A DNA stretch of 58,859 nt from Heterotrichella gracilis (Eukaryota > Sar > Xanthophyceae > Tribonematales > Xanthonemataceae). How positions within the stretch are numbered: position 1 is the first letter of the stretch; every line of letters starts with the position of its first letter. This document shows positions 1-58,859 of this stretch, one piece after another. The stretch covers positions 1 to 58,859 of the forward strand of contig JAULBX010025608.1 in NCBI GenBank assembly GCA_032358255.1. The letters run 5' to 3'. The notes below the pieces were generated by a model. The model saw only the letters and a program-made list of their open reading frames with translations, ran no database searches and was not told the origin of the DNA. A program made the translations under genes and the position numbers.

Positions 1-324
1 TGCGGCAAAGGAGGCGAGTTTAGCCAGGCTGTAGCCACCAGTTGCCACTGTGTAGCCACACACGGTTCCCATAGTGAATTATAATGAGTTGATAATAGAA
101 AACTAAAGGTAGACCACAGGCGCAGGTTGTGATGCAGCTTGGGCATCTGGGCGGCGGTAAATGCTACTGAATGATATTAAATGATGCTATTTATAAGATA
201 AGTTAATTACCACAGCAAATTATTATTATTAATTCATACAGCCCATTATTACATAATAATGTAGTAGACACAGCAAATTAATGGAAATTACAACGTTTAT
301 AAAAGGAATTCATTAGTAGTTTAC

Positions 325-2356
325 CTGGTCTCCGTCCTCCTTCACCTCCTCCACATTCAGGTGCTCCATGTTGGTCACCACGCGAGCATGGGGGCCACGC
401 ATGTCTATGATGGTCTGCCGCACTGGCGCGGCCGCCGCTGCAGCTGCCGAGGCCCCACCACCCCCCTCCCCACCCCCCTCCATCAACTCCTCCGCGGTCT
501 TGTAGGTGCGGCGCTGGCGCTGCACGGTGTGCTTCTTCCTCCACATGGGGACGGGCCTGCCAGGCTGCGGAGGTGGTGGAATGGTACAAATGTCAGTGTG
601 GACGGATGCTGGAACAGCGCAGAAGTCATGGGATGCAATGTTTGTGGGTTTGCGGAATTGGTTGTGGGGTTGAACGTGTGCAGGTGAAATGTGAGCGTGG
701 GGTTTGCCTTGGCGCTGCTCGGTGTGCTTCTTCTTCCACATGGGGACGGGCCTGCCAGGCTGCGGTAGGGGGTGGAGTGGATGATGCATTGGCAAGCAAT
801 GGTGGTGCACTGATGGGCGATGGCGGAGGAACTGCAATGCATCACCTGCAACTCTATTCCTAACGCAAGACACGCAGAATACAAGGCATCGGGTGCAGCT
901 TCCCACCCACCTTCGCCTCCTCCTGTGGCACCCGAGTCTGCCATGGGCCACGAATGACATGCGCCTCCTCAAGCCATTAGAGATCAAGGGTTCAGGGTTT
1001 AGGGTTTGCATGCATCGCCTCACCCACCTTTGCCGTTGCCTCCTTGGAGATTATGGTCTAGGATTCAGGGTTCAGGGTTTCCAGCTCACCTTTGCCTTTG
1101 CTTCCTGCTGCGGCACCTTCTCCTCCTGCTGTGGCCCCACGTGGCTCACCTTGAAGTTGTTGAAGCCCAGGCCCATGTTGAGCGGCCGCTGCTTGACCTC
1201 GATGTTGGTGGCGATAGTATAGGTATTACCCTGCTTCTCCCTGCCAGGCCCATAATCACATTTAGCCCCATGCGGTCACCCACACGCCCGCCGTGGCGCC
1301 CGCCCAACAGCACTTCGGCCCACACAAGCGGCGCCGAGCAGTTTTGTCCCGTCTGAAATTTATTTTCACACCGTTTGTTGGTTGTGCACGCAATATGAGA
1401 TTTTGTTGGGCCAGGTCATCCTTGTGGCCCTGCACTAACCTGCCCAGCCCCGTGCCGAATTTGCACCACATTTTCAGGAGGACTTTAACATATCACATGT
1501 ATGGAGGACTTTAATATATCACGTGATATATTAAAGTCCTCCTGACATTTTCTTGAAGGTCTTGCAGTGATTACATTTCCAAGCGGATTTTGCATGATGT
1601 GAGGGTCCGTCACTGAAGCCCTGCGCGTACCTGCCCAGCCCGGTCTTGTACCCCATCTTCTCCATGATCCAGTACTAAATTACATTCACACCCGGTTGTT
1701 GCATTTTGCATGATCCGAGGGTCAGCCCGAGTGGCCTTGCGCTCACCTGCCCAGCCCCATGCTGGTCTTGTACCCCATCTTCTCCATGATCTTGCTGGCA
1801 ACGCCAGTGCTGTGCATTTCTAGCGCAGCCGGTGGCCCGGCGCCCGCCGCTGGGCGCTGATCCTGCTCCTTGCCGCCCTCTGCATCAGCCTGCATGATCC
1901 TGCGTGTGGGGCAGGGGCCGGGCGGTGTACCGGCTGTGTGTGCAGGGGAAGGGGAAACTTGGCTTGGGGCAAGATGTTGCCCAGAATGCGGCGCTTGTGT
2001 GTATTGGGGTTGGGTGGTGCGGGGGGAGGGGAAAAAGGGTTTTCCCAGTTGTGGGTTGGGAGTGACATGGGCGGGGTTGTGGATGGTGGTGTTGCTAGTG
2101 TAGTGGTGATAATGGTGTTAATGGTGGTGACTGTGCCTGGGCCCTGTTGGCTGTACACACCCATATGCATGCATATGCACACAAGCACCACCCTTTTTAT
2201 GCGTGCATACAGCCCATGATACAAAACCTCTCTATGAACCCCCCATACAGCCACACTGCCACCACCGGTGCCACCATGCGTTGTAACCACTGCATCCAAC
2301 ACCCACCTCTTCCCTAAAGCAGTCTGCGGAAGCTCCTCCTCCTCCTCCTCGTCCAT
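325..2356 (-). CDS. TFIP11/STIP (tuftelin-interacting protein 11) G-patch splicing factor, partial
   Basis: Exons on the minus strand: 2307..2356, 1747..1899, 1090..1240 and 325..564, with GT-AG borders and matching phases (198 codons seen). TFIP11/STIP proteins recruit and activate the DEAH helicase Prp43 for spliceosome disassembly in the nucleus. The visible parts, in order, are an acidic N-terminus with a GKR motif, a G-patch (STGVASKIMEKMGYKT then MGLGR), the plant-type IEVKQRPLNMGLGFNNFK segment, and the post-G-patch block with YKTAEEL and IIDMRGPHARVVTNMEHLN, close to the plant STIP consensus. The last exon ends in a clean donor, so the GCFC-like C-terminal domain lies left of the window. 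The TIP_N region is very short, so the ATG at 2356 may not be the true start. The 1090..1240 exon contains an internal AAG|GTGAGC that is read through, because the alternative intron would be only about 23 nt. The introns hold copies of three exon edges (separate entries). Confidence 0.82.
706..770 (-). repeat. Intronic copy of the start of the last visible TFIP11 exon
   Basis: This segment repeats, with a few differences, the start of the 325..564 exon including its acceptor (CAG|CCTGGCAGG) and the codons for GRPVPMWKKKHTEQRQ; the real exon reads GRPVPMWRKKHTVQRQ. It lies about 200 nt upstream on the coding strand and has no evident donor. It is probably a tandem duplicate of an acceptor-exon border and a possible cryptic exon. 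Confidence 0.75.
903..1055 (-). repeat. Two intronic copies of the end of TFIP11 exon 1090..1240
   Basis: Two degenerate repeats of the exon end (VPQQEAKAK followed by the donor) lie at about 903-970 (reading VPQEEAK, then GTGGGT) and about 1020-1050 (EATAK, then GTGGGT). Both keep a usable GT donor. They lie downstream of the real exon on the coding strand. Confidence 0.65.
1415..1700 (-). repeat. Two intronic copies of the end of the TFIP11 G-patch exon
   Basis: At 1625-1680 the minus strand again encodes IMEKMGYKTGLGR followed by a GT donor. At 1415-1465 a shorter copy encodes GTGLGR followed by GTTAGT. Both copy the end of the real exon 1747..1899 (IMEKMGYKTSMGLGR plus donor). Use of either would give an alternative G-patch end. 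The real exon is preferred because it alone carries the full STGVASK start and splices in phase to 1090..1240. Confidence 0.7.
1503..1542. repeat. Perfect 40-bp palindrome
   Basis: Two 20-base arms (GGAGGACTTTAATATATCAC and its exact reverse complement) meet with no spacer. A third, slightly diverged copy of the arm lies just left, at 1476-1496. The palindrome sits in the TFIP11 intron next to the exon-edge copies. It may be a cruciform-forming footprint of an inverted duplication or of a small non-autonomous element. Confidence 0.9.
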
Positions 2357-2787
2357 TGCTTCCTCGGGCTGAGCTGAGCCTAATTAATTAATATGGACAC
2401 ATGCATGCATGCCATTGCAAAGCCTGATGCTGCTGAGCCTAGCTCGTCCCCACCATGCTGTGTTGTTACCAAATGCGCATTATATAGTACTTGCTATGCT
2501 GTTGACGTATCACACAAAGTGCACAGGGTTGTGATGCGGAGACAACATGCGCATTTTTTTGTGGGCATTGGCTTTTACTGTGGTTATTGTGGGCATTGGC
2601 TTTTGAGTTGTAATGTATGGAATACTATTCATGTGCTGTGTGTCTACTCATGGCTGGTTATGCTCTGGGCCAGTCGTACTGTACATGGCAGATAAAATTG
2701 AACGAATTGTTCACCCATATTTTTACGGCAAGGGTGCAAGCTGCTCCATCCAGCCTCTCCTCCACCCTTCCCTCAATTTCCACCCAC

Positions 2788-2952
2788 ATTGCTGAGGGGC
2801 GACTGGAGGGTCCAGAGGCTTTCACCACCATCAAGGCGCTTCCTCAACACGTTCTACAGTTCATCATGGGCCTAAATGGACTGGGTGATAGAGTCCAGTC
2901 CATCCCTCTGGTGTGCAAGGCCTGGTATCAACTCAGCCAAGCGATGAATCAG
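2788..2952 (+). pseudogene. F-box-only remnant of the F-box/LRR family
   Basis: The frame encodes an F-box closely matching the other family members (ALPQHVLQFIMGLNGLGDRV then SIPLVCKAWYQLS, against ALPPDVLQYIMSLTGLGDRV in the paralog at 9460..9645). The position equivalent to the ATG start of the paralogs is ATT (2788-2790) before GCT GAG, so the initiator is lost. The region after the F-box diverges before the usual WEDVQ donor, and no leucine-rich repeats follow within 1 kb. An upstream ATG in the same frame exists, so expression of a chimeric protein cannot be excluded. Confidence 0.7.
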
Positions 2953-3029
2953 TGTGCAAAGTGCAGTAAAGAACGACATACAGCTGCTGCAACCAGGGGT
3001 TATGACCTACAGGTGACACCATTTTGAGA

Positions 3030-4264
3030 TCAGTGTGCGGGCAGCCTGAGGGAAATAAACAGCTGGCAGACAGTCATCAGATTGGACCCCATGCCCCTAG
3101 AAAGAAAAAAGAAAGAAAGGGAACGCACCAAGCGGAGGGCCACTGGCTGCACCAGGGCACCACAACCATCGGATGGATTCCATGTGACTGAAGAGGAACT
3201 TCCTTCAAGGTGCACATTGCGTGTAATCAACATTTGCAGTGAAAATGTTTTGAGCAATAACTGACAAAAAATATCCTAAATTAACTTATGTGCATTACCG
3301 CATCCATGTCTTCAGTGTGGCATGTGCAAGCAGCTTAGGTCATGTAAAATATTACACCCTGCATGCATGCCAGATAGTATTACCTCGCTGAAGTTGCAAT
3401 GAATTTATGAACCAATACTGCCCCTTCACACTCGGAGCTGGAATTGCACCCTTTAATTGGCAGGTGCCCTTCATTCCATATTTTGCAGCTCTACATTCAT
3501 GTAAGCAGGAAATAACAACAATGAGAGCGGTCGGTATAAACCAGCGGCCATAGCAGTAAAACACAGCCCCTAGCAATGCGCGCAACGAAGCCTACTGGCA
3601 GCAGCACAGCCACAGCAGGTATGAAATAGGACAAGGTATGCTGTTGTGCACGAACCACGCGTCAGGCAAAAGTGCCTGCAGAGCCCCCTGAGGGGACCCC
3701 GGTGCCCATGGGCGCCCGGTGCCCATGGGCGCCATCAAATTGTCAAGCTAATGATCACACCACACAGCACTGTGAAGAAGGTAACAAGTAATCCCAACAG
3801 AGCAACCCTTAAAAGCAGGCTACTGGAGAGTAGGAGAAGTCATTCTGCTCAGTAAAACCATCTGTCCATGTTTATTTTTTGGCAAATAATATTTAGTAGA
3901 TGTATTTTATAAATGCAGTTTTACCGCCCACCAGGGGAGGTTCATGGGACGCTGATGGGTTGCAACGTGCTTCTCAAAAAACAGCTTGCTCTTTATTTTG
4001 ATATTACAGCAACGTTCTAAAAGCCTTAGAATAAACATCCAACGAAACACAGGTTCTGAAACCCCAGGGTTTTCCTGGGGAAAAAATGGAATACCCCAAC
4101 GGTATATGATACATGGCTAGGCAAGTTGCATCCTACACAGGATTGGCACAATAATAATGGCATATGTTCCAATAAGGTAATTGAATCGCTGTCCACCACT
4201 CCGCAACCGTCACCTTCAATGCTGCAGGTGAAGGTGAAGGCATGTACACTGCCAACTCTAGTTA
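3030..4264. other. No gene recognised; intergenic
   Basis: Lower-GC spacer between the F-box remnant and the next F-box/LRR gene. A short direct duplication (CCGGTGCCCATGGGCGC twice) lies near 3700-3735. A TTACA at about 4006, read on the minus strand as TGTAA, could be the poly(A) signal of the gene ending at 4265. No convincing coding exon is seen. Confidence 0.5.
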
Positions 4265-6459
4265 TTACTCTTCCCTGTCAAAAACCCCATCCTCCTCGCT
4301 TTCATCATCATAATTCGAATCACTCAAAACTTCTGACTCATCCTGCAACATGGGTTCTGGCACCCCCCACAGCTCACCCGCCAACCCACACATTGCTCCC
4401 GGTGCCGCCAACCCCGCCAGCTTGGCAGCCAGCTCATCAAGTGGCCACCACAGCTCCTCATGGGCAGCGGCATCAAACGAATGCACCCACACGGCCCCTG
4501 TCATGCTATCCCCACCAGTGCTGACAACTGGCACACTGACGCGTGGCGGGCACCCCTCCAGCCTCTCCCACAGCCACAGCAGCGCATCCGCCACTGCCTG
4601 GCAATCACCCATGTGGCGGTAATGGCTGATGTAGCAGTAGGGGATGGGGATTTGGGGGCCCGGGGCCCGAGTGAAGGCCACTCCAACCTTCACCCAGGAT
4701 ACCTCCATCTCAAGGGAGATAGGAAGGTTCTCCTCATCCCGCCCCGGTGGGCCCTTGATGACCAGGCGCTGCAGCGCGGTGAGGGTGTGCATGTCTTTAG
4801 GAAGGCTGAGCGTGATTTGTACCTCACCATCATCGCCTTCAAAGTACGGAGAGTATCCCAAGCACAGCTTGGTGAGGCGTGTGAGCTTATGGATGCCGTA
4901 CCCCAGCTCTGGTTGGTAATCACTGTTACGATAAATGAACATTGATAGATCGAGCTCCACCAGGCCGGTCAACCTGGTAGTACCCTCAACCATCAGCTCC
5001 GGGGGCACGTCGTCATCATAATCAATGTCTTCGTCCAGGGACTGCCACACACGCAGCGCTGTGAGGCCAGACAGCTGGCTCAATGCCTCCACGTCACCGG
5101 TGTAGTCGCGCTGGAAGCCCTCCTATGCCAGGGTGGCGAGGGTGGGGAGGGTGGAGGGGAGGGCGTCCACCACGGGGAATGCCGGCTGAAAGATTGAATT
5201 GCAGCCGCTCCCAAAGGTGAGGTGGCAAAGGGAGGTGCTGGAGCTGATCAGCAGCGGGACTGGACCACGCTCGGATTGCAGAATGAACAGCAGCTCGCCG
5301 GGGTACACTTGCAGCACTTCCAGATGGGGGAAGCACGCGATGTCCTCCGGACAGGGGAAGTTCGTCAGGTGCAGGCGCTCCAGCTGTGTGAGGGCTTGCA
5401 GGTGGTTGGCCACATGTTGCAGGACTGTGTGGTCAGGTGCGTGCTCCACGCCCCATGTGTAGTTCATGATATAGCCAGCCAGCTCCAGGCTCCCCAGGGT
5501 CGTGAGCCCTGCCACGTGCTGCACTGCTGCATCCAGATGGCGCGCTGCCACACCCCATGGCCCACCACCCTCGTTGGCAACCCTGATGTGCACCTCAAGC
5601 TGCGTCGGGTGCACGCATGCCGGAAGGGCGGTTAGCGCATCGGGCGCCACGCTGCCGAGGCGCAGCCGGCGCAGCATGGAGCCGCAGGCGAGGAGGGCGG
5701 CCATGGGCCCGCTGTTGCCGATGAAGGCGGTGTACAGACCCATGTTGCCTGGGGGGTATGTGCACGGGAGGTACAGCCGCTGCACAGCAGGCATGCGCGG
5801 CAGAAGCCAGCGGATGAGGATGGCGTAGTGGTTGGCCGTTAGGTGTTGTAGGTCACAGTACGTCGAGATGGAGAAGGCCGCTTCTCCCGAGAGAGAGTCC
5901 TTGAGGTGCCGAACCACCCTACTCGGGTTGACTGCTTCTTGCGCCTGCGCATTCGGGGACATACAACCGGCAGCACATGGATGTGTTTAGGGTTTAGGGT
6001 TAGGGGTTTAGGGTCCCTGCAGACCTCAGCGGTGGCATCAAAAGGGGGCAATCATGCACAGCGCCTACACCTGGAAGGATTGCAAACAACAGGCGCACTG
6101 AGGGCCTTTGCTGGGGGGAACCTCTCTTACGCACCACCCACAAGTGAACAGGTTGCAACAACAGTTCAAACACACAGGAAGCCAAGTACTTCACATGAGA
6201 GTCACAGTACTCTGCACATGAGTCCAGTCAGTAGAAGGATGCACGCCTCTCCCTGAACTGCAGCCTTTAGTCTCACCTGCACGTCCTCCCACATGGATGA
6301 GGAGCCTAGGCTGAGGCGGTGCCAGGCCTTGCACACCAGAGGTACGGACCTGACTCTGTCCCTCAGTCCTGTCAGGCTTAATGTGTACTGGAGGACGTCC
6401 GGTGGCAGCGCCTCGATGGTGGTGGCCTCTAGGGCTCCCAACCGAGGTGGCTCAGCCAT
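4265..6459 (-). pseudogene. F-box/LRR protein with one in-frame TAG (copy A)
   Basis: Two exons: 6277..6459 encodes the F-box (LPPDVLQYTLSLTGLRDRV, SVPLVCKAWHRLSLG, ending WEDVQ) and 4265..5944 encodes leucine-rich repeats and the family C-terminus. The phase-0 intron is conserved in all full-length paralogs. The LRR part has segments such as LTQLERLHLTNF, LTGLVELDLS and LTRLTKLCLGYS. The C-terminal block has DALLWLWERLEGCPPRVS and DELAAKLAGLAAPGAMCGL, then an acidic tail. The frame is open for 620 codons except for one TAG at 5123-5125 (codon 335), where paralogs have a leucine codon (ATLA-stop-EGF against ATMALEGF). F-box proteins normally act as SCF ubiquitin-ligase substrate receptors. 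A single nonsense lesion suggests a recent pseudogene, or a truncated protein of 334 aa. Confidence 0.8.
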
Positions 6460-7594
6460 GGTTGGAGTGACCCAGTTGGAGTGACCTGTGCAAGGTGGGA
6501 GTAGGATGGTTTTGGGGCAACGTGACAGGGACGTCTACACCACGAGAAGGAGAAAGACCCACTTTTAATATATTGTACACGTAGACCTTGGTAGGCGTGC
6601 TGGGTGATAGGCGTGAAACAGTGAGGCATATGCATGCATGCGAGGGGTTTTTGGAACACTGCATAGCCGTGCAAGACACGCCTTTTTGCACAGATTCAAC
6701 ATAGGTAGGATATGGAGTGGAAACAAAAGCTGTTGTAGCGCCAGCAACATACCTGATACCTCCGACCCGCAGGGATGCTAGTGGCTCAGCCCCAAGTGTG
6801 GCACAGTGTCGTTACAGATCAGGCAGCAAGGCCGTGACTGAGGATCTGCAAGCACTTGGGGATTCTGGGCAGTAGAAGACGTGCAGTGTGCCAAATATTA
6901 CGCCTGCCGAACTACTTAAACGTATTTTGCTCATTAGCAGAGAATGGAATCAGGGTTTTATTTTGGCATAAATATTCAAAACAAAAATATTTTATTTCCT
7001 AAACAAAATGTCCCTGCAAAGAAAATGCACTGCTGCAGCTAAGACCAGTCAGGCTGGGAGACTGTGACACTGTCACAAGATAGATCATGACCCTGAGTCA
7101 GGTCTAGTCTGCCAAAATTTTGGTCTTTAAACAACTACATACCTGCAGCACTACTCAGCAGCCTGTGGCCCCCAACCTTATCCTCGTGCATTCCCTGTTT
7201 TTCGTTCTGCTTAACACTTACCAGTCTAAGACTGGTTGCTGACCATGGTTCTCACAAAACATGCTTTACACAGGTCATGTGACATTCAAGCTGCGCATTG
7301 CTAGGCAAAGCACACCCGTCTCAAGATGCTTTTGTTCAATTTTTGTGACAGTGTCCAAATAGTATAGCATTCTGCTACCGGTAAGTGCACATGTGCGAGG
7401 GATTGACAGGTCCCAGCTAACATACCCAAAAATCCTCCAATTCAGTAAATATATTACCCTAAGCATGGTACACCCAGTTTTATGTACAAGCCCTAGGCAG
7501 GTAAATGACTTATTGTGCACCACCCGCACAGATTAGCTGCTACAGGTGACTACGTGGGCCATGCCAATGCTACTAGCTCTATTCATTGCCACGG
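6460..7594. other. No gene recognised; intergenic between two F-box/LRR copies
   Basis: AT-richer spacer of about 1.1 kb between the start of copy A and the stop of copy B, both on the minus strand. It should hold the copy A promoter near 6460-6700 and the copy B 3' UTR; a TTACA at about 7265 could be a minus-strand TGTAA signal. No further exon was found. Confidence 0.5.
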
Positions 7595-9645
7595 TCAGCA
7601 CCATACGTCAATCCCCCACGGTGCACGCAAGCCACACATTGCACCCGGTCCCACCAACCTCATCAGCTTGGCAGCCAGCTCATCAGGAGGGCACCACAGC
7701 TCCTCGTGCGCCGTGGCGTCAAATGAGTGCACCCAATCGCCTTTTGCCACAGTGCCCCCATTGTAGCCCGCAGTCGGCGCACTGACGCGTGGTGGGCACC
7801 CCTCCAGCCGCTCCCACAGCCACAGCAGCGCATTCGCCGCGTCCTCCCAATCACCCATGGTGTGCTGTGCTTCAATGTAGCAGTGAGGGGTCCGGCAGTC
7901 GAGCCTGGGCTCAAACTCACATGGCTTGGACGTCCAGATTGCCCCCGCCGCCATGCCCGTGTGCCAGCCGCTCTCCCAAAGGAGCCGAGATCTGCCCTCA
8001 ATCTTGATAGAGAGCGCGGAGGTTTCATCGTGGAATTCACACTCCACCGGCTGGAGGCCATCCACCATGACCTGTGGACCCAAGGGCACCGCAGGGGGCG
8101 CCCTGGCCCACACCCCAGGCATATTGCCCTTGATGACCAAGCGCTGCAGGGCAGTCAGGGTGGTGATGCTCTGTGGAAGGATGAGCGTGGCCTGGGTCCT
8201 CACAACACCGGCAGCAAGATCGGTAAAGAAGCTTGAATACCCCAGGCAGAGCCTAGTCAGGCGAGTGAGCGCTTGGATGCCGCTGTCCAGCCTTGGGTGG
8301 GATGTCTGCCCTGGGTTTGGACTGCGTCCCGAGAGCTCCAGCTCCACCAAGCCTGTCAAGGCAGCCAAACCCACTGGCAGCCGCTCCGGCTGATATTGCT
8401 GCCAGATGCGCAGCGCCGCGAGGCCAGGCAGCTGGCTCATTGCAGGCAAGCTGGGTCCGTCTAACGGGTGGTTGGGCCTGAAACCCTCCAGTGCCATTGT
8501 GGCGAGGTTGGGGAGGGTGGACGGGAGGGCTTCCACCAAGGGAAGCTGCGTTGAGAAGTCGCAGTGCCACTCAGTGCCAAGGGTCAGGCTGCGAAGGGAG
8601 GTGCTGGAGCCGATGGGCAGCGGGCCTGGACGAAAGTGGTTCACCAGCTTATTTGCTTCATTCAACAGCTGGCGGAGGTACACTTGCAGAACCTTTAGGT
8701 GGGGAAAGCACTCGAGGTCAGCTGGAGCTGTCAGGTGCCTCAGGTGCAGGCGCTCCAGCTGGGTGAGGCTGCACAGCTGGTTGGATGCCCTTTGCAAATC
8801 TGAGGCCAGCTCCTCTTGCCAATTACCCCCCTGAAAATCCCTGTGCAAGTCCGGGACAGACAGCTTGAGGCGCCGCAGCTGCGTGAGTGCTGCCAAGTGG
8901 GCCAGGCCATTCTTAATCTGGCGCGTGAATACACTCCAGGGAGTGGCAGGCTTGTTGTCAACCTCTATGTGCACCTCCAGCTGCGCCAGGTGCCCGCACG
9001 CTGTCAGGGCAGCCAGGGCGTTGAATGCCACGCTGTCAAGGTGCAGCCAGCGCAGCATGGAGCCGCAGGTGAGGATGGAGGCGATGGGCCCGCTGTGGGC
9101 GCCGGTGGAAGTGGATTGGGAGGGGCAGTAAGCGCGGGAGCCATAGCTGCTGCACACTAGGCATCCGGGGCAGCAGCCAGCGGGCGAGGTGCCTGCAGTG
9201 GCTGAAATGCGAAGGGGCCCTCACCATATCTGTCACCTGTGAAAGTTGGGAATACAACTTTCAGCAAAAAGGTGGCAGTACCTTGCCGTGCAACAGGAAC
9301 CCCTTTCACTAAGGTGCCACCCTCGCGTCACGCACTGCCCACACTGAGCAGCGTGGCAACAACAGTACAATCACGCAGCCTGAACTATAACGATCTTAGC
9401 CTGCAGTTGCGCACAAGCCTGCAAGTTTCTCCCTCAACAGAAGGTTGTAACCAGCCTACCTTCACGTGGACCCACAGGTCTGAGGGGCCTAGGCTGAAGC
9501 GATGCCATGCCTTGCACACCAGAGGGACGGACCGCACCCTGTCCCCCAGTCCTGTCAGGCTCATAATGTACTGGAGGACGTCAGGTGGCAGCGCCTGGAT
9601 GGTGGTGGTGACCCCTGGGGCCTCTATCTTGGGTGCGTCAGCCAT
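7595..9645 (-). pseudogene. F-box/LRR protein with a one-base frameshift (copy B)
   Basis: Two exons: 9460..9645 encodes the F-box (LPPDVLQYIMSLTGLGDRV, SVPLVCKAWHRFSLGPS) and 7595..9236 the LRR region and C-terminus. Joined, they total 1828 nt, one base more than a multiple of three. The frame from the F-box runs through ARWLLPRMPSVQQLWLPR, but the conserved continuation (SGPIASILTCGSMLRWLHL, then about 480 residues of LRRs) is in the next frame; the shift falls at about 9128-9133, in a TT of GCGCTTACTG. The C-terminal part keeps DALLWLWERLEGCPPRVS and DELAAKLMRLVGPGAMCGL. One indel in an otherwise intact gene points to a young pseudogene. The long 3' reading frame could still be made from an internal start. 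A sequencing error is less likely because neighbouring genes have clean frames. Confidence 0.8.
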
Positions 9646-10493
9646 GGTGAACCTGCAGCAGCGCAGGCGGAGCAGGGTCTGCAGTTAATAGCTTCAATTG
9701 CTTACCGCCTACAGAAGCAATAAAATATTACTTAGACTTCCAGCTGGTAAAAAAAGTAGTCTACAGGCTTGCTAACAGTGGTAGGCTTCCGGAAGGCGTA
9801 CATACGGGCTCAAACGCATGCATGCATTTGACGAGGTCGAGTCCAGGCAAGCGCTGTGCAAGGCACGACCTGGCTCCCAAGGTTTACAGCAAGAGATACA
9901 CTTGGATAACCAAGGAAAGCCCAGTAGAGCAGCAGCAGCAGCAGCACCACCACCACCACCCACACCCCTACCCTACCCCTTACCTTTGGACAAGTCCGAT
10001 CCACAAGGATGCTGCGTCACCTGTCGCCCACAGCCGGGTTGAGCAATCAAAGGCAGCGCCACGCAGCTGCCTTCCAGCCTTGCTTGTGAACTCCGGGGAC
10101 TGACATCAGGTTGATAACCAACTTATTGCAGTCTCGAGAAGGAAGGCGGGAAACACAATTTGGCGGGAAACAACAAATGCATTTAAAAAATAAAATGCAA
10201 TCTATTATAATTTCCACAGCGGTGAACATATGATTAGGAGACGGGCTGGGAAGACAAGTGGCTGCTGGCCGACGCCGCGAAAACAGCAAGCGTTCATGGG
10301 CACATAAGCAGCCACTTCCTGCAGCCTAAAACTATCTTGTATACGAGCATCTGCTCAGCGAGCTATATTTCTATACGGCCTGTGCCAAGTCGCAATCAGG
10401 CGCTCAACCAGGTTTCCCTAGCTGCCCGGCAACTGCCCCTCCCATCCACGCCGTGTGGTGCTTTTGAAAACTAGGCCCAGCCACACTTTGGTT
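9646..10493. promoter_or_regulatory. Divergent promoter region between F-box/LRR copy B and eIF1
   Basis: The genes on either side start outward from this 850-bp spacer, so it must hold both promoters. A (CAG)n/(CAC)n microsatellite lies at about 9930-9965. AT-rich stretches lie at 10170-10215, and a TATA-like CTATATTTCTATA lies at about 10362-10374, about 120 nt before the eIF1 ATG. No precise start site can be assigned from sequence alone. Confidence 0.4.
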
Positions 10494-10835
10494 ATGACTG
10501 AAGTAGCAGAGATCCCATCTGCTATCGGCGGCTTCGACCCTTTTGCAGATGCTGCTGAGCAAGACAGCTCCAAGTCGGATTATGTCCACATCCGTATCCA
10601 GCAGCGTAACGGCAAAAAGAGCCTGACAACCGTGCAAGGCCTGGACGAGGGCTTCGACTATAAGAAGGTCCTCAAAGCTCTGAAGAAGGAGTTTTGCTGC
10701 AACGGGACCGTCGTGGACGATCTGGAGCTTGGCAAGGTCATCCAGCTGCAGGGAGACCAGCGCAAGAACATGTCCATCTTCCTGGTGCAGAACAACCTCG
10801 TCAAGAAGGATCTCATCAAGATTCACGGCTTCTAG
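10494..10835 (+). CDS. SUI1: Translation initiation factor eIF1 (SUI1), intronless
   Basis: One uninterrupted frame of 113 codons. eIF1 binds the 40S subunit near the P site and monitors start-codon selection. The SUI1 domain covers most of the protein: YVHIRIQQRNGKKSLTTVQG (about residues 31-50), the basic FDYKKVLKALKKEFCCNGTV stretch, then IQLQGDQRKNM and the C-terminal VKKDLIKIHGF. The length matches the family (108-113 aa). The start was chosen at 10494 over an in-frame ATG 39 nt upstream because MTEVAEIPSAIGGFDPFAD is the expected eIF1 N-terminus. A TGTAA poly(A) signal follows at 11138-11142. It is the only complete gene in the window without introns, which might reflect retroposition or simple compactness. 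Confidence 0.97.
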   Translation: MTEVAEIPSAIGGFDPFADAAEQDSSKSDYVHIRIQQRNGKKSLTTVQGLDEGFDYKKVLKALKKEFCCNGTVVDDLELGKVIQLQGDQRKNMSIFLVQNNLVKKDLIKIHGF

Positions 10836-11137
10836 ATGTGTTGAGCTGTTGGCAGGTTGTGGGCGGTCGTCCCATATGCCTTTGAGACACTCCCCGAGCA
10901 CCTGGTCGTGCTGTTTGCAGTGAAGTGAACAGATGGCAAGGTTGTAGTTTTTGTGGTGGGGTTTGAGCTCACAAAACTGTACGCTAGTGTGCCCTGTTTG
11001 TGCTTTGCTGCCTGATTGTGGGAAACTTCCTTGCTTATGCGACGGCAACAGATTAGCGCAGCTGCCTTGTGATGGCAGCTGTATCCAGTGATTTTGTGCA
11101 CAATGGCAGTTTTGATTCCGTAGCATGTGTACAACAC

Positions 11138-11142
11138 TGTAA
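11138..11142 (+). terminator. TGTAA poly(A) signal of eIF1
   Basis: TGTAA is the usual poly(A) signal in chlorophyte algae. This copy lies about 300 nt downstream of the eIF1 stop, a typical 3' UTR length there. Confidence 0.55.
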
Positions 11143-12272
11143 ACACCAACCCAGCAACCAACGGCTTTGCACCCTTTACAACAACTACCTTGTGCACCCT
11201 GTGTGACATACCTTATCTTTGCACCCACATTGCTTGCCATGGGTCCTGTGAAGATAAAATTATGCAAAAGGACCTCTTCATCGAGGAGTGACTGTTCTTT
11301 TCCGCTTATTGCCTGAGGACCTTGCTGCACCCATTTGCACATACACACATGCTGGCATACACATCATCCGCTACTGGTCCCGATGCAAACTCCCCAGTGT
11401 TTGCACTGGTGGTTCTATGAGCGGAAGAGGATGCAGAGGTCCATACCTATTCCTTGCGAGATGTTGCGGCACCTGATCATCAAGGAAGAATACCTCGCAC
11501 AACTCACACACCATTAACATACTGCAACTGACAGGCGTGTTGTTGCACTAACAAGCAGCCTCTGCCTGCACACACACATATACACCAGCAAAGGGCGTTG
11601 TGTTGCATTACCAGTCAGGGACAACTTTGGGCGGCACTCACACTTCACTTTACAGGCTAGAAACCTCCTTGGAACGTGCATCATACTGCTCACCTGCTGT
11701 GGTAATCTCGTGCGGGCACCTGGTTCTCCATTTGTGCACTGGCAGTTGGCAAAGGCCAAACCTTGCACAGGATCAGCCTGTGGGCTTTCCCCTGGCCAGG
11801 CATAGCACTGCTACCTTTGCCAGTTGAAACGTGCCCCCTTGCACACATAAATCCACCCAGTACATTGGGAGAGCGCTATTGTCTGCAGTGTTAGCTGCAG
11901 AAGGGCCCTGTCACTGCCCAGTGGCAGAGGGGTCAAGTCATGCTGGCCAGCTGGCATTGTGGGTAAGTTGATGTGGGAACCTATATCACAGAGTATGTCA
12001 CGGTATCACAGTGATAAGTAACCCAAATATTCAACTTGGGATCAAGCTGAAGCCAAACAGGCAATGCGCAGCCTTGGACACATCAGTGCACCAATTCGCA
12101 GCTCTAAGGAGCGTCGAGCCCTAGCACTTTGTCTCAGTCCCAGGAAACGAACACAACCAGTGGTGCTTAGTGTTCCCACACTCTGTTAACATAAAGGAGC
12201 AACTGCTGCACTGCATCCCATAGTCAGGTGTTTGTGCCACTGTTGGCTTGGGGTGGGCCTATCCCATCGCCC
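11143..12272. other. No gene firmly recognised upstream of the DFRP1-like exons
   Basis: I looked here for N-terminal exons of the DFRP1/ZC3H15-like gene (CCCH zinc fingers with a GWFW motif) and saw none. A short coding-like frame on the plus strand (about 11398-11517, containing HWWFYERKRMQRSIPIP and ending in TAA after an acceptor-like CCCCAG) resembles nothing I recognise. The rest shows no coding signal. Confidence 0.4.
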
Positions 12273-12708
12273 ATGATGACTAAACCAGACCAGCCCAAAC
12301 TGAATCAGCAGGACTTTGCAGCTTGGAAGCAGCAGCAGCAGACTCTGAAAAAGGAGGTATGCACCCCATACAGCCCTGCCCTTCTGCAGTTTACAAGGTC
12401 TTGGAAGGCGTTGCGCCAACCAGCATGCGGTGGCCAGGGCCTTGGTGTGCAGGTTGTAAGGGCTTTGCCAGTAAGGCTGATCTTGTTTGCCCTTCAGGAC
12501 GAGGAGAAGAAGGCAGCACAACGCAAAGAGGACATCCTGGCAGGCAGGACGCCAATGACAGGTGAAGCTAGTACCTGCTAGTACACAAGCACTGGGCTGT
12601 GCATGACTGGCAAAACAGCATGCTGGAGACAGACTCATCACAACAGTAACTCTATATGCAGGACGGGAGCTGTTGGAACATACACCAGAGGTATTTGACG
12701 GCTATTGA
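12273..12708 (+). CDS. Small protein matching the C-terminal region of DFRP1/ZC3H15
   Basis: Three phased exons (12273..12356, 12498..12561, 12662..12708) encode 64 aa: a charged segment with NQQDFAAWKQQQQTLKKE, a basic DEEKKAAQRKEDILAG, and a terminal TGRELLEHTPEVFDGY. The family pattern in ZC3H15/TMA46-type proteins is a FLAWKKRK helix, a charged helix and then an SGRE(V/L)FEFRPELV box, in this order and spacing. Those proteins stabilise DRG1-type GTPases on ribosomes through this region. Here the CCCH zinc fingers are absent and the protein stops where the family has a longer acidic tail. The frame is open upstream to 12195 with possible acceptors (CCATAG, GTCAG), so this may be the end of a longer gene, a small DFRP-only protein, or a remnant. 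Confidence 0.45.
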
Positions 12709-14034
12709 GCAGCTGACATCAATACAATACGTCATCCCGCAAGCTGTTGGCACTGGACCGAGGCATGCCGCGCCATGGCAGCTGTGAGCACTAGCCCAAT
12801 CCCGCAGTGGGAAGACTCCTTTGGAATGCAATGATGCAAGTTTGACAAATTAATGTATTAGAGCTGGTTGTCTTGATGAGGCGGGTCTCCACCAGCCCTC
12901 AAACACCTTCAAGGCTTCACACCCATGCCAGTTGCAGTACCAGGTGCACGACTGTGCTCTGCCTTGATAGCAGCAGTCTGGGAGCAGCAGTTGCAATGTT
13001 TTGTTACAACGTAAACCAGCACAGCTGATAACTGTGTACAACCACACAAAATGTGTTTCGCCAACCAATGCCTGCAGCATACTGTTGGTTGCTGACACAG
13101 CAACGTAGCAATAAACTTATGTAATAGCGAGTTGGAAGTGACCGATTCAGAATATTCACGGTTAGTTAATTTCAACGCAATTGCCAGTGCATACCAAGCT
13201 CCAAGGTACTTCAAACGTAACCGTGGTCACGGGTATACAAGAAAGGGGCCCAATATGGGCTAAAATCCCCCAAGAAAAGAGTGCCTAAAAATATGGTTGA
13301 AGTGCTCCCCTCAAAAAACAATGCAGGACAGAGCTGGAACCTGCTAAACCCTTACGTACCCCGCGTGAACAAGATGCTGTTCAATAATATCTAAGGTGGT
13401 GTGATAAACCAGTGACTCTGGGAAGTCAAACCCTGCCCAGGATATGGACCACGTCAGTGTGCGCGAATTGAATTGCACCCAGGGCTACACTTGAATCCCA
13501 GTGATCCGCGGTTCTAGTCAAAATTTGGTAAAAACCCAGATAAAGAGGCTTGAAAGCTTGTCAGCCTGCTCAACGCCCCGAATTCCCCGCAGGCTGCTCC
13601 ATTCCCCACCCCACCCCCCCCAACTGCAATCATTCCCTTGAGCCCACACACCCGCGCACCACACCCCCGCGCCATGCTCACCCACCCAATGGCCATAGCA
13701 CAACCCTAAACCCTCATCGTGCAATGGCTCAGCCGGTACGACCGACGCCAGCAAAAGCCTCCCACGCCACCCAGGATGGGGTCATTAACACCTCCCATGT
13801 CATGTGAGTGGCCACCAGCAGCCCTTTACCCCTTGGCCCTTATAAGGGCCCACGCGTATGGAGCCCAAAAACCGATATATACCCCTAATAAGCCTGCATA
13901 CTGCGCACTATGTACGACTGCCACATGCGATTGAAAGTATGCATGTGGACCACATCCATGCCACCCCCCCACCCTCAATGTCCTGCTGTAATGGCCACAG
14001 CAGCACGTCGATTTGCAATGGTGTCACACACACC
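12709..14034. other. No gene recognised; convergent intergenic region
   Basis: Spacer between the plus-strand DFRP1-like gene and the minus-strand fasciclin gene, holding both 3' UTRs. No exon, RNA gene or large repeat was identified. Confidence 0.45.
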
Positions 14035-17000
14035 CTACGGCAGGGCTACGGTCTGCAGTTGCGTCTGCAGCGCCGCGCCGGTGTAGCTGGCATTGAAGGA
14101 GGCCACGCTGAGCGTCCCCTCCGCCATGGCGCGCACCCCCTTCACAACCTCCCCCTGGGCCAGGAGCGACACGCGCGCATACAGCTCAAGCAGCACGTCG
14201 GCGTTGGCCTGCACAAGAGGGAAATGCGGGGTCAACTTTAGGGTTTTAGGGTTTATAAGGCATAACCGCGTGCAGCTCAAGCAGTACGTCGGCATTGGCC
14301 TACACATGAGGGAAATGCGGGTGAAGGGTTTAGGGCCTAGCAGGGCAGGCAACGGGCGGACTGACAGCTCATGGAGGATGTTGGCAGTGGCCTCCAAGGT
14401 AGGCAAAAGGGGGGAAATGTTGTTGAGCATTGACCTCCAGGTTGTGGGTCAAGTGTATGCCATGCAGGGGTGAACAGTGGGCAAATTGTACCGGTGCTGC
14501 GCATTTGCAGCAAGGGTGGTACCGGAAGGTGGGGGGGAGCACCCACCTGCGCAGTGGTGTCCTTGGCAATGTTCTCCAGCTGGGTGTTGAGGTCAGCAGC
14601 CGCTTGCGCTGCCGCCCCAAGCACCTCAGCGTACACCGATGCGGCGCCTGCGGGCGCGGCCGCGGGTGCGCCTGCGGGCGCTTGCATGAGCCTGCGGGTC
14701 CCTAGGCTCTTAGATGAGATTGTGGCTGTGTCCACGTTGTTGTAGGCCTGGTTGAGGATGGCGGCGATGACCAGGGGGTTCTCTAGGGAGAAGGAGCCGC
14801 CTGGAAAGGGGGGGGGAAGGGGTTGTATTAGGGTTTATGGTGGCATGGGAGTTCTACAAGATGAGGGGTTTGTTGCAGTAATGTTGGACCATTGATTAGA
14901 GTCTATAATTAAGAGGGCTTCCAGATGTGCAGTCATATAAAAGAAAAACAATATGCCGCTTTAACTTCTGTTTATCGGAAATTGCAATAATATCCAAAAC
15001 AGATTTCAACTGAATTCAAGCATTACACATAAAACTGCAATGCAAAGACTATAAAAGTGGGTGACACCCACCTGACGTGAAGAACGAGAAGCCCACAGGC
15101 AGAGTGGACAGGTAGCACTGCTTCACAGCCACATCCACAGAAATGCTGGCCCTGAGCGCAGCAATGGCGTTCCCGCCAATGGCCAGACTATTCAGCAGCT
15201 GCACGTTGAGCGTCTCCGCCTTGAGCGCGTTTGCGTCCCCCTTCTTGATCCCCGCCACGGCGTCGATGGATCCCAAAGAGTCGCCGCCGGGGATCCCCAG
15301 CGCGGTCCCCAGCAGGCTGAACAGCTGCCCAGCGGTGAAGTTCGGCTTGAGCACCGAGGTGATCAGGGACAGGCTGGGGTCATTGTAGTTTTGAGAGATG
15401 TAGACCGCAGCGGTGGTGATGGCGTTGATGGCGGCAAAGGGAGTTGGGACTGGGGCGGGGACCAGGGCTCCCAGGGTGAAGGGCGGGGCCAGCTTGGTTT
15501 TGGGGTCCAGGCAGGTGGGCGTCTCGGGCTTGTTCAGAAACAGGACCGCGCCGGTGACCTGCTCATTGGGCGTCGGGATTTCAAAATCCCCCGAAGCCCC
15601 CGTCAGCCCCGCCGCCGATTTCCCCCCTTGGCTGAAGATCACGGGGCAGCCGGTGTAGTAGTACGACCCGTAGGCGGACCCTGCGAGGGTGTTGGCCCCG
15701 CCCGCCGCCGGCGGGGACCCTACTAGGGTATTGTTGCCGGTGCGGTTGGCCAGCAGCTCACTGATATCCGAGGTCGGGAGCAGGACTGTGTCAATGACGT
15801 GGACAACCGACGCGCACACGCGCACGTTGCGTATGGCGGTCACGTTGGCCTCCGAGGCCCCCGCAATGATGTCAAATGTGGACCCCCCGTCCCGGAATGT
15901 GAGGGTGTACTCCTCCCCCAGCGCAGTGGGCAGCTCCTCAGACGCAGCCAGCTCAGACAGTGTGCGGCCACCTAGGATGCAGGGAGGGTTTTAGTTTTGG
16001 TGCTTGGTGTATTCTTAGGGTTTAAGAGGGTTTAGGGTTTTAGCGTCTGGTGCATGTTGGTATGAACCATGTGGGCCACACAGGCACGGCTGCCTACTAT
16101 TGTGGCTGTATCAATGGAATGCATTCTAACTTAGTGTAATTCCGCCCCTCACCCAACACCATGCGTTACATCTGCACATACATCACCACAAACCCTACAC
16201 CAAACCCTAACTGCTCTCATCTCGCCCCTCACCTGGCACCACGTGGTACAGCAGCACCTGGGTGAGCACCTGCCTCAGGTCTGGTGTCAGCTCCTGGCGC
16301 AGGTCCACCCCCAGGACAACCAGGGCATCGTAGAAGGCTTCGTTGGTGGGGGCAAGCAGGGTGATGTTGGCCTGCGCGGGGCGGGGGTTTAGGTTTGTGT
16401 GGGGTGTGTGGGGATAATTCAAGGTTGGGGGAGTTCCTCTCAGGGTGCTGAGTCAGAGTGCCAAAATGAGAGGACTCATGCTTGGAGAAGCAAACTAACC
16501 AAAGGAGACTAACCACAAGCAGTACTCTTACCCTTGGTACTCTGACTCACGGGTATTCTAGATATTTACTACCTCTACGCTCCTAGGAGTGACCACCACC
16601 TGGGAAATACGCTAGGTCCCACAGCAAAGTGGCATGTAGATGAAGGAGAAGAGAAGGAGAAAAGTGGAATGTAGAATCACCTGGGGGTTTGTCAGCGTGT
16701 CCTCGATCCCCAGCAGCTCTGCGATCATGACCAGCGCAGACAGGGAGTCCACCTGGAGCGCCTCCTGGAGCAGGTTGGTGTCACACTGCACAGGGGAGGG
16801 GAAGGGAAATGGTCACGTTTGAGTGGAAATTCCTACCAACGGCGGCCTATCCATCACCACTCTGCTGTCATGTTCCAGTGGTAATGGTGAGCCTATTCCC
16901 TGTACTGCCTGAAGCAGAAGGTGGCCGCTAAACCACCTCCAGGTTGGTTTGAGTCCATGACCCAAGCGCCATCCAGCCATATGAGTGTATGGCCTCAAGT

Positions 17001-20000
17001 GCAAGTGCACTTGATCGTCAGTTGCAATTACCGGTCAAGCCAGCTGCCTGCATGACATTACTTCCAGACAAGCAGGGGGCGGAAACCAAAGCCAATCAAC
17101 ACCCTAATTCATAATTAAGAACCCCACTCACCGTAATGTTGACGGGTGGGGCAGGCACTGCAACTTCTTCTCCGGGGACAACAGTCACCCCCGAGGAGAA
17201 GTTGAAGTCCTTGGGCACATCTGGGATTGCGTCCAGGGTAGTTGCAGGGAGCAGCAGGCCGTCGATCACGTGCACCACCGAGTTGCAGATGGTGACAGAT
17301 GACTTGGTCTGGATGACGGCGTCCTTGGGGAAGGCGGGGGTGATGTAGGCCTGTGGCGGGGAGGGGAGGGGTTGAGGGAGGAAAGAAAGGAATGGGGGTT
17401 GGGAGGGGGTAGGAAGCAGGGTTTCCGAAGCAACGATGCTGATCTGACGGCCCCCGCGCAATTGCTTCCACGATGCTGAATGTAAAAGCCCAGTAGGCTG
17501 CAAGGTATGTACCCAGACCCATAAGCATGCGCCAGTGACCACCCTCGCAACACATCACCTCTAGGATACAAGCTTTGGGCACTCACCGCTCCCTCAGTCA
17601 CACCGGCTGGCCTGTAGAACCCTAGAGGGTAGCTCTGCCCGGTCACAGACCCTAGCAGCGTGTTCACGCTTTTCGCAGCCACCAGGGCGTCGTTGTCGTA
17701 GGTGCCAGAGAGCATGTGGTAGAACAGCACTGCAGGCAGCTTGGGGGTGAGGGTGCCCAGCTCCGCAATGTTGAGATCTGTGGGGGGCAGGGGAAAGGGG
17801 TCAAAATGCTGGCATTGCCGCGTGTGTTGAGGGCCCAGAAGGGTCCCTGAGCAGGTGCATGGGCAAGGGTCATTACAGGACCTAGGTCCTATTGTGATTC
17901 TTATCACTCCTGGCTTGAGGCACGCTGCGCCGAACTGGGTTTCAACATTCCTTGCCGATTATTCCAACACAATGCAAAGAAGCGTGGTGAACATGATGGC
18001 TGTGTTGAGTTCATGGCGATTCTGCCTGATGCGGGGGCGTAATTGGTGGGGGCAAATACAGCAGAGGGTGCAAATACAGCAGAGGGGGCAGATACAGCAG
18101 AGGGCATAATTGGTGTGTGCAAATAGTATTTGAAATACAGCAGAGGGTGCCTTAAGGCATTCTTACATACTAAACAGGTTTTGCAACACGTACTGAGGAG
18201 CTGTAGAGCGGACGTGAAGGCGTTGTTGGTGGGCGCAAATACCGTGAAATTCCCCGAGGGGTCCGGGAGGGACACCCCCGTCATGCCCAGTGCCGAGGTC
18301 AGGAAGCTGAGGTTTGGGTCGGATTTGGCCACATCCAGGAAGGACTGACCGCAGGGGCCCTAATTGCAAAGGGGCACACGGAAGGGTGAGTGGCTGGAAA
18401 ATGGTAAAAGTCTCCCTGGGATTTTTGAGCCGGCATGCCTACTTGAAACTAAAACTGCGCTTCAAGGAGGCTTCGCATGCATGAATAGGACGCGCGTTGC
18501 CAGGTACGACGAAACAATTTGGAAGGGTTTTCTAGGCTGTAGGGCTTCCACAGGCAAAACCCTTACCGGTGGTGGCGCAGGCGCACTTGGTCCCGGCGAG
18601 GGGAACGTCAGATTAGCGAGGTCGGGCGTGGGTGGGACCTCATCCAGTGACACCGCTGGTATGAGCACTGTGTTGATCTTGAAGATGTTGACGTTGCACA
18701 CACTGCCCTTGAAGAAGCCTGAGCCAGCGGACTGGGGGTAGAGGGCCTGGACCGCGATCTGGGGGGGCAGGCGGGATTTGGTGAGTCCTTCAGCAGGTGG
18801 ATGTGGACAAGGGATATGAGTACTGTTTGAGAAACGGCTGCTGGACCATTGAAATACGATACAACAGTTTAAAACAGGGCAACAAAAATAATGATCCCAT
18901 TTCTATCTTACTGATTTGCCCAGCGAGCAGTGTACAGCCCCAGGCCTCAATCCTCCCCTCCCTGCACACCACAACCACCACACCAGAACCCTGTCCCAAA
19001 CCCTAGCAAAACCCTCTTCTCACCTCGTCGCTGCTGTCCGCTGGGGGGTAGGAGAAGTTCACGGGGCGAGAGTCCCCGTTGAGCAGCCCAATCACGGTAT
19101 TTAGGGACCCCGTCTCCACCAGCTGGCTCGTGTTGTACTGGCCCAACACGATGTGCCCCAGCAGGATGCTCACCACCTTGTCTGGGAGGGAGAACAGGCC
19201 GAAGAAGCTGATGCCTGCAAAAGAGGGCAGGGAAGGGGTGTTAGAAACCAACATGGAGAGGGGAAGACAGTGGGGTTACTAGCATAATACGCCAGAAGTG
19301 AGACCCTGCTTTGTAACCCTGTTAGTATAAATACCACTCCCCCCGGCATACCGAACCCTATCTGAGAACCCTAGAAGGAGTGAGTGGCCACCCACGTTGC
19401 CCAGCAGCCCAAGAAACATTGCTGTGGGTGCAAAACCCTCTTTGCAATCCTAGCAGGGTTTACACCCCTCACCCACGTTGCCCAGCAGGCCAGACAGCGC
19501 ATTGTTGTCGGGTGCAAACCCCATGCAAAACCCTATTCCCAGCCCTAGCAGGGTTTCCACCACTCACCCATGTTGAACAGCAGGCCACAACAGCGTGTTG
19601 CTGTCGGGTGCAAACCCTATTAGGGTACCCTGTCTGCAACCCTAGCAGGGTTCACACCACTCACCCATGTTGAACAGCAGGCCAAACAGCGCATTGTTGT
19701 CGGGTGCGAACAAGGTGAGCGGCGTGGTGGGTGGGGGCAGCAGGTTGGACTTGCCACTAAGCTTGATGAGGGTACGCAGGACCCACAGCCCCGACCCACC
19801 CAGCCCATCCTTGATCGAGCCGTTGCAGCCGTTGTCGTTGCTGTCATCGGCGCGTGTGAACTGCGGAGTGGGGTGGGTGGGGTGGGTGGGGAGGGTGGGG
19901 GGCTGGGTGGAGTGTGGGGGTTGGGTGGGGAGGGGGTTGTGTGACGGAGGTTGATTGGGGTGTTGTCAGCCTGTGAATGTGGATGCGGTGGGTGCAGGGT

Positions 20001-20755
20001 GGGGAGGAGTGGTACAAAGGGAGGTGTCCCCTGTAGGAAAGGGGGATGCTGTACAGAGGTGGGAAGTGGGGGGAAGTGGGTGGTGTAGCTTCAAAACTGT
20101 GTGGTGGTGGGTTGGGTAGGGGCTGGTGGGGTTTGTATGGAAACGTAGGAGGTTCAGTGGCTGCTGCAACTGAGCCAGTACAGTGCATTCTGGTGCACGT
20201 GCTGCGTTAGAGAAAACTGCAGCTAGTGGGTTTGGTTCAGAGATCCCAGCGGCTGCGAGCACTGATACCCAATAAAGGGGTGGAGCTCAAAGTCTGAAGT
20301 GCTGGCAGCGGAAAAAATCTTCAAAAAAGCTGGCAGGTGCAGGGGAACAGCTGGCAAGGACCACGCATGCATACGGCGAGTCTACCATCCACAAGGGAAC
20401 GAAGGCACACAGTGGGGGGTTGGCTGAAAGGGATGAAGTGCACCAACATGATGGCGTGAGAAAACCGGACTGGTCCGCTGGGGTCCGAGGTGGTGAGGTC
20501 CAGACCCCAGTCCCAGGACCGACATGCCAGCTATCCACGCCACAAAGATCCGGTCTTTATGCCCATTTGACGGGTCAACAGCGTGCCCACCTGCCCCCTA
20601 CCCAAGATCCCTCACGCATATATATGCCAAAGGTGCGGGAGCAGCCTAGTGTGTGTATGTATATGTGCGTGGCTTACCGGTACCCCGACCTTGAGTGTGG
20701 ATGGGCACGCCAGCGACACCAGCAGCAGTACCGCCAGCTGCTTCCGGGAAAGCAT
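14035..20755 (-). CDS. Secreted protein with three fasciclin (FAS1) domains
   Basis: Twelve phased exons, 934 aa: 20678..20755, 19665..19860, 19024..19214, 18567..18758, 18194..18359, 17587..17777, 17132..17350, 16681..16785, 16233..16371, 15072..15971, 14547..14800, 14035..14208. Exon 1 is a signal peptide (MLSRKQLAVLLLVSLACPS). FAS1 domains act in adhesion and in the extracellular matrix of algae and plants. Domain 1 (about residues 40-205) has LTLFAPDNNALFGLL and ILLGHIVLGQYN. Domain 2 (about 220-405) has FTVFAPTNNAFTSAL, LFYHMLSGTYDN and VTICNSVVHVIDGLLLP. Domain 3 (about 412-560) has ITLLAPTNEAFYDAL, LLYHVVPG and VRVCASVVHVIDTVLLP. A Pro/Ala/Gly-rich tail without membrane anchor follows. 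Each domain is built from about three exons, consistent with internal duplication. The role is inferred as cell-wall or matrix adhesion. Confidence 0.9.
14265..14400 (-). repeat. Two intronic copies of the start of the last FAS1 exon
   Basis: The sequence at about 14265-14330 closely repeats the acceptor and first about 35 nt of exon 14035..14208 (CAGCTCAAGCAG, then CGTCGGC, TTGGCCT, AC, GAGGGAAATGCGGG as read on the plus strand). A more degenerate third copy follows at about 14360-14400. Confidence 0.65.
19385..19620 (-). repeat. Three intronic copies of the end of FAS1 exon 2
   Basis: The end of exon 19665..19860 (codons for FAPDNNALFGLLFNMG and its donor) recurs at about 19565-19610, 19465-19515 and 19385-19430, each about 90 nt apart and progressively diverged. 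Each copy keeps the CACCCA(T/C)GTTG donor context. They lie in the following intron. Confidence 0.8.
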
Positions 20756-21488
20756 CGCTATTCCAGTCACGCCTCAACCACAAGTGCAGGTGTGGGCGAG
20801 GAGGTCCCGGAATTATTAAGGTGCCAGCCAGTCTTCTTTTGCTGGGTTGCGATTGTATAGAAGACAGCTGTCGCAATGCCGGGAGTTGCAACCCGATTGC
20901 TGCCGTCCTGGGGCCCAAATGGTGACCAGTGCCCTTGTTAGGGCTAGTACGCGTGTATATGTGCGAGTTTGGGCAGGTGAAACGGGCACCAACGCTGTTC
21001 CACGTTGCTGTGAAAGCTTTCGCAGCCCGCCAAGGTCAGTGCAAGGTGGATGTAGAAGGTTAGGTAATGGGTGGTGTGTTGTAACTTGCGGCCACGTGGC
21101 AGCGCAGGAGCTAGACAGGTGCTCAAAACCCTTCGTTAGGGTTCCGATAAATGCCGGCATTTCCGATAAATGCTGGCATTTTCGATAAATGCTGGCATTT
21201 TTGAAAACCAAAATAAATAAAGCGAATGGAAACGAGTGCACTCATGAACCAGACAAGAGCAGCTTTGCACTCTTCACATGCCACTGTTCATTACCCGCAA
21301 CCCTGTGCATGCATTTCCCGCCTCAGTCACCCGCCCACGTACCAACCCTGTTTGAAACCCCCAGGTTTAAGTTTTTCGAGTCGGGGTACATTGGCCAGTC
21401 GAGGCAAGTTCTCACTCTACTTTGGGAGGGTGGGCGACTGCAAGAATCACAGCTGGTGCACGTGGTATGGTTTGGCGGTGAGGGGCAG
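20756..21488. promoter_or_regulatory. Divergent spacer between the FAS1 and NTMT genes
   Basis: The FAS1 gene starts leftward at 20755 and the NTMT gene starts rightward at 21489, so both promoters lie here. The only structure seen is the 19-bp triple repeat at 21142-21202. No TATA box is obvious. Confidence 0.35.
21142..21202. repeat. Three tandem 19-21 bp repeats with palindromic core
   Basis: The unit TTCCGATAAATGCCGGCAT recurs three times. The first copy contains the perfect palindrome AATGCCGGCATT; the next two have AATGCTGGCATT. The position in a divergent promoter region makes a protein-binding element possible, but this is inference. Confidence 0.75.
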
Positions 21489-24114
21489 ATGGACCGACCC
21501 GGGGAAGACGCGGAAGGGGAGGTAGGGTGATGGCCTGCATGACCCTCATCTTGTTATGCTATTTCCACTTTGTTCAGCCTTTGGACACGCAATTCAAGCT
21601 GTTTAGGGACTGCCCTTGTTCGTTTGCGTTGCAAGCACGGGTTTACAGCACTCATTGTGTGTGGTCCATAGTTGTGGCATATGCATGCATTATGGTAGTT
21701 TAAGCCAGCAAACTCTTGGGGCAGCATCTAAGACAAGACCATCCCCGGTACACAACTTGCAGTGGCAAATAATGTGGGTAATATACAGTGGTGGAACCAC
21801 GGCAACACAGTTTAGGGCCTTACCTTCACCCACTGGACATCCTCCCGCTGCTGCCCTGTGCACCCCTTGGCACCCTCTGTGCGTATGCATATGGACTGTA
21901 CCATCATACAGCTATGCCCCACCACACTGCCTAGCTGAATGCCCTGGGAGCATAGCTAGGAATTGACTTGACCACGCACGCTGCGCACTCACCACCCCTT
22001 GTCACTACTTGCTACGCACTGCACACAACCTTACTGTAGTGCCTGCATGGCACTGTTCCTTCGGGCTACACACCACACCTTACTACAGTCCTTGCTCGAT
22101 ACACACCAAATCTTTGCACCATCCAACTCAAAACCCCAAACCCTTCATGCTACACTCCACCGCGTGTGCGAGGTGGTACCTGGCAAGGCCCCCGTAACCT
22201 GCACCAACCCCACCCCATGAAACCCCAGACAAGGGTAAACGCCTCAAACCCTTAAACCCAAATAATGTCAACCCTGTCCCCTTTTCCTCCCCTCCTCAGG
22301 CAGTATACCGAAGCCCTGAGGAGCTGTGGAGTCAAACCCTAGCCGAGGGTAATGGCGACACCACCCAGTGGTATGCCAAGGCGGTGTCATACTGGGACAA
22401 GCAGGAAGCCAGCTACAACGGCGTGCTGGGGGGATTTGGGCAGGTTTCCGGGATCGACATTATCGACAGCAAGAAGTTCTTGAACAAGGTGCGTAGGTGG
22501 TGGGTAATAGGGTTTATATTTTACTAATGTATTTGCTGAACAATGGCGCCAAGGCCCACAGACCTTACTTAGGGTCTGTAATTAGAAAACCCTGCCAGGC
22601 ATGGGTGTGCAGCCAAGAACACCGTGCCAGCGCTGTCTAGGGTATGCAGCCACCAGGACACCATGCGCTCTAACCCTAGTTTGGGGTCTTTGCACACTTG
22701 TAGGTGTTCCGGCGGCAGCTCGACGACGCCAAGACTCACAACCAGAGTCTAACAGCCGTAGGTATGGCACCCGACACACACCTGGCCAGTACAGCATGCA
22801 TGCCATGTCACCCGTGTGGGCTGTCGTTTACCCGCTTGCCATCGTCATCACATGGCCTGCAACCTTTGTGTGCACGTGGATGGAGCACATGGGCATGATC
22901 ACATGACAAGATCGCATGTGGATTAATAACTTGTGTGCATGTGGATGGAGTGGGCATGATCACGTGACAAGATCGCAGGTGGGTTAATACTTGTGTGCAT
23001 GTGGATGGAGCACATCGGCATGATCACATGGCAAGATCGCATGTGGGTCAACACTTGTCCACAGCCACCGCACGACAGCAGCACATGCGCACCCATTGCT
23101 CCACCCCCCACACCCTCACCCCACTTCACCCGCACCCCCCACACTCTTGCAGACTGCGGCGCCGGCGTGGGGCGGGTATCGGAGCAGCTCCTCCTGCACT
23201 CCTTCCAGCATGTTGACCTGGTTGAGCCCTCAGCCCATCTGCTGGAGAAGGCAAGGGAGCGGCTGTGCGCCGAGGGGAATAAGCCCTACCCCTCGAAGAA
23301 TAAGGCGGGGGAGTTTTTCCAGCTGGGGCTGCAGCAGTTTGAGCCAGCGGCCGCCAAGTATGACGTCATCTGGGTGCAGTGGGCGCTGCTGTACCTGACG
23401 GACGGTGAGGGCTGGAAACCCTAAACCCTAATGCCCTAAACCCTAGTGCATTAAAGCTGGGTGAGGGTTGGGATGGGTCAGAAGCTAGGGTTTGGTTTGA
23501 GCTTGTGGCGGGCAGGTACGATGAGGTTGGGGTGCGGTGGGCGCCGCTGTACCCGACAGACGGTGTGTGTGCGTGTAAGGACCCTGGGTTAGGTTTGGGG
23601 TGGGCTGTAAAACTGGTAATAGCCCTGGGTAAGCTATTACCAGGGCTGAATCGAGAGTGGGCAACTGTTGGGTGTGGGTGGGAACGATGAGCAAGAAGGT
23701 ATGGTTCAATGGGGAACCCTGCTGGATTGTCTGGTGCACAGGGTAGGATGTGGAACCCCCCTCCTCTGAGACCTCTCCTTCCTTCAATGATCTCCTGCAA
23801 CGAGTGCAACCCCGCCCCCTAGACGCCTAGACCCCTCACCCCCCCCCCTTCCCGCCCTCCCAGATGACGCCATCTCCTTCTTCAACCGCTGCAAGTCCGG
23901 CCTCAAGCCCGAGGGGCTGGTTGTGGTCAAAGAGAACGTTTGCAACCAGGGGTTCATTGTGGATAAGGATGATTCCAGCCTCACGCGCTCTCACGAGTAC
24001 ATGCTGGACCTGTTCCGCAAGGCTGGCATGCTGGTGGTGCACACCGCGCTCCAGAAGAACTTCCCCAAGGGGCTGTTCAAGGTGCGCATGTATGCGCTCA
24101 AGGCCAGGAGCTGA
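21489..24114 (+). CDS. Alpha-N-terminal protein methyltransferase (NTMT1/METTL11A family)
   Basis: Five phased exons (21489..21521, 22300..22488, 22704..22761, 23153..23404, 23864..24114), 260 aa. The family methylates the alpha-amino group of proteins starting X-Pro-Lys, using S-adenosylmethionine. The plant-type N-terminal block is visible (SPEELW, TQWYAKAVSYW, GVLGGFGQVSGIDIIDS). The SAM-binding glycine motif DCGAGVGRV starts at about residue 94 and is split between exons 3 and 4 after its first base. VDLVEPSAHLLEKAR, YDVIWVQWALLYLTD and GLVVVKENV complete the Rossmann fold; the usual IQW/GHLTD substrate-site region reads VQW/LYLTD. The short first exon (11 codons) is supported by phase and by acidic residues matching plant orthologs, but is the least certain part. 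Confidence 0.88.
22866..23055. repeat. Three about 60-bp tandem repeats in NTMT intron 3
   Basis: The unit runs TTGTGTGCATGTGGATGGAG, CAC, GGCATGATCACATG, CAAGATCGCATGTGG, TTAATA and is present three times, the middle copy slightly shorter. It is a simple intronic minisatellite and codes for nothing recognised. Confidence 0.8.
23515..23570 (+). repeat. Intronic copy of the end of NTMT exon 4
   Basis: The segment TACGATGAGGTTGGGGTGCG followed by GTGGGCGCCGCTGTACCCGA repeats the end of exon 23153..23404 (TATGACGTCATCTGGGTGCA, then GTGGGCGCTGCTGTACCTGA) with several differences. It is followed by CAGACGGTGTG where the real exon has CGGACGGTGAGG, so the donor survives. Confidence 0.75.
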
Positions 24115-25253
24115 GCGGGGGCGCGGAGAGCGGCCGGGGTGGGACGCTTCAGGGAGTGGAGGCGGGGAAGGGGGGGGGGGGGGCGCATGCGGTCAACATT
24201 CTGGGCCAAGTGGCTTCCTCTGCGTCCCTCGGGAGTGTAGCACAAGGGGGAGGGCACGGGGGGAGGAAAAGGGGGGGAATGAAATGGAGATGACGGTCAG
24301 CCAGATGGGTGGAGCATCAAGTGTCAAGCAATTTGCCGGAGTTGACTCATGCTGGAATTTTACCTGGGTGGGCACCGGGTCAAGGGTCCATTATGGTGTG
24401 GTGGGTGGGGACAGGGAGCGTGATGGTGGGGTTTGCTGTGGCTTCCGCTGTCTCCCTGGCATGCACATTGTGCTTACTTGATTTTACGACAAGCAAATTG
24501 TGAACACTGGCTTGATGAGGTGCATGTCGTGGTGCTGGTGTACTTGGAGGGAAGGCTGTTTAGGGTTTAGGGTTCACTAGCTGGGGGGGAAGGCTGCGCC
24601 TAGGACCGCTGGCTTCATTGACTGCACACTCAGCTTACATGGCTTGATGCCGGTCGCATTGTACATGCGTGATCCAAGGCCCGTGCTGTGGTAGTCAGAG
24701 GTAAACTAGTTATGGTGCAATTTGACCAGGACGCAAAGGTGGCGTGCAGCTTGCCTAGGTGGAAATTCTGTGGCATGCGAGGTGTAGATTACAGCGCTTC
24801 AGCGTATTGACAAAGCTGCACTCTGTTGGCCGCCCGCCTAGTTTGGGTTTGTGGCAATGCCTTGTGGGGGACGCCGGTACACTCAGTGCAATGAGACGTC
24901 GCCAGCTCCATACTGGTGACACAATGGCCCCTACTGCCAACTTGCAAAGATGGAATACGTGGTTGCTCAACCATGCATGTTCAACAGTAGGCCAATAGTC
25001 AATGTGACCCCAGCTAGGCTTTTTTTCCCCAGCTAGGGAAGAAGGCCTCCCAGGGATGTGGGGTCTGGGGCAAATTGGATTGCTGAAAAATGAAGAAAAG
25101 TCTCGTCTGATCCCAGGCTACATGAGGCCTCGCAACAGCCATACAAAGCACACTCTTGATGCTGCATGCGGTTGAAACACGGCTTGTGTGAGTGCGCATC
25201 TGCCCTGGTTTGAGCCGTCGTGTGTGTGGTGACCGTCCGCGGTACAGAGCAAG
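24115..25253. other. No gene recognised; intergenic
   Basis: NTMT 3' UTR with G-runs (a 10-base poly-G near 24174), short telomere-like TTTAGGG at about 24560, then the promoter of the next plus-strand gene. No exon was identified. Confidence 0.45.
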
Positions 25254-28200
25254 ATGGTGTGGCTCCACTTGAAGTCGTTTGAGGAAAAGGTGGACATGCG
25301 AAGCAATGCCGTCAAGTCCACCGCAGAGTTCCAGCTAGGGAAGAACGTCACGGTACGTACGGTCGGCAATGTGGCTGCGCTGAATGTTTAGTGCGTATTG
25401 TTGCAGGTGTTGGTATCCACCGGTGCATCGTTCCACTAGGGCGAACATGGTGCATGCATAGCCAGGTCTAGCTCGCGCTGAAATAGGTTGAGTCAAGCTG
25501 CGTGGCAATCTGTCTTGTGCACTTTAGCTTCCGAAGAGCGTTTCAAGTCGGTATGGGCGTGCTGTGTGTGAGAGCCTTTGAGTGATCTGTCGATGTGTGT
25601 GCTCGCCCTAGTTCACATACACCCACCCAGAAGGGGCACAACGAATTAAGGTGGTGGGAAGCTCGAAGAAATGGGAGGCAAGATACGACCACGTCACCAA
25701 GGTGAGGCAGTGCAATATCGGTGTTGTAGTTTTTGGGCGATGGGACGTCCATGGGTTGTGCCTACATGTCACTGGGTTGGTGGGTCCAATACAGTAGCCT
25801 TATCAGAACACCTTATCCACCCATCTGCCCTCATGACTGCTCACAATGGGTGGGGCAATACAAGCCCAACAGCCTATCAGATATTTTATCCACGAGTGCC
25901 CCTTATGAAATCTCACACTGGGTGGGACACACCAACAGCAGTGAGATCACCGTATCCACCGACATGTGTCTCCCACATTGGGACTCCTGCTGCTGCTGTT
26001 CACAATGGTGGGACAATACAAAACCCAGGAAGCCTTTACAAATATTCTGTATACGAGTGCTCTTTATATCTGCTTAAAACAGCAGTAGTGAGATCACCTT
26101 ATCCACCCACACTCCCATTGGCAATTGTGACACCCACATGTCTCCCATGACAACCCACATTGCGGCTCCTGCTGCTTGCAGAGCACAGACCTGCAATACA
26201 AGGTGAAGGTCAGGGGCGTGACCTTTGACTTCCTGCAGCACATCCCCAAGAACAACTGGTACACAGTGCCCTCTCCCGCCATCAAGGTATGGGGTTGGTC
26301 GGCTGTGTTGAGAGCTATATGGCTAGCAGGGCTTTGTCTGGCAAGTACGCAAGGAGTGACATCTTTCTTCCTGTGATTGGGCATTGTTCGCACCAATTCA
26401 GCTGAAAACAGTGCTGTGTGGCTTGACCATGGTGTAGGCATGCGTTACGCTCAGCGTGCCCCTTATGCACTACTTACTGCTGCCTTTCCTGCAGGCAAGC
26501 GTTGGCATGGCTAACGGCAACTACAAGTTCCATGGGAAATATGATGCGCAGAGACGAGAAGGTGGGTTTGCCGCATGGGCAGTGGGTGTGTAGCACAGAA
26601 AAGTGGAGGACTAGGGTTTAGGGTTTAGGGTTTAGGGTTTGTGGGCACTGGGCAGTTTGTAACAAACAAGGGACAGTGTTGAACTCCTGCCATGACCATT
26701 CCATGGCGTTCCTGGCCGTGTGCTCATTCTTAATTTCAAACGCAACATATCCTCAGTCACACCGGGGCATGGGAGGGGGGTATCAATACGGAAACAAGCA
26801 AACTTTGCAGTATAGCAGCGAGTCTGGTGGGCGTGGAGCACTGTGCCAATGGGTGGGTTTCCCTGTAGGTGAGATCTCTGAGACCGCCTACTACGGGGGC
26901 AGCCGCCAGTTCAAGGCCCAGCTAATCACACACAGCCAGCAGGTGAGCCACCCGACCCTAAACCCTAAACCCTAATCCTCACCCACAATCCATACCCACA
27001 GCCCTCACCCTCAATCCGGACCCACAACCCCGTGTGCAAGGTGCATGTGGCTGTCAGCCACGGGGAGACATTCATGCTTCATGCAGCTTTAAAATCCGAA
27101 TTTGATTGATCTTTGAACAACCTGTGCGGATTTGGGCTGAGAAGCAGTACAGTATGCTGCTCCGATCTCCAAACATAGTGATACGGTAGTAGGAATGATT
27201 AATAGGGTGTGTCTTTGTTTGTGACATGCAATCCAGCTTGGCAGTGAATCTTGGACATGCGGCGCAAAACAGTCTGTGTATGCAGTAATAGTAGTGGTTG
27301 TAGTAATAATAATCAATTTTGTGTGCAGGGCAACAAGTACTTCCTGAGGGCAAAGCTGGGCAACAAGTGAGTGTGATATGCATTGCCTGGGTGTCATTCT
27401 GTGCGCAGGCACCCTCATCATTGGTCGCTTTGTGGAACTTGAGTGTCTGTCACTGTCCCATCAGTGGTCGCTTTGTATGGTCCATCGCACTGACTCGCCT
27501 GTGCCTCACGCTACTGCAACCCCCTTGTCATCCCAGGCAATATTGTCATTACTGCACCGCTGCTATCCCATTGTTTACAGCGATGTTGATATCAATATCA
27601 TTTTCTCTTATCTTCCCGTGTCGGTATAATTTCCATTTGCAGCACTCATCTTCACCCCTTGACCCTTGCAGGTACCTTAAATCAGTGGGTGCAATGAGCT
27701 CGCCTGCGGTCGGACCGGTGCTGATCGCCAAGAGCAAGTAAGTGGGCATTGGTGCAAGCCACACGTGCGAGATTGCAGTTCCTGTGCTGCATGAGGGGAT
27801 CATTATTGATGCCTAGTGTACCTAGCCAGCGACAGCACTCATTAACACCCCTCGTCCCCTCGAATGCTTGGCCCAATTTTGAAAAGCTGAGGTACACTGC
27901 GCTGTCACCCATGAATTCAAGTCATTGAACATTAGTACAAAAGTAATCTGACAGCGCTTTAGTATAGCCTTCTCACCGCCCCTCCCGCCTCCCATCCCTT
28001 CTGACAGCTGCAATGTGGTTGCCAACCTCTCCATGCAACCACCCGCAGCATCAAAGCCAGGCCACCCTGGCCCCCTCACGCCACCCATTCCCTGACCTCA
28101 CACACCCGACAATCACAAATAAAAATTCAAAGCGCGGCATTGCGCTGTCGCATAATTGGCATCCTCATTGCTCCCCTCTCCCCAACTTTCAGAGGCCCTT

Positions 28201-28483
28201 TGACAAATGTCCCTGTTATTTATCATCAATGTCCTTATTATTGTTAATTATATATTCAACCTCCTTACCGCCCCCTCCCTCCTCCCCTCCCAGGCCCTTT
28301 GACGGCTGCAAGATTGTTGCCGACCTCACCCTGCGCAACCGCGGCATCAAGGCCAGGGCCACCCTGGCCCCCTCGCAGGACATAGTGGACAAGAACGTGA
28401 AGATTACGCTGGATGTGGCGGCATCGGTGGCGGGGAAGCCGCAGCTCAAGGGGGTGGTGGCGGGTATGAAGTGGAGCTTCTAG
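25254..28483 (+). CDS. Putative beta-barrel envelope protein (OEP24-like), unassigned
   Basis: Eight phased exons (25254..25352, 25612..25701, 26182..26286, 26495..26561, 26869..26942, 27329..27366, 27672..27737, 28294..28483), 242 aa. There is no signal or transit peptide. The protein is made of short alternating strands (YKVKVRGVTFDF, YKFHGKYD, FKAQLITHSQ, YFLRAKLGN, CKIVADLTLRN, IKARATLAP) and ends in GMKWSF, the aromatic C-terminus typical of organelle outer-membrane beta-barrels. Overall architecture and size resemble plastid outer-envelope pore proteins such as OEP24, but I do not see a diagnostic motif, so the family call is inference. The exon ends are duplicated in introns and after the stop (separate entries). 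Confidence 0.45.
25800..26175. repeat. Degenerate repeats filling intron 2 of the beta-barrel-like gene
   Basis: Several diverged units recur: CTTATCCACCCA, CACAATGGGTGGGGCAATAC, GTGAGATCACC and a CCCACATTG-GCTCCTGCTGCT block. The last unit overlaps the real 3' end of the intron before exon 26182, and an earlier copy lies at about 25975-26005, so part of this is duplicated intron end. Confidence 0.6.
26613..26640. repeat. Interstitial TTTAGGG telomere-type run
   Basis: Four tandem units of the Arabidopsis-type telomere repeat lie in intron 4 of the beta-barrel-like gene. Shorter AGGGTTTAGGGTTT or CCCTAAACCCTAA runs occur in most introns of the window, for example near 5990, 24560, 46580, 53430 and 57360. 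Confidence 0.9.
28008..28212 (+). repeat. Intronic copies of the start of exon 8 (beta-barrel-like gene)
   Basis: At about 28008-28085 the sequence repeats the exon start at 28300-28378 (GGCTGCAAGATTGTTGCCGA is mirrored by AGCTGCAATGTGGTTGCCAA; both share ATCAA, GCCAGG and CCACCCTGGCCCCCTC). A second, shorter copy at about 28190-28212 repeats AGGCCCTTTGAC with its upstream AG. Confidence 0.75.
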
Positions 28484-28490
28484 GCGCTCC

Positions 28491-28555
28491 TTGTGGTATG
28501 ATGTGGTGGTATCGGTGGCGGGCAAGCCGCAGCTTAAGCGAGTGGTGATGCGTTA
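28491..28555 (+). repeat. Copy of the last coding segment downstream of the stop
   Basis: After the TAG at 28481 the sequence again reads GATGTGGTGGTATCGGTGGC, GGGCAAGCCGCAGCTTAAG, a near copy of the exon part encoding DVAASVAGKPQLKGVVAG. It shows that the duplication process is not restricted to splice borders. Confidence 0.75.
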
Positions 28556-30135
28556 TGCGGGCTTTGGTGTAGAGCGAGATGGGGATTTGTGGCCCGCATG
28601 CTCAAGAGTGCAAGCACTGCGGTCACTGGGGTGCTGCTGTGCAATGCATGGTTGGGCGCAGGAGGGGGGCGTGCCGATCACCCTGAAGATCCCCTGGGGA
28701 TTGCCCCACCACTTTTACCCCCCGGGGGTGGGAGGTTGGCCTGGTATCCCCGCAAGAGGGGCATGCACTGAGATCAACGTTGAGCACATTCCACTTCTCT
28801 CCTATTTTTTCATCAGCACGCAGTTGAGGGGCGTAGGCTGGCACCAGCAGGGGAGCTGGGCGGTGTGGTGCAAGGAAGGGGAGGCAGGGTCACCGCATAT
28901 TGGGGCGCCATTGCTTGTATGTGCCAGCTGGCACTCCTTGCCGCATTGCAGGGCCATTTGCTGAGTCCTGGTGCTATCGGCCGCAGCAAGGGCGTGGATG
29001 AGGTGTCGGGCCTGCATGCGTGGCAGCGTGGCGAGGACGTTGGGGTTGCTCGAAGACTTTCTAGGTTAAACCTTTGGCCAAGTCACTTCAAAGGGTCTTT
29101 CTTGTTTTCAGAGTCAAGTCAAAGTGTCTTTTATGTTTTAAGAGTCAAGATTGCGAGTGCGTAGGGGGTGCCATAGCTGTCACCGTGCCGGTATGCTGCG
29201 CAGTTTGGATTGCGCAGGGTGCATTGCGAATTCGGGCTAATGCGAAGTAGGGAGTAGCCAGACTGCCATTGAATTTGAATGTAGGATCGGAATCAGATGT
29301 CACATCCGGGCTAGGAGCAGTCCGACTGACGTCAGAAGCAGAGTATTGGTGTCACTGAATGACATTCACAGACAGACACGATTGTTCATAATGTCATGCG
29401 GCCTCTTGAGTCATGCGGCCTTTTGAGTCAGGTTTAATGGTTGTTACAAACTTTGTTGAACATCATTGCTACAATACTACTAGCAAAAAATGCCATCATT
29501 GCCGTGCCTAAACCAATTGGATTTTTATTACACTCGAGTGGATGATGAACGCACTCACAGGTGCAAGCATAATGATTGACACATATCAATATTGTTCATT
29601 GAAGGCAACATGCGATGAACGCGGCGACGCTGTGCAGCTGCACCCTCAAAATCTAGCGCCACATTGGCACATCCCTAAGACCCCTAACCCTCAGCCTAAG
29701 GATTCCTTCCAAAGGCTCAAGTGTGGAGCAGTCAAGGCTACACTCTACGGTAGAGCAACTCTTGTTGATTTAAATATGCTGCCCAACATGATAATCATTC
29801 AGTGAACACCAGATGTCAATGTCTGTAAATTGCTGGCAGATCTGCAGGCACATCGGACGGCAATGTGCTTCCAATTGGAAAGACGCTGCACCCAAGTCCC
29901 CCCAGACCCCAAGACCACCTCTTGAGTCAACGAATACCAACCTACCCACGATACGCTCCCTGTCCCTCCTTCCTAGCCACCTAGCTCCTATCACTGCAAC
30001 CCTTGCTTGGGCCCTAAGTTATCCTCCCCTCCCTCATCTCCCCATGCCAATGCCCCAATCATGCAATGACCGTCACTGTAACCCTTGCTTCGGGTTCCCC
30101 CTCCCCACATCCCATGATGATACCACTCCCCCAAC
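28556..30135. other. No gene recognised; convergent intergenic region
   Basis: 3' UTRs of the beta-barrel-like gene (plus) and the ISE2 gene (minus). Only small direct repeats are seen: two about 30-bp units with GAGTCAAG ends at 29090-29150, and CATGCGGCCT(C/T)TTGAGTCA twice near 29395-29430. Confidence 0.45.
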
Positions 30136-33100
30136 TCATGCGATCAGCTCCGAGATTGGCTTCCTGTCCATGGCCGCCACCGCGACGCGAGCAGCCTGGC
30201 GCATCTCGGGAAGCAAGTCGGGACAGAAGCGGATCTGCGGGGATGGGGAAATAACCGTCACAATTGCAACTGCGAGCACGTCACTGGCATGCCCCATCAC
30301 CATCACCATCATGATCACCCCGGCAGATCGTTCCAGGCAAATAAATGTTTTATAATATATATATGCGAGCAGCCTGTCCTTGAACAGGCGGTTAAGGAAA
30401 AGGATTTAGCGAAGAGAAGAGCATTGCCCTTCTGTCCACTGTTCCGCCTACCATGTTAGTTGGGTGCACTCCGTTATGGTGTGGGAACACCAGGAGTGCT
30501 GCGTGGTAGGGTTAACCTACCCCCCGTCTCGATGTGTGCTGGTTGTTGCAGTGCAGTTTGAAGCAATCGTTCCAGGCAATTTTACCCTGGGGTTTTGTCC
30601 CATATGCTGCCCTGCGCGCCAGATCCACCACCGCCCTGTCGACCCCTACCAAGGGCATTGCCCCGTCTGCATTATCCGATTGGTATGCATGCTCACATTC
30701 ACCTCCATTGTCATTACCACCACCCCAACACCGTAGAGCATTGCCCCCCCACCTGTCGCAGCATGTCCATAGTGCGCGTGAGTATGCGCGCCACATCACC
30801 GTCATCCAGGCTGCAGTCGGTCATCACCTGGTCCCAACTCACACCGCTGGCCCACGCCTCAACCACACCTGCAGTAAAAAAATACAGCCATCAAGTCAAA
30901 GGGGTTTGGAACCTTATGCTAGGGTTTGGCATTGCATGGTCCCAGATGACGCCACTGGCCACGGTTCAACCACAACACCATGGCAAACACCAATCACCAG
31001 TATGAGGCCACAGAATACGGTAGGTTCCAAGGGTTTTAATTATGAGGCCCCACCCCACACCGCTGGCCCACGCCTCAACAACGCCTGCAGGAGGCATAGG
31101 GCTGGCGCCCCTAACACACAGCATGAGGTGGGGGCATTGTGAAGACGTAGCTGCAAACCTAAGCCTCTCCCACAGTAACCCCACCTGCTATGCGCAGGTC
31201 CACCCCCAGGCTGGCCTCTATCCCCTGCTGCGCCTGCAGGGTGTACAGCTGCAAACCCTGAACAAAACCCTACACAAAACCCAAACAACACCCCACCTGC
31301 CATGCGCAGGTCCACCGCCAGGCTGGCCTCTATCCCGCGCTGCGCTTGCAGGGTGTACAGCTGCAAACCCTGAACAAAACCCTAAACAAAACCCCACCTG
31401 CCATGCGCAGGTCCACCGCCAGGCTGGCCTCTATCCCCTGCTGCGCCTGCAGGGTGTACAGCTGCGCCTGGATGGGCTGAAGCGCCTCAACAGCCGCCAC
31501 AACCTCGGGTGAGGGGGGGTAGGCGGCCCACACCTGGGGGCGGGTCAGGGACTCGGCGCACAAGAGGGCGCAGACGACACCTGTGGGGGGGTGGGGGGGT
31601 AAGCGCACACAGGGGTGGGGAAGACACCGGGGAGGGCATCCAATCCCCTCGCCAAACACAAGCCTAAACCCAAGTCTGACCCTTGCTAAACTCTAGCAGA
31701 AGTCCTAGTCCCCACCTGCCAGCTGGTGCTGCGCCTGGTGGGTCAGCACCACTGTTCAGCCGCCAAAACCCTAGGCACCCCCCTGCCAACTGCCTGCCGC
31801 GGGAACAGCTGCTGCACCTCCTTGTGTGTGGGCACCATGGCAATTGCCAACCACACCTCGTTAACTATTAACAGTTAATAGTTAACCCTTAGGAAGAGAC
31901 GCACTGGCACAAACTGCCAAAAATATTCCAATCCTGATTTTTTCAAATCCCGTATCCCCGCATCGTACCAAGTCCCAAGCTGCAGAAACCAATGCGGTAC
32001 AGTAAATTGCCCCGCTTTCCCAGAAACTTACAGAACTGCGCACCGAAAGCTACGCGAACCGGAAATCGCGCGACGCGAGGACAACAAATTACCCGCTTTC
32101 CGAGAAACTTACAGAACTGCGCACCGAAAGCTACGCGAACCGGAAATCGCGCGACGCGAGGACAGTAAATTGCCCCGCTTTCCCAGAAACTTACAGAACT
32201 GCGCACCGAAAGCTGCGCGAACCGGAAATCGCGCGACGCGAGAACAGTAAATTGCCCCGTTTTCCCAGGAATTTACAGAACTGCGCACCGAAACCGGAAT
32301 CGCGCGACGCGAGGACAGTAAATTGCCCCGCTTTCCCAGAAAATTACAGAACTGCGCACCGAAAGCTACGCGAACCGGAAATCGCGCGACGCGAGAACAG
32401 TAAATTGCCCCGCTTTCCCAGGGATTTACAGAACTGCGCACCGAAACCGGAATCGCGCGACGCAAGGACAGTAAATTGCCCCGCTTTCCCAGAAACTTAC
32501 AGAACTGCGCGCCGAAAGCTACGCGAACCGGAGATCGCGCGACGCGAGAACAATAAATTGCCCCGCTTTCCCAGGAATTTACAGAACTGCGCACCGAAAC
32601 CGGAATCGCGCGACGCAAGGACAGTAAATTGCCCCGCTTTCCCAGAAAATTACAGAACTGCGCACCGAAAATTACGATATGCGTCAAGCGCGGACCGAAA
32701 ATCGCGCGACGGGAGGACAGTAAATTGACCCAGTTTTCTCTCAATTTACTGTTCTGACGATTAGCCGGACGAGAAACGCACACGCACACACACAATGCCA
32801 GTAACATGAAAACCCTAGCCTAAACCCTAACCACAGCAGCACCTGGTGCCTAGCCACCAAAACCCTGCCAGCAACCCTGACCCCACAAACCCTAGCCAAA
32901 CCCTGGCCAAAACCCTAGCCACTCACCTGCCAGCTGGTGGGGCAGCAGCTGCTGCAGCGCCTGGTGAGTCAGCACCATGGCCAACCACAGCTCATTCTCC
33001 CCGTTCAGCTGACGCGCCACGCACCCCAGGGGGCGGGCCTGCAGGGTAGTCGCATCCAGCGCCCCCGCTGCCACAAGCACCTGCGGAAGATTTGTGTGGG

Positions 33101-36100
33101 GAGATATCAGGATGGGCAAGGTGCCAGGTGGCGGTTGCTGGGTGTGTCTGTGCGTGCAAAGTGTTTGTGTGTAAAGCCTGGAGGGTGCGGCACATGGGTG
33201 CTGGGTGCTGGCCAGTAGCTGCTATGCCACCTTATGTATGCGTCTGTCTTCTTTACTTTTCTTTGCAGGCAGAGCATGTGTGCAGGTTTGGCACCATCAC
33301 CACCACCACCGCCACCACCTACCCCACCTGCAGCGCGCACTCAAAGCCCCTCCAGCTGGCGCTCAGCTGCGACTCGGCACTGTTCCGTATGTCCCTGGCC
33401 GCCGCCATCATGTCATTGGCCCGCTGCGCCTTGCGTGCAGCCTCCCGAACCGCCTCCCGCACTGCGCCCTTGGCCTTCAAAGCGCGCAGCTTCTTGCGAA
33501 CCTGGGGGAGTATAGTACCAGCGTGTGAGGTTAGAGCAGTGGAGAAGGGTTTATAGATGTCTTGTAGAGGCCCCGAGGGCAGGAGGGTTTAAAGGTTTTT
33601 TTATAATTAGGGTGCACATTGCGCGCATCCACACGCACAACGGCCCGCACCGCGCCTTTGGCCTTCAGGGCGTGCAGGTGAGCTTCTTGCAAACCTGGGC
33701 AGTTGGGTATCAAGGTATGATAATGGAGTGGAGGGGGTTACAGGACTCTATAGAGGGCCACGATGCGCGTGGCAGTAGGGTTTGATGGCGTAGGCTGCTC
33801 ACTACATGACAGTGGCAAACATCCACCACAGCAATCACATCCTCCACCCCCATCCCCATCCCCACCACCCACCTCTGCAGTCACAACCTCCACCCTATCC
33901 CCACCACCTCCATCCCCACCACCCACCTCCGCAATCACATCCTCCTGCGCATCCATCGCATCCTCCATGTCTGGATTTCCCTCTATGTCCTGAACAACCC
34001 CGGGCTGGGGTAGGCGGGCAGCAATGGCGGCAGTCACGGGTGGCCCTTCTAGCCACGAAAACCCGTCTCGGGGGGTGATCCAGCGGGCAGGGGGTATGTC
34101 CTGCGGTCAGGTGGATGTGGGGGAGTGAGGGGGGTGCATTAGTGTGGGCACGATGGAACATATGCTCATGGGGTTGCGCAAGCTAAGACAGGCAGACAAA
34201 GGGTTCCAAGCTCTAGGAGAACCGCTGAAGGGGAAGGCGTGGAACACAACGTCCAATGCCAGAGCAAAATGCCTGAGCAAATTCCTGCATTCCCGCCAGC
34301 CATGGGACTCCCATTACTGTATGGATAAAATATGGCCCGCCATGCAGCTACTACCTGTTGGAAGTTCCACCAATCAGCCCCCCACCCCCTATTAATTGGT
34401 CACATACATCCCAATGCGTGGTCAGCCCCTTGTACATACGTTAGGTAAAGTGGTCAGTCCCAGTACTGGTTACCTGTGCCACCTGCATTATGACTGTCTG
34501 CGCTGCCTCCATCCCCGGCTCCACCCCATCACGGCCCAGCCCAGCGATTGCGCGCGCATCCACCCGATACAATCTGCACGGTGGGTGGGTTTGTGGGGTC
34601 ATATTACCGGGGGAGGAGGGGTGTGGGGGGCGGGTGTATAAAGGCAGGGGGTGGGGAATGACAATATAAAGATGAGGGGGGGTTCGAGGGGGCAGTAGTG
34701 CTTTGTTGGTGCGTGCAAAAGTGGCTATTTGAGGTTCAGGCCGTCACGGCCTGTTGCCTCCTCCCCCACGATGGAAGAGCACGCATTTAACCCTGATCCT
34801 GATATTAAACCCTAAGGACGCGCACCTGCTGTCTGCTCTCAGCGCTGAATACTGGTCTGCAGGCAGACCATACAGACCGTTTCAAGGTCGAAGGCGCACC
34901 TATTTAAATTCAGGCTCAGGATTCGGGGTTCTGCCTATTACGGGGTAGGGTTTACAGTTTGGGGTTTTAGGGCTCACCTGTTGTCTGCTCCCAGCCCTAG
35001 GTACTGGTCTGTGGGCAGGCCAAAGAGGCTGTCTTCCTGAGGTGCGCCATCCTCGCGTGCTACCAGCAGCGCGGACAACAGGGGGCCGCCACCTGGCAGG
35101 CAAGGGGGTTTATGTTTAATGTAAGAATTGCAATCAAATAGATAGGTTCCCAGGGGTGAAGCAGGAGGATTTCAACATATCACTTCAGCAAGTGACCTCC
35201 TGGGTGAAGTGCGTCCTTGTGGGCAATGAGAAGCATATGTGGTTTAGGAAGGCGCATGTGTGCCCCAAATGTGCCCAAAAAGGGGCACGTTCGGTGGATT
35301 GCGAATGCTATGCTACTCAACACTCACCTGCCCCCCACCCCCCGGTCCCCTCGCCCCCCAGCTCCAGCGTTGCGACACGTGGCAGGCCCAGCTCAAACAG
35401 CAACTCCCCCGCCACCTCAGCACGCTCCTCCACTGCCTGCTGACGCAGCACGCGCAGCGCGCGCCGCTCCTGCTTCAGCCGGGACTGCGACAAGGGTGTG
35501 GATGTCAGGATTTGTATGTTAGGCTTTTGAGGTTTGGATCCAGGGTTTGTGTTCTTGATTGCGTCCTGATGCTTCAGCCGGGACTGCAACAAGGGTCTGG
35601 AGGTTAAGGTTTTGGGGTTTAGCTTGAGGGTTTACACTCATGACTGCCTCCTGCTGCTTCAGCCAGGACTGCAAAATCTGCAGCCAAACCCTGCGACTTG
35701 CCATACTAGCACAAGTATGATACTACACACCAGGGGAATGGCATGCGCTCCAACCGCACCAAAACACCCTGTAGTTTGCTGATTTGTACCCCAACCAACT
35801 TTGCGCCAACCCTTAACCCTAACACCCTACCTGCAGCTTGTCGTACTGCACCAGCAGCTCAGAGGTTGCCTCCCCTGCTGCGCCAGCCACACCGCTCCCC
35901 CTGACGTCCGACATCAGCCCCCTTGCCTTCTCCTCCAGCTGGGTGATGGTGGACATCTGCTCAGCCAATCCAGCGCCACCTGCGGGGGGTGGGGGAAGAT
36001 ATGTAATATCACATATTGGAGGGCAACCCAGTTGCCAAAAGCAGCACTTCAGACACGTGTGCTGCACACAAACCCTGTCCCTTACACCCATCGCTTAGCA

Positions 36101-39100
36101 CCTATTGTAAGTTGCCAAAAACAGCACTCTAGAAACATGTGCCGCCCATAAACTCTACATCTATATTCCAGCCCCCACGCAGCTTTAGGACTAGCGCCAT
36201 TGAAACCCTTCCCACAACCACACCAGCCACCAGCAACCCCACCACACCCACCACCCACGTACCCATGTAGTTGCTGAAGGAGCGCTCCAGAAAGCTCTTG
36301 GCCTCCTCCAGGGTGCGCACAGCCAGCAGGTTGAGCACCATGCCGTAGCCAGTGGCAAATTGGGACCTGGGCAAAAGTGGGGGCCCAAATCAGGCACAAT
36401 TTTGCACATTTCTCGGGTGTCATGCCCAAGGATCCAGTAGATCAAGGGTAATAAGATAAGAATAGGACTATTGTTATTTTATTATCCTATTTTTTTCTTA
36501 TTACCCTTGAGTGGATGTACCACAGACAGCAACGCCAGCTTTGAGACGCATGCAGCCCTCTACTGAACCATTCACGTTCAGCCCGCCAATGAAACTGCTG
36601 AGCATTAGGCTATATGTGGCTAGAATTGGTCCCATTTCTGGTATGGCCTGAAATTCCACCCCCTACCTGAGGGGCTCTGGCCCAGCCCGGATGACGTCAG
36701 CCGCCAAGGGGGGCTCATCAAATTTGTTTTGTAGGATGACGCAGTGGCCAAGGGTGTCAAAGCCCCTTCTGCCGGCACGACCTGGGGGTTGTGGGTTCCC
36801 GTAATTTGGCGAGTGTGGGCACAGTGTGGTGGTGGTGGTGTGTTTGTGTGTGGTGGTTGGGTTGATGGTGTGTATATGTGTGGTGGGTGAGTGCGCAGTG
36901 ATCTGAACATGATCTAACTTGACCACTCCATACTATCAACCATGTGTATTGGCTTGCAGAGACAACCACCACCATTGATCGTGTTTGGATTGATCATGGT
37001 GAATGGATTGACAACCGCGCAGCTAGACGCCTGCCCCACATTCAATCACACACACACATATGCACGCATGCGCCTGGTAATTCACTCTTGTGAAATACCC
37101 CCTAGACTCCACCCCTCCTTACCCACCATTTGCTTTCCACGACTGCCAACCTAGGGTTTGCATCCCAGTACTGCTAGGGTTACAAAGTGTTTTGCGAGGG
37201 TTTTCTCCTCCTTACCCGCCATTTGCAGCAGCTCGTTGTGTGTGAGGTTGACTGTGACTGAGGACCGCTTGCGGGAGATGGTTGAGATGACTGTCGTGCG
37301 CGCAGGCATGTTGATACCCGCAGCTAGGGTTTCTGTGGCAAAAACCACGCGCAGCACACCTGCAGGGGAAGGGTTTAGGTTAAGGGTCGGGGAAGGGTTT
37401 AGGTTAAGGGTCTTATTGGCAAACACCACGCGCAGCACACCAGCTGGGGAGGATTTCAAAACCTTTGAGTAAAGTAGGGTCTACATCCGAGACAGCATTG
37501 CATGCACCAAGCATCAGAAACCGTAAACTAGCTTATGAACCCTTGCAAAGGCTTTGCATAGGGAGAGCGCCTGCACTCCCCTGTGCAAACTTTTGGCCTC
37601 ACCCCCACCACTACCACCCCCACCACTACCACCCACCCTTCTGAAACAGACGCTCGATGAGACCCTTCCACGCAGGCAGGCAGCCCGCGTGGTGCGAGGC
37701 CGCCCCCCGCATCAGCGCAGGCACCATACCCCGCCTGATGGCCTCGGGCTGGTCCCTCTCCAGTGCTGCCAGCTCCGATCGGATGGTGGCTGTCTCGGCT
37801 GGCAAGCACAGCTGCAGGCCCAGGCTGTCCACCTGGGGAGGCAGGGTTTTGATAGGGTTTTGGTGGGGTTCTGGGGAGGGTGTTAGAAGGGTTTTGGGTC
37901 TGGCTGGTCTTTTCTAGTGCTGCCAGGGGTCATCCACCTGGCCAGGGAGGGTTCTGGGTAGGGTTTACAACAAGAAAAAAGTGGGGTGGGGACTTGGGCA
38001 GGGGCGGCAGTTCACGCAAGGCTAGACAGAACTATGTTGGGAGTTAATTGCTAAGGGTCTCATTAGGGTTTTCAAGGCAACCCTGCCTGCAGGTGAGGGA
38101 CCACCCGCGCTCCTGTTGAAGGTGAACCAGATGAACAAACGTTGTAGGGTCGTATTAGCGTCTTGATAGGGTTTCCGACCCCACCTGCATGGCTGACGCG
38201 TCACAGTCCCTCCTGCTGAAGATGAACCAGATTGCGGGGAACATGCGCTTGCTCTGGAGAACCTACACAAGGGTTTTGGGACCTCAGAAAACAACCCTTT
38301 CTGCGCGGATTTGTCACATATTGACGTGCACAACTCTCAGATATGGTAGCAGAGATTTCTGAGAAACGTGGCCAGGTGTACGGTTTTTGAAGGATTTGAA
38401 TAACAGATTGTTCAAGGTTGTAAGGTCACTAAATATCTGCGCACCTCCAGCACGTCCTGCAAGGGCGGTATCCGCTTCCACTTTGGCTCCCGCATCGCCA
38501 TCCCCACCTCCATCTCCTCAAGGAAACGCACCCTGTGGTAGGGTTTAGGGTGCAATTAGGGTTTGGCCGACAGGGGTTTGCGATGATATGCCATATATCT
38601 TTGGCTGGGGTTCTGGCTCGGCAGGCATGCAACTTGCATGGAAAATGCGTGGAAAGGGCATTACATCCTACAGGCCTGCCCCAGTAATGAAGGCTTGTTC
38701 ACTGCCCGCAACGATCTGCAAAACCCAACAGATCCAGCCATTTCCCTTGTGCTGGATCACTAGAAATGAAACCTCCATTGCATACTTCACAACTTGTGCA
38801 CCGCAGACACTCTCAGGTTTCAACGGTATTTTTACATCTAAGTCTTAATGTTCCTTGGTTTACAAAAGATGTCCGCCACCGCTCTGTGCATAATCCCCTT
38901 CCCCGCCCCAAAACCCTCCTCCCACCCCATGACACCCACCTGGCCCGCCGCTCCTTGCGCCCCATGTCATCCCATTGCACCCAATCGTCGGAACCCCTGC
39001 GCAGGGTCTTGGGGGGCAGCAGCACAGGGTTTGGCCTCAAACCCTTAGGGTCCAGCAGGGGTATGAGCTGGGTCTCCTGGAGGACCCGGTGGCAAAAGTG

Positions 39101-42100
39101 CCATTGCAGCGGGACGGGCCGGAACATGGTCTTGATGGTCTCGCACTCGCCGTGCACCTGTGGTGGGGTGTCGGGGAGGGTGTTTATAGGGTTTTGGGGA
39201 GGGTTTGAGGAGAGTTTTGGGGGTAAGCTGCTTACCGTAAGCATGGTTTGTATGGTCTCGCACTGGCCGTGGACCAGCAGTGGGGGTTTAAAGTCAGGAG
39301 GTAAAGGTGAGGTATGGGGGGTACGCGGCAGGGTTATGGGCATATGGTGGTCTAGGGGCTTGAACCCGCGGCAGTGCATATTAGGGGCACTTTTGTTATG
39401 CTGGCGTTGCCGGATTTTAATTTTACGTTCAGCGGGCTTAATGTTGGAGCTCTGAATCCCTACCTGCGAGATCCACCCTCCCAAATCCTTGGGATTGGCC
39501 ACCGTGGCCGACATCCCCAGCAGCTTCACGTGGGTGGGGCAGTTAATTATAATCTCCTCCCACACGCTGCCCCGTCCCGGGGATCCCAAATAGTGCACCT
39601 CATCCAGAACCACCAGCCCCACTTGGGCCAATCGGGCGGTGCCAGCTGGCACCAGTGGCTGGTCCCCAGGGGCATCCCCCTCCTCCACGTCATACATCAT
39701 GTTGCGCAGGATCTCCGTGGTCATGATCACGATGTCTGAATCGGGGTTGATGGAGATGTCGCCTGGATGGAGAGTGTGGAAAGTTGGGGGTTTGGGTAAA
39801 GCAGGGGGAGTTTTGTGCACAAGTACTGTACCTATGTAAAGGCATGGCAGTGTGAACATAACACAAAGGCGCTAGAGTCGTCCAACACCTGACATACTAC
39901 AGAAGATGTACTCACAACCCACCACGCAACCCCCGCACCTGTCTGCAGTCCCACCCTCCCCTCCCCAAACCGCTCCCGCATCTCCAGCAATTTCTGGTTG
40001 CTGAGGGCCTTGAGCGGGGTGGTGTAGATGACCTTCTGCCCCCGAGCCAGCACAGCAATGGAGGCTGCTTCAGCTATGGCGGTCTTGCCGGCACCTGCGG
40101 TAGGGTTTAGGGTTTTCAGAAGGGGTGTGGCTTAGGGTTTTGAGGTTGTGTAGATGACCTTTTGGCCCCTAGCCAGCACTGCGATGGAGGCTGCTTCAGC
40201 TATGGCGGTCTTGCTGGCACCTGCGGTAGGGTTTAGGGTTCTGAGAAGGGGTGCGGCTTAGGGTTTTGGGGTGGTGTAAATGACCTTCTGGCCCCTAGCC
40301 AGCACCGCGATGGAGGCGGCTTCAGCTATGGCGGTCTTGCCGGCACCTGCAGTAGGGTTTAGGGTTTAAAAATGCATGCGGGTTAGGGTCTTTGGGGGCG
40401 TACAACTCTAACGGGGAGAATGGCTGGCTGCTTCAGCTATGGCGGTTTTGCCGGCACCTCCAGTAGGGTTTTTCGGAGGGTTAGGGTTTGGGGGCGTACA
40501 CTATCAGCAGGGTTCAGGGTTCAGCATTAGGGTATTTCCCCCCCCACCTGTTGGCGCGCACACCAGCACGTTCTTGCCCTCAAGGAACGAACCCAGTGCC
40601 CGCCGCTGGAACTTATCCAGGGGGAAACTGAACGCCATCTCAATGTGCTCCTGGGTGAGGTCAGGGCCATGGCGCTCTAGCAGCTCCTGCACCTGAAGGG
40701 CACATAATGGATTGAAGTAGGGTTGAGGATGAGGGTTTCAATTCTGGGTTCGCTCCTAGGGGAGGTTAAGGCCGCATTGCGCTCTATCAGCTCCTGCACC
40801 TGAAGGGCACAAGGAGGGTATTGCATAAAGGTTCTACGCAAGGGGCGGTGGATTAGGGTTGAATTGATTTATTGACCCCATGGCGTTCAATCAAGCAATT
40901 CCTGCACCTGAGGGCATGTAAGGATTCGAGTTACAATGAGGGTTCTGGAATTGGGTTTGCTCTGTGGTGAAATCAACCCCGTGACGTTTAATGGATTTCT
41001 GCACCTGAGAGGCACAATCTGGTTCCAATTTGAGTGAAGGATAAGGGTTTTGGACTACGCTTTGCTCCTGGGCGGCCCATGGCCTTAGATCACGTCCTCA
41101 CTCTGTGCCCCACAAAAGCATTAAGGTTTCAGGCTAGGGTCTCGTTTGAAAATTTTGGACTTGGGTACCTACCCGCATGGCCTGGACCTGCGGCACGTCC
41201 CTCTCTTCCTCCCCCTCCTCATCCTCCTCACTGTACACCTCCGTGTCAGAATCAGGGCCAGCAAAAGGGGCGCTCGAGCCATCCTCGCTCTCATTATCAT
41301 CGCTGAATGGCGCCATCAAGGCAAAATCGGTCTCATTGTCGTCGCTGAATGGGGCAATCAGGGCATCATTGGTGTCGACGTCGTCCAACTCCAGGGGGTC
41401 ATCCTGTGTGGTGCAGAGGGGAGTAAAATGCTGCAGGGATAGGGACAGGGACAGGGACAGGAACAGGGACATTTAATGCAGGTAATGCTGCGGGTAAAGG
41501 GAGAGGAACAGGAAGATGAAGAGGGAGAGGGACAGGGACAGGGCACATAAGCCTAAAGATCAATCGCCCATAGCTGCGCATCATCCACATTGCAACGTAG
41601 CAGTGTATGAACATGCACACTGGCCCACGCGACGTCAATCCTTGCGTGAGTAGTTGTTTCAATCCATGCAGCGTTTCTGCAAATCGGCACATTGCAATTT
41701 GTCGGTTCAAGATCATAGATGCTGCATAATATCCCATTCCCTCACATCAAGCACTTTGAAAAAACACTGATGCTATATAATCCTGAATCCTGCATTTGCA
41801 TGAACTAAATGTACAGTGCATGGCACCCAACACAGCACCTTTTTGAATGCTCTCGAGGGTATGCATATTTGCACCACCCAAAATTTCGGAATTTCAATCC
41901 TAGGTTTAGGGTTTCCCACGCACCTCATCCCCCATAGCCTCCATAGCAAGTTGGCGCCCCCATTCCCCGTACTCTTCCAATACCAAACGCTCTTGCTGCC
42001 GTGAACCACCCCTTGGTGCCTCCACGACCCCCCCCGGTGCCTGATTTGCCACATCCGCTGCATCCTCCAATGGTGTGTCAGGCGCGGGGGTGGGTGCTGC

Positions 42101-42286
42101 ATTAGAGGCGGACCGCGCCACACGGCGGGATGTGGAAGCCCTTGGGATGGAGGTAGTCCTGGTGGGGGTTCGCGGCGGGCGGTTGGGGGTGCGGGTGCTC
42201 GTGGGGGTGCTGTGCAGGAGGGGGTTGCGGCAGGTGACAGGCTGCCGGGTGCTGCACAGCTGGCGCCATGCTGTGGGAAGGGGCAT
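30136..42286 (-). CDS. ISE2: ISE2-like plastid DExH-box RNA helicase (Ski2 family)
   Basis: 22 phased exons, 1185 aa: 41924..42286, 41173..41403, 40548..40692, 39939..40094, 39464..39762, 38940..39157, 38445..38532, 38185..38262, 37637..37832, 37216..37359, 36667..36781, 36263..36366, 35831..35979, 35328..35484, 34978..35092, 34474..34573, 33927..34100, 33328..33501, 32927..33080, 31398..31580, 30753..30868, 30136..30234. Plant ISE2 is a chloroplast RNA helicase needed for plastid RNA processing. Seen: an Arg/Ser/Thr/Pro-rich transit-like N-terminus, an acidic stretch, Q-like FPLDKFQRRAL, motif I APTGAGKT (residues 244-251), YTTPLKALSNQ, DEVH (352-355), SAT (383-385), LPAWKGLIERLF, VVFATETLAAGINMPART, motif VI QMAGRAGRRG (637-646), ELWLAMVL and the C-terminal MDRKPISELIA, which matches the plant ISE2 end. 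An in-frame ATG at 42403 is an alternative start. Many introns carry copies of exon edges. Confidence 0.93.
31191..31375 (-). repeat. Two intronic copies of the end of ISE2 exon 31398..31580
   Basis: The exon end (codons for LYTLQAQQGIEASLAVDLRMAG plus donor) is repeated at about 31296-31375 and 31191-31260, nearly identical (reading QRGIEASLAVDLRM and, in the second, GVDLRIA). Each copy holds a CTGCAG that could serve as acceptor and the same GTGGGGTT donor, so each could be spliced as a small cassette exon. Confidence 0.85.
31716..31860 (-). repeat. Two intronic copies of the end of ISE2 exon 32927..33080
   Basis: CACCTGCCAGCTGGTG followed by CTGCGCCTGGTGGGTCAGCA (31716-31760), and a longer degenerate copy at 31785-31858 with GGGAACAGCTGCTGCA and GGCACCATGGCAATTGCCAA, match the exon end at 32925-32995 (HQALQQLLPHQLAG plus donor). 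The minisatellite now lies between these copies and the exon. Confidence 0.7.
31860..31886. repeat. 27-bp near-perfect palindrome
   Basis: GTTAACTATTAAC, one central A, then GTTAATAGTTAAC: 13-base arms that are exact reverse complements. It marks the left flank of the minisatellite region in the ISE2 intron. Confidence 0.9.
32020..32700. repeat. Minisatellite with 71/82-bp higher-order pattern
   Basis: ACAGAACTGCGC recurs nine times, at 32030, 32111, 32193, 32275, 32346, 32428, 32499, 32581 and 32652. Spacings are 81, 82, 82, 71, 82, 71, 82, 71. Long units contain GCTACGCGAACCGGAAAT and short units ACCGGAATCGCG, so the later part is a 153-bp higher-order repeat present three times. Every unit also carries CGCGCGACGC and AGTAAATTGCCCCGCTTTCC. 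It lies inside an ISE2 intron. Confidence 0.92.
32717..32752. repeat. 12-bp inverted repeat closing the minisatellite
   Basis: ACAGTAAATTGA at 32717-32728 is the exact reverse complement of TCAATTTACTGT at 32741-32752, with a 12-nt loop. The left arm is part of the repeat unit. The right arm is the only inverted copy, at the array edge. Confidence 0.85.
33610..33690 (-). repeat. Intronic copy of the start of ISE2 exon 33328..33501
   Basis: GCACCGCGCCTTTGGCCTTC, AGGGCGTGCAGGTGAGCTTC and TTGCAAACCTGGG repeat the exon start and acceptor (plus-strand reading of the exon: GCACTGCGCCCTTGGCCTTC, then TTCTTGCGAACCTGGG). Confidence 0.75.
34815..34880 (-). repeat. Intronic copy of the end of ISE2 exon 34978..35092
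   Basis: GCGCACCTGCTGTCTGCTCT, GCTGAATACTGGTCTG, then GGCAGACCA and CAAGGTCGAAGGCGCACC mirror the exon end and donor (GCTCACCTGTTGTCTGCTCC, TAGGTACTGGTCTG, GGCAGGCCA). Confidence 0.75.
35560..35685 (-). repeat. Two intronic copies of the start of ISE2 exon 35328..35484
   Basis: TCCTG(A/C)TGCTTCAGCC(G/A)GGACTGCAA occurs at 35566-35592 and 35648-35674. The real exon start and acceptor are TCCTGCTTCAGCCGGGACTG. The copies lie about 85 nt apart. Confidence 0.8.
36442..36510. repeat. Imperfect 26-bp inverted repeat (hairpin, MITE-like)
   Basis: TCAAGGGTAATAAGATAAGA then ATAGGA pairs with TCCTATTTTTTTCTTATTAC then CCTTGA with two mismatches, across a 17-nt AT-rich loop. It lies in an ISE2 intron. 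It could be a small foldback element; no target-site duplication was verified. Confidence 0.7.
37400..37450 (-). repeat. Intronic copy of the start of ISE2 exon 37216..37359
   Basis: GGCAAACACCACGCGCAGCA then CACCAGCTGGGG repeats the exon start plus acceptor (GGCAAAAACCACGCGCAGCA, CACCTGCAGGGG), about 85 nt upstream on the coding strand. Confidence 0.75.
40138..40470 (-). repeat. Three intronic copies of the ISE2 P-loop exon start
   Basis: The start of exon 39939..40094, with acceptor, AGKTAIAEAASIAVLARGQK and VIYTT codons, recurs at about 40145-40230 and 40268-40355 with only a few changes, and in part (GKTAIAEAA) at about 40420-40460. Units are about 120 nt apart and each is followed by GGTTTAGGG-type sequence. 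All keep an AG acceptor. The frame stays open through the copied segment, but no donor follows the YTT codons. Confidence 0.9.
40755..41015 (-). repeat. Three intronic copies of the start of ISE2 exon 40548..40692
   Basis: GCGCTCTATCAGCTCCTGCA plus CCTGAAGGGCACA (about 40775-40812), then shorter copies with TTCCTGCACCTGAGGGCA (about 40900-40917) and TTTCTGCACCTGAGAGGCAC (about 40994-41013), repeat the exon start and acceptor (GCGCTCTAGCAGCTCCTGCA, CCTGAAGGGCACA). Confidence 0.8.
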
Positions 42287-42525
42287 GGTGGTGCTGGTAT
42301 GCGTGCGGATGAGATTGTGGGGGTTGATGGCTGTTTGGCCTGTGCGCTGCAGCCTGGGATTTGCCTGGCGACACAGTGCCTCCCAACCCGCTGACTGACA
42401 CAACGTATTCTGATGCTGAAGGTGAGCGACCTGTTGCTGTGCCCTCTTCCCCTCCCTTATTTGGGTGCTTGTTGCCCCTTGTTCCCTGGAAAGCGGCTCC
42501 TTTCAACTGTCTCCTGGTTGGGCGG

Positions 42526-43270
42526 TCAGTACCCCTTGTTGCCTGTGATGCGTGTCCTCCCGTCTAGCTGCCCCTGCTTGCACCGCATATAGGTCTCCCG
42601 CAGCCCGCGGCACTTTTCTGACTTCATGCACTCAACTTGGGGATGGCCATCAATCTGCAGGCAATTTCAGGTATTTTTGTTGACACCACACGGCCAAACC
42701 CAGTATGGTGTGGGGATGGGGGATGCGGGATGGGGCAATATCGTGACAGCATGGTTGCAAGGTGTGCGTGCACCATGGGGTGGGAGAATGAGTTATGGTT
42801 TCATAGGGCTCAGGTGTGCGTTGCTTGACGCTGCTGCGAGCGCCGGGGTGTTTAGAAGAGGAAGGTTGTTTGGATTGCATCGCGTTGTAACTCGGCGCTG
42901 ACCTTGTGCAAGATGCTTATGCACGGAGGGGTACAGTCTCAGTCACAGAGTCTCTAACAAACACCTCACTCATTTCTGCCTACTCTGAGGCTGTAGAGGC
43001 TGGGTATTGGACTTTGGCATGCAAACACCGGAGCAATGCATGCGTATGCATGCATGCATCTTGCAGGGCATAGTGCGCGGATAGCACGTTTGCTGATACC
43101 GATAACACGGTTCCTCTATTGATGTATCTTGATACATATATATGTAGGCTATACCGACAGCCACACGGACGATCACAACCGCATATGCAAGCCACGTGTC
43201 GCCTCACCTCCATACACACCGCCACACACTTTGCAAACTCCTTCATAAGCCCCTTGCATGACTTGGACAT
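42526..43270 (-). CDS. COA5: COA5/PET191 cytochrome c oxidase assembly factor
   Basis: Two phased exons, 43208..43270 and 42526..42654, encode only 63 aa. COA5/PET191 is a small mitochondrial intermembrane-space protein with twin Cys motifs, needed for complex IV assembly. The N-terminus MSKSCKGLMKEFAKC equals the plant start MSKSCKGL. After splicing the cysteines fall as C-x7-C-x3-C-x10-C-x5-C-x9-C, with the central C-x10-C spacing of the family. The C-terminus RCKQGQLDGRTRITGNKGY matches the conserved CKRGQ-D-R-R-GNKGY ending. The start at 43270 is preferred over an in-frame ATG at 43297. It lies head-to-tail just upstream of ISE2: its stop is about 120 bp from the earliest possible ISE2 ATG (240 bp from the chosen one), so the ISE2 promoter must lie in the COA5 3' part or be shared. 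Confidence 0.88.
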
Positions 43271-44375
43271 TGCAAGCGTTACCTCCTCACTGCCCAAGTT
43301 GCCCGTTCAGCACAGAATACAAAGGTGGGCTAGGCAACAATGTCTAGTTTTTTTCACATGGCATGCGCTGATGACTCGTTAGGGTGCTCGTGTGTTCATG
43401 CAGGCACCACGGCAACAATTGAACCACCAAACTCGCCCACCACGTACGTTAGCACTCCAAGACTCTGTGGTCGACGCTGCTGCTTATGTCGGTGGCTACC
43501 ATGTGGTCAAATTCCGTTGATAACGCCATGGCTGGTGATTGAGTTGTCTGCTTCCCTCCCCTCCCACCATTACCCCACCTGATCATCATCATGACGATGG
43601 CAATACATCAGAACCCATCGACCGTATTCCCCACAAGGCTTGCCCAAACGAAACCCTCTTCCTGCAGCTACTTCCCTGGTGCAAGTGGGCGCCTTGATCG
43701 AAGTTGGGTGGGCATTGCGCCATGCCATGACATGCTCGCCATGCCATGAGAGTTGCAAACTGCAACCACTGCCTGCAGAAATTGCCAGTCCTGCAAATAA
43801 AAGGCAAGTATGCACGAAGTTAGTGGTCGCGCATGACCTACACGTATACGTACCCATATGCAACCAGGGGGCTATTTTAGGGTTTAGGGCTTGGGGCTTT
43901 AAGGGCTATTTCACGTTGACAGCCAACAGCCCGATTCCCTTCTGTTATGGGCATTTGCTGAAAATCTGGACACTCCTGGCCTCAAGCATTTATTTCAACT
44001 GCTTATTTTTCATCAAAGATACATGCTCAGGGTGAACGTCCGTGGCATCATCGGCGAGTGCCTGGGCCTCTTTCCCTAGGCTTTGGAAACTCCCACATCT
44101 CTTTGGCTGGCCCGTGTCATTGGCAGGGGTTGTTATTACAATGTATTGATTATATACATTGAAAATCTGATGCTATAGATTCAAGGCACGTTTGTTTGAC
44201 CAGGCTGATATGGCAATGTGGTCTTGGGTGCGGGTACCGCCTTCTGATTTTTGGCGGAATTGGCGGCAGAGTGCAATAATAATGATAATTCCTGGAATAT
44301 TAGGTTTCTGCCGTTTTTCAACCCAAGCTCACTGCCTGTGCATCACGCAAGTGCATGCCGCACTGCATCACGCGC
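43271..44375. other. COA5 upstream region; no other gene recognised
   Basis: About 1.1 kb with the COA5 promoter at its left end. A TTTAGGG-type run lies near 43880. No coding exon, RNA gene or large repeat was found. The duplicated F-box/LRR block begins at its right edge. Confidence 0.45.
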
Positions 44376-44881
44376 CAGAAAAAATCTACGGAGCTTGGGC
44401 TGCAGCGCCTGGTCATCCAGAGCTCTGCGGATCAGTTCAAGGGAACAGTCGCCAATGGGTTGCGTGACGAGGTGTATCCGCTCTCCATCAAGATGAGGTG
44501 CTCTGAGGTGGATGTGGGAGTGCACTTCCCTGATGCCCTGGACACCAGAACCAGCTGCAGCAATACCCCGCATTGGTGCTACATTACGCACGGGCAGACA
44601 TGGGTGCCAATGACTGGCGGGGCGCGGCGGATGCGCTGCTGTGGCTGTGGGAGCGGCTGGAGGGGTGCCCATCATGGGTCAAGCTGAATGTGGAAGCTGC
44701 TGGCAGTGATGGGGAAACCCCGGAGGCGTCTTTGTGGGCACATTCATTTGACCCTCGTGCCGATGGGGAGCTATGGTGCCCTGCTGAAGAGCTGGCTGCC
44801 AAACTGGCGGAGTTGGCAGCATCAAAAGCACTGCGCGGGCTGGGCGCGTGCGCGGTGGGGGGTGCCAGAACCCAGCCTTGA
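44376..44881 (+). pseudogene. 5'-truncated, frameshifted F-box/LRR fragment (copy C)
   Basis: The fragment starts abruptly at GGAGCTTGGGCTGCAGCGCC and matches only the last quarter of copy D: LQRLVIQSSADQF, then IKMRCSEVDVGVHFPDA in one frame, and from about 44575 YARADMGANDWRGAADALLW, LWERLEGCP and WAHSFDPRADGELWCPAEEL in another. There is no F-box, intron or start. The similarity to copy D continues past the stop into the 3' flank, so it arose by DNA duplication, not retroposition. Confidence 0.8.
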
Positions 44882-45110
44882 CACTGATGCGGCTACCCAT
44901 TAGGATCTACAAATGTACTTTAGATGTGGACACCCCAGCCAGGCATACTCGGTCTAGGGTCATGACAATATCCTTAGGTAGGGTAAACAGTGGAATGCTG
45001 ACTGTGCCTATTGGGTGGTTAACTTGTTGATAGAGGGTGGCAGTGGTTGACTGCCAGCGCATGCTAGCTGAGAGTGGTTGCGGACAGGGCTTGGTGCATA
45101 CAGGAGTAGT
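44390..45110 (+). repeat. Segmental duplication shared with 47850-48565
   Basis: Besides the coding fragment, about 200 nt of 3' flank are shared. Examples are CAGCCAGGCATAC, TCTAGGGTCATGACAATA, CCTTAGGTAGGGTA and GCTGACTGTGCCTA in both, and weaker similarity to GACTGAGAGTGGT/GCTGAGAGTGGTTG and TTGTGCATACAG/TTGGTGCATACAG. Both copies are in direct orientation about 3.46 kb apart. Confidence 0.8.
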
Positions 45111-46123
45111 TGTGTTTTTGTCTCGCTACCATATCTGCTACCAGTTTTCCTTCTCTTAATGGATTGGTTTCGTGACTGAACTTCTGTGGGATTTTTATAA
45201 GTGGTTGATAGGCTGCCTTGTTCACATCTTTTGGGGTGTCGCAACTGATTATGTTTTGAATAACTTTATCTGATAAATTGAGTATGTTGTCTGATTAAGA
45301 GTCATGGCAAGTTTAGGGGGACACTGGTTACCCTCAACTTCAGTGGATTCCCAAACCCAAAAGTAGCACAAAAGTAACAGTGTACCTGCAGTAGTGGTAC
45401 TTGCCAACGTTTGCACCAACTGCAGTGAGTGGCGATGGTCCGAAAAAGCCTTGGTAAAGTTTGTCCGACCGTGGTTTGGAATCATTCCCTGTGGATAAGG
45501 CAGGAACGTCGTTCTTGCCAAGGTGCAATAATAATTTGCACCTATGACAGGCACCACCTACTGTGGCAGCACTTTGTCTGCTGTTTGTTGAACACATCCT
45601 CTGGCCAGCTAGGGTTTCGTGCTCAACTTCAGGGTTTCTGTGGATATTTTTAACCAAATTCGTTATCGTCTGCGGACTGCTGCAGAAGTCTGCAGGAGGT
45701 GTCTCACGTCTCCTGCTGGAGGTTGGATGAAACTGTAGCGCCACTGCTTTTGATATGTAACCCCTATACAGCGCTGTCTTGGGCTGGGCAACACGGTTGC
45801 ATCCCTGTTGGGTCTGACGCCTCGTACAGGTATGGTCCTGACGCTAGTGAGCTGGTCTTTACACTCTATATGCTACTTATTGAATAGTTAATGGAAAACA
45901 GGGCGTGTCTTGCACGGCACTGCAGTTTCCGTGCCTGGCCCCCAACAGGTGCATGCACGCATTCTGCATCACACTGCACTGGACGTCTTGGCCTTTCCCC
46001 AGCACGTCTACCACAGTATTACGGTCTGAGTTGGTTGTAGTTCGAAGGTTGCTCTGTACCGTGGTGTACGACTGCGTCTCGTTCAGATTGCTCCAAACCC
46101 ACCTACCCACCCTGCAGATCAGC
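45111..46123. other. No gene recognised; upstream of F-box/LRR copy D
   Basis: AT-richer spacer containing the putative copy D promoter and leader. The 3' end before the ATG has a CTGCAGATCAGC context. No additional exon was seen. Confidence 0.45.
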
Positions 46124-48285
46124 ATGGCTGAGCCACCCCAACTGGAGGCCCATGGGGCCAACACCACCACCCAGTCTCTGCCGCCTGACGTCCTGCAGAC
46201 CATACTGGGCCTCACTGGACTGGGTGACAGGGTCCGGTCCGTCCCTCTGGTGTGCAAGGCCTGGCACCGCCTCAGCCTAGGCCCCTCAGCCATGTGGGAG
46301 GACGTGCAGGTGAGGCTGGATGGGCTCTCAGAGTCGTCATACTACTTGTGCATGTGTACAATTTGGCCCCGTGCTCTATGTAGTGGATCTTACAAGTTGT
46401 GTTTGTAGTCTTGTTGGGAATGGTTACTTGTGGGCTGTGCATGGGTAGTTAGACCTCTGAGGGTCTTCATAAGCACTGGCACCCTAAACCATAAACCCTG
46501 CACCCATGTGCTCAGTTGTGGGCTGTGCAATGGGAGTGGGACCCTTCAGGGTGTCCACAGGCACCGCCCAGCACCTGCACCCTAAACCCTAAACCCTGCA
46601 CCCATGTGCTCACCGTCACAATGTTGCTGACCGTCATATCTCCCCCTGTGTAGGTGCCAGATGTGTTCCCGGTGGTGCGGCCTCCAAGGTCGCGTACAGG
46701 CACACCTATTCAGGCAAGCCCCTCCATCCAGCTGTCCCGCCCACCAGCCATCTACTATGCCCTCCTCACCCGCTGGCTGCTGCCATATGCCTTGCGTGCA
46801 GCACCTGGGCCTCCCGCGCATATGCCCACCAGCCGGACAGCCCTCCCAATCCCCTCCCATCAACACGCACAGCGGGTCCATCACCTCCATCCTCACCTGC
46901 GGCTCCATGCTGCGCCGGCTGCACCTCGGCAGTGCGGCGCCCGACGCGCTGGCTGCCCTGGCACCGCGCGTGCACCTGACGCAGCTGGAGGTGCACATCG
47001 AGGTTGACAACGAGCACCCTGTGACATGGGAGGAATCCTTGCCACAGATTCAGGCTGGCCTGGCGCACATTGCCCCGCTCATGCAGCTGCGGCGCCTCAA
47101 GCTGTCTGTACCCGACTTCATGGATTTGGTGCGAATGCAGCTGCACAAGGAGTGGGTGGAAGATCTGCAAAGGGCATCCAACCAGCTGTGCAGCCTCACC
47201 CAGCTCCAGCTGGAGCGCCTGTACCTGAGGCACCTGCCAGCTCCAGATGACCTGGCGTGCTTCCCCCGCCTGGACGCGCTTCAGTTGTACCCTGGTGACA
47301 TGCTGTGTCAGATTGAATGGGCAGTAGATGAGCGTCGTGCAATAGATTTGCCTATCGCCCCCAGCAGCTCCCTTCGCCACCTGACATTTGGCGGTGGGTT
47401 CGTCATCGTCTCTGGACTGCCGCCACCCTTTGTGGACGCCCTCCCCTCCACCCTGCCCAACCTCGCCACCCTGGCGCTGGACGGGTTCAAGCCCTTCTCT
47501 ACCGGCGCGGCCAGCTTGGTGGCATTGAGCGGGCTGTCGGGGCTCACGGCATTGCGGGTGGTGCAAATGTTGAGCGATCGTAGCCAACCTCCTCCGCCGC
47601 TACTTCCCGGGGGGGTGGATGCCTTGACAGGCCTGGTGGAGCTGGAGCTCTCGGTGTGGAACAGCGGCACATACAGGGTGTACAACCCAGAGCTTGGGAG
47701 CGGCATCCACGGCCTTGCACAGCTCACATCGCTGTGTTTGGAGTAGATTTGGAGTACCCGCCAGATTATGTGACTTTTGAAAATCTCGAGAGTCAGCCAG
47801 TAAGGAGTCCAGCCACGTTCACCCTTCCAGCAAGCATCACTTCCCTCACTGGGCTGCAGCGCCTGGTGGTCAGGAGCTCTCAGGAGCAGCGGACGGGAAC
47901 CCATGCCCATACATATCTTGGCGAGGCGTATCCGCTTACTATCCAAATGAAGTGCTCTGAGGTGGAGGTGGGAGCATCTTTTCCCGAGGCCCAGGATGCC
48001 AATCGCGACAACAATCATGAGGTCTGCTGCTCCATCTATGCACGGGCCGACGTGGGTGATTGGCAGCCCGTGGCGGATGCACTGCTGTGGCTGTGGGAGC
48101 GGCTGGAGGGGTGCCCACCACGCGTCATGCTGAATGTGGAAGCTGCCTGTGATGGGGAACCCGCGGTGGAGTCTTTGTGGGCGCACTCATTTGACGCTAG
48201 TGCCGATGGGGAGTTATGGTGTTCTGCTGATGAGCTGGCTGCCAAGCTGGCGGGGCTGGCAGCATCGGAGGCCATGCGCGGCTAG
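46124..48285 (+). pseudogene. F-box/LRR protein with two frame breaks (copy D)
   Basis: Exon 46124..46309 encodes an intact F-box (LPPDVLQTILGLTGLGDRV, SVPLVCKAWHRLSLGPS, ending WEDVQ). A phase-0 intron follows, and the second exon starts at 46654 after TGTGTAG. The frame runs to TRWLLP, then breaks at about 46787 (two bases fewer than copy B: CTGCCATATGCC against CTGCCCCGGATGCC). The conserved LRR region (SITSILTCGSMLRRLHLGSA, LQLERLYLRHL, LTGLVELELS) is in the second frame up to a TAG at 47744. The C-terminus (LTGLQRLVVRSS, DALLWLWERLEGCPPRV, ELAAKLAGLAASEAM) is back in the first frame. The whole second exon keeps a length divisible by three, so the breaks compensate in length, but the middle is out of frame. 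It is probably a pseudogene. Confidence 0.78.
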
Positions 48286-49343
48286 GCGCGGGCGCGGTGG
48301 GGGGTGCCGGGACCCGACCTTGCCACTGATGCGGCAGTCCATTAGGGTCTGCAAATGTACTTCGATTGTGGACATTCCAGCCAGGCATACCCTAGTCTAG
48401 GGTCATGACAATACCCTTAGGTAGGGTAGCCAGTAGGGTGCTGACTGTGCCTACATGTGGTTGCATGCATCCTTGTTTACTGAGTGTGGCTGCCGCAGTG
48501 GATGAATGCCAGCGCTTGCAGACTGAGAGTGGTGGTCAGCAAAGCTTTGTGCATACAGATACATATTTGATTTTCAAAAAATTGTTCTCTTGTTGTGGCA
48601 GTTTGAATAATATAATTTTGGCGCAAGGCAACTGTCCGAATTTCTATTGAGTCATGAGACTTGCCCCATCATGGTTGGCGCTATCACTGAGTGCGGCACA
48701 GCATTCGGAATCCACCACCAATTTAGTCTTTGCACCCAAACCCACTCAATTTTGTGTGCACATGACAAAATGTCAGGCTGAGCTAGGCTAGGCACCGGTG
48801 AATCCCGGGGGCCTGTACAAAGTCTTAGTAAAGGGCTGCATTAACTAGACAGACTAATAGTATGGTATATACCGTATTCTGTAATATGATCTTACAAAAC
48901 ATGGTAGCCATGGCCAGCAGCATGGATACTTAGTATCCATACCCACTTGTTAGATGTTTTGCCAGAATCTGATGGTCCGAGTTATATTAATGGTCCACAC
49001 TGCAATAATTTGAAAGCAATCACGACCATTGCAGTGTGGTTTTTGAGAAGCAACTAGATTCGGAAACAGACTGTGACACACGTTTAACAGGGCCTGCGCT
49101 GCCTGGTGCCGCGCCACGTCAAACCCCACGGTAGGTTGGTAACACCCTTGATAAATATTTCTACACATCCCTCTTAAGGGGCAGTATTACAAATGAAAAC
49201 AACCTTTCTTCATACCCTTTGCCCCACGCGGCGCTGCTACCATGCGTTAACCCCTTCCCCTCACAAAGTCTCTTCCTTCCACTTTCCCTGATCGCCAGCG
49301 CCCTCAATGCTGCCGCAACATGCCGCACCCTCTCTTAGGACAT
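48286..49343. other. Convergent intergenic region
   Basis: 3' flank of copy D (duplicated part to about 48565), then AT-rich sequence. An 11-bp inverted repeat (CACACTGCAAT at about 48996 and ATTGCAGTGTG at about 49028) lies here. A GC-rich, coding-like patch at 49093-49140 (minus strand TVGFDVARHQAAQALLN) could not be assigned to any gene. Confidence 0.45.
49187..49191 (-). terminator. TGTAA poly(A) signal of the SHPRH-like gene
   Basis: TTACA on the plus strand reads TGTAA on the minus strand, about 150 nt downstream of the SHPRH-like stop at 49344, a usual place for a chlorophyte poly(A) signal. Confidence 0.5.
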
Positions 49344-52300
49344 TCACACACCCTGACCCCCCTGCTGACTCAACAATCGCTCCAGCAGCAGTCTCTGCTG
49401 ACCAGGGTCGACCACCTCCTTCAAAGGCACCGGCGAGGCTGCGATGGCTGCCGCGATGTCGTCCTCCCCTCTATCCTGATCGCCGGCACCTGTTCCTCCC
49501 CTGGGGCTGCCGGTGTCGGGGTCGATACCCTCGATTAGGGCCTGGCGGGCGGCTGAGAACGCCATCACGTCTTCCTGCAAGGGGTTGTGGGAGAAGGTGC
49601 ATGTGAGCGTGGCAGCCCATGTGTGCGGACTTGGGGGGATTTAGATATTGAATAGGGTAGGCCACTACAAATGTTCAGTGAACCTTAGGGTGACTGGATG
49701 TGAAGGTTAGGTGCCGCTTACACAGGCCTCAACACCTCTTTAGAAGCACATTGCACAATCACCAAGCACTGCATACCTCCGCTCTCCCCCCCCTCCCCGC
49801 CCACCTCCACCAGTGCCGCATACCACCAAACACTGCATCGCCCACTTCCACCACCACCACCACACTCTCCCCACCCACCTCCACCGTATCGCACACCGCC
49901 ATGCGATGAATCACCACCAACCGAGTCTGCCCCAGGCGGTGACACCTGGCAGCTGCCTGCTGCTCTATGGCTGGATCCATGGCAGGCTCGAGAAGGAACA
50001 CGTGTGAGGCGGAAACCAGGGTGAGGCCCGCTGCTCCCTTGTGTAGGGGGAGCAGGAGGGTGCGGCAGGAGGGGGAGTCAAAGGTGCGCAGCGCCTTTTG
50101 GACCTCCTGGCGGTGGGGGTGAGAGGTCTGGCTTCAGTGAAAATAGTTTGCTGTGTGTGGTATGAATGCGGGGTTATGGAGTTCCTGAGTGTGTGTGGAC
50201 GGGGTTCCGGAAAACTGCCAAGCTGGAATGCACATGTTCGGTCGCTGATGGATGCGTAACTTACAAAGGCAGAAACCCTGCGCCATGGCCCACCAAATCC
50301 TGCCTCTTCCCCTCCAGAACCCTCCCCATTTTCACCCCACCTTCTTTCCCCCCTTGAGCAGCGCATGCTCCACCCGGTTGACCGTCAGCGCCTTGCTGAT
50401 GAGGTCAAGGGCAGCGGGGTACTGGCTGAACACAAGGCTCTTGACGTCTGATTCCTGGGACTGGAGGTGGGTGAGTGGTGTACTTTAGGGTTTAGGTTTC
50501 TTGATGATGGTGCGTCACATACTATAAAACAGCCATGGCACACACAGCCAGGTCACAAACAATTCAGCAGTACAGCCATGTCACACCCAACCCGGCAGGA
50601 CAGGCAGATGACAAGTTGAAAAGTGGCAAATCTGGTGCAAGGGAGCCCAACATGCCCAAAATGCACATCACTATACTCTGTCACCTTCAGCTGTAGCAGC
50701 TTCCCCACCAGCCCCTCGATCTTGGTCATCCACTGCCCCACCACCCCTCCGGACCCACCACCACCACCACCACCGTCGCCGCCGCCGCCACCCGGCCTTG
50801 CCCCCACCGCCACCCTGAATCCCTGCCTGGCCCCTGTCTTGGTGCGGCACAGGGGGCAGCGCGGGGGGTGCTCCGCCATTACCATGTGGGAGCACTTGAG
50901 GCAGATATAGTGGCCGCAGTGGAGCACGATAAGTTCACCCTGCAGGGGAGGGGAGAGCTGGTCAGGGAAGGGCAGGATACAGCACGTGGGAAGGCATTAC
51001 ATGGAGGTTACAGCACAATGGCATTGATATTGGAGTCTCCCCACTGTGAGGTCACCCTAGAGGAGAGGGCACGTGATCAAGGGAGGAGAGTACAGCAAAT
51101 GGGAAGGCTACTTCCAGCTGTCGCCCTAGGGTTTGGGCAGTCAAGGTGGAGGTGGTATCTGTAGGGTTTCCTTACCTCCAGCTCATCGTAGCACACAGGG
51201 CATGTGGTGGCCTGACCCTCATCAGGGTCTTCACCAGGATTACGCCTGCTGCTGGGGCCTGCTCCACCGCCACCTGGCGCGCTACTGGGCCCAGCCACAT
51301 CAGCACCAGACAGAGAGATGCCATTGGCTAGGGCATTGCCAGGTGGCGCACCGCCGTTGGATGGAATGTCGCCAATGGATGGGTGTAGCGTGCTGCCATT
51401 GGACGGGGCGCTGCCACTGGCTGGGACAATGCCGGATGGCGCATCCACGTCAGCCATCGCTACATCCCCATTGGTTGGAACGCTGTCAGGTGGCGTGCTG
51501 CCATTGGCTGGGGCGCTGCCATTACTGGCTGGGACAGTACCAGGTGGGTCAATCATATCAGTCATCACAATGTCGCCATTGGCTGAGTCTTCGCCAACCG
51601 GAACCGCACCAACCACCCCCACCTCCCCGCCCCCAATCGAACCCGGGACCTCCGCGAGGGGTGCGGCTCCCTCCCCTCCAGATCGGCGCGCCACCCCCAC
51701 TTGCTGCCCCTTGAGGTCATTGACCTGGTTCTGCAGGAATCGCTTCTTGGATTGGAGGGCCAACGCAGCCTTGGTGAGGGCATCCACCTGGCACCAGCAA
51801 AACCCTGTCAGAAACCCTAGCACAAGCCTCGGCAAACATCCTGGTGAAAATCGTGATGTACAACAATGGAATCTGTAGCACAAGCCCTAGAAAAGCATGG
51901 CGGAACTGCCCCAAATTGGCCCCACTGTGCACCACCACGCAGCTACCAAAGCGTGCATGGCCATGTCTCACAACACCACGAACCAGCAAAACCATGTCCA
52001 ACCCTAGCAAATTCCAGCAGGACCCATTGATTTCTGATATGGCAAACACCCTCACAAAACACCACACCATCACCCACCTTGCGCCGAATCTCCCCCACAG
52101 ATCTGCTCCCATTACCGCTCTGCCCCTCCTCCTCACCCACCCCCTCTTGGCCACCAGGCAATGACACCCCAGTGGCGCCCTGCCATTGAATCCCCCTGGC
52201 TGCAGCCATGACCTCCTGCTCTATTTTCTCCTGCGCAAGGGGGAGAATGCCTTAGAAGGGGTCAGGCCAGGGTTAACAAAGCCAGACTGAGCCGGCAGTG

Positions 52301-55300
52301 GGAAAACCCAAATCTTCCATGGCAGCAATCCGATGAAACGTCGACCCACCTATGCCAGCAACGCAGGTCAAGTTGAGCTTGTGCTGAGGGAGCGTGACAA
52401 AATTGCAGAAGGAACTGACACGCCCGGAAGTATTTCCCACAGGTGCGCACGCATGCCACGTGGCGCTCCCTTACACCCGCAAACCCTATACCCAAACCCA
52501 GAACCTTTCCCTGCAGCGGGAACCCTAAACCCTAACCCTGCCCCTACCTTTTCGTGCGTGCGCAGCTCCTCCTGCAGCTCCGCCACATGGCGGTCCTTCA
52601 GCACACGGACCAGATCAAGCCGCGCACGCACATTGGCCACACAGGCGCGCACACACGCCAAGGGGAGCAAGCGCAGGGGGGGGAACTCGTCTGCGCCCGC
52701 CGCCATCTTTTTCAGTTGCTTCTCGCTTTCCCGGATGGCACGGCGCACGGCCCGGATGAGCTGTACAGGAGGTGAAGGGTGTGGTTAGGGTTTTGCTGGG
52801 GCGTGGCTAGGGTTTGGTAGGGTTTGGGGAGAAGCGCTTGCTATTTTGCTAACACAACAGCACAAATATCTCGTGACAACACGCACCATTTCCCTGTGCT
52901 CCGGCATGTGGTGCAGGTAGGCAGCCACCAGGGGCAGCACACCACCAGCCCACACAGCAGCAGCAGCAGCCCCTTCCCCACCAGCCACTGTGGGGGCCCC
53001 ATCCACCACAACCTCCCCACTTGGCGCATCCCCCTTGGGGCCACTTGGCGGATTGCCATTGGAGATGGGAATCACACCCATGCCAGTTGGCGCATCGACA
53101 TTGGATGGGCCAGGACCTGCAACAGGGCCAGGGATTGAACTCGCACCAACGCCACTGGGCATGATGCCACTGGCTGAGGTACCAGCACCAGACCCACTAC
53201 CAGCCCCACCCTCCTCCTCCCCCTGCGCCGACTGAATCAACATCTGTTGCAGCGCGTAGTCGGGGTTGTTGGTGTCCAGGGGGGGAGGGGGAGGGGGCGG
53301 GGAGGGGACCGAGGCAGGCACAGCCACCTCGCCTGCAAGGGGGGTACAGGGGAGGAAGGAAGTTAGTCTCAGGTATATCATCATACAGGCCCTGGATAGT
53401 AGCAGTCAAGCTTGCAACTTGCAGGCAAACCCTAAACCCTAAACCCTACAGTGGTTTGACAGCATTCGACACACACTGGAAACACCAACGGTCACAACTC
53501 CCCAACCCACTCCGAATGGCACAGTCATCTGGAGTGAGATTGCCTATAGACATCCTAGGGTTCTTAAGGTTCCTAGGGTTTTCTACGCTCTCACCTGTGG
53601 CCACCCTCAGCGCCTGCCTCAGCCTTGCGATCACCCCCGGCTGCACCGCCACACCCACCACCGCCTCCACTGCCTGGCGCGCCCGGGACAGCACCTTGTC
53701 CCAGGCGGAAAGCACAATCCCCACATCCTCGCCCATCAGCACCTGGGGATCAGGGTTTGGTGGTCAGGGACGGGGTTTTGTGTCCCATCAAAACTCAGGA
53801 CTTTTTAAGTCTACCCAGGAGACGCTTTCTGCCCAGCCATATACGAATTACGACACGTAACTCTAATACCGATTTGGATAGTGCAATCTTGGGCTGCGCA
53901 TTGGGAGACATTCGAAGTATGATCCGTCATACTGCACACAACCAACCGGCACGGCCAATAAAGCTCCTTTCCCAGGACTCCCTGCCTTTCCTGCACCCAC
54001 CCCTTGCCGCAGGCTCCTCCCCAGTTTCTCCCTCTCCTGCGCCTCCCTGAACTCCACTGCCAGCTGCTCCAGCCACTCAGGGGCAGGCACCAGCTTGGAC
54101 AGCCACTCAGGTGCTGCCACCTCAGCATTGGGGTGTGTGGGGATGGCTGGCCAACCCTTGGCGAGGGTTTCTTCCCAGGAGCTAACAATCTGGGATGGGG
54201 AAATGGGAGGGTATCGACACGAGGCCGGGCGTGGGAGGGGAAAGGGGGGCAATGTGCATGATGCTGCATGTATGCAGCGACTCCAGGCAGTGGTTTCATG
54301 TGTCCTATGGCCTGCACAAGGCTTGGACATTCAACAGTGCATGCCCACGTGCGAACACTCACACTTGACCCCACTCAACCACCCTTGAAAGCCTAATTCA
54401 TAAGCATTCACAACCCCATTTGCACATCCATGCCCCCACCACACACCACGCACACACTCACAATTACCCACCCAAACATCCACAGCTACTAACCTACCCG
54501 CACCACATCCACAAACCCCAAACCTAAACCCTCCCCAAACCACACATGCATGCCCTTCTGCTCCTATCAAACACACATACCCGTACGCCTACCCCAATCA
54601 CCACAAACCACCCCCCACAAATAACACCACCGCCCCTGCGCAACCCCCCATCCCCCACCCACCCCACCCCCACCTTGCCCCGCAGCTCCTCCACCCTCCG
54701 CTCCACCTCCCCCCTCCTGCTGGCAGCCACAGCCAGAGCACCATCCACAGCACCCCGCATCTCCCCCACCTTGGCCTCCATGCTCTTGCGATACCGATCC
54801 GCCTCTAGGGTTTGGCCGAGGGTCTCGCACAGGGCAGCCAGCTGGTACTCGGTGTTCACCTGGGGTTGTAGTGTTTTGGTAAGGGTTTTTGACAGGGCTG
54901 GAAAGGGTCACAGGGTTTCCGGCTAGGGTCTGATGCACCGCAGCCAACTGGTACTCTGTGCTGGCCTGGGGTTGCTGTTTAGGGTTTAGGGTTTGGGATT
55001 TGTGGTCGATTTTTTGTAAATTCCGTCAACGGCGCTCCCCACCTGAACCAGCCGCCACGCCCTGATGCTGCCATCAGCGGCACTGATGTCCAGCTTGGAA
55101 AACCCTTCGTTAGGGTCTAAGGCATCCAGGCCGTGCTCCCCAACCTCATAAGCGCGCTTCAACAGCTCAAGGGCCTCCCCCCGTTTCTGATCGACGGTGG
55201 TTTCCCCCCTGGGGGTGCGGCTGCCGGTGGTGGGGGATGGGGAGGTGGGCATGGGGGTAAAGGTGGTGCCTGTGAGGTGGGGGGTGGGTATGTGGGTGGT

Positions 55301-58300
55301 AAGGTGGTGGGATGGCATTGCAAGTCTTGTACGCACCACCGATGCACAAGTCGCTTGCATTGACACAAAAGGCAATCACTTGGATCAATATTCATACAGC
55401 ATACATTACCATCTCACAGTTGCACAGACACTACAGTACCTACCATCAATACCCACACATACTTTCTTTCCCCCCCCGTTTCTTTCAAACACAACTTACC
55501 TTCCTGTCCCTCCCCTCCCTCCCCTCTGGCCCGCTTCCCCCGGCCCCGCCCCCGCCCCCCACTCCCCACCCCACCCCTTGCCCCCTGCTCCTCCGCAGCT
55601 GCCAGCAGGGCAGCCGCTAGGGTATTCAGCTCGGCGCATAGGGTTCTCTCTGCACCCTGCAGCTCCCGCTGTGCCCCATCCCTCAGGCGGGACATGATGT
55701 CATACATGGACAGGGCACCACCCTGCGCAGGTTGAGGGCTTCAGGGTTTGAGCTTCAGGGAAAGGGATCAAGGATCACGGTTATCACATCAGCGCATAGG
55801 GTTCTCTCAGCGCCGCTGCGCATAAACCCTGAACACCTAAAACCTAAACACCCTCACCGACTGCAGCTGCACCTCGGTAGACAGCTGCTGCCAGTATCCC
55901 CAAACCCTCCCCAAACCCTTCCCCAAACCCTCGCCAACTACAGCTTGCAGCTTCGTAGACAGCTGCTGCCAGTCGCCCCTGACCCTGCAAAACCCTACCC
56001 CAAACCCTATCCCAAAACCCTTCCCCGTCCCCTCACCGACTGCAGCTGCAGCTCCGTAGACAGCTGCTGCCAGTAGCGTGTGATCTGTGGGTGCACGCAC
56101 GCCAGCCGCAGCTGACCAACCTCCTCCCATGCGGCCTGGGCCAGCGCTGCCTCCCGGTTCCGCCACTGGAACTCGCCATGACCATTGGGGGTGGGGGAAG
56201 CTGCCTGGAAAGGAACAAAAGTACACGTTTTGTATGTAGTGGAAGTAGATTCTCCCTTCAAAATTTAATAGAGAATTAGTTAATGCGTCCCGGTGTGTGT
56301 GTGCGGTGGAGGCGGCGTGGGGAGGGAGAATCCTCCCTGATCTGCTGGCTTTCCTGATCCGCTACACCCAACATGCCATTTAAACTGCCAATCCAACACT
56401 GCCAATCCAATACACTGCCAATCCAATCCAACACCCCCAATCCAACACCCAATTAAGCCATGTTTAACCCAATCCAGCCTGATCCCACCCGATCCAACCC
56501 ACCTGCGCCTGCTCGTGCGCGTTCAGCTCGTCCCTAGCCTTCCTGATCTGCTGCACCACGTGGTTGTAGAAGTGGCGCTCCCCTGGGGTGAACTTGAGCC
56601 ACACCTCCCGAATGGAGCGGGGGGGCAGCTCCAGCCCTGCGCTGAGTTTGGAGTTCCGCCACGCCAAGGGGGTGATGACGCGGGAGAGGAGGGCGCGGCC
56701 GGCGGGGTCGCCTGCGGCAGGGGATGGGAAGGGTGCTTAGCAAGGTATCAAAAAAAATATATATACATACATATAGGAGAATTGTCCAGCCATGGATACC
56801 AATAGGACGGAGTCAGGAGGAACGGTAGTTTTTACTGCCGGGCTTTGCACCCACCCCCACACACCTCCAGGTAGCAAGCAGAGCGGCCTCCTCATGCGGT
56901 GCATCAAGCACACACACACGGTAATCGTGTCCTAGGTTTGCATATGGCCAAGAAGCCTTGATGTACCCCGCACCATCAACCTCACCGGCCCTTGATGCCA
57001 TGGCCATTACACGCCATGGTCATCGCACCAGCCAAAGCCACAGGCCCATTTGAAATGCTCATTGCACCAGTCCTTGATGTTTGAGTTAAAAAACCAAGTA
57101 TCAACTTTCCAGCGGTTTCCAGCGCGCTGGTAGGGTTCATGATTAGGGTTTCCCAAGGTGCTGGCAAGTCCATGATATTGAGTCCATCTAACCTCCGCAG
57201 CACCGCCACCACCCCTCTCCAATGACAACCTCCCACCCGCACCCGCACAATCCCCCCCCAGCCGCAACCCCCGCCCCTCACCACCCTCCACCACAACCAC
57301 CCACCTCTCCCCATCGGCCTCACCACCTCCACCAGCCTGAAACCCTAAACGCTGAACCCTGAAACCCTAAACCCTAAACTGATCCCCACCTTCTTTCATC
57401 GGCCCCAGCACCTCGTTCTCCCACGCCCTCTTCAGCGCAAATGGCTTGTGTCCCAAAACCCTCAGCAAGTTCTGGAAGTCGCCCAGGCCATCCTTGCAGA
57501 TGGGGGTACCCGTCACACACCACCTGCACAAGGGGGATGTGGATGGTTAATTATGATGTCTACTGTGCACAGCCTTGCGGCTTCTGACACGATTTGCTGG
57601 GTCCCGGTTGTAAAATGTTGCAAGTATGTGCAGCGCAAGTGGCTTGTGTACAAAAACCCTCAGCAGGTTGAGGTCGTCCAGGCCATCCTTGCAGATGGAG
57701 GTACCCGTCACGCACCACCTGCACACAACAGGAGGCGAGGAAGCGGAAATTAAGACGCCACTTGTGCGCACAGTGTGTGGGTTTGGCCAGGGTTTGGCTG
57801 GGCCCCGGTGGTAAACATGCGGCAACCAACCTCACCCACATAGCACTCCACCATCCACCGTTGAGTGGCACTCAACCTGCCTGCCTTGGATGCCACCGCC
57901 CCCCCTCTCACCCCCACCCCACCTCTAGCTCCTGCCATCACCAATCTGTGCAATCGAAATCAACCCACCAGTTGCCCCCGTCCACCTCATCCCCCCACAC
58001 ACAATACGTGCGCGGCATTCTCACCACCCCCATCCCCATCCCCATCCCCACCACCACCACCCCCAGCACCCACCGGTGGCTGGCGCTTATCCTGCCCGCC
58101 ATGGACGCCACCGCCCCCCACCCCACCCCCAGCTCCTGCGCCTCATCCATCACCAGCCGGTGCCACGTCAGCGCCAGCAGTGGCGACAGGGGGATGGGGT
58201 AGCGCTTCGTGTGGCGCAGGCGGGTAGAGGGGGTGGCGGGTGGGGGGGAGTAGTTCACCTCCTGTTGGAGCACCTGTGGGACCAAGAGTAGGATTTTAAA

Positions 58301-58859
58301 AGGGTTTTGAATGCGAGTATGGTGTAGGATTTTGGTATAGGGTCTCCTGGAGTTGGGAGGGTATGGGGTAGCGCTTGGTGTGGCGCAGGCGGGTGGCGGC
58401 GGTGGCATGCTGGGGGGAGTAGTTCACCTCCTGTTGAAGGACCTGTGGGGCCGAGAGCTGGGATTCAGAAGGGATAGAAATGTGGAAAATCACTTTGGTG
58501 GCACTCACAAAGGTTCTCCCCATCAGGACCTGAGGATACTTTTCTCACAAGGGTTTCCGGCCCCACCTGGTATGTTGTGAGCACGATGTCGTACCCCTGC
58601 AGCTCTGCAGCTGTCATGTCAGCTTCTGTTGCGGTGTCGGTGCCGGGAGGCGGGGTATTGGCGCCGCTGCATGGGGTCTGGAGAAGCTGCCACTCCGATG
58701 TGTCCTGCAGGGGGGAATAGATGGTTATAAGCTACTAAGGGTTATGGTTAGGGTGTAGGGGTAGGAGAAGCTGCCACTCAGTGGTGTCCTTTGGGGGAAG
58801 GGGTCGGGGGGGGGGGGGGGGTAGCAATCGTCCAGGGCCGGGGAAATGATGTCAAGGGG
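49344..58859 (-). CDS. SHPRH: SHPRH-like SNF2 helicase/RING E3 ubiquitin ligase, partial (N-terminus outside)
   Basis: Eighteen phased exons: 58567..58704, 58074..58273, 57390..57523, 56503..56711, 56037..56204, 55500..55722, 55043..55269, 54674..54859, 54001..54189, 53595..53742, 52887..53332, 52548..52760, 52078..52230, 51176..51787, 50685..50939, 50341..50460, 49879..50106, 49344..49574. SHPRH ligases polyubiquitinate PCNA and remodel chromatin or stalled forks. Seen in order: GYDIVLTTYQVLQQEV, Walker B DEAQ, RWCVTGTPI, long helical linker, RING finger (CPVCYDELEGELIVLHCGHY, ICLKC, CPLC) between the helicase lobes as in SHPRH, then SLVFSQYPAALDLI, LLLPLHKGAAGLTLVSASHV and HRLGQTRLVVIHRM. 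Walker A and upstream domains are beyond the right edge. Exons 51176..51787 and 52887..53332 encode Gly/Ala/Pro/Asn-rich low-complexity inserts. Several introns carry exon-edge copies. Confidence 0.93.
51280..51570 (-). repeat. Coding low-complexity repeats in the SHPRH-like exon before the RING
   Basis: The exon encodes diverged repeats of the type (S/A)NGS-APxNG, DAPSGIVPASGSAPSNGS and IGDIPSNGGAPPGNALANGI, from DNA repeats around CCATTGG and GGCGCTGCCA. A related insert (VDAPTGMGVIPISNGNPPSG, GDAPSGEVVV) is encoded at about 53000-53130 in another exon. They are probably disordered linkers. Confidence 0.75.
54930..54975 (-). repeat. Intronic copy of the start of SHPRH exon 54674..54859
   Basis: CAGCCAACTGGTACTCTGTG then CTGGCCTGGGGTTG repeats the exon start and acceptor (CAGCCAGCTGGTACTCGGTG, TTCACCTGGGGTTG). 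Confidence 0.8.
55855..55980 (-). repeat. Two intronic copies of the end of SHPRH exon 56037..56204
   Basis: ACCGACTGCAGCTGCACCTC, GGTAGACAGCTGCTGCCAGT (about 55856-55895) and GCCAACTACAGCTTGCAGCT, TCGTAGACAGCTGCTGCCAG (about 55933-55973) repeat the exon end with its donor, which encodes YWQQLSTELQLQS. The copies are about 80-100 nt apart. Confidence 0.85.
57640..57725 (-). repeat. Intronic copy of the start of SHPRH exon 57390..57523
   Basis: ACAAAAACCCTCAGCAGGTT, GTCCAGGCCATCCTTGCAGA, TGGAGGTACCCGTCACGCAC, CACCTGCACA repeats the real exon start and acceptor, including codons for CVTGTPICKDGL (here CVTGTSICKDGL). It is about 85% identical and lies about 190 nt upstream on the coding strand. 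Confidence 0.88.
57870..57955 (-). repeat. Intronic copy of the end of SHPRH exon 58074..58273
   Basis: CCTGCCTGCCTTGGATGCCA, CCGCCCCCCC, ACCCCACC and AGCTCCTGCCATCACCA copies the exon end encoding DEAQELGVGWGAVASMAGRI. The copy has lost the CACCGGTGGC donor context (GCACTCAACC). Confidence 0.7.
58335..58445 (-). repeat. Intronic copy of the start of SHPRH exon 58074..58273
   Basis: GGTATGGGGTAGCGCTTGGT, GTGGCGCAGGCGGGTGGCGG and GGGGGGAGTAGTTCACCTCC, TGTTGAAGGACCTG repeat the exon start and acceptor with few changes (codons for VLQQEVNYSP and TRLRHTKRYPIP). It lies about 170 nt upstream on the coding strand. Confidence 0.9.

Follow-up and report, generated by a model that had tools for sequence, protein, structure and literature searches.

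Exon edges in the genes of Heterotrichella gracilis have local direct copies in the adjacent introns, splice site included, and copy and original are commonly separated by unrelated DNA that is often telomere-like. We consider it fairly probable that these short duplications are scars of fill-in at staggered breaks followed by end joining, often with telomere-like filler; the copies look like scars of the copying repair of broken DNA, unlike newly born introns. The window, i.e. the whole stretch analysed, comprises 58,859 nt of assembly GCA_032358255.1 (contig JAULBX010025608.1, positions 1 to 58,859, forward strand). Arguments about how introns change in length, and about the origin of cryptic splice sites and pseudo-exons, have so far rested mostly on indirect evidence. 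What would be one mutational process has left scars, some older and some fresher, at predicted exon borders here, so that their age, size, filler and effect on splicing can be read.

Exon-edge copies and their density

Gene models came from a self-trained gene finder, which mistook some intronic copies for exons. Each exon edge was compared with its own adjacent intron at a score cut-off of at least 36; dinucleotide-shuffled introns and other introns (means of five rounds) and the reverse-complemented own introns served as controls. Own-intron copies were found at 16 of the 206 exon edges in the window, compared with 0.2 for shuffled introns, 0.2 for other introns and 0 for reverse-complemented introns. 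Exon-edge copies in the window are thus confirmed as real and beyond chance, and the self-alignment and shuffling proposed in the preliminary description bear out its claim of edge copies in adjacent introns. In 20 other stretches of the genome 9 of 644 edges had copies; edge copying is genome-wide, yet it is patchy and rarer outside the window.

Duplication clusters were detected by self-alignment in a total sample of 309 kb, with telomere-like and low-complexity DNA masked; a minisatellite in the window (31999-32731) was excluded from the cluster count. The sample contains 62 clusters, eight of them in plain noncoding DNA. The window holds 22 local direct-duplication clusters (3.7 per 10 kb), 16 across a predicted exon–intron border, three of exon plus noncoding DNA, two of noncoding DNA only and one within an exon, while 24 other 10-kb stretches hold 33 in total, with none in nine of the 24. 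Clusters account for 12.5% of the intron DNA in the window and 4.9% in the sample, and the earlier wording that introns ‘are built from’ copies is therefore an overstatement. The lag between copies (median 151 nt, quartiles 100–186 nt, all 309 kb) is close to the unit spacing of 80–190 nt given previously. At lags below 400 nt there are 70 direct and five inverted pairs in 259 kb, the minisatellite supplying five of the 70; this direct orientation, near the original, fits staggered-break fill-in duplications.

Individual duplications

On the minus strand, the acceptor edge of exon 325-564 (515-584) has an intronic copy at 710-780 (515..780, 93% identity) and the donor edge of exon 1747-1899 (1703-1791) has one at 1587-1669 (1587..1791, 80%). 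The former pair encloses 125 nt of non-telomeric filler, its copy retains CCGCAG and, by alignment, the event is common to the C215 paralogue. In fasciclin-type coding sequence on the same strand, the acceptor edge 14176-14230 is copied at 14267-14321 (14176..14321, 89%), and the donor edge of exon 19665-19860 has downstream copies and telomere-like sequence (19389..19711, 77–78%). The filler of the first of these (14231-14266) is telomere-like and dissimilar to the outer flanks. On the plus strand, the donor edge 23337-23407 of an NTM1-like methyltransferase gene is followed by telomere-like filler and an intronic copy at 23495-23565 (23337..23565, 76%), the acceptor edge of exon 28294-28483 (28300-28374) has an upstream intronic copy at 28002-28077 (28002..28374, 82%) and part of a last exon is copied beyond the predicted stop (28412..28547, 88%). 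A noncoding 64-bp triplicate (22866..23058, by self-alignment) and a noncoding duplication (25837..26111, 69%), neither assigned to a strand, lie away from any border.

The features in the second half of the window are all on the minus strand. Two lie in weak gene models, one with copies at predicted borders (30830..31090, 89%) and one with three copies and CCCTAAA-like runs (31177..31465, 87–97%). Acceptor edges are duplicated at exon 33328-33501 (copy 33613-33699, with telomere-like motifs in the filler; 33425..33699, 75%), exon 35328-35583 (overlapping tandem copy; 35471..35674, 73%) and exon 37216-37359 (copy 37417-37450; 37336..37450, 91%), and a donor edge at exon 34978-35092 (copy 34820-34870; 34820..35022, 80%). 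Positions 37370-37416 are telomere-like filler, dissimilar to the outer flanks. In a gene for a plastid-type DExH RNA helicase, the edge of the exon that encodes Walker A (39939-40094) has three upstream copies (39997..40463), the third of them partial, with AAACCCT runs and a period of about 126 nt; the acceptor edge of exon 40548-40692 is separated by telomere-like filler (40705-40751) from its copy at 40752-40811 (40647..40811, 87%). A duplication within an exon (51385..51585, 76%) has a lag that is a multiple of three. In a SNF2/RING-type gene, the acceptor edge of exon 54674-54859 is copied at 54912-54994 (54807..54994, 74%) and the donor edge of exon 56037-56204 has two copies (55857..56077, 88–95%), which lie downstream in the sense direction at 55934-55976 and 55857-55896 with CCCTAAA-like runs. 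The same gene has a long duplication that takes in parts of predicted exons and introns (57433..57825, 76%) and a copy at 58359-58465 of the exon part 58190-58295, with a telomere-like motif in between (58190..58465, 86–94%). The second gene of model win 4 had been guessed to be a porin; it gave no Pfam match at E 0.001.

Filler and the telomere link

Among the young pairs (copies with at least 88% identity), the spacer resembles neither outer flank in 24 of 31, giving the order copy, unrelated filler, copy; in the other seven it is similar to one of the outer flanks, the outcome expected of simple tandem duplication. A co-duplicated spacer that had diverged by 20% was detectable in 95% of simulations. 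Head-to-tail joining without filler is thus not the rule, although some clusters do overlap in tandem; of the ‘tandem copies’ described earlier, the local direct copies stand, and a strictly tandem arrangement does not.

At 35–50 nt, ten of 12 fillers are telomere-like (control 10%), as are 11 of 19 at 80–130 nt. The proportions at other lengths count against break repair: 3/11 at 50–80 nt, 0/5 at 15–35 nt and 3/9 at 130–250 nt, the last compared with 31% in controls. Approached from the runs themselves, direct duplications flank 31 of the 96 intronic telomere-like runs of at least 18 nt, compared with 4.7 of 99 control sites, and inverted duplications flank none. Telomere-like 8-mers occur at 1246 per Mb in introns, 201 per Mb in predicted intergenic DNA and 122 per Mb in predicted exons, in line with the telomere-like runs previously noticed near copies, and the density of telomere motifs correlates with that of duplications (rho 0.85, 26 loci). 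Runs of at least 14 nt are 5.6-fold denser in introns than in predicted intergenic DNA (0.75 versus 0.134 per kb), whereas runs of all lengths reach only 2.01 versus 1.01 per kb. This enrichment of the longer runs in introns is beyond random breakage alone and counts against break repair, as does the absence of telomerase-type run polarity (predicted end nearer in 10/22, p = 0.83); three fillers with both orientations are likewise mixed in polarity. The purity of the filler does not drop with copy age (rho 0.17, n = 24). Contig ends carry TTTAGGG arrays.

One event could be polarized with an outgroup. At the same border as 1587..1791, the C215 paralogue has a further duplication of 63 nt that encloses 43 nt of telomere-like filler, and the window paralogue lacks both this duplication and its filler; in this one comparison copy and filler appear together. 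Paralogue searches found none usable for the helicase and fasciclin genes and gave partial matches for the L030 and L029 loci.

Proposed mechanism

Staggered double-strand breaks would arise in gene bodies; both overhangs would be filled in and the ends joined, giving a short direct duplication with copies mostly of 35–150 nt, often with telomere-like filler between them. Where the duplication spans a border, splicing would stay at the outer copy (for a donor the upstream one, for an acceptor the downstream one), filler and inner copy would turn into intron, the splice site would be doubled and the inner copy would decay. Duplications would survive where splicing hides them. The outer splice site is presumably the one used, which protein homology backs in two genes only: the spliced NTM1-like methyltransferase matches PF05891 across the junction, and the helicase core, once the copies are left out, can be aligned to 4xgt across the Walker A junction with no gap. 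Candidate sources of the filler are telomerase, another telomere activity or the copying of existing telomere-like runs. The preliminary description had offered repair as an alternative, rightly in our view, and was also right about duplication at borders including the splice site.

It is possible, though doubtful, that in this lineage telomere-maintenance enzymes at staggered breaks in transcribed genes continually supply intron sequence and doubled splice sites. TTTAGGG extension would be followed by CST/Pol alpha-primase fill-in and end joining, which would explain the severalfold higher density of the longer telomere-like runs inside introns relative to intergenic DNA. If the telomere link is true, it joins telomere maintenance at breaks to intron evolution, in an organism where strain comparisons and RNA-seq allow tests of both.

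Borders, splice sites and alternative origins

Border-spanning clusters number 42 of 58, compared with 46% expected under random placement (p = 6e-5), or 56% if noncoding pairs remain detectable for half as long (p = 0.012); much of the border preference is explained by random placement in short-exon genes. The copies span an existing border and thereby double its splice site. Original and copy agree at the AG or GT in 22 of the 28 pairs scored (some sharing a cluster), as expected of copies that were said to include the splice site; identity elsewhere in the same copies predicts about 65%, so that retention shows no clear excess. This, together with the clusters in plain noncoding DNA, makes selective maintenance of intronic decoy splice sites or regulatory pseudo-exons very unlikely, and leaves the earlier suggestion of decoy-site selection unsupported, even though copy 710-780 is still 93% identical to its exon while the adjoining intron sequence and that of the paralogue have drifted apart. 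Under the AG/GT tandem-duplication model of intron gain, the start of a new intron duplicates the downstream exon start and the end of the intron duplicates the upstream exon end. An AG|GT sequence does occur at some junctions, among them the Walker A junction of the helicase, and the model shares with our data a local duplication with splice-site sequence. However, in an anchored, ungapped test of 308 introns the intron start resembled the downstream exon in none and the intron end the upstream exon in one (permuted control 0–1). The signature is thus at the permuted level, although copies of whole borders are common, and intron gain by this route, as put forward previously, is extremely improbable.

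A rather unlikely alternative is that stretches with telomere-like repeats already in them underwent ordinary tandem duplication or unequal exchange, the spacer being intron DNA co-duplicated with the exon edge. In its favour, the helicase and fasciclin arrays repeat the exon edge together with a telomere-like part, seven of the young spacers match an outer flank and, in the older C310/C215 donor duplication, related sequence follows both copies. It is opposed by the 24 young spacers that match neither flank and by the joint arrival of copy and filler in the sole paralogue comparison.

Copy-bearing introns do not differ in length from introns with neither copy nor motif (p = 0.39), a comparison that is uninformative because the gene finder splits introns at pseudo-exons. 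Introns with telomere-like motifs and no detected copy have a median length of 320, versus 233 for those with neither.

Comparison with known systems

Introner elements are insertions that affect introns genome-wide. Introns are affected genome-wide here too; unlike introner elements, the two non-telomeric fillers searched against the genome matched only themselves, giving no source and no second copy. The target duplications of transposons are far shorter than the duplications seen here.

Duplications from staggered-break fill-in have been described by Vaughn and Bennetzen (2014), as cited in PMC7407515, and Schimmel et al. (2021; PMC8355091) report small tandem duplications that arise at breaks with 3' overhangs when CST guides fill-in by Pol alpha-primase. 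There, local direct copies adjoin the original, as here, and are ascribed to staggered breaks and end joining; in our data, by contrast, filler, often telomere-like, lies between most of the young copies, and the majority of the surviving duplications are on exon–intron borders. Among the matches listed from the open-licence literature, no title or abstract opening describes this combination in algae.

Mammalian short interstitial telomeric sequences, inserted at double-strand breaks, consist of a telomeric insert, sometimes within a direct duplication, and are comparable to the often telomere-like filler here. Of the horse telomeric insertions in PMC7215372, 3/66 loci, plus two complex loci, show a direct duplication, which is attributed to staggered breaks, and in-register junction bases occur in 31/40; the 3/66 compares with 31/96 longer intronic runs here, which show no telomerase-type polarity. 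Plant telo boxes are short AAACCCTA motifs scattered in genes, for which an origin through telomerase at free 3' ends has been proposed (Gaspin et al., 2010; PMC3022908). That paper gives 151 per Mb in introns and 680 per Mb in 5'UTRs of Arabidopsis; the 1246 per Mb in introns here compares with the 151, although counting rules may differ. Unlike plant telo boxes, the motifs here have flanking duplications.

Copies of exon edges in adjacent introns

Exon edges of 70 nt were compared with their own introns at a cut-off score of at least 36. A match was found for 16 of the 206 window edges and for nine of 644 in a sample of other ∼10 kb stretches of the genome; the counts are approximate, as some edges are copies that the gene finder called exons. 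Shuffled introns and other introns each gave 0.2 matches in the window and 0 in the sample, and reverse-complemented introns gave none in either set. For exons of at least 160 nt, edges matched in 9/85 (window) and 8/310 (sample) cases and interior pieces in 2/85 and 1/310. With the shuffled, other-intron and interior controls lying far below the edges, the exon-edge copies reported in the preliminary description stand: the pattern is real, genome-wide and patchy. Repeat pairs at lags below 400 over 259 kb were direct in 70 cases and inverted in five. Five of the 70 come from a minisatellite (31999–32731; alternating 82 and 71 bp units, forming a 153 bp composite with ∼4 copies and 93% matches), which is dissimilar to the edge copies and was excluded from the cluster counts.

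Self-alignment gave 62 local duplication clusters (22 in the window), of which 42 span a border, eight combine exon and noncoding DNA, eight are noncoding only and four exon only; random placement of the same clusters would give 41.6% at borders. Excluding exon-only clusters, the figures are 42/58 versus 46% expected (p = 6e-5), and the border share comes nearer to expectation (42/58 versus 56%, p = 0.012) if noncoding pairs are assumed to stay visible half as long. Much of the preference can thus be put down to the shortness of exons, to purifying selection and to pairs that include an exon decaying more slowly, leaving a modest remainder. Intergenic clusters number 1/62 versus 10.7% expected.

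The window is an entire contig (C310) of a 68.5 Mb genome in 903 contigs, and contig ends carry TTTAGGG arrays. A simple exon–intron model trained on the window and 20 other 10 kb stretches reached the consensus MAG/GTRNGT for donors and TGCAG/G for acceptors, and gave 425 introns. Median lengths were 265 nt for introns and 153 nt for exon pieces. Five stretches were added later, including L029, picked for its paralogue. As checks, the methyltransferase model matches PF05891 across 219/250 residues, and the helicase core, with copied residues omitted, aligns without gaps to 4xgt across the Walker A junction. The splice sites, introns and matching proteins are consistent with a green alga. Among 120 listed of 8000 helicase matches, the named algal ones are from Chlorella sorokiniana and Auxenochlorella (50–51% identity).

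Paralogue comparison and filler

The paralogue of the window's first gene lies on contig C215 (L029), and sequence comparison suggests that the two genes have in common two older duplications, one of the acceptor and one of the donor. At its donor border C215 has an extra 63 nt copy, which takes in the donor and the final 49 nt of the exon and is followed by 43 nt with AGGGTTTAGGG-like sequence and then the next copy; the C310 paralogue has neither extra copy nor filler. Because the C215 copies (90% identical) are closer than the paralogues (73–79% over longer matches), we infer that the extra copy was more probably gained in C215 than lost from the window. The intronic acceptor copy at 710–780 of the window is 93% identical to the exon, though shared with the older paralogue; conversion or alternative-acceptor use is possible.

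In young pairs (identity of at least 88%, spacer of at least 15 nt), 24/31 spacers resemble neither outer flank (telomere-like 12/17, others 12/14), and in simulation a co-duplicated spacer diverged by 20% was detected in 95%. The usual young form is thus copy, filler, copy. Telomere 7-mers occur in 0/5 fillers of 15–35 nt (control 7%), 10/12 of 35–50 nt (10%), 3/11 of 50–80 nt (12%), 11/19 of 80–130 nt (17%), 3/9 of 130–250 nt (31%) and 0/1 above 250 nt (24%).

Direct duplications flank 31/96 intronic telomere-like runs of at least 18 nt (4.7/99 at random intron sites), 21/169 single 7–9-mers (control 8.0/172) and 60/354 of all non-exonic runs (control 22.3/362), adjacent runs within one array being scored separately; the same test found no inverted duplications. 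Duplication density correlates with telomere-motif density across 26 loci, including the window and L029 (rho 0.85). Runs of at least 14 nt number 0.75, 0.134 and 0.047 per kb in introns, intergenic DNA and exons, with a smaller contrast for all runs (2.01, 1.01 and 0.47). Clusters are absent from 9/24 other stretches and reach six and seven per 10 kb in L030 and L029. Transcription-linked breakage would fit the excess of runs in introns, but the intergenic annotation is rough and may include untranslated regions. Within introns (window and L009–L033), the motifs peak in the first tenth (225/1091) and are also raised in the third tenth (180/1091) and last fifth (251/1091).

Origin of the duplications

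The preliminary description had pointed out that models of intron gain by tandem duplication across AG/GT predict such a pattern. In many copies homology extends past the border, reaching the tail of the intron or the donor. The hallmark of an intron newly made by duplicating an AG/GT junction (anchored and ungapped, 22/40 identical bases), a less sensitive test than that for borders, appeared in 0 and 1 of 308 introns versus 0–1 after permutation, and this reading was rejected. These are border duplications, often with telomere-like filler, and not intron birth.

A staggered break with both overhangs filled in before end joining leaves a direct duplication. Such duplications have been studied in mouse and human cells, where they rely largely on CST, Pol alpha-primase and the joining of ends (PMC8355091). 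Telomere ends are likewise filled in by CST together with Pol alpha. Horse telomeric inserts with direct duplications, ascribed to staggered breaks, are rare (3/66; PMC7215372), in contrast to 31/96 for the intronic runs here. Break fill-in and telomeric insertion may be joined in one pathway. Direct telomerase extension would predict a run polarity seen in 10/22, a failed prediction, and its second, filler purity against copy age, was silent; the filler might instead be copied from existing telomere-like runs. The ingredients are known already; their combination and density were not found described in the literature searched.

Other repeats and genes

A short repeat at 1497–1548 matches both strands of dozens of other contigs and is apparently a palindromic repeat of the ATGCATGC type; among 8-mers of the sample, ATGCATGC ranks third in abundance. 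The leucine-rich-repeat (F-box-like) genes at 4265–10229 and 44355–48285 are related to each other, lie on opposite strands and have long exons and few edge copies. In sample stretch L016, three similar exon-sized units flanked by splice sites (7504–8266) are apparently a whole-exon tandem duplication, not edge copies.
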